A stretch of 64,000 bases of DNA, from assembly GCA_947179485.1 (NCBI GenBank), contig OX359245.1, forward strand, positions 21,811,067 to 21,875,066, in the 5' to 3' direction. Source of the stretch: Allacma fusca (taxonomy: Eukaryota > Arthropoda > Collembola > Symphypleona > Sminthuridae). How positions within the stretch are numbered: the stretch's first letter is position 1; each line of letters starts with the position of its first letter. Position numbers and translations under genes: made by a program. Positions 1-64,000 of this stretch are shown piece by piece. The notes beneath the pieces were generated by a model. The model saw nothing but the letters and a program-made list of their open reading frames with translations, was not told where the DNA came from and did not search any database.

Positions 1-477
1 TCAAGCCACTAGACTGTGACAGTGTTGTTATTGGGAAATGGTGTCTATCCACCAACGCATGCGGTTGCTTGATCCGATATTTGATAACATAATTTTACCA
101 TGATGACAGTTAAATCTTCGCCCTCGCTCTTAAAGGGTAAAAGCTCCTATTGGTTTGCGATTGAGATAACCAATTACCTTAAAGGGTAACTACCCGGATT
201 ATTTGCGTTATTCATTATGTAATGTATTTACAATTTGTGTGTAAGTATTCTCCATTGGCGAAGTTGATAGCTGTTTATGTATCACATTATCCGCATCATA
301 TTGTCTAGAATATTTTAATATTAGCCGATTACACCATTAGCCCTTTATCTGTATGGTACGTTAATGTTTATATGTAGCTACTAGCATTGCACAGTCAGCT
401 ATACTGAATCGTGCAACTGCACCAACAAACTATGAAGCCTTTTTCGAAGCCAGCAAAAGCTGGCTGTGCAGCTCTAG
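1..477 (+). mobile_element. non-autonomous Helitron, family H2
   Basis: It begins TCAAGCCACTAGACTG at or near its 5' end and ends with a hairpin (GCCAGC-AAAA-GCTGGC) followed by TGTGCAGCTCTAG. It is homologous along its length to the minus-strand copy at 59729-60102 and to the interrupted copy at 4571-5750. TC at the 5' end, a short 3' hairpin and a CTAG end without inverted repeats or target duplication are the classical Helitron signature. Confidence 0.75.
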
Positions 478-696
478 GACAAATGATGAGCAAAGTTGAA
501 CGAACGTACACAAGCAATTGTGTATTTAAGGAAGTTTTGTATAGTGTAGCGTTACATTTTTAATAAAAATAAAAATATTCAAAATCATGAGGAATATCTA
601 ACGAGAGCTCAGTTTGAAAATATGTCCAAGCAAGAATTTTATTATTACTAGCGGTAAAGCAACTAGGTGCCGCTAGTGGTAATTTATACTCGCAAA

Positions 697-1146
697 CAGT
701 GCTGCGCTCAAGTCAAGTAAATTCCAGACTTGACCATTAACTTGTCTTGACCACGAAAGTCAAGTATTTGATGGCGACTCATGTTCAGGTAATTACATGA
801 AATTTCATGGTCAAGTAATCATATACTTTTTGCGTCACTTGTACTAGATCATGTACAACCAAAACTACACTTGACTTGGCCATGACTTGAACCGAACGTA
901 TATATAAAATAAGAAAACGATGTATAGGAATTTTTAATGGCCCTTGTTATGGCAGGGAACCTTTTTACCTATACCAGAACATTATTTTGCCTACTCGAAA
1001 CATATCTCATTTCAAATGCTCACAATATATCTTTTTATTTATGCATATACTTAAAATATTAATTATCAAACCCAAATTCGCTCATATTTTTTGAAAACTG
1101 TAGTTAAATGGTGCAGGTTGTAAGGGCCAAGGCCAAATCGACCAAT

Positions 1147-1209
<63 letters not shown>

Positions 1210-1781
1210 TATATATAATATATATAAGATTGAACTCATTCAATATCTTTTGTTTTCACGAGTTCTGAAAATTGAAATAGTATTTAAGATAATTATTAAT
1301 AAGCTAAAAATGCAACAAAATTTTATCTCAAAAAGATTTATCAAAGAATCTTGCCCATTGAAGCAATTACTATTAACGCAAGCTGTTTCAACAGGTAACA
1401 AAAATTTGCATGCTGAGCATGAGTTGAAACTTATTGAAAAATACAACAGTAAAAAGTAGTGAAATATTATATTGAAAGTGTTTGCGCCGTGTCGTTGACA
1501 TGCACAACTTTATTTTATTTGAATCCGTACATGAAGTACTCATGGTACATGGTCAAGTTTTTACATTATCACACTTGACCATGAACATGACTTGGCACTC
1601 AAGCAATATTCTCCAGCCTGACCATAACGCTTACTTGACTTCAAGTACCATGGTCAAGTTTATACATTTCCTGACCATGACTTGAATGCTCAAGTTATAA
1701 TTAATTTTTAACTTGACCATGACCCGAACTTGACCATGACTTGAAATACTCATGGTCTACTTGAACTTGTGAGCAGCACTG
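697..1781. mobile_element. hAT-like element, word 'cttgaccatg/tcaagt'
   Basis: Termini are CAGTGCTGCGCTCAAG and its inverted match CTTGTGAGCAGCACTG. Both ends carry many copies of ACTTGACCATG/CAAGTCATGG. The flanking octamers CTCGCAAA and CTCGCTGC match at only 5 of 8 positions, so the duplication is decayed or the end is misplaced. Inside is a long AT microsatellite. No transposase is recognisable. Confidence 0.65.
1151..1228. repeat. (AT)n microsatellite
   Basis: More than 50 bp of uninterrupted AT followed by a less regular AT tract, inside the hAT-like element at 697-1781. It is likely length-variable between individuals. Confidence 0.97.
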
Positions 1782-2389
1782 CTCGCTGCACTGCTCCGTG
1801 GACACGATTTCTTTAAAGCTTGTGCACCGAATTCATTCTGAGCAGAGCTATCCCTCACAATAAAGTCTTTGCAATAAATCTCACAACGAATGAATTTTAG
1901 CTTAATTCAATGCGGTAGTTTCCTAGAATAATAATTTTAGTTTCTAAAAATGTTGTGAAAAATACGAGAAGGAATGAGAATATGCAATTACCATAACTGG
2001 AAAGAATAACATGCAGGAAAGAATGCCTCTTGTGACAATTCCTCAATAATGACATCTGCAGTACTGCTGCCCCCTGCCCTTCGCATTCATCCCAATCTGG
2101 GGTGTAGTGTATCTTTGCGAAGCGACGATATTTAGGTTGGCGTCAGCCCCCAACTCTTGTCTCTACGTCCGTGACCTCGTGGACGCGATAACTCAAAAGC
2201 TACCGGACCGAATTCATTGAACCTATTTCAGGACATTACCTGTTTTCACAGTTACAGTGATTAGTATTTGATTGAAATTAATCAGATTGCTTTTGAGAAA
2301 AAAATGCTAAAAATTTTTATTAAACGGAGGTAATCAATGACATTGCTACACTCTATGACCATAACAAACAACAGATATTGCCGTAGCAC

Positions 2390-3888
2390 CAGAGATGTCC
2401 ATTTGACATCACCTTCGTTCATCCTTCAGAAGGGGAACCGTTTCCAATTACCCGTTCCTTCATCGTTCAGTTAAATGAAGCCTTCTGAATATTTATCCTT
2501 CACCCTTCCTTCAATCAAATCCTACTATAATCCTTCCTTCAGCCTTCAAAAATATTTTCATATCTTTAAAATAATTCAAGCTGCTTACCGCTAAAAAAAC
2601 TAATAATTAGTTTACAATTATGTAATTACAATTATTGCAGAATATCAGTATGCGCTTAATGCTCAGTGAAGGAAATAGAGTGGCTACATACTCCGGTAGT
2701 GCTGTCCATGGGAACGGAAATTTGGTACCCATACCTGTTCCTGTCCCTGCACCCATTTTTTCAGGAACTAAAGTAATGGTCCTGTTCCTGTTCCCATAAA
2801 AATGGGTACCAATTCAAAGTTCCTGGACCTGTTCCTGCAGGAACAGGAATGTACCTGTTCCCAAAAGTACTTAAAGACTAGCAGAAAAGTACAACCTACA
2901 CATTTATGCCCCAGGTAACTCTATTTATGCATCGACTTAAAAAACCAAATATCAAATCGACTTTATTAAAAATAAATAACAGCGCACCATCTCCAATCCT
3001 TTAGCTACTCGAATTTAAATGAGAATTCAGTAACAGTCATTAAATTAATCATCGCAGCGCAAAGTACAGAAGTAACTGCAATTACCTAATACAAGTAGCA
3101 CTTTCAATACATTTTTGCTGAACAAACAAGGATAAGAGCACGCTGGAGTTTTCTGAGCTACAATTTTGGGTTTAAGTTCCACTGAGTTCCATTTTTACCA
3201 CGTGTTAATTAATTATTATTTATTATTTTGCTAAATAATAACGTGCGAAAGAGTGACTTATTTGACATGTTGCGACGTAATTTTAAAATAATATTTTATT
3301 TGTGAGGTATTTTTATATTATAAACTTCATGTGAATACCAGGTAGGTACATGTTTTGTTCCTGTTCCCAAACCCGCTTTTGTTCCCATATTTTAGGAACA
3401 ATTTTTATGTTCCCAAACGTTCCCAAAGTGTTTTGGGAACAAAATTTGTGTTCCCACACGCACCCATTCCTGTTCCTGTTCCCAAAAACCTGGGTGTCTC
3501 CTGTTCCCATGGACAGCACTATACTCCGGGTATCACACTTCCATTGTGAGATAAATGTTTCTAGAATAACATTAAGCATGCCCACCAGAAGCATGTTTTT
3601 CAGTTTAGTAACGGTGTACGTACATACGAATGTACATGAACTTTAGTTACGGAAGGATTTTGCCTAAAATATAGTAGATGGGATTGCAAGTTCCAACGGC
3701 GTTCGAAGGCTGTAAAATTAACATGTTCCTTCACATTCCATTATTTCTGCAAAGAGCATAGGCCTTCGTGCAGCCATCGTTTCCTTTCCAGCCTTCCTTC
3801 CGCTCCCTTCATAATTGCCGAAGCTAACACTTAATTCGTTCAAAGAAGCCTTCTTTGAAGGAAATCCTTCGAAAGATGGACACCTCTG
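2390..3888. mobile_element. hAT-like element, word 'gaaggctt' (family G)
   Basis: Ends CAGAGATGTCCATTTG and GATGGACACCTCTG, flanked by a perfect 8-bp duplication CGTAGCAC (2382-2389 and 3889-3896). Subterminal regions are full of CCTTC/GAAGG words in opposite orientation at the two ends. It is interrupted by another hAT element at 2697-3521. Related copies: 18203-18731, 32062-32656, 57607-59490. Confidence 0.88.
2697..3521. mobile_element. hAT-like element, word 'gttcctgttccc'
   Basis: 19-bp perfect terminal inverted repeats TAGTGCTGTCCATGGGAAC / GTTCCCATGGACAGCACTA and a perfect 8-bp duplication TACTCCGG (2689-2696, 3522-3529). Words GTTCCTGTTCCC and GGGAACA repeat next to both ends. The short ORFs over these repeats are artefacts. 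Nested inside the family-G element. Confidence 0.92.
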
Positions 3889-4570
3889 CGTAGCACATCT
3901 TACTTAGCTGGCGCCACCCGATGCGCAGCCTCAAATTATCCAGTAGCGATTATGTCAAATCAACAATCCACGCAGTTCTGAGCGCTGATTTTATTAGAAA
4001 TAGACACTGCAAGAAATGTTGATTAATAAATTGGATTATGTGATCATAATGAGACTGTAAATTACATTAGAAATTGGCAAATAAGTAGTACCCAGTATTA
4101 ACTAAGTGTTTTCTGGAATTGTTATTACCCATTTACTTAAATCAAATTGAACATCACATATCCCATTGTGCTTGTGTGCTTCGTTTAGTTGCCTCAAACA
4201 TTAAGTTTCATATAGTAATTTTGCAGTTAACCTTCAATTTGAACTTTACTGGGTGAAATTATAATTTATTTGTAATAAAAATTTCAACGGTTGAGGCATG
4301 TAAGCGAAGATCGGCTAGTAATACAGTAAGAATGTCGGTTTGGAACCCTGGTGTTGTTGGGTGTGGTGTACGTTGTAAGGAGAACAATTTTTTATGTTTT
4401 CCTTTTTAGAAAATGAACTTGCCCTCCTTGCACTTTTTATTGCATGGTGTATGAGGCTGCTCCTCATTTTTAGCCTCTTACTTTCGTTTATTTAGAAATA
4501 ATAATTTGAAGGCACCATAAGTACTTGAATATTTTCATATGACAATTGACCTGCTATATTATAAAATTAC

Positions 4571-5750
4571 AACAAGCCACTATGTGCATCGCCCACAGTA
4601 AACTTTTTACAAGCTGTGTATGCAGCTGTATATCTGATAACATGATTTGACGATGATGAAAATTAAATCTTCGCTCTCCCTCTTAAAGGATAAAAACTCC
4701 TATTGGTTTCCGATTGAGAGGACCAGTTACCATAAAAGCTAACTACCCGGTTTATTTGTCGCATGTAATATGCATTAGGGCTCCTCATAATTTCAAGTAG
4801 TAATTGCAACTGTCAATTACAAATACGATTTCAATTCAACTTCAATTGATTGCAATCAGTAACCTGTAAATTGAAATCAATTTCAAATTCAAATAAAAGC
4901 AGCATTTTAGTCGTTGATTCAATTTCAATTACAAGTCAACCAGCAATTCTGGCATTATAACAGGACTTCCACCAACTCAATTTCAAATAGCTGCGTTGTC
5001 AATAATTGATAGTTGAAGTTGACAATTGACAACTAGTGAATGTTAAAGTAAGCATGCGCGAATGTGTAATCAAATCGTGGAGATCACACATTACACGACT
5101 TCCTGCAGCAAATGAAACCTCGCCGTGCTGCGTACTAATATAAAAATAAATAATGGAAAAACCACTACAATCCCAACATTGATGGGGAACGAATAAATGC
5201 CGAAACCGACGGTATTCAAATGAAGCGTAAATACGATTCCAAACATGAATTCGAGAGGTATCTTTCACAGCCCCGTACAAAATCTACAGATCTGAAAAAT
5301 GGTTTTATTATTTGGTGGAAGCTTCTGCATTTATAAATGAGTGAACATTGGTTTTTGTTTTCGTAAACGTTTTGTGGTTAAATACATCGTGTATTTATTT
5401 TGTCATACTGTAGGACAATCCTAATCTTTTTTTCATTAATTCATTAATTCATTCAGGTTTATTAACTTGTTAAGACAACACAGTTGTTTTTTTCATGCCT
5501 AACACTATTATCAACATAATAAGTCAAAATAGTAATTAAAAAATAGTACTAGTGTTAAAATTTTAATTAAATTAAATAAAATAATTTCCTACATGGCTAG
5601 AGTTTTTCTGGAAGCTTCTGCTACTGGTGTTCCTGTAGAATGTTTGCTTATCTACTAGCACTGCACAATCAGATATTTCTGAATTATGTGACTGAACCAA
5701 AAAATTATGATGCCTTTCGAAGCCAGCAATAGCTGGCTGTGCAGTGCTAT
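4571..5750 (+). mobile_element. Helitron family H2 copy, interrupted
   Basis: 4571-4785 matches the 5' part of the copy at 1-477, and 5640-5750 matches its 3' part, including the hairpin CCAGC-AATA-GCTGG and TGTGCAGTGCTA. The 855 bp between (beginning near TAGGGCTCCTC) have no match in the other copies and are rich in TCAATT/AATTG words, so another element probably inserted; I could not find its right end. Confidence 0.6.
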
Positions 5751-5760
5751 CCTTATAAAT

Positions 5761-7444
5761 TAATGATCACTTCATGACTATAGAAATTGCGCGCGCTACT
5801 GTTAAAATAAGCGCGCAAGATTTAGGCATACAATAAGTCTCCACGACTGGCCTTGATTCGTAAGCCGTTTAGCCTCTGAACTCATACTACCACCTCTCCA
5901 AGTAATTGTCCCTGTGAAGCACAGGGTTGTTACTAGTTCTTATTATTACCGAGCATAGATGGGCGTTTTTCTCCCCCTCTCCCTCATTGTGCGAGGGATG
6001 GAATTTAACCTGCTCGCACTCTCCCTCGTCATCAATCGAGCAACACGTTACGGGTTGTCCTCGCCCTCGCTCTCGTGAGGGGCTACTTTTAAAAAACATC
6101 CCTCGCACTCATGAGGGCCCTCGTTATTTTATATTACACGTAAATAATCCCCCTACAATTTACTACAATACCTTTGCCTTCAAATAATTTTTTCGCTGAC
6201 ACTTGGTTAAAATATGACAACTTCAATATGTGTCGACATTCCCCCCAGTTCTGAACGTACGGAACTTTTGGATAGCTTACAAAGTTTATAAAATTTTCTA
6301 CAACCTAGCGTTCAAAACAAATTTTTAAAAAATTGTTGTTGAAATAAACTACTGTATTCAAAATAGTGCCCTTTATTGGTGCAGGTTATACACAGGTATT
6401 AGGGTACAGGTACATACTAGGTTTCGTGATTGACATAACTGTAAAAAGTATAAAAAACTTGAAAATTTTACAATGTTCTTTCGATTTTGTCCTGAAAATA
6501 ACGTGAAAAACAAGTTTAAAATTCTAATTCATCGGTACAAAGTGTATAACTTCCTTATATTTTAATTGTCGCGAAAATGGAAAACATTCAGTAGTCAAAC
6601 TACTATATTTTGTTATAAAAAACAATTTTGTTGGTCTATGACAACAATTCTTCATTATAATCGATTCAGTAGCTCAGAAAATGACTATTATTGATCAAAG
6701 CTGTTTTCTACGTCTTTGGTTAATAAAGATTAATGACAAATAGGTTCTATAACCTCATACCAGTAATATTCAATAGTAGGGTCTGAAAACAGCATTTATC
6801 AAATATAAAGCCCAGGTGCCCTTGTTTATAAATGATCATGTCTCCCCGACATCCTAAAATGAAATTTTTTTCTGGAGTTTAATATGAGAAATTTTAACCT
6901 AAACAAGAGGACCTTTTACTTTTAAAAATTAAAACTGGGATATTTGCACAGGGCCATAAACCAGGTACCTAAGACGGTATGAAGTTGGTCTTGCTACAGA
7001 AAAATATGTATATGTATGATTTTCGCATAACGATTAAGGTAAGAGAAGGTCACGAGGGCTTACATATGTACTCTGCCTCCCCCTCTTTCGTTCACATCCT
7101 ATTCATAGGTCCTCTCTCTCATGTTCATGAGGGCGCCTATAATCAACGTGTACTCGCCATCACCCTCGCAGTTTGTGAGGGCGAGGACGAGGGAGAGGGC
7201 GAGGCATCCCTCAATCCCTCGTGAGGGTGCCCATGTATGTTACCTAGCACTTTCTGTCCATTTATTTTAAACTCCGCGCGCTACCGCAAGATATAGGCAT
7301 ACAATAAGTCTCCACGACAGGTCTTGATTGAGCCGTTTAACTTTTTCCACGACAGGGCTTGATTGAGCCGTTTAACTTTTTATTTCTACACTCACACTAC
7401 CACCTCTACTCCAAGTAATTGTCTCTGTGAAACACAAGCACTAG
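5761..7444 (+). mobile_element. Helitron family H1 copies (tandem), interrupted by a hAT element
   Basis: A 3' end at 5936 shows hairpin CCCTGTGAAGCACAGGG, then TTGTTACTAG|T. A second, decayed 3' end at 7444 (TCTCTGTGAAACACAAGCACTAG|T) belongs to a second copy whose body starts just after 5936 and is split by the hAT element 5954-7239. Shared body sequence: GCGCGCTAC..TAGGCATACAATAAGTCTCCACGAC. Other copies are on the minus strand at 17141, 19430 and 55261. Confidence 0.7.
5954..7239. mobile_element. hAT-like element, word 'gagggcgag'
   Basis: Ends CATAGATGGGC and GCCCATGTATG, with octamers TTACCGAG (5946-5953) and TTACCTAG (7240-7247) matching at 7 of 8. Both flanks inside are packed with CCCTCGCTCTC/GAGGGCGAGG words. 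The target is Helitron H1 body; copies at 20430, 55430 and 60630 show the uninterrupted target. Confidence 0.8.
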
Positions 7445-8740
7445 TAATAATTAAAAGGCTTTAACCAAACAGTGACACAGTTGTTATTTTAAAAAACAAG
7501 CTCCGTAGCGGCTTGTTTTCTACACTTGTGCCGACGTTCAATATTTGTCGAGACGTTCGTCCAAGTGTTTGACTGTTTCATTATCCCACCAGAATTTCAC
7601 TACGAAATGTTTAGAATTTTTGCTGTTTTGTAATCTCTATTTCTTTAAAATGAGACCTTAGCTAACCACAGTCAGCCCTACGAGATGGCATACATAAAGC
7701 TTGACATTCACATCCACCGATAGTAATAACTTTACAGCGATAGAAAAACTGGTCCGTCGTTTCTATATGATATTATTATAATTATTCGTCTACATTCCTG
7801 TTACCAGAATTGGCCAAAAAAAATTATTTAAGCTCCTGGTATGGTGTTGAACACATTTGCGTTGTCAGTTTTGACTTAAACACAGTATTTCAGAAATAAC
7901 CTGAGAGGACACTTTTGTCTTCAACACGGGACGTCACTTATGGAAATCCTACACTATGTTACATGCCTGATCGCTACTCCTAGTCCTAGATACGACATTT
8001 TAGTCAAAACTTGTTTCACTCTTTTGGATTTCATGATGGTTTCCGAAAACAGTTTTTTTCTCGAAAATTTCAACACCAGTTGACATAAATATATTTTTTA
8101 TAAACACATTTTTTTGGTAATTTCCTATCGGCACAATTTGTACTGTGGGATCACCAGTTTCCGATTATTTCGACAACACAAAATGTTGAAATGTTGATAA
8201 AAATCGGCAAAGAATACTCAGCCCAAATTTTGACTAGGACTTCGAAATTTTTTTGACACGATTTTAATTTTTAGAGCCACTAAACATCTATTTAATTATT
8301 CGTTATTGACCGAAATGCGACATCCAAGTGAACATTCATTTGAAACAGAAGCCATACACTGAGAAATGGTTGAAAATTTGATATGTCCCGAATCTTTCAG
8401 CATTATATGTACTTATCAAAACTAGTGTTAGTTTACGAATTACGAAGAGTTTAGTCTTAAAAAAATGTTTTCTTTATGGTTATGTACTTGTGAAAATCTT
8501 TCAATAAAAAGTTTTGGGTATTATCGTCTTGCAAGGAAGTTTTAAGTGGTTACAATAAATGTATTTGCGCTAATCCAAGGACATACAGTAAACATTGATA
8601 TGTGACAGCTACTAAGGTTATAACAACAATAGCTTTGCCGCCAAGTAAGACGAAAGAATATATGCGAAGTGACTGATTTGGTTAGGATGAGCTTTAAACA
8701 GACAGTTGGATTGATAGTGCTATTTCTGTTGTCATTACAG
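7445..8740. other. non-coding stretch upstream of the first recognised exon
   Basis: No exon, repeat or structure recognised. An in-frame ATG at 8669 makes the exon at 8741 look longer, but the extra residues come from the acceptor's pyrimidine tract. Confidence 0.6.
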
Positions 8741-9012
8741 ATTAGTGATGATGAGCGGATGTCACTCACGACAGCCGTATCAGATGATGAGCCCGGAGAT
8801 GGGACAAATTCACCGAAAGGGTCCCGAAAGCCCGCGGCTTCCTTCAATTGCACGGGAGCGGTTCGGAAAGCAGGGTTTTTGAGCGTGAAAAAATGGCTGC
8901 TAAGGAAACGTCACCAAGTGGAGCTCGCCAGGCGGAGGGGTTGGAAAGGATATTGGGTCTGCCTAAAGGGGACCACGCTTCTCTTTTATCCCTGCGATGC
9001 ACGTGAGACACG
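8741..9012 (+). CDS. sif: sif/TIAM-like Rac GEF, exon a (start of N-terminal PH domain)
   Basis: First recognisable exon of a still life/TIAM-family Rac exchange factor, which in flies acts at synaptic terminals and in vertebrates activates Rac1 at the membrane. The acceptor is a pyrimidine-rich tract ending TTACAG before ATT AGT GAT GAT; the donor is CG|gtacga, leaving phase 2. The exon encodes an acidic stretch ([17 protein letters not shown]) and then the first strands of a PH domain, with the hallmark [20 protein letters not shown] and [16 protein letters not shown]. These strongly match insect SIF. An earlier GT (gca c|gtgaga) would break the frame with the next exon, so 9012 was preferred. 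No upstream exon was found; the N-terminal part of the protein must lie before the window or in undetected exons. Confidence 0.93.
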
Positions 9013-9250
9013 GTACGAACACTTCCGGAATACATTTTATACTCTTTATAAATCTTATAGCCCAGTATAATCTTGCTAAGAATGATTCGCTCCACCCTGC
9101 TTTCCATATTAGTACTGCATCAGTACCTTGAGTGATTTGTACTTATAAGGATCCAGTGTACTTGGACCCTGTTTCTGATAGATGGTTTACAGCAAAGATC
9201 AAATTATCTGGCATCCATTATTATAATTGCATTGACCTTGTTTCTGCAAA

Positions 9251-9390
9251 TATTTTTAAAATTCTGAAGATATTTTCAAAGTTCTGAAGGTATTTTCAAA
9301 GTTCTGAAGGTATTTTAAAAATTCTGAAGATATTTTCAAAGTTCTGAAGGTATTTTCAAAGTTCTGAAGGTATTTTCAAAATTCTGAAGA
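9251..9390. repeat. tandem repeat, 20-bp unit, 7 copies
   Basis: Seven consecutive copies of TATTTTCAAAGTTCTGAAGG with a few A/G variants, in intron a-b. Confidence 0.95.
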
Positions 9391-10152
9391 TGTATCCTGG
9401 ATTCTCATTATTAATATGTGAAACATTAGTTGGATTCATCTTCTAGACAAAATGGAATTTTCACCAGTAATGAATAACGAAATAAGACTAGTACTAGTGA
9501 TTAACATTGATGCTCACACTCCTCTACTTTTCCGTAGTGGTAATGGAATAGTGGTAAAGTGTAGAGTATTTCTCAAAAGTACATATATTAAGTAGTTATT
9601 GGTAGAGTAGGACCGCAATGAGGTATTTTCTGCTAGGAGTAGTGGTAGGTAGAGGAAGCGGATTCCTGTACTTATTAAGATAACGCATTGTAGCTCCGTC
9701 AAATTATTACAGTGGCAATAGAGTAGGGGTATTGGCATCAGTATTTCATACATAACTAGTGCTAACCTAACCATTACTTCGACAAGTGCATGCGTAGTAT
9801 AATTGTAAAGTAATCATACTGGTACCCCCGGATTCTATTTGTTCTGGCTCTGAGTCTACCAGCATCACCGGAATTTATGAGCATTTCACACATCGCAATG
9901 CATTCGTAAAAATAAACGTCCCAGTAGCTTGTATCTTTGCTGTGGTCCTCGCATTAGGTTATTAGGTATCGCTTGAAATTACTTAAAACATTTATTAAAA
10001 ACTACTTTCAAAATTTGAACATTTTTTTGCATCTTGCGTTAGCGAAGTGTAGAGTAGTGGGTGGCGAATATAATGTTTTTTAAAGTAGCTGTTTGGTAGT
10101 GGTTAGGTAGGCGTCAACAAAAGTACTGGTAGTGGTAGTGGGTAGTGCTGTG

Positions 10153-12057
10153 TAGTGGTCGGACCAATTCAGTTTAAATTGCAATTTTACAATTCAGTTC
10201 AGTTCAATTCAAGGATTTTTCAATTCAATTCGACCGTTTACTGAACCGAATAATTCAATTAACCCGTTGAATCGAATTGAATTGTTTTCTTTGAATTCCA
10301 ATTCAAAACAATTTCAGGCTGAATCAAAACCGATATTGTAAGGAAAAGTCTAGCACCATCTCTGTGTCAATAAAACCACCTTAAAATGTGCTAATATTTG
10401 TAGAGTGGCGTCAGCCCCATTATAAGATGTGTTGTCCGTGGATACTTGGGACTGTTTGTCCCGACGTTTTCCTCTAAACCAATTTTGTTCAAACTTTTTG
10501 TGAACATTCTTTAGGCCACTCTCTTGGCGGAGTTCTTTATTGGTTGAAATCGTAATGCGTGTTCGTACATAAAAAAATGAGAAACGACAAACGGTTCCAC
10601 CGATTTCAATCGAATTTTTTTACACTTACCAGTCAGTACTACTAGCTTAATTTCAAAAATTATCACAAATGTTTGTTTTCGAAATTTTGCATTTTTTAAA
10701 TGAGCTCAACATAATCCTTTATTATTATTGAGCACTTCTGTTGATTTAAACCTTCGCGCGTTTGTAGTACAATTCAAACCTTCGCGGCTTATTTCACGAA
10801 TTCAAACCCTCCCGGCTGATTTACTATACAGCCAAGCAAGTCGGTGGTATATACAACAAGCCGAGAAGCACAGCGGGCTGAAAGCTGAGACTCTGTCGCA
10901 GTGGAGAGGTTTTTCAGCTCGCTCAGCTCGCTGTTCTTCTCGGCATATACCAACTGCTTGCAGCATACTGGAAGCTCGCAATATTACGCCATTTTAGATT
11001 ATCACTTAACAGCGCTAACCATAATTATTATAAACATTAATCATCAAATTTGGATTAAATTAAGACTGGTAGTGATAAAAACTACGTTCGGTTACAGTAC
11101 TGAATAATTTGATAAGAGGAGAATTTTAATGACTGAACTTAGTTCACATTAGTGTGGGATTCTTATTAGGAAGAATAATTACAAGCCTTAGCATCCACAG
11201 TTTTGATCTTTATATCCATAAAAATATCATTAGGATGTAAAATGGATTTGTAGGAACCATGGACTTTAGTAACTATAGCAAGTTAAATGTGTTGCGCTAA
11301 TATGAAATCCTTTCATTTTTTCATTTTAAATAATCAGTGCGTCCAGTGTCTGAGGCTTCAGTTACAATATTGCGGTACAACGGATCTATATACGAATTAT
11401 AATAACATAAAAAATCATATTTGATCAGCACGTTGTGCTGATCCACTAAGGGGTGAAGCACCATACAGTGATGCAACAGCAAGGTTTAATAACGATGTTG
11501 GTATTAAATTGATCAAGGGATTAGTTAAATTCCACGTGTATAGTCAATATTGAGTTTGGGAGAAAACTTTAGTGGGCCGGAAGCTGTTGTCCCATAATAT
11601 TTTGATGATGAATTGCCAACTACCTATATGAACCGAATTGTTAGTCTTACAGTTAACACTTCACGTCTTATATGAGAATACTTTGCCTGGCGAAGCGGGA
11701 TATCAATATTAAGCCTTCTTGACAGACCTTGATACGAGATCTATTGCCATTTACACTTATTATTTACACTATTTATTTACACAAGTAAATGCTCCTGTGC
11801 GAAGCACGGGGCTTTTACTAGTAGCATATAAAGGGTAAGGAGAGATGGCTTTGTCTGACGCGCCACCATAGCCACCTTTGCAGTATTTAAACATGCCGGG
11901 CGAACCAAATGGTTTACAATTCAGTTCAGTTCATAGAGTGAACTGAATTGAATTGTTTTTTACTGAACCGAATTGAAACCCAAATATTAATCCAGTTCAG
12001 TATTCGAACTGGATTGAATTGTAAATTTTGAATTGAATTGAATTGTTCCCACCACTG
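10153..12057. mobile_element. hAT-like element, word 'aattcagttcaattc' (family N), copy 1
   Basis: Ends TAGTGGTCGGACCAATT and AATTGTTCCCACCACTG, perfect 8-bp duplication GTGCTGTG (10145-10152, 12058-12065). The left 0.56 kb and right 0.24 kb are nearly identical to the copy at 44330-46048, while the middles differ. Words of AATTGAATTG/AATTCAGTTC border both ends. A Helitron H1-type 3' end lies inside (to 11821). Confidence 0.93.
11640..11821 (+). mobile_element. Helitron 3' segment (H1-like)
   Basis: It ends with hairpin CCTGTGCGAAGCACGGG, then GCTTTTACTAG|T. The preceding 180 bp (TATGAGAATACTTTGCCTGG and CTTGACAGACCTTGATACG) match, in reverse, the copy beginning at 19430. The 5' end was not located. 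Confidence 0.65.
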
Positions 12058-12201
12058 GTGCTGTGTGTAAATATAAATGTTGTAGTTAGAGGTAGCGATT
12101 TTCACGGTCAAACCTGAATTTTGTAGTAGTAACGGCACGTATAACTGGCACGTGCGTATTTTAGAGTAGTGGGAATTCGGATGTGCATCAATGGTGATTA
12201 A

Positions 12202-13196
12202 CAAAGGCAGGCATGCAATAAAACAATAATTGCTAGAAGCCCAGAACACGTAGTCGTGCTTTGTTTCAACAGAAAAATTACCCGAGATGCTCTACTCAGT
12301 ACGTCCCTAAGTGAATCAAACTTAATAGTCGAAATTTTCAAATGCATAACTCTAGCTACCATGTGATGAAATAAAAATTAATCGAGATCTGAAGTAATTA
12401 TTTAAAAGGGGGCTATAAAAGTATTTATTTACATAAGCAAGTGACTACCTAACCGTTGAAATGTAACTATCGAGTATTGGAAAGTTTTTCGTATTTATAC
12501 AGAAAAGTCGAGTAGGAAAAGTGAAAGGCATGCTAGAAGGGTCCAGCTGCAAATGCATTTATATTCGTGACAGGTATAAATAATATAAGCCCTTTTTCAG
12601 AAACTGGGGTTAGTCAGTCATTATAACACCGAACTTGACAATTGGTACTTGGAATCAAACAAGTCAAGCGGAATATAATGTTTACTGACATGAAATATAC
12701 CTATTTGATTGAGAACACGATAATGTAATTTAGGATTATTAATTGGTCATCACATGATTCAAGTGCTTTAAGGACCTGAATGCTATTAAGTTCAAGTTGC
12801 TTCATGCCTTGCTCAATTGGAGCCAAACAAAAACTTGATATTGGATTGCAGGTCCTGCTAATATCAGAGATACCTATTCATGTTATCTAAGAAATTAACC
12901 TTTTTTCAGCATTCAATTGATCAGTTAAAATTTCAACACTCGACTTTCTTTGTAAGTTGCATATTAATCGCACTGCAGTATATCAATAAACGTTCCCTAA
13001 TTGAACTTTAGAAGTAATCCTCTCTTTAAATTGAATTTTGGCGTGGTGAATTTTCTTTAACATTGCTTTCAAACTCAGGTATTTATTTTTGTCTCTATAC
13101 TTTCGGATTTTAAGTTTTCTAGATAATTTGATTGTTTTTGTGTAAAGTAAGTACAAATGGAACTTTGAACATAAAATAAATGTGGTTGGTTCACAG
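12202..13196. other. intron a-b, 3' part
   Basis: No exon or repeat recognised apart from the splice acceptor region. Confidence 0.6.
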
Positions 13197-13326
13197 GTCT
13201 GTGGAGGCGGCTCCGAAACATTTGATAATAGTAGATGGAGCCATTATGCAACCTATACCCGAACATCCCAAGAGGGACTATATATTTTGCCTCAGCACAG
13301 CTTTTGGCGATGCTTACCTGTTTCAA
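13197..13326 (+). CDS. sif: sif/TIAM-like Rac GEF, exon b (PH domain)
   Basis: Acceptor TTCACAG|G completes an Arg codon split across the 4.2-kb intron, giving ..[12 protein letters not shown]. It encodes the middle of the N-terminal PH domain ([20 protein letters not shown], then [16 protein letters not shown]) and ends at CAA|gtaagt in phase 0. Insect SIF proteins are nearly identical here. The N-terminal PH domain of this family, together with the following CC-Ex region, targets the protein to membranes. 130 nt; frame agrees on both sides. Confidence 0.95.
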
Positions 13327-14883
13327 GTAAGTTTATTTTATATATGTGAGGTCTGTCGTCCGTCTTGGTCCATTAGGATTAATTTTCCTCTAATTTGTTT
13401 TTCATTAATTCATTAAAGATTAAATTAAAACGACTACAATGAAATTAAAATAACTGAACTTTGAACTCTGTAAATATCTGGACCATTTAAGTTTCTTCAT
13501 CTCTGAAAATGTTCAATATTGAGTACATTTCTGATAAGAAATGACGAAATGAGCATACTCGTAAGATTTATATGAGACGCAATTTAATTGGTAAAATGAC
13601 AATTATTTTACACCAGAAATACTTTAAATGTTATGTTCAAAGAGCAGGTTTATGATTATGAAAATCAATTATGGGGATACGTGAGTTAGTAATACTGTGT
13701 TTTACAAATGTACCAATGTATTCCAAGTTGTTTGCTTATGTTTGCAATTTTTTCTTTGGCGAGCTGTTAATGTCCTGTTAGCCATAAGTTTTAACTTTTT
13801 AAGTCACAGCCATAAGTTTTCACAATAAATCAAATAATTAACAAACCCCGGCAAGATTTCTTACAAGGTTATGAACATTTTGAAATAACGAAGGGCAGAT
13901 CTTCAAATGTCAATTCAACAGCTTTAAAATCATTGAAAAATTACAATATTCTCGTTTTTGGCTCCTTGGACTGGAAATTTTTTTCTGACTGAAATGAGTT
14001 TCAGAAAGCGATTAAAGTTGTGTCAGCTGAAGTGGTCAAGTTTCGAATTTCTGTTATAACTGCTTTGTTTACTTATATGCACATACCGATGAAGAAGTGA
14101 GATACAAGCTGGTATTCCCATTTTTTCGAAGGTTTCATTTCGTAATAACTTGCTGTAAAGCAAGGATCATTCAAGAGTAAATTCCTAAAGGTCAATGGGA
14201 TATAATAAATGGATGAAAGCAAAGTTTGGTACAAAGCAACAAGTCCGAACGCTTCTTTTTTTGAAATCGGTGAGAGTCTATAGATCAACAACTAAGTATT
14301 CATAATTATTGTTTTTTTTTAATTTTAATATACTTTATGCAAGATCAGATAGTTTTGCTACAGATATGCTAATACTAATATTTTGCTTTTATACTAATAC
14401 CATTATTTGTCTTTACTTGTTTTCGAAAGCAATACGCCAATAGGAAGTTTAATTGTGTTTGCAGCAAACTGGAATTAGTCCATTTTTCTAAATGTTATGG
14501 GCGCCTAAGTACTGAATCTGGATTTTTAGAAATTGTCTGACAATGCAAGATGTTGTTACTCTTCAAATAAAAAATATTGCGAACTTGTAAGTCTAAATCG
14601 TTTGGAAGTGAGAAGTTTGTCGTTTCTCTAAAATTTAACTTCAGCCAAGAAAAAGTTGCAAGTTCAATTTCTTTTCGTTCTAATTGCAAGTGCTGGTTTG
14701 GTTTATGTTTCCAGTTCAACTTTAATTCAGGTTCAAGTTTGAAGCTTGTTTTGTTTTAAATCAAATACGAGTTTCGTGTTTTGAAGTGAAACCTGATGGT
14801 ACTGTTCCATTTTCATTTGAGCTGGAGTACATAAATTTTTAAAAACTCAATTTAGATAGAAAATACCCGGCAAAAAGTAACTC
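13327..14883. other. intron b-c, 5' part
   Basis: Nothing recognisable except a short patch of TTCAAGTT/AAGTTCAA words near 14690-14760, perhaps an old transposon remnant. Confidence 0.55.
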
Positions 14884-15723
14884 CAGGGCCCCTTTTTCAT
14901 AAACATTACAATCCGACAATTACAAGTGAAAAGTGACAAATTGTCAATTGAAATGTGATTTCATAAACCGTAGTGCGACAGTGACCAGTGACAGGAAAAA
15001 TCGACTGACAATGACAAGAAATTGTAAATGATTTACAATTATTACGTTTCATATACCAGCGTAATTACAAGTGACTTACAATTGTCGCTCAAAAGTGACA
15101 GTACCTTACACTGCTGTCAAATTGTAAATACAGTTTACAAAATTGTTTTGATATAGATATAAAAATATATTGTATATAAATAATATTGATTTAGACAGAT
15201 TTTAAACAGTAAACTGTGAATTTTTTACTCGATACAATTAGTGTAAGTGACGAAATTGATCAAATTTCACGTGAAAGAGCAAGGAGAAAATTTAAACCCC
15301 GAATCAATTTTGAAAATCACAATTCATTCTACTTTATCGAACAATTCAGAATATCCAAACGCACATTTCAATATATTGTGGGTAAATTGGTGGAAAGCTT
15401 TTGCATAAAACTTCTCGCAATTTCGCATTAACACCCGAGTAACAGCTCTTTACTGCAATGATATGGTTTAGAAACGGGTCGTAGTACCATGGTATTGGGC
15501 GTCAGCACGGTTTATCAAACTGAGTACTTAAATTGGCTTACTGTATGACACTTTCCGGGTCTTGGGTATTACTCTTCAATGACAACTTGTAAATATGCAC
15601 CAGTAATTACGGTTGGTTTGAGATTTGTTTATGAAACGCCTGTACTTGTAAATTGTCAATAATACAATTGTACTTGTAAAATTGTAATTTTCGGATTATA
15701 ATGTTTATGAAATATGTCCCAGG
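14884..15723. mobile_element. PIF/Harbinger-like element with imperfect long inverted repeats
   Basis: The outer about 40 bp are inverted: TTTTTCATAAACATTACAAT..CCGACAATTACAAGTG against CACTTG..AATTTTCGGATTATAATG. TGACA/ATTGTAA words lie in both flanks. Internal reading frames resemble the N-terminus of Harbinger transposases (see separate entry). The exact target duplication could not be fixed. Confidence 0.65.
15216..15560 (+). pseudogene. decayed Harbinger-type transposase N-terminal fragment
   Basis: The segment ARRKFKPRINFENHNSFYFI then EQFRISKRTFQYIVGKL follows the 'RNPFE..DDEEFRRRFRLSKETFRYLL' pattern of PIF/Harbinger (HARBI1-like) transposases. After a frame change, TAMIWFRNGS-stop-YHGIGRQHGLSN resembles the next block. 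Stop codons and the frameshift show it is dead; no DDE catalytic part is present. Confidence 0.6.
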
Positions 15724-15845
15724 TATCTTATTTCTCGTACAGTTTTGAGTTGAAGGTATTACAAAGGGAGTAATAAGGGAAAAAGTTTGTCAATGGTGAA
15801 AGCAAGAAATAACATGGTTTTCTTTTTACTCAAATGTTTATCCAG

Positions 15846-15989
15846 GCTCCCTGTCAAGTGGAACTGGAAAGTTGGGTCCATAGCATTCATTGGGCGTGTG
15901 CAGCGGCCTTTGCACGTCATCGTGGTAAAACAGGAACGCTTCATCTTCTTCAAGAAGAGATTATCCGACTAGATAAATCCATTGAATCG
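15846..15989 (+). CDS. sif: sif/TIAM-like Rac GEF, exon c (end of N-terminal PH domain)
   Basis: Begins after TCCAG with GCT CCC TGT and ends TCG|gtgagt; 48 codons, phase 0 at both ends. It encodes [19 protein letters not shown], the C-terminal amphipathic helix with the Trp typical of PH domains, then [19 protein letters not shown], leading into the coiled-coil extension. It lies about 120 nt downstream of a decayed Harbinger-like transposon (14884-15723), which shows how close mobile elements come to exons here. Confidence 0.95.
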
Positions 15990-16128
15990 GTGAGTAATAC
16001 TTTGAAAGCACGAGAGATTTCCCTTCCACACTTTCAAAGCCTTTGCTTATACATACGTCATATATAGATCGTACTTTCTATATCAGTATCTATGAATCCG
16101 AACAACGACTACTCTTTTCTCCATATAC

Positions 16129-16733
16129 AGTGCAGTCTCGATACTTGAATCGGTACTTGAAAGTGCAAGTTCGGGTTCAAGTAAAATCCATGCCCAGACC
16201 CGAACTTGAACTTGATCCTTAGTTCAAGCCAATTCTGTGGGCTTCCACTTGGACTAGAACCGACTTGAAGTTCCAAGTTCGGATCCAGCAAATACTTGAA
16301 CTTGACCCGATTCAACCAAGTAGAAACGCTCATGATCCCGAACTTGCTCCGAACTAGAGCTTCTGCCGGGGACAGGGACGTCCCGTCGAGACACTGGACG
16401 GACCGGGACGGGACGTCCCCGGAACCTCATTAATTGTCCCCATGTCGTATCTATTCGGGACGGGACGAGGACAAACAAAATTGCCCCATTATATTCGTGA
16501 CGGGGACAAAACAAATTGTCAAATCGTTTTTTAAAAATTTTGGGGACGGGACGGGGACATGGTTTTTGTCACCGTGTCCCGATTGTCGGGACGGGACTGG
16601 GGACAAATGTTTTGAAAAAATATCGGGACGGGGATGGGGCAAGAACTTTGTCCCCAACAGAAGCTCTACTCCGAACTTGACCTGACTTGATACTTGTCAA
16701 GTACAACTTGAACTTGAGCGCAGCTCTGATTCA
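16129..16733. mobile_element. hAT-like element, word 'cttgaacttg', interrupted
   Basis: The right end CAACTTGAACTTGAGCGCAGCTCTG resembles the CAGTGCTGCGCTCAAG end of the element at 697, and the left end begins CAGTGCAGTCTCGATACTTG. ACTTGAA words fill both flanks. Flanking octamers do not match, so the limits are approximate. A 324-bp hAT element is nested at 16355-16678. Confidence 0.5.
16355..16678. mobile_element. hAT-like element, word 'gggacgggac'
   Basis: Ends TAGAGCTTCTGCCGGGGACA and TTGTCCCCAACAGAAGCTCTA, perfect 8-bp duplication CTCCGAAC (16347-16354, 16679-16686). The whole interior is GGGACGGGAC/GTCCCGTCCC words. A 5'-end fragment of the same family begins near 34917 (TAGGGCTTCTACTGGGGAC). 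Confidence 0.9.
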
Positions 16734-17229
16734 GAAACACCACTACATATTTTAAATGTTTGAAACTGCCAAATAGTGGAATACAACTAAGGAAAACTAA
16801 TTTGGAAGATTACAATTTACATACTTTATTACTCGAAGTAACGGCAGCCGTTACACATCGAAAATACATTTGATGAATATCAGGCATTAGGTAAATTATC
16901 CCAACAAAACCTTAGTCAAGCACTCACTCCAAATTCGGGCCAATATGATCAGATCCATTAAAATAAGCATTTCGGAAACACAACATGTATCTAATTGTGA
17001 GTGAGTCTCCAAGTCTAGTCTCTTGGTTTCGAACGAATTCGTTTTAAAATTTGGTGAAACGATTTAAAAAATAAAATCAATTCAATCTACTAGTTACTGG
17101 CCAATACACATTACACAGTACATCGCTCTTACATAGTAAACTAGTAAAAGCCCTGTGATTCACCGGGACAATTACTTGGAGAGGTGTTAGTGAGAGCAGA
17201 GGAGTGGAAAATACATGAAATTTACTATT

Positions 17230-17908
17230 GAAATACAAAATACAAATACATTTTCAGAAAAGTTGAAATACAAAATACAAATACATTTTCAGAAAAGTTG
17301 AAATACAAAATACAAATACATTTTCAGAAAAGTTGAAATACAAAATACAAATACATTTTCAGAAAAGTTGAAATACAAAATACAAATACATTTTCAGAAA
17401 AGTTGAAATACAAAATACAAATACATTTTCAGAAAAGTTGAAATACAAAATACAAATACATTTTCAGAAAAGTTGAAATACAAAATACAAATACATTTTC
17501 AGAAAAGTTGAAATACAAAATACAAATACATTTTCAGAAAAGTTGAAATACAAAATACAAATACATTTTCAGAAAAGTTGAAATACAAAATACAAATACA
17601 TTTTCAGAAAAGTTGAAATACAAAATACAAATACATTTTCAGAAAAGTTGAAATACAAAATACAAATACATTTTCAGAAAAGTTGAAATACAAAATACAA
17701 ATACATTTTCAGAAAAGTTGAAATACAAAATACAAATGCATTTTCAGAAAAGTTGAAGTACAAATATTTAATACATTTTCAGAAAAGTTGAAATACAAAT
17801 ACATTTTCAGAAAAGTTGAAATACAAAATACAAATACATTTTCAGAAAAGTTGAAATACAAAATACAAATACATTTTCAGAAAAGTTGAAGTACAAATAT
17901 TAAATACA
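17230..17908. repeat. tandem array, 35-bp unit, about 19 copies
   Basis: The unit starts GAAATACAAAATACAAATAC and ends ATTTTCAGAAAAGTT. The first 14 or so units are virtually identical; the last four are shortened or diverged. The same element at 42217 has only about two units, so the array expanded inside this copy. Confidence 0.97.
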
Positions 17909-18202
17909 AATACCAGGTATAACTTAGTTAAGATGCAAAATAAAATAGAAATATCCGGAGTCATTTGGGCAAGGTACAAAATAAAATACTTTGCTTCCAA
18001 CAAAAAGAGAAAATATGAAATAAAAATGCCGTATTTAAAACAGGGACGGGATTTCGAATCGGAAGTATATTCAAAAAATTCGGGTGTCCGAATCGATATT
18101 GATATAGAAATTCACAAAGGAATTCGTATCCAAAATTGGATTAGAATAAAAACAAGGGTATTCGAATCTGTATTCGAGTATTTTTACATTTCCGATTCCA
18201 AT

Positions 18203-18731
18203 CAGAGATGCGCAGCCTTCGAAGGCTAGCCTTCCAAGAAGGCTTACTTGAAGGCGGAAAGGTAACTTTCTTAACGTTGCAGAAGGAATGGAAGGATGGG
18301 GATACTTTTTTCTGAAGGCTGAAGGAAGCCTTCACAAAAACTAGCAATGAAGGATTGTGAAGGAAGGCTTCCTAAATATTAGCCCTCTAAGGCCGTGAAG
18401 GCTTCCAGGTACACGACATATCTATAACGTGTAAGCATAGCATATGAAACGACGTTTTGCTGCTCGCGCAACAATGCAGTCAATTCGTGAACTGCACTGA
18501 ATCCTGCTGGTGCAAAAAGGTTTTAAGCGATGTTGTAGTTTAAAATTGAAGGAAGGCTATTTTTAAAAAGAAGGCTGAAGGCAAAAACGAGTGTAAATTT
18601 TTTTGGAAGGAAGGGTGAAGGAAGGCACATTTTTTAGAGGGCTTTATTCTAAGATATGTTGAAGGGGAAATTTTTACTGAATTTTCGCCTTCGAAGGCTT
18701 GAAGGAAGGCTATTTCTTTTGCGCATCTCTG
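18203..18731. mobile_element. hAT-like element, family G, nested copy
   Basis: Ends CAGAGATGCGCAGCC and GCGCATCTCTG, perfect 8-bp duplication ATTCCAAT (18195-18202, 18732-18739). GAAGGCTT words run through both flanks. The paralogous uninterrupted site is visible at 43545-43560 (CCGATTCCAATAAAGTATCG). Confidence 0.93.
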
Positions 18732-19178
18732 ATTCCAATAAAGTATCGATTTGATTGCGTTTTATACTGCCACGTGCGAAAAAATGTTTGTAGGAAGCAT
18801 TTTTTGAAAGCCGCATACATGCAATTATAAAACTAGTGTTTCTTGTCAATTGCAAGAACCGCAATTACTAATTGAACTTGCAAGTTCAGTTCAATTGCGG
18901 TTAAAATACTACCACTTTCGTAATCATCAAAATATGAAATACAAAATACAGTAGACATGTTGGTGCTGAAAAAATATGAAATGCAAAATACCTTAAACAA
19001 TTTACAGCTAAAAAAATACCAAATTCAAAATACTAAATGTACTATTTCAAATACGATATTTCAAAATATTCCACACCTCTGAGTGAGATTGCAGAAATTA
19101 AAAGCTAAACGGCTTACGAATCAAGGTCTGTCGTGGAGACTTGCTGTATGCCTAAATCGTGCGCGCTTATATTAAGAG

Positions 19179-20386
19179 AGGTGGGATTCGGGCTAGACTT
19201 CAGGCCCGAACCCGGAAGAAACCAAAACAAAAACTCTATTAGCCCGACCCGGTCTGCCACAGGCTAAATATTTGATATTCAACCCTGACCGTTTTATGTA
19301 CCTTAAATTTTGTGAAGCCCGAACCCGTTAAAAACCCGGCCTCAAAAGTTTTTTACAACCCGAACCCGCTAAAAACCCGATCTTTAAATGGTTTTAAAAC
19401 CCGATGAAAACCCGGCTTTTTAGTAACTATTAGTAAAAGCCGTGTGCTTCGCACAGGGGCACACAACCGTAAATTGCTATAGATCCCGTATCATGGCATG
19501 TCGAGAAGGCTTAATATTTATAGCCCGCTTTGCTGGGGAAAGTAATCTCATATAAGACATGTGAACTATTAATTGTAAGACTAACAATCGTTTCAAATAG
19601 CTAGTTGGCAATTCATCATCAACAAATTATGGTACAACGCTCCAGCCCACTCAAGTTCTCTCCCAAACTCGAAATTTAAAAAAGCTGCTAGAAGCAGAGC
19701 GAGCTGAGCGAGCTGAAAAAGCTCTCGTCTGCGACTCAGTTTCAGCTTTCAGCTCGCTGTGCTAACCTGTGCTTCTTCTCGGCTTGCTTGCTGAATATAC
19801 CATGCTTGGCTATACTCAAATAATATACTACATAGATCAATCCACTTAATTACCCTTTAAAGCTTTAAATCCCAGTCGTGTATACTTATTGTATGCCTAA
19901 ATCGTGCGCGCTTATTTTAACAGTAGAGTGCGAAATTTTAATAAACCACCCGCTCCATAAAGTGGCGGTTAATTTATAAGGATTGAATCCGATGTGAAGC
20001 CTTTGTTTACATATTCTATTATATTTACATCATACATATACTATCCATTCCTACTCAACACATTCAATAAGCGAACTCTGAAGGATCAAAACTTCTTTTT
20101 GGCTCTGAAAATTTTTGAACATAAACTATCAAGCGGAAGGGTTCGTTTCAAAATGCTTAAGTATGTGTACGTATTAAATACAATGAACTATTATTTATCA
20201 TGAATATACATACGTGAAAGCAATGATTGAACTCTGCGCAACGTCAAATATGTATGCCACCTATCTGTACTAAATTCTATTCTAGTAGGATTGTCGGGTC
20301 ATTTGCAATTTCTGAGCCGAACTGAAAAATAAATACGAAACCCAGCGGGCCCGAATCCAAAAACCCGCTTCCGGGCCCCGGCTCTA
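19179..20386. mobile_element. hAT-like element, word 'aacccgaacccg'
   Basis: Perfect 8-bp duplication ATTAAGAG (19171-19178, 20387-20394). AACCCGAACCCG/CGGGCC words lie at both sides; the right end is GGCCCCGGCTCTA, while the left end (AGGTGGGATTCGGGC) matches it poorly, so the left terminus may be rearranged. It interrupts Helitron H1 body; the uninterrupted target TTAAGAGTAGCG is at 55400-55412. A further Helitron 3' end lies inside at 19430. Confidence 0.78.
19430..19945 (-). mobile_element. Helitron segment (H1-like), nested
   Basis: On the minus strand it ends CTGTGCGAAGCACACGG, then CTTTTACTAA|T, a CTRR-T terminus. The next 250 bp match 11640-11821 in reverse. Further inside is a GCTCGCTCAGCTCGCT-rich stretch also seen at 10860-10950. 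Other limit approximate. Confidence 0.6.
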
Positions 20387-20699
20387 ATTAAGAGTAGCGT
20401 TTTAAATAAACGGATAGGTAGTGCTCGTTAATAATAAGGAGTGCCTGTCATGCTGCCTTTTGGGCCTTCTGTGAGGCCATTGAACTATGAACGCGCGGAA
20501 CTTCAAACTAACGGACAGAAAGTGCTCTTACAAAAGTACATGTAGGAAATGCTTTCTCGCAAGTTAAAATTGAACACACGCGTGACGCTTAGTTTTGCCG
20601 ACTTTTCGTTTGGGGATAAACTTACAGCATATTATTTTCAACAAAAAACGTTAGAGGACTGCAGTATGACATTTCTGGAATACAAAAAACAAAACTATA

Positions 20700-20826
20700 A
20701 AAACGATATTTTTAAACATACGATATATCGTTTAAAAATTACGAGAAATATCGTATGATATTTTTGCTTCAAAATGCACGATATGGACGATAATATCGTC
20801 TCGTTATATCGTGTGTCACAACCCTA
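20700..20826. repeat. ATCGT/ACGATA word cluster
   Basis: Repeated CGATAT and ATATCGT words ending TCGTGTGTCACAACCCTA. Probably the right flank of a hAT-like element related to 62330-63145; no left end was found. Confidence 0.4.
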
Positions 20827-21166
20827 ATGGATACACAAACATTTTGACCATTTTGTTTGTTCGTTTATTAGATTAATTTGAATTAATGTTTCCCGACACT
20901 ATTAATATAAAACCTTTAAATTATACAGTTAAATGTAAATATAGTTTGCATAGGGAACGGGCATTTTTATACACTTTATGCACTGCACACTCCTGTATAC
21001 GAAGTTTGGGACTCTGTACATTTGTTTAATATCCTTTATAACGCCATTAGTATATACAGATTTGACTGTATCTTAAGTTCATATATTTCATATGGGAAGG
21101 CAAAAAAGGCTATTACTTATTATTGGAAAGTGTGAATTATTAAAAAAACCAGTTTTGTTTATTTAG

Positions 21167-21349
21167 GACGGGAAGCTTCGACACATGGCTGAGCTACAAA
21201 GGTCGGTTGTAGCTGATCCTGAGACGAGACAACAATTGGCTCAGCAGATCGGTAGCTGGGAGGAGAATATTGAGAGACTTCATTGTGAGCAGTTCCGGCT
21301 CAGGTGCTATATGGCCTCCTTGCAAGGGGGAGAATTGCCTAATCCTAAG
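21167..21349 (+). CDS. sif: sif/TIAM-like Rac GEF, exon d (CC-Ex coiled coil)
   Basis: Acceptor TATTTAG|GAC, donor AAG|gtaaac, 61 codons, phase 0. It encodes [20 protein letters not shown] followed by a heptad-like helix ([20 protein letters not shown]) and [19 protein letters not shown]. In TIAM/SIF proteins this coiled-coil plus extension packs on the N-terminal PH domain and binds scaffold partners. The intron before it is 5.2 kb and holds the densest nest of transposons in the window. Confidence 0.95.
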
Positions 21350-22390
21350 GTAAACCCGTATTTGTAACATTCAGGCTCTTAAATATGTTTCCATTTATTC
21401 TTTTCAAGTCGGTGTAATTTTGAAATTGGATTACTTTATTACAATAATTGTCATTAACTACGCACTAACTCTGCATTCATGATTGTTGTAGTAAAAAGAG
21501 GAACACGAACTCACAGTACTCACACTCATTAATTCAAATCGCAGTTAATGGTATGCTGCATTCGCACTTCCGAGAACCCATTTCTCCCTCAATCGTACAT
21601 GGTTACAAACAATAATAGTAATGTGTGCAATTTGCGGAGTTAATCCTTTTTTACCTCCTTAGTCCACGTGTAGGTGCGGTAAATAATTTGCCATTCCCCC
21701 GATATGAAAATATTGTTGTGCAAATTCTTGAATATTGAAAGAACTGACCAAAGTCCACCCATAAGTTCGTGACTGTCTAATCCTAATCAGTGGTGCATAT
21801 TCAACTTAATCTGTTTAATGTCTTGACGGACTCTCCCATTACAGTACAGCTTTCTTTGGTAGTTTGTCTCACCACGTTCTGTGCATATTTCATATCTAAT
21901 TGGCCACAACTTCTTCCAGCCAACCAAGGCGTGATGGCCCAAACGTTGTGTACCTTGGAGGATTGTTCCACGTTATCGCAACAAAACGCGATACCGCGGT
22001 ATAAATGATGAGCCCTTGCTCATCAGGTCAAGGTAGGAAGGCGATATCAAAAAGTGATACCTATCACAACTTTTAAGCTTGTCCCTTCGACAAGGTATCA
22101 AAATAGTAAAAATCGACCATATCACATTTTGTTGTGAAACTATGGAACTTTGCCTTGGTCAGGGAGTTTTATGCACTTGAGTTTGCACTGATTGTGAGTT
22201 ACTTCTACAGCGTATTTCATTTTTTATAAATGTTCATGTTTAGTGCCGCGCAGTGTCTAAGCCATTTGCAGGGTAAATGTATCCGCATCATTCAATGTAA
22301 CACAATGAACTTGATGTAGTGCAATGTCATAATTACTATTGTTATGTACATAAATAGAATTTGAAGAAATTGATTTAACTTGTTTTGCAG
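21350..22390. other. intron d-e
   Basis: No exon or element confidently recognised. A possible weak inverted pair (CCAACCAAGGC near 21919 and GCCTTGGTC near 22152) flanks palindromic GATATCA/GTGATA sequence. Confidence 0.4.
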
Positions 22391-22648
22391 AGTTTATTAT
22401 CACATATATCTCGAACGACCAAAAATACACTGAATCGACTTGGCGTGTTCACCGTCTCCTCATTCCATGCTTTCGTGTGTGCACGGAGTCCTTCTTTGCT
22501 CAGTAATCTTTTGGCAGGGAGAGGTGCCACTAAAAGACGAGCCCCGCTCCTGTCCCGTTCCAACAGTGCATCTTCCCGCAGATCTCTTCACGCGTCCCAA
22601 GAGAGAGAGAACGATCGAACAGCCAAAATATCCCTCCCCGATAATCAG
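22391..22648 (+). CDS. sif: sif/TIAM-like Rac GEF, exon e (CC-Ex end and basic Ser-rich linker)
   Basis: Acceptor TTTTGCAG|AGT, donor CAG|gtaaac, 86 codons, phase 0. It encodes [20 protein letters not shown], then [40 protein letters not shown] and SRRSLHASQ. The segment is conserved in insect SIF; the Arg/Ser-rich part resembles a phosphorylation or 14-3-3 linker, which is inference. A minus-strand ORF across it is only its shadow. Confidence 0.95.
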
Positions 22649-23254
22649 GTAAACAAATCTCAAAACTTATTCATTATTTCAGTAGCTCCGAATTCCTGCT
22701 CCGCATTTTGATTCTCTCGATGCATGCTGTAATAGTGGAATTGCTTAATGTTATGGACGCTTGAGAATGGGTTTAAGCAAAGATGGGCCTTTGCACAACC
22801 CTAGCCTACATCCTGCCCATAATTTAGATACCTCGCGTCCCCACCGCGTAGCCTATAAGCGAGGCTCGTTAAGTTACATGTCCGTCCATAAGGGAACGTG
22901 TACAAATTATGTCATCCAAATAGTGGGTGGGTGACTTGGTAGTTCTATGACATGAGATGACAGAGTCCATGGGTCTCTACCGTATTGTATGCAGAGCAAT
23001 GCAGCATTTTCAAATATAGTATTTTAAAAACGTATTTTCAGACCACAATGTATTTTGTATTTTGTATTTTAAAGTTAGCAATCAGTGGGCAAATATTTTG
23101 TACTTAGTATTTTAAGGGCCTGTAAGTACAAAAGTATTTTGTATTTGCTTACTTTCAAGGGCCTGGAAAATGTATTTCAAATAAAGTATTTAGCTCAAAA
23201 TACTTTTCACCAGCATGATTACAACTTTGACATTGTTTGTAGTTTGCATGATGT

Positions 23255-23500
23255 TCAATATCTGTGAGAAGGACACCGCACAATCCTTATGAGAATATGC
23301 CCCCTGTTAGATCTCGATAAAAAAATTCCTGGAGGGTGCGCCTTGAAGAGTAGATCATTTTTGATAATTGGCCCAAAGAAATCGCAAAACAGGATTCGGA
23401 GATATCCCGGGTTAAAGTTAGCAAAAATGAGGGGGGGCTCATGGGGTCCCAAAAACTCAAAACTGTGAAAATTAACAACTACACTTGAAAAATCGGAACA
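23255..23500. repeat. interspersed repeat shared with 29628-29730
   Basis: The stretch AGAAGGACACCGCACAATCC..TCTCGATAAAAAAAT..GTAGATCATTT recurs directly after exon f at 29630. Class unknown; ORFs over it look spurious. Confidence 0.55.
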
Positions 23501-23659
23501 ATAAAAATTAAATAACGAGTAAAAACAATTTGAACGAGGTACGACCTCCCAAACCCAAGATATTGACTTCCAGAGGTCAAAGAGCTCCGATACCGGTTTC
23601 TTAGGCTAGCCGGTGATAAAATTGGCCCACATCAGAATTAAACGCTTTGATTAGACCTG

Positions 23660-24064
23660 TAACAAACGTGTACCGAGTTTGGTTCCAGTTCGTGACCTCG
23701 TGACCCAGCAGTGACGTCGTATATAAATATCACACCTATACCGGTTTCCCACCCCTAACCTTCATAGAATCGTCCCGGGATAGACTAGATCTTTCCCAGG
23801 TTGTACTAGCAAGGCGTCTGCCAAGTTTGGTTCCACTTGGTGACCTCGTGACCCAGGAGTGACATCGTATATAAATATCACACCTATACCGGTTTCACAC
23901 CCCAAACCTTTATGGAATCGTTCCGGAATAGACTAGATCTTTCCCAGGTTGTACTAGCAAGGCGTCTGCCAAGTTTGGTTCCACTTGGTGACCTCGTGAC
24001 CCCGCAGTGACCTCGTATATAAATATCACACCTATACCGGTTTCCCACCCCTAACCTTTATGGA
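23660..24064. repeat. tandem repeat, 148-bp unit, about 2.7 copies
   Basis: GTGACCTCGTGACCC recurs at 23692, 23840 and 23988, exactly 148 bp apart, within nearly identical units that include TATATAAATATCACACCTAT and AGACTAGATCTTTCCCAGG. Confidence 0.93.
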
Positions 24065-24144
24065 CTAACTTTCTAGCCAAGTCAAGTGGTGGCAATTTTT
24101 TAACTTCAAATTTGAACATCAAGTGAAATCAAAATTTTAACTTG

Positions 24145-24463
24145 AATTTAAGTTGACAATTTATTATTTATATAAGTCAGTTGCCAATTTATTACTTTTG
24201 GATGTCAAGTTCAAGTTGCCAATTTATTGCTTTTGGATGTCAAGTTCAAGTTGCCAATTTATTGCTTTTGGATGTCGAGTTCAAGTTGCCAATTTATTAC
24301 TTTTGGATGTCAAGTTCAAGTTGCCAATTTATTACTTTTGGATGTCAAGTTCAAGTTCCCAATTTATTACTTTTGGATGTCAAGTTCAAGTTGACAATTT
24401 ATTAATACAAGTCAAGTTCAAGTTGACAATTTATTAATACAAGTCAAGTTCAAGTTGAAAATT
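24145..24463. repeat. tandem array, 35-bp unit changing to 32-bp unit
   Basis: Unit starts AAGTTGCCAATTTATTACTT and ends TTGGATGTCAAGTTC; about six copies, followed by two 32-bp units containing TTAATACAAGTCAAG. Open frames across it give a repetitive peptide in more than one frame and are judged non-coding. Confidence 0.93.
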
Positions 24464-24470
24464 TGGTTGT

Positions 24471-25088
24471 ACTACGATAAGTGGCCCAAAGGTGAACTTT
24501 CCGAACTACGATATGTGGCCCCGAACTACGATAAGTGGCCCAACTTTCCGAACTACGATATGTGGCCCAACTTTCCGAAATCCGTCCCCAACAAAGCAAT
24601 TCGGAGTACTTGGCACGTAGTGCCAAGTTAATACATAATGTGACTTACTCTCATCCTTCTATCCGCTATTTACATCATACATTATTATTGCAATTAGACA
24701 CAACTACGAACTCATTTTTTCTTGCTTTTGCACCTTCACTTGCATCTTGTCCGACCAGGTGTGGATTCTGTTGGTGGTCGTTGAGGACAGTGAGGGTTAG
24801 GTTTTCAATCTCGAAAGCTGCTATGCCCTCCTCATAACTAGCTTGGTTCACTTATTGAATTTACAAAACTGGGACACTTTTCGCAGTTCGGAATTTGGGG
24901 CCACTTATCGTAGTTCGGGCCACATATCGTAGTCCGGAAAGTTGCCTTTCCCTCCCCTGAATCCTCACCCTTCCACCAAAGGGCCATCCTTTCCCCCGGC
25001 CCTTAGATTTGTTATTACTTACTTGGGCCACTTATCGTAGTTCGAGGCCACATATCGTAGTTCGGAAAGTTGGGTCACTTATCGTAGT
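24471..25088. mobile_element. inverted-repeat element, word 'cgaactacgataagtggccc'
   Basis: Direct copies of ACTACGATAAGTGGCCC at the left and its inverse GGGCCACTTATCGTAGT at the right, three to five at each end. Inner ORF 24535-24837 is not recognisable. No clean target duplication found, so the superfamily is uncertain; the layout resembles the hAT elements elsewhere in the window. Confidence 0.6.
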
Positions 25089-25299
25089 TGCCCCAGGGCG
25101 CAACAATTCATGTACTCGAACATTGGGGCTACGTCTACAACAAACCACCACTTGGTGATGCTGCTAAATCTTCTAAAGACAAATGTTTAGAGGCGTTTCA
25201 CTAGCGTAACTTAGAAATTCATCACCGTAAACTTTGTAATTTACTTCAAGAAGCAATCTTTAAAATAATTTTTTCAGTATTGATTTAGAATATACTAGG

Positions 25300-25560
25300 G
25301 ACGAGAATTCGATTTAGAATTCGAATCGAAATTATATTCTAGAAATTTGGGTATCCGATTCATTGCTATCGGAAAAAAATCCCAGAAGTATTTGTATCCA
25401 AAATTGGATCAGAATAAACACACCGGTATTCCAATCGGTATTCGATTCGTATTATTTTTCCATGAATCGCGATTCCAATAAAGTATCGATTTCACTGGAC
25501 TTTATAATGCCACGTGCGGGAAGATCTTCATAGGAATAATGGTCGATGTTAAATTACATC
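25300..25560. repeat. fragment of the AATTCG-rich element
   Basis: GAATTCGATTTAGAATTCG to GATTCCAATAAAGTATCGAT and TGCCACGTGCG matches 18040-18840 and 43286-43645. Diverged and without clear ends. Confidence 0.6.
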
Positions 25561-25716
25561 CTTTGTGTATAAACAGTTGATAATAGTTTACAAATTATGC
25601 ATATGCGACACTTAGCGAGACCGCCAAGCATCATAACATCATTGGGAGTCTCTTATCTAATCTTAACGGCACATCTGGTGGAAGCTGATACCGTATGGCG
25701 GAATCATAGTGTACAT

Positions 25717-26895
25717 CAAAGATGGGCAAATGAAGTGCCTAAGCCTATAGCCTGCCTATTTTCTTTCAAAAAATATCGCCATCCTATATAGGCTAATAGG
25801 ATGTTTCTACGAAAAGAAGAGCCTTAATACCACGGGTCAAGTACTAAGTACTCTAACTGCCTGCCTATTAGCCTATATCTGTCCTAGTGTGCATTGCTTG
25901 CCTGCCTATATTTGCTGTACATCTTCTGACAGCGCTTTGCCATTGCCAGCCTGTATAGGCGATGTAATTAGGGAGCGTTCACAAATGACGTCATCAAATT
26001 AGTGGGTGGGTGCTAACGGGAGATGGTGATGTTGATGACGCAGTGGTAGGGTGGATTTGACCGAATGATGATGTCATCAACCGACGAATGTTACCAACGA
26101 TTTTTTTGCTTAACCGTTAACAGTTTTGGTAGTTTGATTCAACCTGCTTCGACTTGCTTACTTGCCGAAAATGCCCAAAATGCCAGGCATTTTCAAATTA
26201 AGACATTTTCAGGGCATTTTTAGGTAGGCAGGCATAAAACCCAGTGCATTTTCAATTGTGCAACCCTGGTGATGATGACGTCATTACATGGGGTGGGTGC
26301 GTCGTTTCATCACATGATGACGTCTGATGACAAGTGTGTGACTGGGTGCCTAAAATCCAGTATTTTGGATGACGTCATTTGTGAACGCTCCCTTATGAGC
26401 TTTAGATAGTGCAAGCCGTATACAATGATCACATGCAATATCAATGTAGGGGTTTGATTAATGCTGTAGTAAAATACATAGTATCCATCCAGTGAGAATA
26501 ATAAAATATGGGACGATTATGCATGTACTATGGTTACTATAGTACACACGTGCATATACTTTGGTAATTACTGGTTTCAAGTAATTCCCGCCTCATTGTC
26601 AGCCCGTCTCTGCAAACGTTTTCCCAACGTTTGTAATCCTGTCCTAACAAATTGGTGCTTTGAGAATGTTCCGCTCACCACTATTCTCTAGCCTTTACTT
26701 GAACGAACTTGTAGCCTGCCTGAATAGCCCAGTCCCTTTTTCGGAAATATCTGAATATCCTAGATTTTCCCTAAGCCTATATTGTAGTGGTGATTCCCCA
26801 GCCTAGAACCTCGCCTAGATTTATATCCCAACTTTCAGCATCCTAGAGCCTTAGCCTATTATAGGGCCTAGAATCTAGGCAGGCGCCCATGTTTG
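25717..26895. mobile_element. hAT-like element, word 'gcctatagcctgcc' (family P), copy 1
   Basis: Ends CAAAGATGGGC and GCCCATGTTTG; both sides flanked by GTGTACAT (25709-25716, 26896-26903). GCCTATA/AGCCTGCCTA words at both ends. It contains a Harbinger-like MITE at 25971-26392. First of three adjacent elements sharing the same octamer. Confidence 0.88.
25971..26392. mobile_element. Harbinger-like MITE
   Basis: 25-bp inverted ends: GGGAGCGTTCACAAATGACG and CGTCATTTGTGAACGCTCCC, with the 3-bp TTA on each side (25968-25970, 26393-26395), as expected for PIF/Harbinger-type insertion. A diverged relative of its left end is at 22885-22935 (AAATAGTGGGTGGGTG). Inside are GCATTTT words of the family seen at 58099-59278. 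Confidence 0.8.
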
Positions 26896-26903
26896 GTGTA
26901 CAT

Positions 26904-27637
26904 TAGAGCATCACCCCGTGGGATATTTTAGGCCCGTGCCCGCCCGCGGCCCGTAAATGTTTACCCGTGCCCGCCCGGCCCGAAATTAAAGTTCAACGAT
27001 AAAGCCCGGCCCGGCCCGTAAAATTTAAAAAAGACCGTAGCCCGCCCGCTAATACTAGTTTAGCTTGTAAATCCGTAGCTATTGACCCAGAACAATTTGT
27101 TTATTCAATTTTACATTTTCGACTTTTTTTTAATGAAATCGGTAGGAGCTGGGGTTGCTTCCACTCCAGAATTCTTACAGTTATGTTTGGCCAGAGTTTT
27201 TGCCCATCCCTCCATGGCGCGATTGCCTGCTAAAATATTCCTGCACTCATTGCACTTCATATAATTTATGGAAACCTATAGTCAACCACTATCTGTTTAA
27301 ATGTTTTCCAAACTTGCTATTTTCCGGCTATTTCCTGTAATTTATTTCGTTGACATTGTTAAGGCTTTGTTTTACAGGCAAAATTACAAACGTTTGAAAA
27401 TCGTTCCATGTAATCAAGTCAATGTACTTTTACAACCCCGTGATCCTGCCTGCACCACTCATGAATTTTTTCACGGGCTATTACGGGCTTTCACGGTCTT
27501 TTTTAACCGCATTGAAAAGACCGTACCAGCCCGTAACCCGTCAAGCATAATAAATTTTACCCGTACCCGCTCGTAGCCCGAGCGGGCCGGGCTTTTTACG
27601 AGCTTACCCGAAAATTTTAACCGCCCGAGATGCTCTA
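26904..27637. mobile_element. hAT-like element, word 'gcccgtgcccgcccg'
   Basis: Ends TAGAGCATCACCCC and GAGATGCTCTA, flanked by GTGTACAT on both sides (26896-26903 and 27638-27645). CCCGTACCCG/GGGCCGGGC words border both ends. Middle element of the run of three. Confidence 0.88.
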
Positions 27638-27645
27638 GTGTACAT

Positions 27646-29293
27646 CAAAGTTGCTAGCCTATCCTACATGTAGGCCTACTTGTAGGCCTATTTATGGGGT
27701 GCGAGCTATTTTCAGAAAAAACTATAGGCAAAATAGGCAGCACTGATTTTCGCAGAAAAGGTGCCTATAAAATAGGAAATACACGCCTGAATACAAGCGG
27801 TCCTGTAGTCATACATGTAGGCGGCACGAGAACACGCTTGTATGAAGGGAAATATAGGAGGATGTACATATATACATAGAAAATATTATGTAGGTTGCAG
27901 GATTCTACCACAAAATATTCTGAATATACAATGTTTTTAACTATAACTTACTATTGTTACATTATTGAAGTTTTCTCAATGCAAACCAAAACGATTTTCA
28001 AGCGTTTGAAGATCAGGCTACTGCAGGAACATCTGAGATTTCCCATTCAAAATAATATTCATACAGAACTAAGTACATCTACATATGTGTATTGTATGTG
28101 ATTGCTCGATCGCTGATACTTACTGTAACGTGCAATACGAGTTTTCACATATGCATGTGTAACATTAATTTGGTAGAAGTACTCAGAATCAGTTTAAAAA
28201 TATGACTACATAGTAGCAAAGCAGGTAGTAGCATACAATTGCGAGTGTTTGCTGAGTAATTGTTACATATCGTTGGCTAAATTACAATAAGTACCATTTT
28301 CAAAAAAGCTTAATTTTAAAAAGTACCATATTGACGTTCGCACTAATTCTCAAAGGTACCATTTTCATGCTTTGCGCTTAGAGTACAAATAACTTCTCAA
28401 CTTCAAATAAAAATATTATTTTAATTACAAATATTAAATTTTGTAAATATGACAATGATTTAGGAAAACAGCACATGAGACTGCTAACTATTTGGATAGT
28501 GCATAAAGATATAAATGCAGCGTTAACCTAAAAAAACAACGTATTTTATGTAACAACTTGTTAAAGTAATTCCATTTAGTGTATGGTTTTGGTGGTTTTT
28601 TTATTTTCAGTTATAAAAAAGTCAAATTAAATTTTAAACCCATACGAATACTTAGAGCACTATATTATACACAAACGAACAAATATACACTATTTCGAAA
28701 CCCGTGGCACTTAACTTTTATAAAAAATAAAAACGATCCAGAAAAATACTTTTACAAAGCAGAAACTTACAATTAGTGGGGTAGATTAGAATTAAATTCT
28801 CTGCAATCACTTAGAAGGTACATTTTAAAATCCTGGAGATCGCGCCATTTTCGCTCATTGAGTTTGATTGCTTATACACAGTTTGCTAATGCATGTACAT
28901 GAGTATACGTACATTTGGCAAGTAAAAATGGTACTTTCTCACTGTGGAATTTTAACCGGGAAGCATATGGTACTTTTTCAAATTAAGCTCGCAGCAAAAT
29001 GGTATCTTTCGTAATTTAGCCAACGATATGAGGACTGAGGGCTTAGCCTAAATTTTTCTAAACTAATGTTAAAAAATATAATTTATTTCTACAGCTTAGG
29101 GAAGGGTTCCATGTAGGAAGGGGCTAACTTTTTCCGTTACCCTACATAGGCAGAAATGTAGGCAGCGTCAAATGCCTACTTTTAGACAAGGATATAGGCC
29201 CTAGCAATTGTACAAATAGGCGAGATGGAGGGCCCTTCTAAACTAAATGCATAGGTAGGATGTAGGATAGGCAAAATCAGTTTAGCATCTTTG
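27646..29293. mobile_element. hAT-like element, family P, copy 2
   Basis: Ends CAAAGTTGCTAGCC and GCATCTTTG, flanked by GTGTACAT (27638-27645, 29294-29301). TAGGCCTA/CTACATGTAGG words near both ends. A further inverted-repeat element lies inside at 28266-29040. It ends about 130 bp before exon f. Confidence 0.85.
28266..29040. mobile_element. inverted-repeat element, word 'aagtaccattttc'
   Basis: Ends CATATCGTTGGCTAAATTAC and GTAATTTAGCCAACGATATG form a perfect 20-bp inverted repeat; AAGTACCATTTT and AAAATGGTACTTT recur inside. No target duplication identified. Confidence 0.75.
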
Positions 29294-29426
29294 GTGTACA
29301 TAAAAATTAAAACGCCCAGCTATCCACACTTGACCCAAATGAAATCTGTATAAGTACACATTTGACGTTCCTATTTAATCGATACATTATATTTAATTTT
29401 ATGGCTTCCTCTCTCTGGTTTTACAG

Positions 29427-29597
29427 TCGGTGACGGTTCCTCTGAAGGAGTCAATGTCAGTGGAAGAATTTCTCGTGAGCGCATGCGCTCGGAAAGGACT
29501 GGCACCACTCGAACACTTTGTACGAGTGAAGAAGCGGCGGGAGCTCCCTGACACCAATTACTTTGTTCCTCATCGGAGTGACTTAATTGACACTTAC
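29427..29597 (+). CDS. sif: sif/TIAM-like Rac GEF, exon f (Ras-binding domain, first part)
   Basis: Acceptor TTTTACAG|TCG, donor TAC|gtaaga, 57 codons, phase 0. It encodes a ubiquitin-like Ras-binding domain start: [20 protein letters not shown], then [20 protein letters not shown] and [14 protein letters not shown]. In TIAM1 this domain binds GTP-loaded Ras. It follows a 6.8-kb intron holding the run of three hAT elements that share the site GTGTACAT. Confidence 0.93.
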
Positions 29598-29724
29598 GTA
29601 AGACATTCTCTTTTCCGTCGTCTGTCATCTTGAGAAGGACATCGCAATCCTTATGACGTCTGTTCGATTTCGATAAAAAAAATACTTGGCGGAGTACTGT
29701 AGATCATTTCGCATGTTAGTTAGT

Positions 29725-29890
29725 TTTTAGGGGCGACGTTGACGCCCCTAGTAAGATGATCGATGTCCGTCCGCACGTCCGTTCCCACAGTAACTCAAAA
29801 ACCAGTAGACCAATTCCGTCGAAATTTTTTCCCGACATTACTTATGCCAACAGGTAGTCTGAGTTCTTATTTGGTTGAAATCGGTTGGAT
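29725..29890. repeat. interspersed repeat 'gcgtcagcccc / ccgtccgcacgtccg'
   Basis: GGGGCGACGTTGACGCCCC then CGATGTCCGTCCGCACGTCC resembles 2135-2200 and 10405-10460. Function and class unknown. Confidence 0.45.
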
Positions 29891-30567
29891 AGTTTTGGAG
29901 AAAAAATTCAAAGTTTCAATTAAATGACGGTTATTTCAAGCACTATTGGACCGATTTTGATGACATTGGTTTAACATCTATTTACACTACTTCCAAGTCA
30001 CTAGCAACTGTGACAATTCATTAGGGTAGTCTTGGAGAAACAACAGTGTGTCTAGTAAAATTTGGTGGTTGCTAATTTCTATCACAATATCACAACATCA
30101 AAATATCACTGTCCAGACCGTGCTTTCAAAGAACAGACGGAATCATTCCCACTAGTTCACAATCAGTGCATTCCTTCCTTGGTAACCTATATGCAATCCA
30201 TTAAAGGTATTTAATGTTTTTAAGAAAATGTGATTTGTAATAGCGCGATATTTTTATATAGTGATATCGGGATATCGTTATATTGTGAATTTTTAACTAG
30301 ATAAAAACTATTTCTTTGTGTTTGAATTAATTTGTAAGGACGAAAAAGTGCTTTTGCCTACGGATTAACAGTTTCTAGGATTTCCAGTTTTTGAAATATG
30401 TGTACGCAATGTATCATCCTAAACTTCCTGTATCTTAACTAATTTCGGATAATTTTGAAGCGCATTATTTCAATTATCAAGATTTTGAAGTACAGTCCAG
30501 ACCATTTTCAGTTTCTGAATGAGGTAGGATTATTTGAACAGAAGCGCAATAATTTGTTTGGTTGCAG

Positions 30568-30754
30568 CTGACAACCCACGAAGTGGTGGAAGTGAGGGCT
30601 AAATTATTGTACCAAGTCGAACTGGCGAGGGCCGCTTTAGATCAAATGTGGGGCTTCAGCGTGGAAGCTGAATTAGTGGAGAATTCGGATCGACAGGATG
30701 AGTTATGTTGTTACGTGAGTCGGGTGGAGGATAGGAGCGTCGCTATGAATAATG
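30568..30754 (+). CDS. sif: sif/TIAM-like Rac GEF, exon g (RBD end and PDZ start)
   Basis: Acceptor GGTTGCAG|CTG, donor AAT G|gtgagg (phase 1). It encodes [20 protein letters not shown], closing the Ras-binding region, then [20 protein letters not shown] and [18 protein letters not shown], the first strands of the PDZ domain. The last codon (Gly) is completed by exon h. 187 nt. Confidence 0.95.
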
Positions 30755-31037
30755 GTGAGGTTTTTCAAATGTAATATTTTAATGTAATAATATTTTAATG
30801 TTTAATGTAATAGACACAGCCATTGCTTCTCAACTGAAGTAGTTTCATATTGATGCAGTGGACCTTTCCTCAGTATTTTTCATAGATATTATATAAACAA
30901 TTATTAATTATCACCGCCAATCAATCACCCACTGTTCCTCACCGATGATGTACTCTCACATTTAATGGATGTATGAAAAATTGAAGGTTATATTTAAATG
31001 AATATACATATGTAAATTTGGCTTTATTTGTGTACAG

Positions 31038-31304
31038 GGATAATAAAGGGCGACGAGATCCTTGTAATCAATGGAGCAATCGTTTCCGACCTGGACATGA
31101 TGTACATCGAGTCCGTGTTACAAGAAGAACTCTCTTTATGTCTAATGCTTCGGTCATCAAGGACGGAACCGCCGGCATTAGCTGCAGCCCTTGCAGCTGC
31201 AGATGCTGCCATTGCTCAGCTTGTCTGTCCTCCGCCACCCAATGACCCGCTGGTCCTCACCGATGATGTACTCTCACATTTAATTGTCCCCGCACCGCAT
31301 GAAA
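31038..31304 (+). CDS. sif: sif/TIAM-like Rac GEF, exon h (PDZ domain)
   Basis: Acceptor TGTACAG|GG completes the split Gly codon and gives [20 protein letters not shown], the PDZ core, then [20 protein letters not shown] and an Ala-rich helix ([20 protein letters not shown]). The donor is read as GAA A|gtaatt at 31305, phase 1; translation continues open for about 90 nt into the intron, so the exact end is less sure than the others. The chosen donor matches the phase of exon i. The 200-N gap begins 106 nt downstream. Confidence 0.9.
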
Positions 31305-31410
31305 GTAATTACTCTCGTATTACTAGTATGAACTTCATAGGAGCAATTACTCGGGTTCCCTCAGTTTTCGAGTTTATTCGTTTGCAAATTTCCTGAAAAT
31401 ACTCACTACA

Positions 31411-31610
31411 NNNNNNNNNNNNNNNNNNNNNNNNNNNNNNNNNNNNNNNNNNNNNNNNNNNNNNNNNNNNNNNNNNNNNNNNNNNNNNNNNNNNNNNNNN
31501 NNNNNNNNNNNNNNNNNNNNNNNNNNNNNNNNNNNNNNNNNNNNNNNNNNNNNNNNNNNNNNNNNNNNNNNNNNNNNNNNNNNNNNNNNNNNNNNNNNNN
31601 NNNNNNNNNN
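31411..31610. other. assembly gap (200 N)
   Basis: Exactly 200 unknown bases inside the intron between the PDZ exon and the linker exon. A round length suggests a placeholder rather than a measured distance. Confidence 0.99.
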
Positions 31611-31874
31611 GAATTTAATTAGTTCAATCAGTTAATCCACTGAAAAATCAAGTTAACGGATAAATAACTACAGAATTTATAGTAATAAAGAAAATTCTTA
31701 TAACAAACCAATTCAACAACAGCGCAATAATGAAAATAACGCGTCGAGAAAGACAAACAAATTAATCATAGTACTACTTGTGATAGCAGTTTTATTTTTC
31801 TCCCTGGAGGGTTCTATAGGAAACGTTATTTACAAATTCTAAGCTATGTAGCTAAATTTTGCAACCCCTTTCAG

Positions 31875-31993
31875 ATAAAGACCTGAGCCCTTCAGATGCT
31901 GAGGATGTGGGCAATATTTCCGGCGGGGAAGCATCTCGTCAAGGAATCAAGTCCTCCAGAACAGACTCCACGGAGATTGAAAACCTTCTCAAG
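31875..31993 (+). CDS. sif: sif/TIAM-like Rac GEF, exon i (PDZ-DH linker)
   Basis: Acceptor CCTTTCAG|AT, donor AAG|gtatgt, 119 nt. With the single A left by exon h it reads NKDLSPSDAEDVGNISGGEA, then SRQGIKSSRTDSTEIENLLK. It is an acidic and Ser-rich linker, less conserved than the domains. The 200-N assembly gap lies in the intron before it, so an extra exon could be hidden, although the phases already agree without one. Confidence 0.85.
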
Positions 31994-32061
31994 GTATGTC
32001 TTGCAAGTTTTGTGCATATGTACTTGCTGTCATTAACACGTTCCGAATAATTAATCCAAAC

Positions 32062-32656
32062 CAGACATGTCCAGCCTTCGAAGGCTAGCCTTCAATCAAG
32101 GCTTCATTGAAGGCGGAATATCAATTTTCCAGAGTTGAGAAGGGAAATTGGGATGGCTGAATTAATTCGGGAAGGCTGAAGAAAACCTTCCTAGTATTAA
32201 CAGAAAACGGAAGGTGAAGGAAGGAAGTATGTAAAGTAGCCCTCTGCTGCTTAGAAGACTTCGCGCATGCAATGAGCTACAATAGATAGTTACAAATACA
32301 ACAATGAGAGTGTACTAAAAACACTACAAATACACGATGAGACTTACTTCATTGGTTCTGATTTTAATAAACGAACTCAATTTAGTAAATGATAGTAGAT
32401 TTTCAGGTGTTTTACCTTCAAAAGGGTTGTTTAAATGCACTGCTAAGGTATTTCGTGTTTTGGAGGCTGAATAGCAAGGAAGGCTGATTTTTTTTGAAGG
32501 CTGAAAGCTGGAGGCATTAAATTAATAAGTAAAATAGGGCTGAAGGAAGGCAAAATATTTTGAAGGCTCCCTTTAATAGAAGGATGAAAGAATGCGTTTT
32601 TTCAAAAAATTGCCTTCGAAGGTTTGAAGGAAGGCAATTTCATTTGGACATCTCTG
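32062..32656. mobile_element. hAT-like element, family G, copy 3
   Basis: Ends CAGACATGTCCAGCC and GGACATCTCTG; octamers ATCCAAAC and CTCCAAAC match at 7 of 8. GAAGGCTGAAGG words fill both flanks. At 32455 it keeps the site that in the copy at 57607 is split by another element. Confidence 0.83.
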
Positions 32657-32689
32657 CTCCAAACATACTCCTAATAACACCTCTGTAAA

Positions 32690-33243
32690 ATTGTCGCATC
32701 GCAACGAATGTTACTAATGCTTATTGCTACATTTTTCTCGTTCGTTTTCTGGATCAAGAACAAATGATTTTACTTTTTAAAGTTCACGCACAAGCAAAAT
32801 TTGCTCCAGCTTCTTTTTTCATAAAATAAATTATTAAATTCCGGCTAATTAGGAGTTTAACTTTTGAACACGTTTTTATCTACGACCTAACCATATAAGA
32901 AATCAATAATTTATTGTCCACCCAAGTATCTATTAACTGTCTATCACTCCAACATCTGCCAAACAGTATCTACCAAAATACATGTCAATTGAACCAACTT
33001 GCAATTAGTTCTTAAGTTACTGGCAGTTGGTAAGGTAAATGTAATACAAATGTGGATAGAATTGCACCGATAAGTACAGTAATTGCAAGTTAACTGGTCA
33101 GTGAAGACTTAAAATGATCTAGTGCATTTTCGATTAGTAGCAAAATGACTTACATGCAGTCTATGAAATTTTAAAAGTAAAATCATCTTGATGTAGATAC
33201 AATGTACAATAAAGACTACAATTAGGTGGCCCGGCGCATCGGT
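32690..33243. other. intron i-j, middle
   Basis: No gene, repeat or structure recognised. Confidence 0.6.
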
Positions 33244-34490
33244 CAGTGTTGCGCACAAGTTCATGTAGACCATGAGTATTTCAAGACATGGTCAAAATAA
33301 AAAACAATTATAACTTGAGCATTCAGGTCATGATCAGGAAATGTATATACTTGACCATAATACTTGAAGTCAAGTAAGCGTCATGGTCAGGCTGGCGAAT
33401 ATTACTTGAGTGTCAAGTCATGTTCATGGTCAAATCTAATAATGTAAAAACTTGACCATGAACCATGAGTATTTTGTGTGCAGATTCAAGTAAAATAAAG
33501 TTGAGCATACCAAAGACATGGCGCAAAAACTTTCAAAATACAGGAAAAACTCGATATAACGGATGGCTCTACAACGGAAATTTAGTTACACCGGACAGAT
33601 TTATTTGTCCCGGCAATGCTCCCATATAACCAATGCTAAAAATATTACATACAACGGACATTAGTATACCGGAAAATTAGTCATAACGGACACACTTTGC
33701 AGCCCTTTGGAAACATTTTGCATGCATATAACGGATTTTAAGCGGCAATTTATTACAAAATAGTCTATTGGCTCCCTTTAACATGTAATCGTTATCGTTA
33801 GCCTAGCAAATCAAACGTTTGTTACTCATATATGTATGTAGCATGAATGGTCATATTGCGACCAAATCGTTGCACATACATTTTGATTGAATGAATTGAA
33901 GAATTCTTGAAAACTTGCGTGTTTCATCTAATTAGTTTGGATTTATGTCTTGCAAATTTTTTCAGTGTTAAAATTTCCGAAAAATCAAACCGAGTTTAAA
34001 TTTTGGAGAAAAAGCAAGTATTATATTTGAAATTCAAAGTGGGAACTCTCAAACTCAAGTATGCAAAGATCGTGCTCTATCATCAACCAGAGGGAATGAT
34101 ATTTGGAAGAAATTTTTTAAGTGTTCACGTAAAAATAGACCCAAATTATTAAATCCCAACAACCAATAACTAAGTTTTCGCGTGTCGATGAATATTAAAT
34201 TATTATACTTCTATATTTAATCAATTCAATTTTTCTAAAGTTGAATAATTATTATTTTATTAGTCTGGTGTTTCCATGTTGTATTTCGATGAATTTAAGT
34301 CAATATTCCTAATAAGCTTTATTTGTCATTTCGGAAATTATGTAACGGATAAAATCCGTTATGTGCATACAACGGAAATTTTGTATAGCGGACAAATTTT
34401 ACCGGTCCCCTGGGAATCCGTTATATCGAGTTTTTCCTGTAACATTTCGCTACTTGTTTTATTTTTAAGGTGGGAACAGAATGTTATAAA
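33244..34490. mobile_element. hAT-like element fragment, word 'cttgaccatg', inverted and interrupted
   Basis: Begins CAGTGTTGCGCACAAGTTCA and matches the 697-1781 element in reverse as far as its centre, including ATTCAAGTAAAATAAAGTTG. The match resumes after the nested element 33541-34439 (ACATTTCGCTACTTGTTTTA) and then fades before exon j. The far terminus is missing. Confidence 0.65.
33541..34439. mobile_element. pogo/Tigger-like element, 899 bp
   Basis: 24-bp perfect inverted ends, CAGGAAAAACTCGATATAAC and GTTATATCGAGTTTTTCCTG being the outer 20, with TA on each side. The CAG start and TA duplication fit the Tc1/mariner superfamily, pogo branch. ATAACGGA/TCCGTTAT words recur inside. No transposase recognised. 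It splits an older hAT fragment. Confidence 0.85.
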
Positions 34491-34531
34491 ATATGTGGAA
34501 GTTGATTTGTGAACATATTTGTTTGGTACAG

Positions 34532-34792
34532 TCGGCAGAGCAAGTGACAGGAATTTGTCGAACCAAGGAGCGTGGAAAGCGAAATCATTTGCAGCACCAG
34601 CGGAGCTCAGAAGGTGTTGAAGAGAGGCCATCGAATATGACCTTGGCTGTGGAACGGGACTCCCCTCCTTTGGTAATAAGTGGTGCGAGCTCCCCATCGC
34701 ATTCCCAATTGTCCTTCGTTGGGGCCCGAGACGCCGAGAAAATGAAGAAAATCGTCCTCGAACTCTTGGATACAGAACGAGCGTATGTCAAG
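34532..34792 (+). CDS. sif: sif/TIAM-like Rac GEF, exon j (linker and start of DH domain)
   Basis: Acceptor TGGTACAG|TCG, donor AAG|gtaaat, 87 codons, phase 0. The first part (SAEQVTGICRTKERGKRNHL) is a linker; the end (RDAEKMKKIVLELLDTERAY, then VK) is conserved region 1 of the Dbl-homology domain, the catalytic Rac exchange module. A pogo/Tigger-like element (33541-34439) inside an older hAT fragment ends only about 90 nt upstream of the acceptor. Confidence 0.94.
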
Positions 34793-34916
34793 GTAAATTA
34801 ACTAAATTAAATTAGTAATCTTTTGCTCTAGGATTGCTTTGCTATCGCAATGAAAACCATTGATGTACGATTTTCGCGCGTATGGGAAGCCAATTCTTAA
34901 CGGCAGGAGCCGTGGT

Positions 34917-35840
34917 TAGGGCTTCTACTGGGGACTAGTGATGGCAAATATCGCCACATTGCTCATATCGGAAATATCGCTATCGCCAAAAACAGTTTTG
35001 GCGATATATCGCCGATATATCGCCAAGTTTATACCCCATTCAATATCAGTCAAGTTATCCCATGCAAAGACCATTTTTTCGTAAAATATTTGTAAATGTA
35101 ACAGATCGGTAAAGATTAATGCGAATATTTTGAGTACTTTCCTTACAGTAGTTGAACTTTGCTTTCAACAAATCTTTTAGTCTCAAAAAGTAATTTCAAA
35201 CAACTGTCCGTCGCCCTGCCCTTCCACTGTATCCAATACATTTACTGTTGTGAATACTTTGTCCATATTTGAGGTGTCAATCTTTTTTGGTCGAATTAAT
35301 TTTTTTAATTTTATTCATTTTAAACGAATATTAAAAGGACTACTTCAAAGTTCAAATATAATCTGCCCACCGTTAATCCGCAATACCTGCTACCCACCAT
35401 ATTAATAATGTAACAATGAGGATTGATGTAGTAAGTAAGTATGATGTAGTATGCTCAAAGGTTGCATTGAATGGTCGAAAAGAAATATGCATGGTACAAA
35501 ACTATTTAATAATTAAAGAGTTTTTACCATTTTTTAAAGAGCTTGTAACTATTATTCACACTTTCGCAGAAAAGTCGTGAGCTATTTAACCGTAGTAATT
35601 GTGCGATATTATCGATAAACTTGGCGAGATTTATCGCCTTAAATATCGCCACTCGTTGTGGCGATATTTTCGATTTATTGTATCGCCATTTGCCATCACT
35701 ACTGGGGACAATTATTTTGTCCCGCTTACAATTCCGTCCCGTCCCGAAACCACCGGGACTAAAAAAGTTCTTCCCGATTCCGTCTTGAAATAGCATATGG
35801 AAAAAAATGTTGTCCCGAAACCGTCGTATCATAATCCCAA
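34917..35840. mobile_element. fragment of the 'gggacgggac' hAT family, interrupted
   Basis: Begins TAGGGCTTCTACTGGGGAC like the element at 16355, resumes after 35702 with GACAATTATTTTGTCCCGCT and CGTCCCGTCCCG words, and has no recognisable right end. Confidence 0.6.
34936..35701. mobile_element. hAT-like element, word 'atatcgcc'
   Basis: Ends TAGTGATGGCAAATATCGCC and GCGATA..GCCATTTGCCATCACTA, perfect 8-bp duplication CTGGGGAC (34928-34935, 35702-35709). GCGATATATCGCC words at both ends. Confidence 0.92.
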
Positions 35841-35899
35841 TCCCAGTCTTAAAAGAAATCCTTCAGATTCCACTATTTGTATAAGAGCACCTCCAATAA

Positions 35900-36990
35900 T
35901 AGCGAAAATTTACTTCAAGGAGTATTCACATGTAGAATAATACATTTTAAACGGAACAATTCCCATACCTGTTCATTTTTACAGCAATAGTACACTGTAC
36001 AAGAATTTTTCTTGCTCCGATCTATTGTCCTTCTCCTGGACTTCTTCGAACTCTTGGCTGTCTTTTGGTACCAAAAATACAGATTTTGGAAACCTGAGAC
36101 CAAACAAATTTAGCCCAGCAGTAATCTCCACATTGTAAAAAATTTCTTGCACACTGCCTTGTTTTGGCAACATTGTTTTTAGTGAGCAAAGATTTTTTCC
36201 GGGCAATTCTTTCGTCGTGAAAGTCATCCCGGGGTCTTCACCTTACATTATGGTCAATAATACTGACACTATCATCGCTTATTACGCTGTCAGTAATCAG
36301 GTTCAGTGGCCACTTCCTATTTTAGGCTTGTCTTCATTATTTGAGGGTCCACTCTCTTGCTGGTAAACCCTGGTCAGCCAGTGTGTATGTTTTAATTGAT
36401 CGGAACCTCCACCTGAAAATCACTGTTTCAGGAGCTGGACACGGAACGTTTAGAAATTCGGAAATCTGGAAGAAACTGCTAAAAACTATGGTCAATATTT
36501 ACTCCTTTTGGTTGTTTATGGACGAAGCGTTTTATGGCACCCAGCTCATATGCATTTTTGTACATAGAGGTAACTGCTTTCAGTTTTTGCTTGGGACTTG
36601 GCGACTCGACTTTTCACTTCCTAATTTATTCGGTTTTTCCACTCATTTTCTCATTTCAATAGCTCTGTCTGCGTCTAACTCATTAATATCATGGTTTAAA
36701 TGGTCACCTTCACCTAAGCAACTACCAATAACACAAAATGAAATTTTTGAGTTTTTGAAATTTTATGAGGGGTCAACAGTACTTCACGGAGGAATAAAAT
36801 TAGCTAATTATTTTTTGTTATACATTTCTCAGGGGATTCTTTTAGACCATTGAAATATTTCATAACAAATTGCCAAGCCAGGTGTATATTTTTTAGAAGA
36901 TTGTAGAATTAATACTGATGACATGACACTACAGTCGGTATTGAGTGGTTGAAGAAGAATAATTATTCGAAAAAGACGTTTTTATATTTC
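35900..36990. other. intron j-k: unassigned stretch with long open frames
   Basis: Holds the longest open frame of the window (36341-36853, + strand, 170 codons), without recognisable motifs. On the minus strand 36227-35979 is also open for 82 codons. Neither is backed by known domains or splice signals; a decayed minus-strand insertion is possible. Confidence 0.35.
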
Positions 36991-37248
36991 CTGCCACTAC
37001 TGCCCTAGTCTAGTCAGACTTGGCTAGGAAAGTTAAAACTTCACTAGACTAGGAAGCAAAGTGCACTTAAAATAATGAACTTGACTTCACTACGCATGGT
37101 GTTAATATTGTGAGACTTGACTAGAATAGACAAGGGCAACTTGCGAAAACACTAGGCTAGACTACACTTGACTTACATGACTCCATGCAAAGGCTCGTCA
37201 AGTCACAATTACCCACATGTAGCTGAAAATCAAAGCCAGCGTAAAATG

Positions 37249-38443
37249 CAGGGTTCTACAGTCTTTGGTTTGATCAGTCCGAGTCCTCCATCAGTCCCAC
37301 GTCTCATTCTGCCAATCAGTCCCAGTCAGTTTTGTATCCCAGATCTATCAGTCCCTATCAGTCTCAGTCCGGCTAAAAGTCCTTGCCAAAAGTCTCAGTC
37401 AGTCCACAAATGTATATTAATGTATTTAAGACTGCCAGAGTTCGCATAACGTTGAAAACGCATTGAAAACGTCCAATTTCGACAACTATGTTCCTATACA
37501 CCCAGAAAGAAAATCCCCACTAATTGAAATTAGTTTATAATTTTCCAACCTATTCATTGCAGTTAAATTGGTGTAGGTTTAGTAATTTGGAAAAATAACC
37601 GTTCGGTACAAGAATTCAATATAGAGGTCATGAAAGGGACAAGTGATGGTGGTTATTTGGAAAAATGAAATGATAGAATTACTTATAATATAATAAACCT
37701 TAATAAAAAATAATTTGGCTCTCTTTGTAGCAAATTCAAACAGATTTCCAGTAAACATTTACAATATACAACAACTAATTGTAAGTTGAATACTTGAGGA
37801 ACAGAATGGTCTGCGAAGCATGATTACATCAGAAGGATATAATTCAGTTTCACATATCGGAAAAAGTTTGAATTAATATTTCATTTTTGAATATGTAATC
37901 AAATTTTGGCCTTATTAAAAGTCAGTCACATCAGTTCATTACATACACTGATACTGCACTTATAGAGTTATAATTTTAACGTTGCCCCTCTAATTGTAAT
38001 TTATCATTATTTATTATGAACAATGCACCAGAACGTGGGAACTCAATTACTCAAGTGATTTGTACAACGTGGTGCGGGTGCGGGCCACTAACACAATATC
38101 TTTGTCAAACAATAACGACAGATGGAAGCCATAGTATAGCTGGAAAGAAGAGACCAATGATAAAAATTAATTTAATGAAACGTATCGGAAATACCCTGCC
38201 ACTTTGATTTGTCCATGCGATGTTTAAAGCTCAGTTCAGTACTTGCACTCTTGCACATGCTTGAGCTCATTAGCAGTGCTCATATCAGTCCCAGTCAGTT
38301 TTGGCTATGAAATTCATCAGTCTCAGTCAGTCTCAGTCTTAAAAAATAGGACTCTGTATCAGTCCCAGTCAGTCGCAGTCTTCAGTCAGTCCTATGATCT
38401 ACCCACTCAGTCTTTCCCCTGAGTCCAAGACTGTAGAACCCTG
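37249..38443. mobile_element. hAT-like element, word 'cagtcccagtcagtc'
   Basis: Inverted ends CAGGGTTCTACAGTCTT and AAGACTGTAGAACCCTG (17 bp, perfect), perfect 8-bp duplication GTAAAATG (37241-37248, 38444-38451). CAGTCCCAGTCAGTC words are in the same direction at both sides here, unlike most families in the window. Confidence 0.94.
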
Positions 38444-38451
38444 GTAAAATG

Positions 38452-40310
38452 TCATCGTCAATACCGTTTAGTATATCAAGCAATATGGCTTTGCTTCGAA
38501 GGATCAGAAATCAAAGAACTAAATTGTCCGCTGAACCACGTTGAAATGTTTAGGAAAAATCTAGTCATTACGAAGATGCATTTTTTAGTGAACTGCAAAA
38601 GAAATATCCCGTGAGTTTACGGAGTTGCCTATCCTAATACATTCAATTTTTTACAGGTATTCACAACGATTTTGATGACAATTTGATTATATGCATGTCT
38701 GTCTAATTATTTCAAGCTAGGTGCAAAGTTTTATGGTGTACGACGAAGGGCTTGGGTCCTCAAAAAGTAATTGTTTTTAAATTACTGCCACAACTTTCCA
38801 ACCCAACAACCGCAAATGTTTGGTACACCACGCGCTGATTTTCGCCGAAAATCGCTCCAAAGTAGTTATATAATTCCTGATCGCAGGGTATGGGACCATA
38901 ACTTTAGTATTGCATAAATGCATTTTTCAATGAATTAACATATGTACATCCAACTCTTGGTTGGGCACCCAGTAGTGTGCTTAGATGTGGCAAACATTAG
39001 CATAGGATTGGCGACTACAGACAAAACACAAAGTTGTTGCAGAGCTAAATGAAAAATAAGTAATACAGCCAAACATGTGCACAGCACGACTTCGAGAAAT
39101 CGTAACTCATTATTTTTGGATTATTCATATTAAAACCCATGAGAAATTAACCACAAAAAAATAAAACTTATTTTAAAGAGTTATTGGCAGTTATATTAGA
39201 ACTGAACGTAAATCTTAACCGAGTCCCTTTCCTGCTATAAAAAGTTCTAAACTGTGGTGTAATTTCTGGTTCAAACCAGCGTGTTTTGCCCCGAAATTTC
39301 GCGATTGTAGGGATGTTAGGGAAGGTATCTATACTCACGAGTGTAAACGGGGCAATCTTTTATTGGTTTGAAGAATTATTAAATAAATTTGGATTTAAAA
39401 AACCAACGAAGGTAGTTTTAAGCTCTTAAAAGTAAAATCAACCAGTATCGACTCTGGGCGAATTTAAAACAAGAATAAACGAAACAATGCATCTCGAGTA
39501 CGAAGTTACATAAGTTTAACGAGTTAATTAATGAAACGCCCAAAATGCCTTGTTTCGTTCATTACTGTTCTAATTCCGCCCCGATTCATTATAAAGTATC
39601 TGGGTTTGATTTTTCTAAATATAATTTTGGTTACAATTTAATTTTTAACAAATAATGAAATTGATTATAAGGAAAGCTAGAATACTTTTTCACATTATTT
39701 TATATTTAAAAGTATTGGCTTTTGCAAAACAGTTTTTATTAATATTTTCAAATTGCAGGTGAAATTAATAATAACGTCTTATAAAGCCATTATATTTTCT
39801 TTGAAAAATTTTATTCAAAACCAACTGTTAAATTTACAAAAACTAACTATTTCACAGGCTGACAATTGTGCAAAAAATCTTGCTGAACATTATTATTGTA
39901 TTCATGTCGTAAACTACACGTATTGCTTCTCATTTGTACATCGTTTGATGCAAACAACAATAAATGCAATATACATGAGTCATGATCGGATATTTGTAAA
40001 TCTATATGTAAAATATGAATTTCTATGCTGAGTCATATATCCCTGGAGGAAGGTTCTCAACGATTTAAAAAATCCCTGCTGAAGAAAACGTCAGCAATTT
40101 TCAAAATTCATGTTGGCAAAAATAATATTCCTTCGGAAACAATCATTTCGTCTTCCCGTAAAAATCCTACACCCGTGACATGAGCTAGTTTTTTGTTAGA
40201 GGTATGCGCTAAAATCTGAAAATTTTCAACTCCAACATAAAGCATATTTCACTTTATAAGTTTTTTAAACAAATAGTTTTTATGTTTATAATCAAAATTA
40301 ATATTTTACC
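38452..40310. other. intron j-k, unique part
   Basis: No gene or structured repeat recognised. ACTAGACTTGACT words occur on both sides (36995-37170 and 40320-40490), which suggests that an older element spans this stretch, but I could not define its ends. Confidence 0.45.
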
Positions 40311-41088
40311 AAAAATACAACGTGACTAGGAGAATTGACTAGACTTGACTAGGGAACCAACTTTTGAATTAAGTGTAGAACTAGAATTAACTATTGCTAC
40401 TTAAACATACAACTGACTTGACTAAACTGGACTTTTGACTGTTTTTAGACTAAGCTTTAAAGAGTAGTCTGTACTAGACTATTTAGCCTGGCCGCCAGCA
40501 GGGTATCAAAACGTGACAGGAATTTTCTGCCATATTTTGAATGAATTTGAGTTTTTAAGGCTTTTCAAATTTAAAAACTACCGTCTAGTCTACTTTATTT
40601 CGCATAACTTTAACGTAAGACCTCATGACCCTCCGGCCAGGCCGGGGGGTCTAGGATTTTTTTTTATTTTCCAAAGGGGGTCAAAAGTAACCTTGGTATG
40701 CCCTTTGTACATGTATGTACCTGGGTAGTACACGGAATTTTTCGGGCACTTTAAATTGGTACCCGGGATAGTACCCATACCCTTTTACCCGAGTATTACC
40801 CATACCTGTGCCAAGGACTGGTATCCCCATAGTACAGCGCACTTACATAGACGAAGCCTTTTCCTGACTTGTATTTCGCAAATTTGTACCTGCATGCTGA
40901 CTCTTCAGATTCGCTGCCTACATATCAGGCTGAGTACAACCTACCTGTCCTAGATTGGCAAACTGCAAGCAGCTCGTGCTCCAACAATAAGTTATTGTAG
41001 GTTTTGACTTTTGGTCATACAAATTTTATGTACACGTTGAATGTAATGGGTTGTATAAACGATAGATAATAATTTTCTATATTTTCAG

Positions 41089-41277
41089 CATCTAACATGT
41101 TTGTTGGAACAATATCTGGAACCCTTACGACATGAAAACTTTTTATCGGCTACGGAAATGATGGCAATCTTTGGCAACATTCGTGAAATGGTAACTGTTC
41201 AACGGAGGTTCCTCAAGAACCTAGAAACAGCTGTCGAGTCTGAGAGTCAATTGGAGGCTGGGATGGCAGACTTTCAG
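41089..41277 (+). CDS. sif: sif/TIAM-like Rac GEF, exon k (DH domain)
   Basis: Acceptor ATTTTCAG|CAT, donor CAG|gtgggt, 63 codons, phase 0. It encodes HLTCLLEQYLEPLRHENFLS, then ATEMMAIFGNIREMVTVQRR and FLKNLETAVESESQLEAGMA, DFQ. This corresponds to helices 1-3 of the TIAM DH domain. Translation could run on past the donor, but the intronic residues are hydrophobic, unlike the family, and the join to exon l gives the family spacing ([14 protein letters not shown] against QFK|KVLFSLGGSFL in TIAM1). Confidence 0.94.
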
Positions 41278-42324
41278 GTGGGTGCGATTGATTTGAATGT
41301 GAAGAATACATTTTTATGCTTTATTATTATTTCCCCATTATTATTTTTTTCACAATAATATACTCACGTAACAACTGTAATGTTAGTAATCGCACCGCGT
41401 AATGGAATGATTACACCTATGAATCTTACGGACCTTTACTGTACTGTCAATAGAGGTAGAAGTAGATTAGGGGCGTTACAATCAGCAAAACATTAGAAGA
41501 GATTTAGTAGAGGTGTACAAAAATACTATCATTATAGAGGTAGAGGAAAATAGTAGGCTAGCATAAAATTAAATGAGCAGATGAGCGCTGATTACGATCC
41601 CAATTTAGACACCTGTAGTAGAAGTAGAACAGTACAGTATTCTAATGATAGAGTAGAGGTGAGGTAGCAGTAGTAACCTGATAGTAATAAGGAATAATTC
41701 ATAAATTTACCGTTTCCCTGAACATCCAATTTAATACTCCGAATGACATCTGGCGTCCGTACATAAAACTCCACCTCACTTCATCATTAAAGTAGCTCAT
41801 GAACATGTTTTGTAGCTGCAAATGCAATAGAAGAGAACTAGGAATACATAGCCAAACGTCGTAACCACGCCCTATTTACCAACCCCATTTTCATGCGTTC
41901 CGACTTCCCACGTATAAACTTAATTCTGGCGCTTTAATTTTCCCAAGTAAAATAATCTTTATTTAGTCTGACGAAAGCTTTAAGCTTCACTTTTTATTTT
42001 TGCGTATAGCTGCTATTCACATATATCAGTTCTTCAATAATCGTTAAAACGTATAACAATGTAATAACGCTATGTATATAATTATTATTCCTACGTTGCC
42101 CAGGAACCGCACAGTCCAGAGCTTTAAAGAGCGTTTTTGTGTTTTATGATGATCGGAAATGTACACAACCATTAGAGATTCAAATTTTTACAACTGCGGA
42201 TGTGTATATACATATACAGAGGTGTGGAAAATACATGAAATTTACTATTGAAATACAAAACACAAATACATTTTCAGACAAGTTAAAATACAAATATAAA
42301 ATACAAATACCAGGTATAACTTAG

Positions 42325-43167
42325 GGGTCTGTTTTTTTCAAAAGAGCCATTCCCATAGTGAAGCATCTTTTTGGAATATGTACACGAAATGTACATACAC
42401 ACATTTTAAATAGTGTGGATAATACTGAGGCCAAATATTATTAACCTGTAGCCAACCAATCCTAAATTATTAAAATAAACATTTGGGACTAGCTGAGCTG
42501 CGGCACGGTCCCAAGGAATGGAGCGTGATAGGGCTTTCTATTTACGTGGAAGGCGCTCCCCATGTATTACGTTGGGAGGAAACTCCTCTCCTCGTCACTA
42601 CAGCAAGGAAGCATGCTTGCATGCTCGCTGTATGTATCCACATGCAAACTATGCGTAAGCGTAACACATCCAGAACGCCTTACGCAGATAGGTATACAAA
42701 TTACCCGTTTCGGATTTTCCCCGATTTGACTGCCGGCACACGCAAATGTGACCTTAAAAAACATTTTACAATGTAAGCTTCGTGCTTCCCTTGAGTTTAG
42801 AGTTTTTAAAACTTTCACATTTGCGTGTGCCGGCAGTCAAAAAAAATTCCGAAATTTCGAAATTGTCCATGTGATTTTTTGAAAAAATCCGAAATTTTGA
42901 TTCCACGATACCAAAAAAAATCACGAGTGTAGCAGTTGGTTAGAGAATGTGTTTGAGATAGACCAATTTTTTATATTCAAATCGGTATAGCTACAATAAA
43001 TTATTGAATTTTTCGGGTTTTTTCGGTTTTTCAACCTTCCTATTCGGATTTACCGAAAAAAAGGTCTCGAAATTTTTTTTAAACGAACGTTTCATCTACT
43101 GGGCCCCATAAATGTGTTTTATAAAATAGTCGGATTCACGGGTGGCCGTTTTCAAAAAAACAGACCC
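42325..43167. mobile_element. inverted-repeat element 'GGGTCTGTTTTTTT', 843 bp
   Basis: Ends GGGTCTGTTTTTTTCAAAA and TTTTCAAAAAAACAGACCC, flanked by TTAG on each side (42321-42324, 43168-43171). The uninterrupted sequence ACTTAGTTAAGATGC is present in copy 1 near 17923-17937, which proves the limits. A terminal fragment of the same family, reversed, is at 60766-60830. Superfamily not assigned. Confidence 0.9.
42725..42841. repeat. 25-bp perfect inverted repeat around a 65-bp loop
   Basis: TTGACTGCCGGCACACGCAA(ATGTG) and its exact inverse at 42815-42841, inside the GGGTCTG element. It may be a tiny MITE or a hairpin. Confidence 0.85.
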
Positions 43168-44029
43168 TTAGTTAAGATGCAAAATAAAATAGAAATATCC
43201 GGAGTCATTTGGGCAAGATACAACATGTTTTATTTTTCTTCCAACAAAAAGAGAAAATATGAAATAAAAATGCCGTATTTAAAACAGGGACGGGATTTCG
43301 AATTCGATTCGGAATTCGAATCGGAAGTATATTCAGACAATTCGGGTGTCCGAATCGATATTGATATCGAAAAAAATTCACAAAGGAATTCGTATTCAAA
43401 ATTGGATTAGAATAAAAACAAAGGTATTCGAATCTGTATTCGAGTATTTTTACATGAATTCCGATTCAGGAATTCGTATCCAAAATTGGATTAGAATAAA
43501 AACAAGGGTATTCGAATCTGCATTGGAGTATTTTTACATGAATTCCGATTCCAATAAAGTATCGATTTCATTGCGTTTTATACTGCCACGTGCGAAAAAA
43601 TGTTTGCAGGAAGCATTTTTTGAAAGCCGCACACATGCAATTATAAAACCTACGGGCGAAGTAACGAACGTTTAGTAAACGATAAGTGTATGCTTGTTAA
43701 TGGGAAGTGAATAGTGAATTGAATCCTGTTTTGCAAAAATTCCTACAAACGGGATGAGATAGCCGCATGGTGTCGGTCTTACAAGACTATTTTTGTGAAT
43801 CAATCATGTTAGGTGAATCAAGTTACTCATTTAAATCTTCGCTCATCATGGGGAGGCCTAAAATTAATTCCGTAGACGCACATTTTAGCTACGATGTGTT
43901 AACAAACGAATCGATTTGCAAATAGCTGTTAGGAAGAACTAACCGGAAAAGTAGTTAGATAGGCTAACAGTTTATTCAGAATTTTTTAGAAATGTTATGG
44001 AATCTCTCCTTACTTTTGCAGTTATAAAG

Positions 44030-44120
44030 GTTTCAGTTGAGCGTGTTTTTTGCGCTTATATTTATACTAAATGATTTGCGTGGTGATTTAGCCGAGGAAA
44101 CGCTTAATGTGTTATCGCTT
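44030..44120 (+). pseudogene. decayed hAT transposase C-terminal fragment
   Basis: VSVERVFCA followed, after a +1 frame change, by LIFILNDLRGDLAEETLN. The SVER-F motif and the 'ILNDLR..L..ETLN' helix are the hAT dimerisation region. Frameshift and stops show it is dead. It lies in the right part of the family A element. Confidence 0.7.
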
Positions 44121-44925
44121 ATTTTTTCACGATTAAGTAGTTCTTTGGAATAAATTTTCATTTTTTTGTAAGAATATCCGAAAAGTATTTGAATCGGAAT
44201 CCAAATTCGGGAAGTATTCAAATGTATTCAAACCGCTTCAAAAAGCTTTAGATTATTTGCAGCCTGATGTTTTCCTCAACCAGTGTATGTAATGTTTAGA
44301 TCGTGCCCCAGCCATTTACTGGTATTAAATAGTGGTCGGACCAATTCAGTTTAAATTGCAATTTTACAATTCAATTCAATTCAGTTCAATTCAGGGATTT
44401 TTCAATTCAATTCGACCGTTTACTGAACCGAATAATTCAATTAACCTGTTGAATCGAATTGAATTGTTTTCTTTGAATTCCAATTCAAAACAATTTCAGG
44501 CTGAATCAAAACCGATATTGTAAGGAAAAGTCTAGCACCATCTCTGTGTCAATAAAACCACCTTAAAATGTGCTAATATTTGTAGAGTGGCGTCAGCCCC
44601 ATTATAAGATGTGTTGTCCGTGGATGCTTGGGGCTGTTTGTCCCGACGTTTTCCTCCAAACCAATTTTGTTCAAACTTTTTGTGAACATTCTTTAGGCCA
44701 CTCTCTTGGAGGAGGTCTTTATTGGTTAAAATCGTAATGCGTGTTCGTACGTAAAAAAAATGAGAAACGACAAACGGTTCCACCGATTTCAATGGAATTT
44801 TTTTACACTTACCAGTCAGTACTACTAGCTTAATTTCAAAAATTATCAAAATTTTTTGTTTTCGAAACTTTGCATTTTTTAAATGAGCTCAACATAATCC
44901 TTTATACTAATCTGAAAGTGATTGT

Positions 44926-44955
44926 CTTGATGATGATGATGATGATGATGATGAT
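44926..44955. repeat. (TGA)n microsatellite
   Basis: About ten TGA/ATG triplets in a row inside family N copy 2. Confidence 0.95.
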
Positions 44956-45123
44956 AGTGCCAGTAGTCACTTATGTACGTGATATGTTGAAGCATAGCGG
45001 TTCATTTATTTTCTTTTATTCAAGGAAAAAATGCTTTTATTTTTATTTCAAAACATTTTTTTAAACAAAAGATGAAGAATAATAATTTATTATTTTCCAT
45101 CTTTTCTTTAAAAAAATGTTATT

Positions 45124-45176
45124 AAACAAAATTAAAAAAGAATAATAATAATTATTATTCTTTTTTAATTTTGTTT
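45124..45176. repeat. near-perfect palindrome, 25-bp arms, 3-base loop
   Basis: AAACAAAATTAAAAAAGAAT plus AATAA, loop TAA, then the exact complement. It could extrude as a cruciform. Confidence 0.9.
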
Positions 45177-46562
45177 TGTTTACTTGGACAGGCTTAAGTT
45201 ATAATAACCAAGTACTACTATGCTGTCCAAGTCAATCCTTTCTACTAAGTTGAAAGAGTGGGCCGTCTTCGTCTTCGTCATCGTCTTCGTCTTGGTGTAA
45301 TACGAATTTGAGATTCAAATTTCCGCGCGCTGTTTTTTATTGGCTGAGCCAGCAATAACTGGCTAAATCAATTATTACAAATATTTTTTTTAATTAAAAA
45401 AAATATTAAAGCATTATACTGTTTTGTGCTTTTTCTTTTTCCTCTTTGAATAATTTTGCTCAAAAATGAAAAAAGGATGCTAAAAAGTCTTAATAATTTG
45501 AAATTAGTAAAAAAAACTTTTTTACATTTTTTTATGGATTTGAGATTCAAATTTAAGCGAGCTTTATTTTTATTTGCTGAGCCAGTAATAGCTGACTAAA
45601 TAAATTTAAAAAATATTCTAAAAAAAAATAAAAACATTATACACTAGCAAGGGCGGTGGCATTGCACGGGCAGCCGTCCACAACCAAGACGGTCCACTCT
45701 TTCAAATTAGCCTGATTATATAATGTCAAGTTTAATATTTTGTATAAATTACAAATCATTGCAATCCCAGTTTTCCCATCCACCTTGGTGGTTGGCTTGA
45801 ATGCTAGTAGCATATAAAGGGTAAGGAGAGATGGCTTTGTCTGACGCGCCACCATAGCCACCTTTGCAGTATTTAAATATGCCGGGCGAACCAAATGGTT
45901 TACAATTCAGTTCAGTTCATAGAGTGAACTGAATTGAATTGAATTGTTTTTTACTGAACCGAATTGAAACCCAAATATTAATCCAGTTCAGTATTCGAAC
46001 TGGATTGAATTGTAAATTTTGAATTGAATTGAATTGTTCCGACCACTGGTATTAAAATGGCTAAACCTAGGAGGACTGGAATTGTGCATTCGTTTGCTAT
46101 GGTGGCTGTGGTCTGTGGTGTCTCAAGGTTGTTGAAATTCAATTTGAGAAGCTAACGTGAAAAACGATAATATCGAAAATGAAGAAATTAACTTATATTT
46201 TGTATGAAGATTCCGGTGTACATTCAGATATTTCGGAAACTAATTGTAGCATAGTTTAATGTAATCATTTGTGTATAAATCAGCTTCCTAAGTAAAACAT
46301 TGTAGCTTCGGGATCTACACACGTTGGTCAGGTTTCATGCAAAAAAAATAGAGCAAAAAATAAAAAAAAAAGTCTTTAAGAACAATTTATAAACTGCGTC
46401 ACATTTCTGACTGGGAACAAATTTTGAGGATGTCCAATATCCTCGAAGAATCTCCATTTTGGTTTACATATTTAATGATAGTGACCGTTATTCCTTATTT
46501 TTTCCCTAGAATTGTTTTTGAAAAATTTGGCAAAGAACTATCTTGAAAATGAGTATAAAAAT

Positions 46563-47767
46563 TAGTGCCCCTCATGGGTACAGGTTTTACCCGGGTATTT
46601 GGGTACAGGTTCAGGTACAGGTACGTATCAGGTACATACTTTTTGTACCCATCCAATTTGGGTACAGGTTCAGGTTCAGTCGTTAGATACCTGAAAATTC
46701 AGGTTCAGGTTCAGGTATGGGTACAGGTTCAAAAACAAATCTTTTGGTTATAAACCCATCAAGTACGGGTACTCACTGGGTAAATACCTGAACCTGAATA
46801 TAAAATACCTGAACTTTCAGGTACTTCTCAGTCAATCATAATTTTCAAGTAAAACCAGTAAATGTGTTGTTGAGCTTTAAAAACTCATCCGAATTTTTGA
46901 CCTTGAAACATGTTATATCAAAACTTATATGTATAACCTCAGTCATGAAAACTAATTCCACCATATAGGAATACGTGGATAGTTACCCAGCATTAGCTGG
47001 AATGATCAGAGATTTTTTAGCAGTTCCTGGAACTGGAGTACAGATAGAGCGAGCCTTCTCCGATGGCCCAGTTTTTCTGACGCATAAACGTTTTTATAAG
47101 AGTGGAGATACGGTAGGAAATGTATTTTTCTACAAGCTTGGCTGAAGTTAAAATCTGGGGAGTTTGAATCTAAACAAATGTTTTCTATTGCGAAATCAGG
47201 TTGCAAAACAAATTCTTAGTCGTTTAATTTCTCGGCATAATTGACAGTTTAGAAAATATTACACTGCATTTGTATTGTTACATTGAACATATTCATATCG
47301 TAGACTTTGCTGTCTGTTACCTTTTCAACCTTTATGCAATCATTTATAGCTACTAATAAATCCAGTTATTACGTAGTCATGCTTTCGAAGAATAAAAAAT
47401 AATAAAAAATCGAATATGACAAATAAATTCATTAAGTCAAAATGTCTTGGTGGCAGATATTTTAATTTTTTATTTCGTGTAATATCTTAGGTAATCCTTT
47501 AAATTAGTACAATCGAAAATACCTGGTAGGTACAGGTACTTTTAAAATATACCCGGGTACAGGTACTTTTTGGGGTATTTTTTGGGTACAGGTACTTTTC
47601 AGGTACAGGTACTTCTGATTGAGTTAGAGTACAGGTACAGGTTCAGGAAAATTGAACCCAGGTATTCAGGTACAGGTACGGGTATAGGTTGAAAAAATCC
47701 ATGTACCCATGATTCAGGTACAGGTTCAGGTTCAGGTACAACATTTTTGTACCCATGCGGAGCACTA
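46563..47767 (+). mobile_element. hAT element, word 'caggttcaggtaca', with transposase remnant
   Basis: Ends TAGTGCCCCTCATGGGTACA and TGTACCCATGCGGAGCACTA, perfect 8-bp duplication ATAAAAAT (46555-46562, 47768-47775). GGTACAGGTTCAGG words fill about 200 bp at each end. The centre contains a hAT dimerisation-domain remnant, direct proof of superfamily. Confidence 0.95.
46969..47118 (+). pseudogene. hAT transposase C-terminal dimerisation domain remnant
   Basis: One open stretch reads EYVDSYPALAGMIRDFLAVP then GTGVQIERAFSDGPVFLTHK and R. It fits the hAT family C-terminal pattern 'YP.LA..AR..L..P.TS...ER.FS..G..L..R'. The surrounding sequence has stops and the rest of the transposase is missing, so it cannot supply activity. 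Confidence 0.85.
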
Positions 47768-47775
47768 ATAAAAAT

Positions 47776-48370
47776 CATCACACAAGTTTAAGCGGGTGAC
47801 AAAGGATATGAAATAACCTCTGCATTCATATTTAAAATATTTAGTTAGCTACAGTTAACAGCCGCTCTTCCAGCCGATTTACTGTGTTACTATTTTTACA
47901 AAAAATAACGAAAAGCCATCAGAGAGTAGTTAGTTTAGTAAGGACTCTTCGATAACCAAATTGTTTTAGTAGAGATCTCTTCCCAACCAAACAACTGTGA
48001 GACCTATCTTTTCCATAAGAAGGAATCCTGGAGCCCATGAAATTTCTTGTGTTGGTTCCTATACACACCAGAAGGCCCATGTGTTGGTGCTTCGATTGAT
48101 GCGTTGAGGTAACGAAGAAAATTTAGTAAAATAAACAAACGCGTTGCCAGGTCCGGCGCCCGAACTTCTGATAGGTCATATAGATAATAATATTTGATTT
48201 TGCAAGCACAACATGATGCACTTGAATATTTGATATCGCTAAACTCTTGTTTACAAAAAGGGGTTAGGGCAAAGTGAGCAGTCCAACACTATATTAAAGT
48301 AAATCTGTAGTAAATGAAATTTGATGTTTATATTTAAAGTATATTATTATTATTATTTAAACTGTTTCAG
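47776..48370. other. intron k-l, 3' part
   Basis: Nothing recognised besides an ATT-rich tract before the acceptor. Confidence 0.6.
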
Positions 48371-48659
48371 GCTATTTTAAATAACGTCGCCTCGGCCTTC
48401 CTGAGTTTCGCAGATCACTTCAAACTTTATTCCTCCTTCTGCGCCTCGCACTCCAAAGCTCAGAAACTGCTGCATCCAATCGAAGGGAATCAGTCTCTGC
48501 AGCAATTCCTCGCCGCCCGGAATCCTCGGATGCAGCACTCCAATACACTTGAATCTTACCTCATTAAGCCCATACAACGAATCCTCAAGTATCCGCTTCT
48601 TCTCCAACAACTTCGGAACCTCTGCGACACAAATACCGATGAATACAGGCATCTATGTG
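48371..48659 (+). CDS. sif: sif/TIAM-like Rac GEF, exon l (core of DH domain)
   Basis: Acceptor TGTTTCAG|GCT, donor TGT G|gtacgt (phase 1). It encodes [20 protein letters not shown], then [36 protein letters not shown] and [20 protein letters not shown]. The [15 protein letters not shown] helix is the most conserved surface of Dbl-family exchange factors and contacts the GTPase. The Asp codon at its end is completed by exon m across a 6-kb intron. Confidence 0.96.
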
Positions 48660-50816
48660 GTACGTCCCTCTCCACCAGACATGAGTATCTCATGAAAGGT
48701 TTACCACTAATGACTTCCTTCAATGAAGAAAAAATTGTATCCTTCGAATTTTACATTTAAAGTGTGTACAATTTTTTTTCAATGTCATTGCATAGCAAAA
48801 ACTTAATTAAAGCTTTTAGACCCACTCGGACTACAGGATACCCTGTAAGTTTGCTCGTATTGCCGAGCCGGATTTCGGCCGGTTTTGTAATCCAATTCTG
48901 ACCAAATAATACGAATTTCTACGGTAATAATTGTTGTTATAATTTAAGCAACATTTGGCAACCCATAATTCCTGATGTTTCAAATATTTACGAAAAGAAA
49001 CAAAGATTACATAATTATAAAATTAGTGTAGCATTACTTTTAATAATTTCAAGAATGTAATTTGTCGTACATCTTATAATGTATCAACATAAGTTTAAAT
49101 TTTATCAACTGAGTTATAAACTTCACCGTGAGTGCTGAACCGATCATCAACATTAGTGATCTCATCCGGGGACTATAATCCCCGGGATGAAAAACAAGAT
49201 TTGGAGAAATATAGTATACATTTATTATTCTACTACAATGACAAACCCCAGTAAACCACGAACGTTGCAGAACAATTGTACCAATGCACAATTCTAACGT
49301 TAGCATGGTTGACGTAACGTTAAACTTAGCGTTTGAAAAATGCTCAAATGTCCTCTTGCGTAGCGCTTTACAAGCGCTAGTGGTTATGATTATTACAACG
49401 TCAGATTCTAATGTTCAACTAATTAATGAAACGTGAATCGTTTAATGGTTGCATAACATTCAATTAAAATATTACTGCTCAAATTTCCTGCTTATACTAC
49501 TCTTAGTTAAAATAACTTCAAGACGTGACCATAATTATTACATTATTGAATGTCTTTATTATTACTATTACTAATATTAAAGCCATATTTTAAAAGATAT
49601 ACATAACAAGATTAAAATAAAGCAATAACAACATCGTGGACGCAAATTTTCGTCGAAAAGGAGGCCAGAAAGAGTCCATTCGATATTTTCGAACTGATTT
49701 TGTCTGAATCTGTAGGTAAGACAGCCAAGGAATGAGCTCTGAAAGCATAAAATAAAATAGAAAAATTACCTCATTAAAATCTCATTTTATTTTGGATTGT
49801 CTTTCCAATGTTCATGAAATCTGAGGATAAAATGCACCATACAGTAATTTTGGCAAGCTAACTTGCAATAATAACAAATACTTACTTTATGATTACCCAC
49901 GGGAATTCCAGTTCCATTAAAGGGTCAATCTCACAATCAGCAACATCGAGTCAGCAGGATATACCTCTGCTAATCTGCCCGGTTCCCTGAATTTATGCAA
50001 AGAAACCATTTTCACATTTCGAGCCAGCTGTTAATAAATAATTAAAGGAGAAGGACAATCTACAATTTCAAGCAAGTAAATTATAAGTGTAGGTACAAAT
50101 GTATGCCAGAAAAATTATGTATTATAATTTCGGATTACGTACTTACATTTCACTCAAGACTGAATGTGATTCCTGGATGAGACCACTTCAAATAAACTCC
50201 CGGGTCTTATATGGGAAAATGATATTAGAATAACTTAATTTTAGAAAAATTCCAGTCAACATAAACTATTAATGCCAACATTTATTAAACTAATAATTGT
50301 ACGTAAGTACTCCACATATCTGTACATAGCGTGATGAAATTGAATGCAACGGACAATCTGGATTTCCCTCTGTTTCATGTGATACATCCTTGTTCACGCG
50401 CATGTCCGTTCACTCTAGCGCTTAATTAGAGTTATGGAAGAGCTTGAACAAGATCGGTTGTGCACTACTTTTCATGGCGTTTCACTGATGCTATTTGTAA
50501 GTGATTTTTTAACCGTTTCTTGAAAGCGGGGAGCAAATGCTAGCAAAGCTTTCACACCGTAACGTTATTGGTCAAGCATTCATAGAACACTAGCTTTTGG
50601 TATCAAAAACGGAACGTGACGTTTTAACGTAAGGCCAACCAACCGTGGTTTACTGCGAATACAATCGGGCAGATAAATACTCGAAAAAAACAAGATTGTT
50701 GAAATGTTGTAATAAACAACATTTTCAATGTCGTACAGTTTTCCTGGTCGACTTTAATCAAATTTGTGGAAATCATTATAATAACATTCTCTTATAACCA
50801 AGCAATTGGTCTTGCC
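48660..50816. other. intron l-m, 5' part
   Basis: About 2.1 kb without recognisable repeat, RNA or coding feature; a short CCGGGGA..TCCCCGG inverted pair occurs near 49168-49193. Confidence 0.55.
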
Positions 50817-50824
50817 GTTGGGTG

Positions 50825-52097
50825 CAGTGCTGCGGACAAGTTCAAGTAATACTTGAGTTTTCAAGTCAAGTTCAAGTTCGGGTCAGGTTCAAGTAGGTAA
50901 ATTTTTTTACTTGAATCTTTCAGGTCAAGTTCAAGTACGTACTCGGCTTGACCATGACATTCTAAGACAAGTCAGGTTCAAGTACAAGTAAGAGAAATTT
51001 ACTTGAATCTCAAGTCAAGTTCAGGGTCAAGTAATGGAAAGAAAAAACTTGACCATGAACTTGAGATTACATGGTCAAGTTCAAGTAATTTTAGATTGCG
51101 CATGCCATAAAGGACGGAAGCAATTTCAAAATCACAATCCAATTTCATGTCGTGTCCAGGGTATATTATTTGCACATGCCATCTATCAAAGGACAAAATT
51201 CAAAATCAGTCCTTTTTATGAAGGTCTTGTTTACCAGACGTTGCTCATTGTTAGTTGTTGCAGTGGCCTCTCCATGAAATAAAGGAATTATCTTGATAAT
51301 TCATATTGTTGCTTAGAATTATTTGTTTCAACTTGGTTAAATAAATTCCAGTATAAAATGAGCTTGGATGGCTCTTTACAAAAAGCGTTTAATAAATAAG
51401 TAAATACTAGTTTATTAAATTGTAAATTAAGAGTACTGGTAATGCTCAAATAGGTACTTTTATGTAAATATATGTACATATATAAACATTAAATAAAACT
51501 TGACACTATGTAAAACTCGTCAGATATACAGTAAAAGTCCGTTATAAGGGCTCAGCTTATAAGGAAATATCGACATCAGGGAAGCATTTGTTTGACCCGA
51601 ACTTTCATTTACGCAATGCTTTAGACGTTTTGTATAAGGGAAATTCCTTTATAAATTGTATAGTCTCTTATATCGAACTTTTACTGTATTCAGTACACGC
51701 TCAAAGTTGTCCTCGAATGGTTTTAAATAAAAAGTAGTAGTAAAATTGTTTTCTGAATGCGTTTTGATTTTCAGCCTGAAAGAAATAATTTGCCGATGCA
51801 AGTTCGACAAGTTATTGTGGCCATGTTTTATTTTTTGTGATACTTAACTTGAATTATCAAGTTCAAGTCGCGTTCAAGTCATGGTCAAGTCAAGTTCAAG
51901 TCAAGTTTAGAATTTTAGCTACTTGTTCAAGTTCGGGTCTTACAAAAGTTACTTGATTACTTGAAGTTGACAAGTCAAGTAATTACACGAACGCGAGTTA
52001 TCAAGTTCGGGTTGTGTCTTGAAAATTACTTGAAGTTTCGTGGTCAAGTCAAGTTCATGGTCAAGTATTGAAATTACTTGACCCGATCGCAGCACTG
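50825..52097. mobile_element. hAT-like element, word 'caagttcaagt'
   Basis: Ends CAGTGCTGCGGACAAGTTCA and CCCGATCGCAGCACTG, perfect 8-bp duplication GTTGGGTG (50817-50824, 52098-52105). CAAGTTCAAGT/ACTTGAA words at both sides. A 158-bp pogo-like MITE is nested at 51529-51686. Related ends at 697-1781 and 33244. Confidence 0.94.
51529..51686. mobile_element. pogo-like MITE, 158 bp
   Basis: CAGTAAAAGTCCGTTATAAG and CTTATATCGAACTTTTACTG with TA on both sides. Confidence 0.85.
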
Positions 52098-52789
52098 GTT
52101 GGGTGTCATTTTCGGGGAGTAGATGTGTTTATTCGAAAACTTGATTTATACTCCATTCAAGGTGTTAAATAATCACCCGTTTTAATGCCTTGGCAAGATT
52201 ACTGATGTTGGAGACCGATTCAGCGTCCATGATTATGTAGAATTGCATGTTGTTTGATCAAAATTAGCTTCCAAGTACGATCAAAATCCCGGTATGTATC
52301 AGGTCCAAGCAGTCCGAGTGAGTACAAGCAATTTAATTAAGCTTTGTCTACGTAATGGAACTGCATAGTTATTTAATAACTTCATTGCAGGCATCATTTA
52401 TTGATACCCTTCCAGTTACATATGATCTCCACTCTTTTCGTTATCTAATTATTAGAGTATTCACAGCACGCAACAATAGTTACAGTTTCGGTACAACAGT
52501 AACCTCTCCGTGTTTAGAGTAAGAACTCAAATAATTGTTAAGCAATTAATGTAATTTCAAATGAAAAGTTCGTACTTGGGTTAGGAGATTGATGTTTAAT
52601 GAGTAAAATAAGAAAAATTAACCCTTGAGAGACAACTAAAATCTTCCAAACGAACTCCTTCGACAATATGGTGCAACCGGAGAGCGTCTCATACCGAATG
52701 GACATGTCCCTAAACGCTCTTTGTAACGTTTCTATACAGTTGCAGCAGAGCAGAGTCGATGTTCGACTCTAGCTAACCCTCGTATAATA

Positions 52790-53548
52790 CAGTAAAACCT
52801 CTTCATAGTCACATTGCAGGGGACCACGTATAAAAGTTGACTGTAGAGAACGCTGACTACTGAGTGGTCAACTTGTTGAGTACTCTGAATATATACTATT
52901 ATTTGCTAATACGCTATTATGAAACTCTGGGCTATGCAAACTTTAAAAAATTGCTACATACATAAGTAATAACTGAATCAATCAGAAGCTGAAGAAGTAA
53001 ACAAATCTGTCAAAACAATTCGTTTCATGGCTTGAATATATGTCCTACAAAGTCTTCTAAATCTCCTAAGCTTAGTATCATATTGCTTATATAAACTTGA
53101 AATTTTTTCTTCGATATCCAAAATAACTTTTAATAAGCTATTGGCTTAAGGATATGATTTTCCCTTTCGGAGCCATTTTTGGTAGGAATGCAGTCTGCGA
53201 ATGTAAATAATGTTTGTATACATGTAAAAACCATGAATGAGAATTGTCACTGGCTGCCAGTGCACTAATAAAATATTGTGGTGTACATTATCTGTGAATA
53301 GTAAGATTTAAATATTATTCATTAATATTGGAATTATGATCGCGCCTGGGCGCGGATTTTTTAAATAATGTGACTATATGGCGAGTTGTAGATTCCCCGG
53401 GACAGAAAATACGCTGGACAATAGAAAGATTATGACTATTGGGATTATTTAACATCACAGTATATAGGAGAATAGCCGGGACCAAATTATTTTATGACTA
53501 GAGAGAGAAGTTGCTTATAGCGGTAGTGACTATAAAGAGGTTTGACTG
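52790..53548. mobile_element. pogo/Tigger-like element, 759 bp
   Basis: Ends CAGTAAAACCTCTTCATAGT and ACTATAAAGAGGTTTGACTG, TA on both sides (52788-52789, 53549-53550). GACTATAGAG words near both ends. No transposase recognised. Confidence 0.85.
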
Positions 53549-54082
53549 TATACTTGGTTATTTCCATTGCTCTCAATGCACGTTAAAACATCTGCATATT
53601 TTACACAAGATTATTCTTATATAATTCTAATAAAAACGACCCCTGATTTATGAAATATGAACAGTCGACCAGGTTTCTTTTAGTAATGGGATCTGTTGTA
53701 TTCTGGTTATAACTCTTGTGCTCTTAAATTCGGAAGAAAGAAAAAATGTTAAATTGTTGTTCCGTAAATCAAATCGTCAAATTAAATCAAAGTCATTTTA
53801 AATCTAAGTGAATGCAAAAGCTTCTTGTTGTTAATGAGCTAACTAAATTCCTATCTAAAAACCTGGAAAACTAAATAAAGTTCACACAACAATTCTACTT
53901 CCTAAAATATAGAGCAGTTAATATTATTTAACCTTAAAAACTTTCGTTAAACATTAGAAAATAAATATCTTAAAAATTTATACAGAATTGAACGGAATTA
54001 TGCGGTATGTGGTATTTAGAAGGATAAACTGAAATTTTAACTGCTACCAATTTATACCCTGTGGATCTGCTGGTGTTTGTAC

Positions 54083-54470
54083 TAGTGATGCCAATGGTCT
54101 GGTCTGATCCAGATTTTATGAAACTGGTCTGGTCCAGTTTTTCGGACCACACCAGACCATAGACCATGGTTCGGACCATGGTCCAGAATACTATTGAGAG
54201 CAATTAAATAATCAACTTGTATCCAGTCAAATTCTTCTTTTATTCCCAGAAATGACATTTTTAGTATGTTAAATTGGATTTCGTTAACTCATACATTTTT
54301 AATTTGCTTACTTTTGAGACCATGATCCTATGGTCTGGTCTGGTCTGGTCCTGAAGCTGGACCAATTGTATCTGTTCTGGTTCAAGTGTTGGATCAGACC
54401 GGACCAGACCATACAAATCTGGGACCAGACCGGACCAGACCAATAACGGACTAGACCATTGGCATCCCTA
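54083..54470. mobile_element. hAT-like element, word 'ggtctggtctggtc', 388 bp
   Basis: Ends TAGTGATGCCAATGGTCT and AGACCATTGGCATCCCTA, perfect 8-bp duplication GTTTGTAC (54075-54082, 54471-54478). GGTCTGGTC/GACCAGACC words fill both flanks. Confidence 0.95.
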
Positions 54471-54666
54471 GTTTGTACATTCGTGAACAATTTCAAAGGA
54501 TGTAATGGTTTTTAAAATTCATTTTCAACAGGTTTATCATTTAAAGATTCGCAGCCTAAGGACTCTAAATATATAATGCATGGAAATTTTAGTTGTATTC
54601 AACACGTGTGTATATTGAAATGTAAAACAGTTTCTTACGTTTACTCGTGTTATACCAATTACACAG

Positions 54667-54962
54667 ATGCTCTTCAATGTATGGAGCGTGTGGCGGAGCA
54701 TATCAATGAGATGCAGAGGATTCACGAGGAGTATGGTGCCATCTTCGAGCATCTCTTTAGACAGCACCAAAAGCTTGCAAAGATTCAGATCGACTTGAGT
54801 CCAGGAGACTTGCTCCACTATGGAGGAGTGGAGTGGCTCAATATTGCTGAATTCCTGGGGAAGATCAAAAAAGGTCTGGAGCTCCATGCCATGTGCTTTG
54901 TTTTCCGGACGGCTGTTGTCTTCCTTTGCAAGGAACGTCTCCGCCATAAAAAGAAGCTGATG
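54667..54962 (+). CDS. sif: sif/TIAM-like Rac GEF, exon m (DH end and C-terminal PH start)
   Basis: Acceptor TTACACAG|AT, donor ATG|gtaaac, 296 nt. It encodes [20 protein letters not shown] and [16 protein letters not shown] (last DH helices), then the DH-PH junction [19 protein letters not shown] and PH strands [40 protein letters not shown]-type proteins share this junction. A 388-bp hAT element ends about 200 nt upstream. Confidence 0.96.
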
Positions 54963-55260
54963 GTAAACCCTTAACACCCACATAAAGATGTTTTATTTTA
55001 GGGATTATTTTTGAGGAGGTTTGTTTATTGGTTTCATTGAATATTTAACTAGCAAGTGATTGTATGGAGTAATTGCTTTTAATTGTGTAGATTGTTTTAG
55101 AAATTTTTTGAAGTTTAATATAATGTTAGACGTATAATTGTCATTATCACTGAAATGTGTGCTAATTTTAATTCAGTTCTCAATACGGTGTAAAAGTAAA
55201 AGTATGAAAAGCGCAGTTTTAAAACTGTACAACTTGCAAGCATGAGTTTTATAGACAGAA

Positions 55261-55460
55261 CTAGTAAAAGCCCTGTGCTTCACAGGGGAGGTGGAGGTTA
55301 AATGGGGGATGGTATTTTCAGTGTAGAAATTAAAAGCAAAACGACGTACGAATCAAGCCCTGTCGTGGAGACTTTTGTAGGCATAATTTTGCTTATTTTA
55401 AGAGTAGCGCGCGCTTTAAATAAACGGAGTGTTCGGTAATAATAAGGAAGGGTATTATAA
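55261..55460 (-). mobile_element. Helitron family H1, 3' part
   Basis: On the minus strand it ends hairpin CCCTGTGAAGCACAGGG, then CTTTTACTAG|T. Body GCGCGCTACTCTTAAAATAAG and CGTTTATTTAAAG as in other H1 copies, here uninterrupted. The 5' limit is approximate. Confidence 0.75.
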
Positions 55461-55464
55461 AATT

Positions 55465-56054
55465 ACGTTCCGCATTCTGATGTATCAATTCAAGTTTTAA
55501 TAAATCTTCTGCAACGAGAGCAAGTAAAGTTTCAGTTCATTCAGTCGATTTAATTATTTCGAATTCTCAAAACGAATTAAATCGAATCATGAATGTTTCA
55601 AATGATTCATTGATGAAAATAAAAATATATGATTTAAAAAATCAGCTAATGTCAATAACGCTTGCACAGCCCTGTTCATGTACACTTAAGAAATGAAAGA
55701 CGACACCTTTATAGTTTACAAGCGAAACCTATAGTAAATTTGAGCTAGAATTATTACAGAATTAAAACTTTTAGCAAATATTCTGATGACCAACATGTAG
55801 CATTTGAATTTGTACCCCCTCATAGACCTAACAGACTTACAATTAGAATAATCTGTAAGGTTTGTGAAATGTAAAACAAATTATGAACACATATTGTGGT
55901 TACATCTAATGGTAGTTAGCAAGATGAATGTTGAGGCAAGGTAGTCTTAGTTTTCTAATTAACGGCTAAGGAGCCGTACAAGGCGTAATTTGCTGTGTTT
56001 TTTAAACGTTGATGGTTTTTACCACGTTCGGCATGTTTTTTTTTATTTTTACAG
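55465..56054. other. intron m-n, 3' part
   Basis: No recognised feature apart from the acceptor tract at 56035-56054. Confidence 0.6.
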
Positions 56055-56502
56055 GGTTCAAGTGGAAAAGTGGCGGACAAAAGTGAGGTGGAAATCATAA
56101 GATACCAGGTACTGATTCCGGTTTCGGAAGTTCAAGTTAGGCAGATCGAGCCAGTGAATAAGTCTGCGGAGGCTCCAGATCCAGCAAACTCCTCTAACTT
56201 TTCCTGGGAACTGGTCCACCTGCGAAATCAGACCCAGCGCCGGTCGGAGAAAATTTATTTACTCTCAAATTCCACGACGGAGTTCCGGAACGCTTTTCTC
56301 AGGAACATACGACAAATTATACGGGAAAGTGTTCGTAATATGAGCTTACCCCCGAGGCTCACCGACGGCTCCTCAGATGGTGGCGAGATGCTGTCCCCAG
56401 GATCCGCTCCGACCAAAGGAATCTCTCATTATGCCACCCCAGAAGGGCTGGAGAGCGTGCAGAAACCTTCGGGCTGTTATATTTCTCAAGCCCAAACTTT
56501 AG
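56055..56502 (+). CDS. sif: sif/TIAM-like Rac GEF, exon n (C-terminal PH domain)
   Basis: Acceptor TTTTTACAG|GGT, donor TTA G|gtaacg (phase 1), 448 nt. It encodes the C-terminal PH domain: EVEIIRYQVLIPVSEVQVRQ, then NFSWELVHLRNQTQRRSEKI, YLLSNSTTEFRNAFLRNIRQ and IIRESVRNMSLP as the closing helix. A Ser/Gly-rich tail follows (RLTDGSSDGGEMLSPGSAP). In Dbl proteins this PH domain supports exchange activity and lipid binding. Confidence 0.95.
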
Positions 56503-57598
56503 GTAACGATCAAATTTGTATTTAAGAATTCCCTGTAACATAGTAACGTTGCCAGTATTTCCGTGTTTCGATCAGTAATGTTTACAGCATTTTCCTGGTT
56601 CGATTAATAAAGTATGAGCTTAAATAACCGTCCCGACGGTTCGGGCCATATCACCATGGTTTGCAGGGGGAAACAGCGCTCAGGTTTTAAATTCTAATTC
56701 CTAGGTATTTTCCTTCTTCAACTTAAGTTTTCCAATGTTAAATCCCCTAAAAAATGTTCATTTTCGAAAGTCAATGACTTAAGATAAATAATGATGAAGG
56801 AGACAACTAGTGATCCTTGTATCATTCCTTTTCGAATTATCGTTATCATTCGGTCAAAAAAAACCGTAACGATATTGCACAGATTGCCTTTAAAATCAGT
56901 GGAATATTTGTATATATGTTCAGTTAAAAATCTAAAATTTTAAAACTCGTTGTGTCAAAATGTGAAGCAAGAACAAGAACGTTTCGAGGATTTTAGACAT
57001 TAGTGTGTTATCCTGAGGAGACTGAGCAAGGAAAAATATTGGTGTGGACTGTGTTAAAACGGATGCATCATGTCGGCACTCGGCACGTTTTATGAAGTGA
57101 GGGAATTAGGTTATCAATTGCAAATCGTGTCGGTGAGGTCATGCAATTGACTTGTAGCGTGGTGGATAGTTTATCAAATATTGAAATAGTTGCATGATTT
57201 TTATATATAATTGTACAATCTTTTATTTATGAAACTGATTTACCATTTTGGAGAAATCTTGCCTCACTTTGTTCGAACGTCCTGTATCTAAATTATTTGA
57301 CTAAGGAACCTTTTGTTGTGGATGTTTCAAAGCCGTTAAAGTTTACTAAATTTAAACATCATTTTTGTTTTTCGTAAAAAATAGTCAAGCGAAAAATTGG
57401 AAATTGTCTTTTCAATTGTTCCACAAAATCCTGACTTTGCCCACTTTGCCTCTGTTTCCTGAGCTTGGTGTCACGAGTTTTATAGTAATGGAAGTGGGAC
57501 AAATTTTGAAAACCGTGGAATAAAATTTGCTACAAAATGTGAGATATTATTTCATCTCCTCATCCATGATCTAAGGGAAGAAAAGGGTATAAAACACC
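56503..57598. other. intron n-o, 5' part
   Basis: No recognised gene or repeat. Confidence 0.6.
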
Positions 57599-57606
57599 CT
57601 ACAAAC

Positions 57607-59490
57607 CAGACATGTCCAGCCTTGGAAGGCTAGCCTTCAATGAAGGCTTTACTGAAGGCGGAAGATCAATTTTCCAGAGAGTTGAGAGTTGGGAAGGGAA
57701 GCTGCAGGTTGGCTGAATTAATTCCGAAAGTCTGAATAAAGGCTTCCTAATATTAACAGAAAACGGTAGGTGAAGGAAGGACGTCTGTAAAGAAGCCCAC
57801 TTCTATTTAAAAGGCTTCGCGCGTACAATTAACGACAATAGATTGCCACAAATAGAACAATGCGATTCCTACTGAAAACACGGCAAATGAATGCATGAAG
57901 TTCATATTTACGTATATATGCACAATAAGAAACCGTAACCGCTTATTGATATACTTATGGGCATGGAATTTATGCTTCGGACGAACTTGAGTACGTTTGT
58001 TTAATGAAAAATACCTGGGAATCATGCAATTTTGAATTGTATTGCTGATTTTAAGATGTTTGACCTGCAAAAGGGTTGTTTAAATGCATTGGTATGGTTA
58101 GGGTATGTCGATTTGAAAATGCCCGGCATTTTGGGCAACTCGCACGTCCAAAATGCCAGGGCATTTTGGGCATTTTCATTTCAGGGCGAGGGCGGCATAA
58201 TAGGGCATATTGGGCAAGGGCATTTTGGGCATTTTCATCGAGGACAAATTGGGCATTTTGGGCAGAATCGTGGAATATAATAGAACAATCTATACAATTT
58301 GACAATGAATTTGAAAATTTCTTTGTAATTTTGGAGAAAAAGCTTTCGAAATTTTCTTGAAAATTTTATTCTGTCATTATTTTGACGAAGTTAATTCAAC
58401 TGGTAATGAAATACGTTTGGATACCATAGGTCATATTGAACATTACCATTTGTGAAACACCTGTACAGTACACGATACGGCTATAAATTAAAATATTCTA
58501 GTAACTATTTTTCCAAACTGCAGACGATGCAAAATGATCTTCCACCATCCTGGGAATATTCACATACCCATATGAATGTATTACTGTGATCAGAAATGTC
58601 TTTTCGGTAAAAATTAGAACCCATACGGTAATTGTATTACACCATAAAACTAGAAACAACAATATTTGGGGGACCCGTATAGAGGATGTATATTGGTTTC
58701 TACTCGAGCCATTTTTGGCTGATCGTTGCAAACTGCAGACTATAGTGATGTAGAACAAAATGAGTATAAAATTCAGCTACATCAGCCATTTAAATTTTGA
58801 CTGATCCCTTACCATCAGATTTTTACTTTAGGAGTTCGTACTTCAAAAGAAAATAGTACTTCTGCCCGCCCGTCAGTGACGCATATGTAAATTTACTTCA
58901 TATTATTGTTTACATAGAAATTTATTTTCATAGGAGTGATAATTGATATCATCTCATGTCAATGAAATTAAATTGATTTGACTGTTTTTGCCATTACAAT
59001 ATACGCGAAGAAGCGAATAACCAGACATTCACATTTATAAGTTTTCCTTGGCTGCGCTGTCATGCATTTGGATGGATATTCTGAATATATGCTAGTAATC
59101 AAATTTTGGTGCCATGAAAATGCCCAAAATGCCCAACTTGTCCTGCCCAAAATGCCCAAAATCCGGGCATTTTCAAAAGCTGCCCACATGCCCAGTTTTT
59201 GGGCATGTGGGCAGGCATTTTGGGCATTTTCAGCTGGGCGGGCAAATACTGCAGGGCATTTTCAATCGACATACCCTAGGTATGGTATTTTGTGTTATGA
59301 AGGCTGAGTGGAAACGAAGGCTGATTTTTTTTGAAGGCTGAAGGCTGAAGGCATTAAATTAATAAGCTAAACAAGGCTGAGGGAAGGTATTATATTTTAA
59401 AGGCTTCATTTAAAAGAAGGATGAAGGAATTTTTTACAAAAAATTGCCTTCGAAGGTTTGAAGAAAGGTTATTTCGTTTGAACAACTCTG
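57607..59490. mobile_element. hAT-like element, family G, copy 4, interrupted
   Basis: Ends CAGACATGTCCAGCC and GAACAACTCTG; octamers CTACAAAC and ATACAAAC match at 7 of 8. It is colinear with 32062-32656, and is split by another hAT element at 58099-59278. Confidence 0.85.
58099..59278. mobile_element. hAT-like element, word 'gggcattttgggcatttt'
   Basis: Ends TAGGGTATGTCGATTTGAAA and TTTTCAATCGACATACCCTA, perfect 8-bp duplication GGTATGGT (58091-58098, 59279-59286). GGGCATTTT/AAAATGCCC words dominate both flanks. The related uninterrupted site is at about 32455-32480. Confidence 0.95.
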
Positions 59491-59728
59491 ATACAAACAC
59501 ATCAGGACAATTACTCAGGCAAAATCATGTGCGTTTCACAGTACAGGTCCTTTCTAGTACTTGTACTTGAATGAGAAGCAACATGGCATATTCATAAAAT
59601 TACCTCCCACTACATTCAGCAGTCGAATTTGCTAGAAGAGTGTCCGATTTGCAGCTAAAACCTATTGGTTATATCCCAATAATATTTGGCCTCAATATTA
59701 CCCACACTATGTAATATTATATTATATA

Positions 59729-60102
59729 CTAGCACTGCACAGCCAGCTATCGCTGGCTTCGAAAGTCTTCATAGTTTGTTGGTTCAGTCACATATAACGT
59801 GATTCACAAATAACTGACTGTGCAATAAATATATCCGGATAATGAGATGCATAAACAGCAATCTGCTTCGCCAATGGAAAATACAAAAACGGCAAGTGTA
59901 AGTACATGAATATTACATTCCGTATATAAGGCGCGTAGTTAGCCTTTAAGGTAATTGCTACTCGAGTTTTTAGCCTTACAGAGGGAGAGCGAAGATTTGA
60001 CTTCATCGTCAAATTTTGCTATCAGATAGCAGATCAAGCCACCGCCTGCGCCAGTGGTTAACCCCCATTTCCCAATAGCACCGACGCAGTCTAGTGACTT
60101 GA
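59729..60102 (-). mobile_element. non-autonomous Helitron, family H2, complete 374-bp copy
   Basis: On the minus strand: A|TCAAGTCACTAGACTGCG ... GCCAGCGATAGCTGGC TGTGCAGTGCTAG|T. The A and T on either side fit Helitron insertion between A and T. It matches 1-477 throughout. Confidence 0.85.
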
Positions 60103-60589
60103 TCCACCAGTATTAAAATTCTATTGTCGAAACAAACAAAACCAAATCGATTTTTTTAAAATAATGACATTTGCTTCTGAAATACATTTTCGTATGATTA
60201 TAATCTAACATTACAGAACTTCTTTAAATACACAATTTGCCATATTTACTCACGAACCAATAAAGCGGGTTTAGGAGAGGGAGAGTGAAAATTTAAACAT
60301 GTCATCTCACCGTCAAATTCTAGTATGAAGAAAGCCAGTAAGGATTTTTTTACTCCAATTTGTTTTTATACTAATTAAAAATCCAACAAATTATAAAATG
60401 TCAAATTAAAAACTTAATTACTGATACTTGCGTATATACCTTCAACTTTTCCCATCGTTTCACCTTGTTCGGCAGTATCAGTTACAACGACCTTGATATT
60501 TTCTTTAGACTTACCCCTCGAAACAGTAACCTGAAGTTGCCCTCCTCTCAACTTCATCTTCGAATTATAGTATTTAGATGTTAAGTTAT

Positions 60590-60765
60590 TATTATATATG
60601 TTAAGAATAGCGCTTTAAATAAATGGACAGGTAGTGCTCGTTAATAATAAGGAGTGCTTGGCATGCCACCTTTTGGGCGTTGTGTGAGGCCGTTGAACTA
60701 TGAAAGTGCGAAACTTTAAATAAACGGACAGAAAGTGCTCTTTAATAATAAAGGATAAAGGATAA
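60590..60765 (-). mobile_element. Helitron family H1 body fragment
   Basis: AGCGCTTTAAATAAATGGAC..TAATAATAAGGAGTGCTTGG..AACGGACAGAAAGTGCTC matches 20395-20530. No hairpin end present. Confidence 0.6.
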
Positions 60766-60830
60766 GGGTGTACATACTCAAAAAAATGTTTCACTTTGGG
60801 AATGGCTGTATTGAAAAAAAAACAGACCCA
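60766..60830. mobile_element. terminal fragment of the GGGTCTG element, reversed
   Basis: TGTACATACTCA..AATGGCTGTATTG..AAAAACAGACCC corresponds, reversed, to the first 60 bp of the element at 42325. It is followed by ACCCGGGTA words that also occur, inverted, at 40735-40830. Confidence 0.7.
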
Positions 60831-61229
60831 GCAACCAACTGGTATGGGTATTACTCGGGTAAACGGGTATGGGGACTACCCGGGTACCTATTTAGTGCAC
60901 TCGAACAATTTAGGGTACTACATGGGTAATGGGTACACATCGGTCAGCTAAAATTTCGGGTACGGTTACGGGTGTTACTGAAAAAGTCTGTCTAACTAGT
61001 TACTGAAAAGAAACCACAGAATTACTGAGCAATATCTCCAAATAACTATGGAATTCTGAATCCAATTTATAATGGAATCAGAATTACAAATATGGACACG
61101 AATATAATACTCGAAGCATGTTGGTGTGTGTCATTAGATTTTTGACTTGAATTTAATTTCCCTTTCGGACTTCATAAATATCAGTCTTTTAGAACTTGGG
61201 GATCAGTGTTTTTCGTTGATTTTATGTAG

Positions 61230-61598
61230 GTCGTAAAAAACCTCCAAAACCACCCCAACGTCATTCAGCGGGTAACTTGGAAGTGGGCTTGCAAAGACTC
61301 AGATCTCAGGACAGTACTGATAGCTGTGGCTCGGGATTCCGCTCAAGAAGCAAGACTATGAGTGATGCTAATAAGGAGGAAGGTGCTAAGATGGAAGGGG
61401 AGGAGGGCGAAGTGCGTAAAACCATTAAGAGCACTACTATGCCGAGGATGAAAGGGTCACTGGGTCAAACACCGAATCATCTCACCCTTAGCACCACTTC
61501 CACTCTGTCCGTCGGCAGCACAGGGTCTGCTGCAAAACTGATTCAATCATCAGCAACGCCTGCACGCTACACTGTCGCAGCTGCTCCACCGGAGCCAA
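61230..61598 (+). CDS. sif: sif/TIAM-like Rac GEF, exon o (Ser/Thr-rich C-terminal region)
   Basis: Acceptor TTATGTAG|GT completes a Gly codon, giving [20 protein letters not shown], then a low-complexity Ser/Thr/Glu-rich tail ([20 protein letters not shown] and later [20 protein letters not shown]). The QRHSAGN motif is conserved after the PH domain of insect SIF. The proline-rich KKPPKPPQR could bind an SH3 domain (inference). The donor is read as CCA A|gtaatt at 61599; no further exon is recognisable before 64000, so the protein continues beyond the window. Confidence 0.88.
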
Positions 61599-62321
61599 GT
61601 AATTTAGCGCCACATGTATTTTTTTTAACTATTTAACGGGTTTCCTAATCCTACTGTTCGCGGATGTTTCACAAGGACGCAGGGTTGAAAATTGAAATCG
61701 GAATCGAAAAAGACTCCGAAAATTTAAAGTATTAGAATCAGAATCGGAATTTAAAATAATGTAAAATTAGGTATTGGAATTATAATCAGAATTGGAAAGT
61801 AAGTATCGGTATTGGTATTAGAATTTAATGATATTCCGATGAATTCCGATTCCGTTTCTGACACTGCATTATACAGCCATAAAGAGCCCTTTACGATCTT
61901 TTACATAGAACCTTTACCTTCTATCCTTGACACTTGTACATGGTTTTTTTGCACAAATAATTCTTTATCGTAGTAATAAAAATGAAAAGAAAGGCAGAAT
62001 CATTTGTTCATGATTACTACGACTACAATAGAAATTTAGAATTACAAAAAAAATTAAATGTATGTTCGAACGTATTCTGTGGAACAACTATGGACCGCAC
62101 AAGGGTCAAATGAATTAATTTGTTCAATTGGTTGAATGATTCAGAGTTTTCGGAAATTCTCCAGCAAGTAACATTTGTAATCTTGAGCATTCCAGTAACT
62201 TAGGTTATACCCAACACGGACAGGACGAAATCTGTGCTGACTTGCATATGTTTGACACAGAAATGTTGTGGGTTCGTACGTACACTGACATAAGTGGGAG
62301 GTGGCTTGCACAAGTTCTCAC
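61599..62321. other. region after the last recognised exon
   Basis: 61680-61860 is rich in GGAATCGGAATT words, also found at 63530-63690; probably remnants of one hAT-like family, but no target duplication was found. Otherwise nothing recognised. Confidence 0.5.
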
Positions 62322-62329
62322 ATAGATAT

Positions 62330-63145
62330 TAGGCATTAGCATATTGGTCATTTTTTAAATATCGTTAATATCGTTATCGTTCATCCTAAAAATGACGATA
62401 ACGATATCGAAGGACGATATAACGATATTTTTTTCAATTTGAAACGCATCGGTCAATAATATAAATTGCAAAAATAATCGACCAACACTACTGAGGTATT
62501 GACTATTAATTAAATACTCACCTTATTACTACTGTTCATAACAAAAATTGCCACAAAAATGCATTGTTCGGAAAATTATCAAAGAACTTTTCTTTTGACT
62601 TATCCCAATCGGAACACCGAGACTACAGTTGGTATTAATTGAATGAGAACTGGTACTGACAATGAGGATATACGTAAGGCAAACCAAGTATATTTTAACC
62701 CCACTGACAGCATAATTGGTATTAATTTTTCTGAAACTGGTGAGAACAATAAGGAATCACGCAGGTTCCACCAAGTATGTTTTGGTTCCAGCAGAAACAA
62801 ACTTGGTATTAATTACATAAAAACTGGTTCTAACAATGAGCAAATCCCGTAAGTTACACCTGTGTTTTGACGTATGTTTTTACATACGTATGTTTTGAGG
62901 AAACCAGAAATATACATGGTATTATTATGAGCTGAATGACATGATGTTTTCAATTAGTTAATACACATTAAAATGTTGGGGGTGAATCATTATTTGGGGA
63001 ATTGAACCACGTTACGGTTATTACGATATGAAAACTGACCGATATATCGTTCAAAGTTTACGAGAATTATCGTTCATTTATCGTTTCGAAAAATGTACGA
63101 TATGGACGATAATATCGTATGGCTATATCGGAATGCCAATGCCTA
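62330..63145. mobile_element. hAT-like element, word 'aacgatatcg'
   Basis: Ends TAGGCATTAGCATATTGG and CGGAATGCCAATGCCTA, perfect 8-bp duplication ATAGATAT (62322-62329, 63146-63153). CGTTATCG/CGATAACGATATCG words at both flanks. The middle has a loose GGTATTAATT..AACTGG repeat giving spurious ORFs. Confidence 0.9.
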
Positions 63146-63153
63146 ATAGATAT

Positions 63154-64000
63154 GTGAGCTTTGTGTCAGCACAAGTCGGGACATATGCAAGTTACTAAAT
63201 GTTGTGCGGGAAAAACTTGACAAAGTAATTATGTATATTATGAGCTGGAACCTTCATTCAAACTACAGGTCCGCTAAAAATAACGATTTGTTTTTTCCCA
63301 CATATTTCTTCTTCATTTCATTGGCTGCACTATTTATATGTCAATGCTGTGCATTTATGTTTGCATATGCATGTCACCACATTTATGTCAACACAGAAGT
63401 TGCTGTCCGTGTTGGGTATTACTGTGGGAAGACTTTTCTCTGTATGCACAACATGTTTGTTCGAGTAAACAAACAGTTTAAATGACGTGGTCGGATGACT
63501 TAAATAACAATAAATTATAGGTTACGTGTACAGCATCGGAATTGGAATCGGAATTATTTAAAAGTATTTGAATTAATTGGTATCGGAATTCAAAATTACT
63601 TATTTGGATACATCGCAATCGGAATCTAAATCGAAGTTAAATTTAAACAGGCATTGTAAATTGGAATTGGAATTTTTTTCCCGATATTTCATCCCTGCAG
63701 GACGTAAAGATTTTTATGGTTGCTCGCAGACTTGGAAAACCTAAAAATACAGTTTTCGTTTTTAGGAATTTGTTTTCGGTTTTTCAAAATACGGGTTTTG
63801 GTTAAAACGGTTTTTGCTCAAAATAAATTCGGTTAAACGGTTAATAACGGTATTCACAGCTTACTCACAATCAGCTTCAGCGACATTCGGATGTATTATA
63901 TTTTCCCTATAATTTTGTAATGCATAACACAGACTAAGAAAAATCATGCAAAACCATTTTCCCCTTTCTATTCAAAATTCATTTGTCCGGAGTAACCAAA
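63154..64000. other. end of window
   Basis: GGAATCGGAATT words at 63535-63680 and GGTTTTCGGTTTT words at 63755-63850 suggest two further transposon flanks. The ORF at 63204-63485 has no recognisable domain. No exon seen. Confidence 0.45.

Follow-up and report, generated by a model that had tools for sequence, protein, structure and literature searches.

Inventory of hAT-like elements in the window

The window, by which we mean the whole 64-kb stretch of DNA analysed here, contains 20 elements that could be paired via their terminal repeats; a Tiam1-like gene also lies within it. The target duplication is matched at all eight positions in 17 of these elements and at seven of eight in two, and the terminal inverted repeats (TIRs) match at 9–12 of 12 positions. 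A strict scan (duplication 8/8, terminal repeat at least 10/12, length 250–9000 bp) recovered 14 pairs in the window versus none in any of 20 resampled windows. All families have a ~12-bp terminus of similar sequence, the consensus of the 40 ends being YAGNG.TG..CA, in which Y1, A2 and partly bases 3 and 5 were search conditions; T7 is present in 34 of these ends and A12 in 27. The TIRs of hAT transposons typically start with YARNG, and their target duplications prefer the pattern nTnnnnAn. The latter preference is also seen here, 12 of the 15 distinct sites having T2 and 10 having A7.

A previous sequence-only reading had placed hAT-like elements at 17 coordinates in this region, and 14 of these have a perfect 8-bp duplication together with terminal repeats. 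They are 2697..3521 (word GGAACA, 16 copies; duplication TACTCCGG, TIR 12/12), 9505..12193 (GTAGAGG/GTAGTGG, as judged by eye; GTGATTAA, 11/12) with the element 10153..12057 nested inside it (CAATTC/CAGTTC, 16 and 7 copies; GTGCTGTG, 9/12), the short element 16355..16668 (GGGACGGGAC; CTCCGAAC, 11/12), 18203..18731 (GAAGGC, 16 copies; ATTCCAAT, 12/12), 25717..26895 (ATAGGC; GTGTACAT, 10/12), 26904..27637 (GCCCGTGCCCG; duplication again GTGTACAT, 10/12), 34936..35701 (GCGATA/ATATCGCC; CTGGGGAC, 12/12), 37249..38443 (GACTGA/CAGTCC; GTAAAATG, 12/12), in which GACTGA occurs 18 times, at both ends always on one strand, 46563..47767 (a mixture of GGTACA and GGTTCA, 15 and 10 copies; ATAAAAAT, 10/12), 50825..52097 (ACTTGA/CAAGTTCAAGT, 24 copies; GTTGGGTG, 10/12), the short element 54083..54470 (GGTCTGGTC, with AGACCA 12 and GGACCA 9 times; GTTTGTAC, 11/12), 58099..59278 (GGGCATTTT; GGTATGGT, 12/12) and 62330..63145 (ACGATA/ATCGTTA, with 14 copies of ACGATA; ATAGATAT, 11/12). 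The three other coordinates were borne out in part: 5954..7239 (word GAGGGCGAG) has a duplication of 7/8 and a TIR of 10/12; 697..1781 (ACTTGA/CAAGT, 16 copies in the two outer 200-bp ends) has repeats of 10/12, but a duplication of just 5/8; and the AACCCG array at 19179..19460 (approximate limits) is present, but neither a partner end nor a duplication was found for it. Four further paired elements were recognised in this study, namely 2390..3888 (GAAGG; CGTAGCAC 8/8, TIR 11/12), which encloses 2697..3521, 17197..19081 (AAATAC; 7/8, TIR 11/12), which encloses 18203..18731, 27646..29293 (ATAGGC/GTAGGC, 9 and 6 copies; GTGTACAT 8/8, TIR 10/12), and 44330..46048 (CAATTC, 19 copies; GTATTAAA 8/8, TIR 10/12).

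None of the 15 reading frames of at least 120 aa in the window was recognised by eye as a hAT transposase, and the six of them that were scanned for domains contained no hAT domain. A search of the window at the Rfam gathering thresholds gave no match. Non-autonomous elements are usual in the hAT superfamily.

Family-specific word arrays at the element ends

The family word is present in 5–24 copies in the two ends (~200 bp next to the terminus), at a density 7- to 286-fold above that in the rest of the window. For 19 of the 20 elements, the count of the most frequent 6-mer in the outer stretches (at most 200 bp per end) is higher than in any of 200 first-order resamples; the exception is 9505..12193, whose count is reached by 8 of the 200 resamples and whose right end harbors the nested 10153..12057. 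Moving inwards from the terminus, the density of the own word per 100 bp is 1.8 (0–20 bp), 4.4 (20–60 bp), 2.0 (150–200 bp), 0.3 (300–500 bp) and 0.55 (500–800 bp), with 0.04 in the outside 200 bp; the words thus cluster in the outermost 200 bp of the elements and are not equally common elsewhere. The proposal that each family carries its own word applies to nearly every family, the 20 elements yielding 16 words in our own grouping. Words are common to sister elements only (697/50825, 2390/18203, 10153/44330 and 25717/27646, by start position), and AAAATG, the word of 58099..59278, also occurs 2–5 times in the ends of some other elements. The words had further been described as usually inverted between the two ends, which the counts contradict: the arrangement is direct in 8, inverted in 1 and mixed in 10 of 19 elements (9505..12193 excluded), the single clearly inverted pair of arrays being that of 44330..46048.

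The scored genomic copies of four window families retain the array sequence. In the family of 46563..47767, the 40 scored copies span at least query bases 1–199 of 201 at 98–100%, and the 40 scored for 54083..54470 align with most of the element, each as one or two segments; both counts include the window copy itself.

Transposase-bearing relatives

Elsewhere in the same genome there are at least 150 matches to the hAT dimerisation domain (PF05699; 150 scored of 860 candidates) and at least 35 to the BED zinc finger (PF02892; 150 scored of 327 candidates), and arrays were found 3' of transposase domains and 5' of BED domains. Three elements with transposase exons were recovered, all with 8/8 duplications and a common word at both ends (C10 at 59.1 Mb, 3722 bp, GCTGCGCC, CCCTCA 6 times at the 5' end, CGCTCA 5 and CCCTCA 4 times at the 3' end; C12 at 4.6 Mb, 4900 bp, TACGGTAA, CTCTAC 10 and 5 times; C8 at 15.5 Mb, 5125 bp, GTCCTTAC, CGTTAC 8 and 6 times). 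Several relatives resemble individual window elements. The C10 element has a word and a start (CATAGATG) like those of 5954..7239, with which the transposase loci L022 and L038 have start and word in common; the terminus beside transposase L033 is nearly identical to the right terminus of 18203..18731, and that beside L013 is close to the right terminus of 9505..12193.

A 305-aa frame of the L013/L070 element matches PF05699 at E 1.9e-17, and the frame of L058 matches PF02892 with 27.9 bits (cut-off 20.6); the L070 piece scored 15.7, below the cut-off, and the L116 piece gave no match. Comparison with solved structures gave a weak signal, with Hermes (6dww) retrieved at E 0.009 for one query and no match for L058 at E 0.01. 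Some of the transposase-adjacent arrays belong to nested elements (L018, L023, L075 and probably L108). Related words may differ by one or a few letters, e.g. GTAGAG, GTAGTGG and GTAACGG, or AAGGC and TAGGC. Taken together, the 8-bp duplications, the similar termini and the existence of relatives that encode hAT dimerisation and BED domains and have arrays of this type uphold the assignment of the window elements as hAT-like.

Words, transposase relatedness and spacing

Closer transposases have more similar words (Mantel r 0.33, P 0.0005, 561 pairs among 34 groups); the correlation is moderate and is seen mainly above 50% domain identity. Of 45 transposase groups, 11 were left out for lying below the array threshold; L010, L017 and L083, also below it, were retained by hand. 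A control on the flanks gave r 0.12 (P 0.14, 300 pairs), and r 0.18 (P 0.036) after three groups were exchanged by hand. Below 55% identity the flank value in the hand-exchanged set (0.227, P 0.018) nearly equals the array value (0.246, P 0.003), and in the automatic set the values are 0.140 (P 0.11) for flanks versus 0.244 (P 0.0015) for arrays. An array cosine above 0.3 is reached by 12 of 20 pairs at 60–85% identity, but by just 12 of 36 at 50–60%; control flanks exceed this value at all identities because of the AT-rich background that they have in common, and therefore only the trend is informative. Some residues of the BED domain appear to go with particular words, SNLIRHL/SNLMRHL with GA.T and NFKKHL/NYKKHL with GTA, a pattern that looks suggestive over about nine families in a by-eye alignment; the contact residues of the Hermes BED domain are S66, N67 and R70, according to the available part of its description (PMC10368747).

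Within the arrays of most families the words are preferentially spaced 5–6 and 10–12 bp apart, near half and one helical turn; 37 of 45 families, and 25 of 31 clades, favor spacings of 10–12 bp over 7–9 bp. As these lags were picked after viewing the pooled curve, a held-out set of arrays was used, in which 10–12 bp is favored over 7–9 bp in 17 of 21 and over 13–15 bp in just 14 of 21. The peaks near 15–16 and 21 bp expected of a strict half-turn ladder are weak. A universal long-range helical phase of 5.2 bp was considered and rejected: the pooled z is 5.5 versus block shuffles, yet 28 of 45 families are positive, which is not significant, and the long-range period of 5.15–5.2 bp stems from a subset of families and is retained only as a tendency. 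One-letter variants of a word are mixed in 21 of 52 arrays, and in three small clades the minority word of one family is the majority word of a relative.

Proposed function of the arrays and alternatives

Based on these observations, the window elements are probably non-autonomous hAT transposons, with arrays that are putative binding sites for BED fingers and co-diverge with the transposase. According to this proposal, the ~12-bp terminus would be recognised and cut by the catalytic core, and the cognate transposase would use its N-terminal BED zinc fingers to bind the ~50–200-bp array of a family-specific 5–6-bp word. Binding is predicted to be cooperative, with several protomers acting together and the half- and one-turn spacings helping, and the word may determine which transposase mobilises the element. 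The words would diverge along with the transposase, and the redundancy of the array could allow a one-letter variant to persist beside the older word before taking its place at both ends. Binding of the words by the transposase, already suggested in the sequence-only reading, gains support from the correlation with the transposase, the helical spacing and the precedents of Ac, Herves and Hermes, from which we infer it.

A different origin would be neutral minisatellite growth, in which slippage or segmental duplication amplified any word near an end to give a functionless array. Such tandem gain does occur in these elements: some genomic copies of the 16355..16668 family have extra right-hand array modules in steps of ~80 bp, 17197..19081 has an internal 35-bp minisatellite unit in ~19 copies, longer tandem units are seen in L015, L090 and L102, and in 5 of 19 elements (2697, 10153, 37249, 44330 and 58099, by start position) the direct run between the two ends is longer than in any of 20 block shuffles. 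Nevertheless, the two ends carry the same word although few of them are colinear copies of each other (the longest direct run being 10–12 bp in 11 of 19 elements), the word correlates with the transposase and favors spacings of 5–6 and 10–12 bp, and in many families it clusters within the outermost 200 bp, making neutral growth a quite improbable explanation; simple tandem repeats as the whole account are insufficient given the density profile and the non-colinear ends. Host or element regulation, with the arrays serving as enhancer, silencing or replication sites for host proteins, is less probable still, being hard to reconcile with a distinct word for nearly every family at both ends, with the arrays in elements that lack a long reading frame, and with the word–transposase correlation.

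Co-divergence is also to be distinguished from runaway co-evolution, as proposed in the sequence-only reading, whereby selection for privacy, by which an element evades foreign transposases or non-autonomous copies that parasitise it, would separate words and BED fingers unusually fast. The 16 words in 64 kb, with more beside transposases, the differences of one or a few letters between the words of relatives and the mixed arrays are compatible with it. However, close transposases often retain an identical or one-letter-different word, and the 12 of 20 pairs above cosine 0.3 at 60–85% identity fit ordinary co-divergence. Nor do the data support an extreme array length, as had been claimed: the length resembles those given in the available accounts of Ac, which needs the terminal 200 bp at each end, and Hermes, with 17 and 14 candidate sites. 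We accordingly regard a runaway process as doubtful and prefer ordinary co-divergence of arrays and transposases.

More tentatively, and with somewhat less than even confidence, we suggest that this single animal genome is a natural dictionary of BED-finger/DNA-word pairs, in which dozens of hAT lineages coexist by means of private address words. These would change one letter at a time by way of mixed arrays, simultaneously at the two ends of the element, and would have half- and one-turn spacing for cooperative assembly. If so, the BED recognition code would be readable from sequence alone, and word turnover would be visible in intermediate states. In the portions of the literature available to us, subterminal hAT repeats have been studied element by element, whereas here dozens of transposase–word pairs are found in one genome, including relatives whose words differ by a few letters and arrays of two words. 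This opens two questions to testing, namely the way in which BED fingers recognise DNA and the way in which a many-copy array and its protein can alter specificity and still function; it would also reveal the non-autonomous elements that a given transposase is able to mobilise.

Comparison with known hAT systems

The Ac, Herves and Hermes transposases bind subterminal repeats of this type (PMC3260210, PMC3143072, PMC10368747), and those of Tol2 and Tag1 are bound or needed by their transposases (PMC3143072, PMC10368747), as stated in the available parts of these papers, one of which already notes differences in binding site from one hAT transposase to another (PMC3143072). Among the matches listed from the open-licence literature, no title or beginning of an abstract concerned words that track the hAT transposase tree, which is no proof of absence. 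In Herves of Anopheles a single short motif, CG/AATTCAT, with one-letter variants is present at both ends, as here, and is sufficient for binding; unlike here, words were not compared along a transposase tree in the available text (PMC3143072). In Hermes of the housefly the BED fingers bind AAGT/AAGC, which occurs 17 and 14 times in the two ends, five copies lying within the first 55 bp at either end, and a pair of sites is bound cooperatively; the available text differs from our findings in its 4-bp site, asymmetric arrangement of the ends and the lack of a half- or one-turn spacing rule (PMC10368747). The ACTTGA arrays of 697..1781 and 50825..52097 contain this Hermes word, AAGT. Maize Ac/Ds, as far as its available account goes, resembles the window elements in its 8-bp duplications and non-autonomous partners, with 11-bp terminal repeats in Ac, and in subterminal regions of ~200 bp, required at either end, with multiple copies of one hexamer, AAACGG, that the transposase binds cooperatively (PMC3260210). 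Ac, however, represents one word in one family, whereas here many families are present in a single genome, nearly each with a private word.

Paired elements and their termini

The window, at C1:21811067-21875066, was drawn from a 393-Mb assembly, and relatives and copies of its elements were sought across the same genome. Element ends were matched up by their 8-bp target duplication and terminal repeat (TIR), and counts of the word, the family-specific short motif repeated in an array just inside the element ends, were compared with those in resampled sequence. Twenty paired elements, named here by their start positions, occupy 20,861 of the 64,000 bases, with an 8/8 duplication in 17, 7/8 in 5954 and 17197, and 5/8 in 697. 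A strict scan found 14 pairs in the window, whereas 20 first-order resamples yielded none. The scan used a five-base start pattern drafted after viewing termini at coordinates from the sequence-only reading, and the identical pattern was used on the resamples. The termini are alike across all families (YAGNG.TG..CA, 40 ends): bases 1, 2 and partly 3 and 5 are a consequence of the search pattern, while T7 (34/40 ends), C11 (24/40) and A12 (27/40) are independent of it. Among 36 window ends (from 18 elements, without 697 and 10153), 34 carry G or T at base 16 from the terminus, a pattern spotted post hoc; bases 13-15 are mixed there. Of ten ends adjoining transposases, 7 have G or T at base 16.

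At 8633-56522 the elements are interspersed among exons of a Tiam1-like gene, which has domain matches to RhoGEF (48338-48757) and to the Tiam1 second PH domain (54516-54971 and 56013-56522), together with a PH match below cut-off (8633-9067); a domain scan of two further window frames gave no match. Three elements (2390-3888, 9505-12193 and 17197-19081) each contain another. At 25709-29301 three elements follow one another with the same 8-mer, GTGTACAT, between neighbours, as if the later ones had inserted into the duplication of the earlier ones.

Word arrays at the ends

For each element the commonest 6-mer in the two outer stretches (up to 200 bp each) was compared with 200 resamples. It occurs in 5 to 24 copies, above all resamples in every element but one of the 20; the exception, 9505, is explained by another element occupying its right end. 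This 6-mer is 7- to 286-fold denser in the outer stretches than across the remaining window, and the density of an element's own word per 100 bp falls from 4.4 at 20-60 bp to 0.3 at 300-500 bp and 0.55 at 500-800 bp, being 0.04 immediately outside. The matrix of words against elements is near-diagonal, with off-diagonal entries for sister elements, the disturbed 9505 and the AT-rich word AAAATG. The sequence-only reading, in which every hAT-like family carries a long subterminal array of a private word, is sound with corrections, one being that the arrays are not "usually inverted" between ends: of 19 elements, 8 have direct arrays, 1 inverted and 10 mixed. The longest direct run common to both ends is 10-12 bp in 11 of these 19, and it exceeds all 20 block shuffles in five (2697, 10153, 37249, 44330 and 58099). 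In most elements, therefore, the word is common to both ends and its arrangement is not.

Word-rich arrays also occur outside paired elements, at 4731-5060, 20641-20890, 32031-32660, 33261-33510, 57601-57760 and 60821-61000. Minisatellites lie at 17228-17897 (unit 35 bp), 23676-24064 (148 bp), 24179-24464 (about 35 bp, including CAAGTTCA, part of the 697/50825 word) and 43384-43551 (84 bp).

Copies elsewhere in the genome

Copy searches scored the best 40 candidates per query, and the counts include the window's own copy. The 697 end query gave at least 41 matches (best 40 of 560 candidates), 40 of the 41 spanning at least bases 1-179 of 204, and the 46563 end query at least 40 (best 40 of 1393), all spanning bases 1-199 of 201 or more at 98-100%. 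With 54083 there were at least 65 matches (best 40 of 1171), over the greater part of the 388 bases, unbroken or in two pieces, and with 16355 at least 131 (best 40 of 1116), many restricted to the right or left array. Most scored copies of these four families do not lack the arrays, the queries being blind to array-less copies. In some 16355 copies the right-hand module is repeated at about 80-bp steps, showing one route of array growth.

Relatives with a transposase

The PF05699 profile has at least 150 matches genome-wide (best 150 of 860 candidates scored) and PF02892 at least 35 (best 150 of 327). Seventy dimer-domain places with a 3' flank, numbered L, formed 45 groups at 85% identity; a density threshold of 115 in the flank of the first member was passed by 31, L010, L017 and L083 were retained by hand below it, and 11 were dropped. 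These 11 of 45 are L009, L019, L025, L028, L077, L089, L094, L100, L105, L110 and L113; a word is visible by eye in L028 (CAGGGA) and L105 (GAAGG), and some of the remainder may be hAT-derived host genes.

Three stretches with transposase exons have an 8/8 duplication and the same word at both ends: the GAGGGCGAG type (contig C10, 3722 bp), the GTAGAG type (C12, 4900 bp, TIR 9/12) and the GTAACG type (C8, 5125 bp, TIR 11/12). Next to transposase L033 lies a near match to the terminus of window family 18203, and next to L013 one to that of 9505; L022 and L038 equal 5954 in the start CATAGATG and in the word. At L059/L073 (C5:37.0M) the two arrays flanking a transposase of the GACTGA clade differ, with GACTGA 3' and ACCCGA 5', which may reflect a nested element or an exchanged end.

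Word similarity and transposase relatedness

Array 5-mer profiles were compared with dimer-domain similarity, the flank preceding the array serving as control. Profile likeness rises with domain likeness (r = 0.33, P = 0.0005; 34 groups, 561 pairs), against r = 0.12, P = 0.14 for the control (300 pairs). Swapping three groups by hand to another member, on suspicion of nesting, left the array value at 0.33 (P = 0.0005) and brought the control to 0.18 (P = 0.036). In this hand-set version, pairs below 55% identity yield 0.246 for the array and 0.227 for the control, against 0.244 and 0.140 in the automatic one; the signal therefore comes mainly from closer pairs. On the domain tree, whose word labels were assigned by hand with several groups unlabelled, clades carry related words: GAACT, GAATT, GAATA, GACTA, GACTT and GAGTA; AAGGC, TAGGC and GAAGG; GTAGAG, GTAGTGG and GTAACGG; CGGATA, CGGATC and CGGTT; and GAGGGCGAG with GAGTTCGAG. 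AACGTTA (L082) and CAGTATTGA (L102) fit their own clades more poorly.

Arrays were called mixed if a 6-mer one letter away from the main one occurred at least 3 times and above each of 30 resamples; 21 of 52 are mixed (9505 and 17197 excluded), some variants being junction effects of overlapping units. In eight links the minority word of one array is the majority word of another. Five keep to one small clade each, three clades in all (L034 to L027; L086 to L098; L093 to L032, L093 to L087 and L096 to L111) and would be the expected trace of gradual replacement in a redundant array, in a direction that we infer; the other three connect different clades (L086 to L108, with suspected nesting at L108; L096 to L097; L111 to L103).

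Spacing of words

Identical 4-mers favour distances of 5-6 and 10-12 bp and shun 7-9 and 13-15. The set of 45 families comprised 16 window elements and 29 transposase arrays, omitting 9505, 17197, the sister elements 10153 and 697, and, for long tandem units, L015, L078, L090, L102 and L112. In it 33 prefer 5-6 over 7-9, 37 prefer 10-12 over 7-9 and 37 prefer 10-12 over 13-15; with clades collapsed the counts are 23, 25 and 25 of 31. In held-out arrays (14 mostly 5' arrays, from families partly overlapping the first set, and 7 unpaired window arrays) the corresponding counts are 18, 17 and 14 of 21. Pooled long lags, driven by a subset of families, are periodic at 5.15-5.2 bp, close to half a helical turn (z 5.5 against block shuffles), a signal absent from 56 control pieces. 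We take this spacing to place the sites on particular faces of the helix, suited to cooperative binding by a multimer; the Hermes BED is described as binding cooperatively in passages of PMC10368747.

Interpretation and known systems

The arrays are likely to be private binding sites co-diverging with their own transposases, which lends the interpretation in the sequence-only reading partial support; its terms "runaway" and "extreme" are not supported. The alternative, that the arrays grew by slippage, draws on the five of 19 elements with longer runs common to both ends; because of these runs we weigh it somewhat higher, though still as improbable, and the co-diverging binding sites slightly lower, an explanation that as a whole we nonetheless hold with considerable confidence. 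The open-licence literature searched held no word set tracking a transposase tree inside one genome with mixed intermediates and a common spacing. In the passages available of PMC3260210, PMC3143072 and PMC10368747, the subterminal repeats of Ac, Herves, Hermes, Tol2 and Tag1 are bound or needed by their own transposases. The window elements resemble these five in having subterminal repeats, and therefore belong to a known type.
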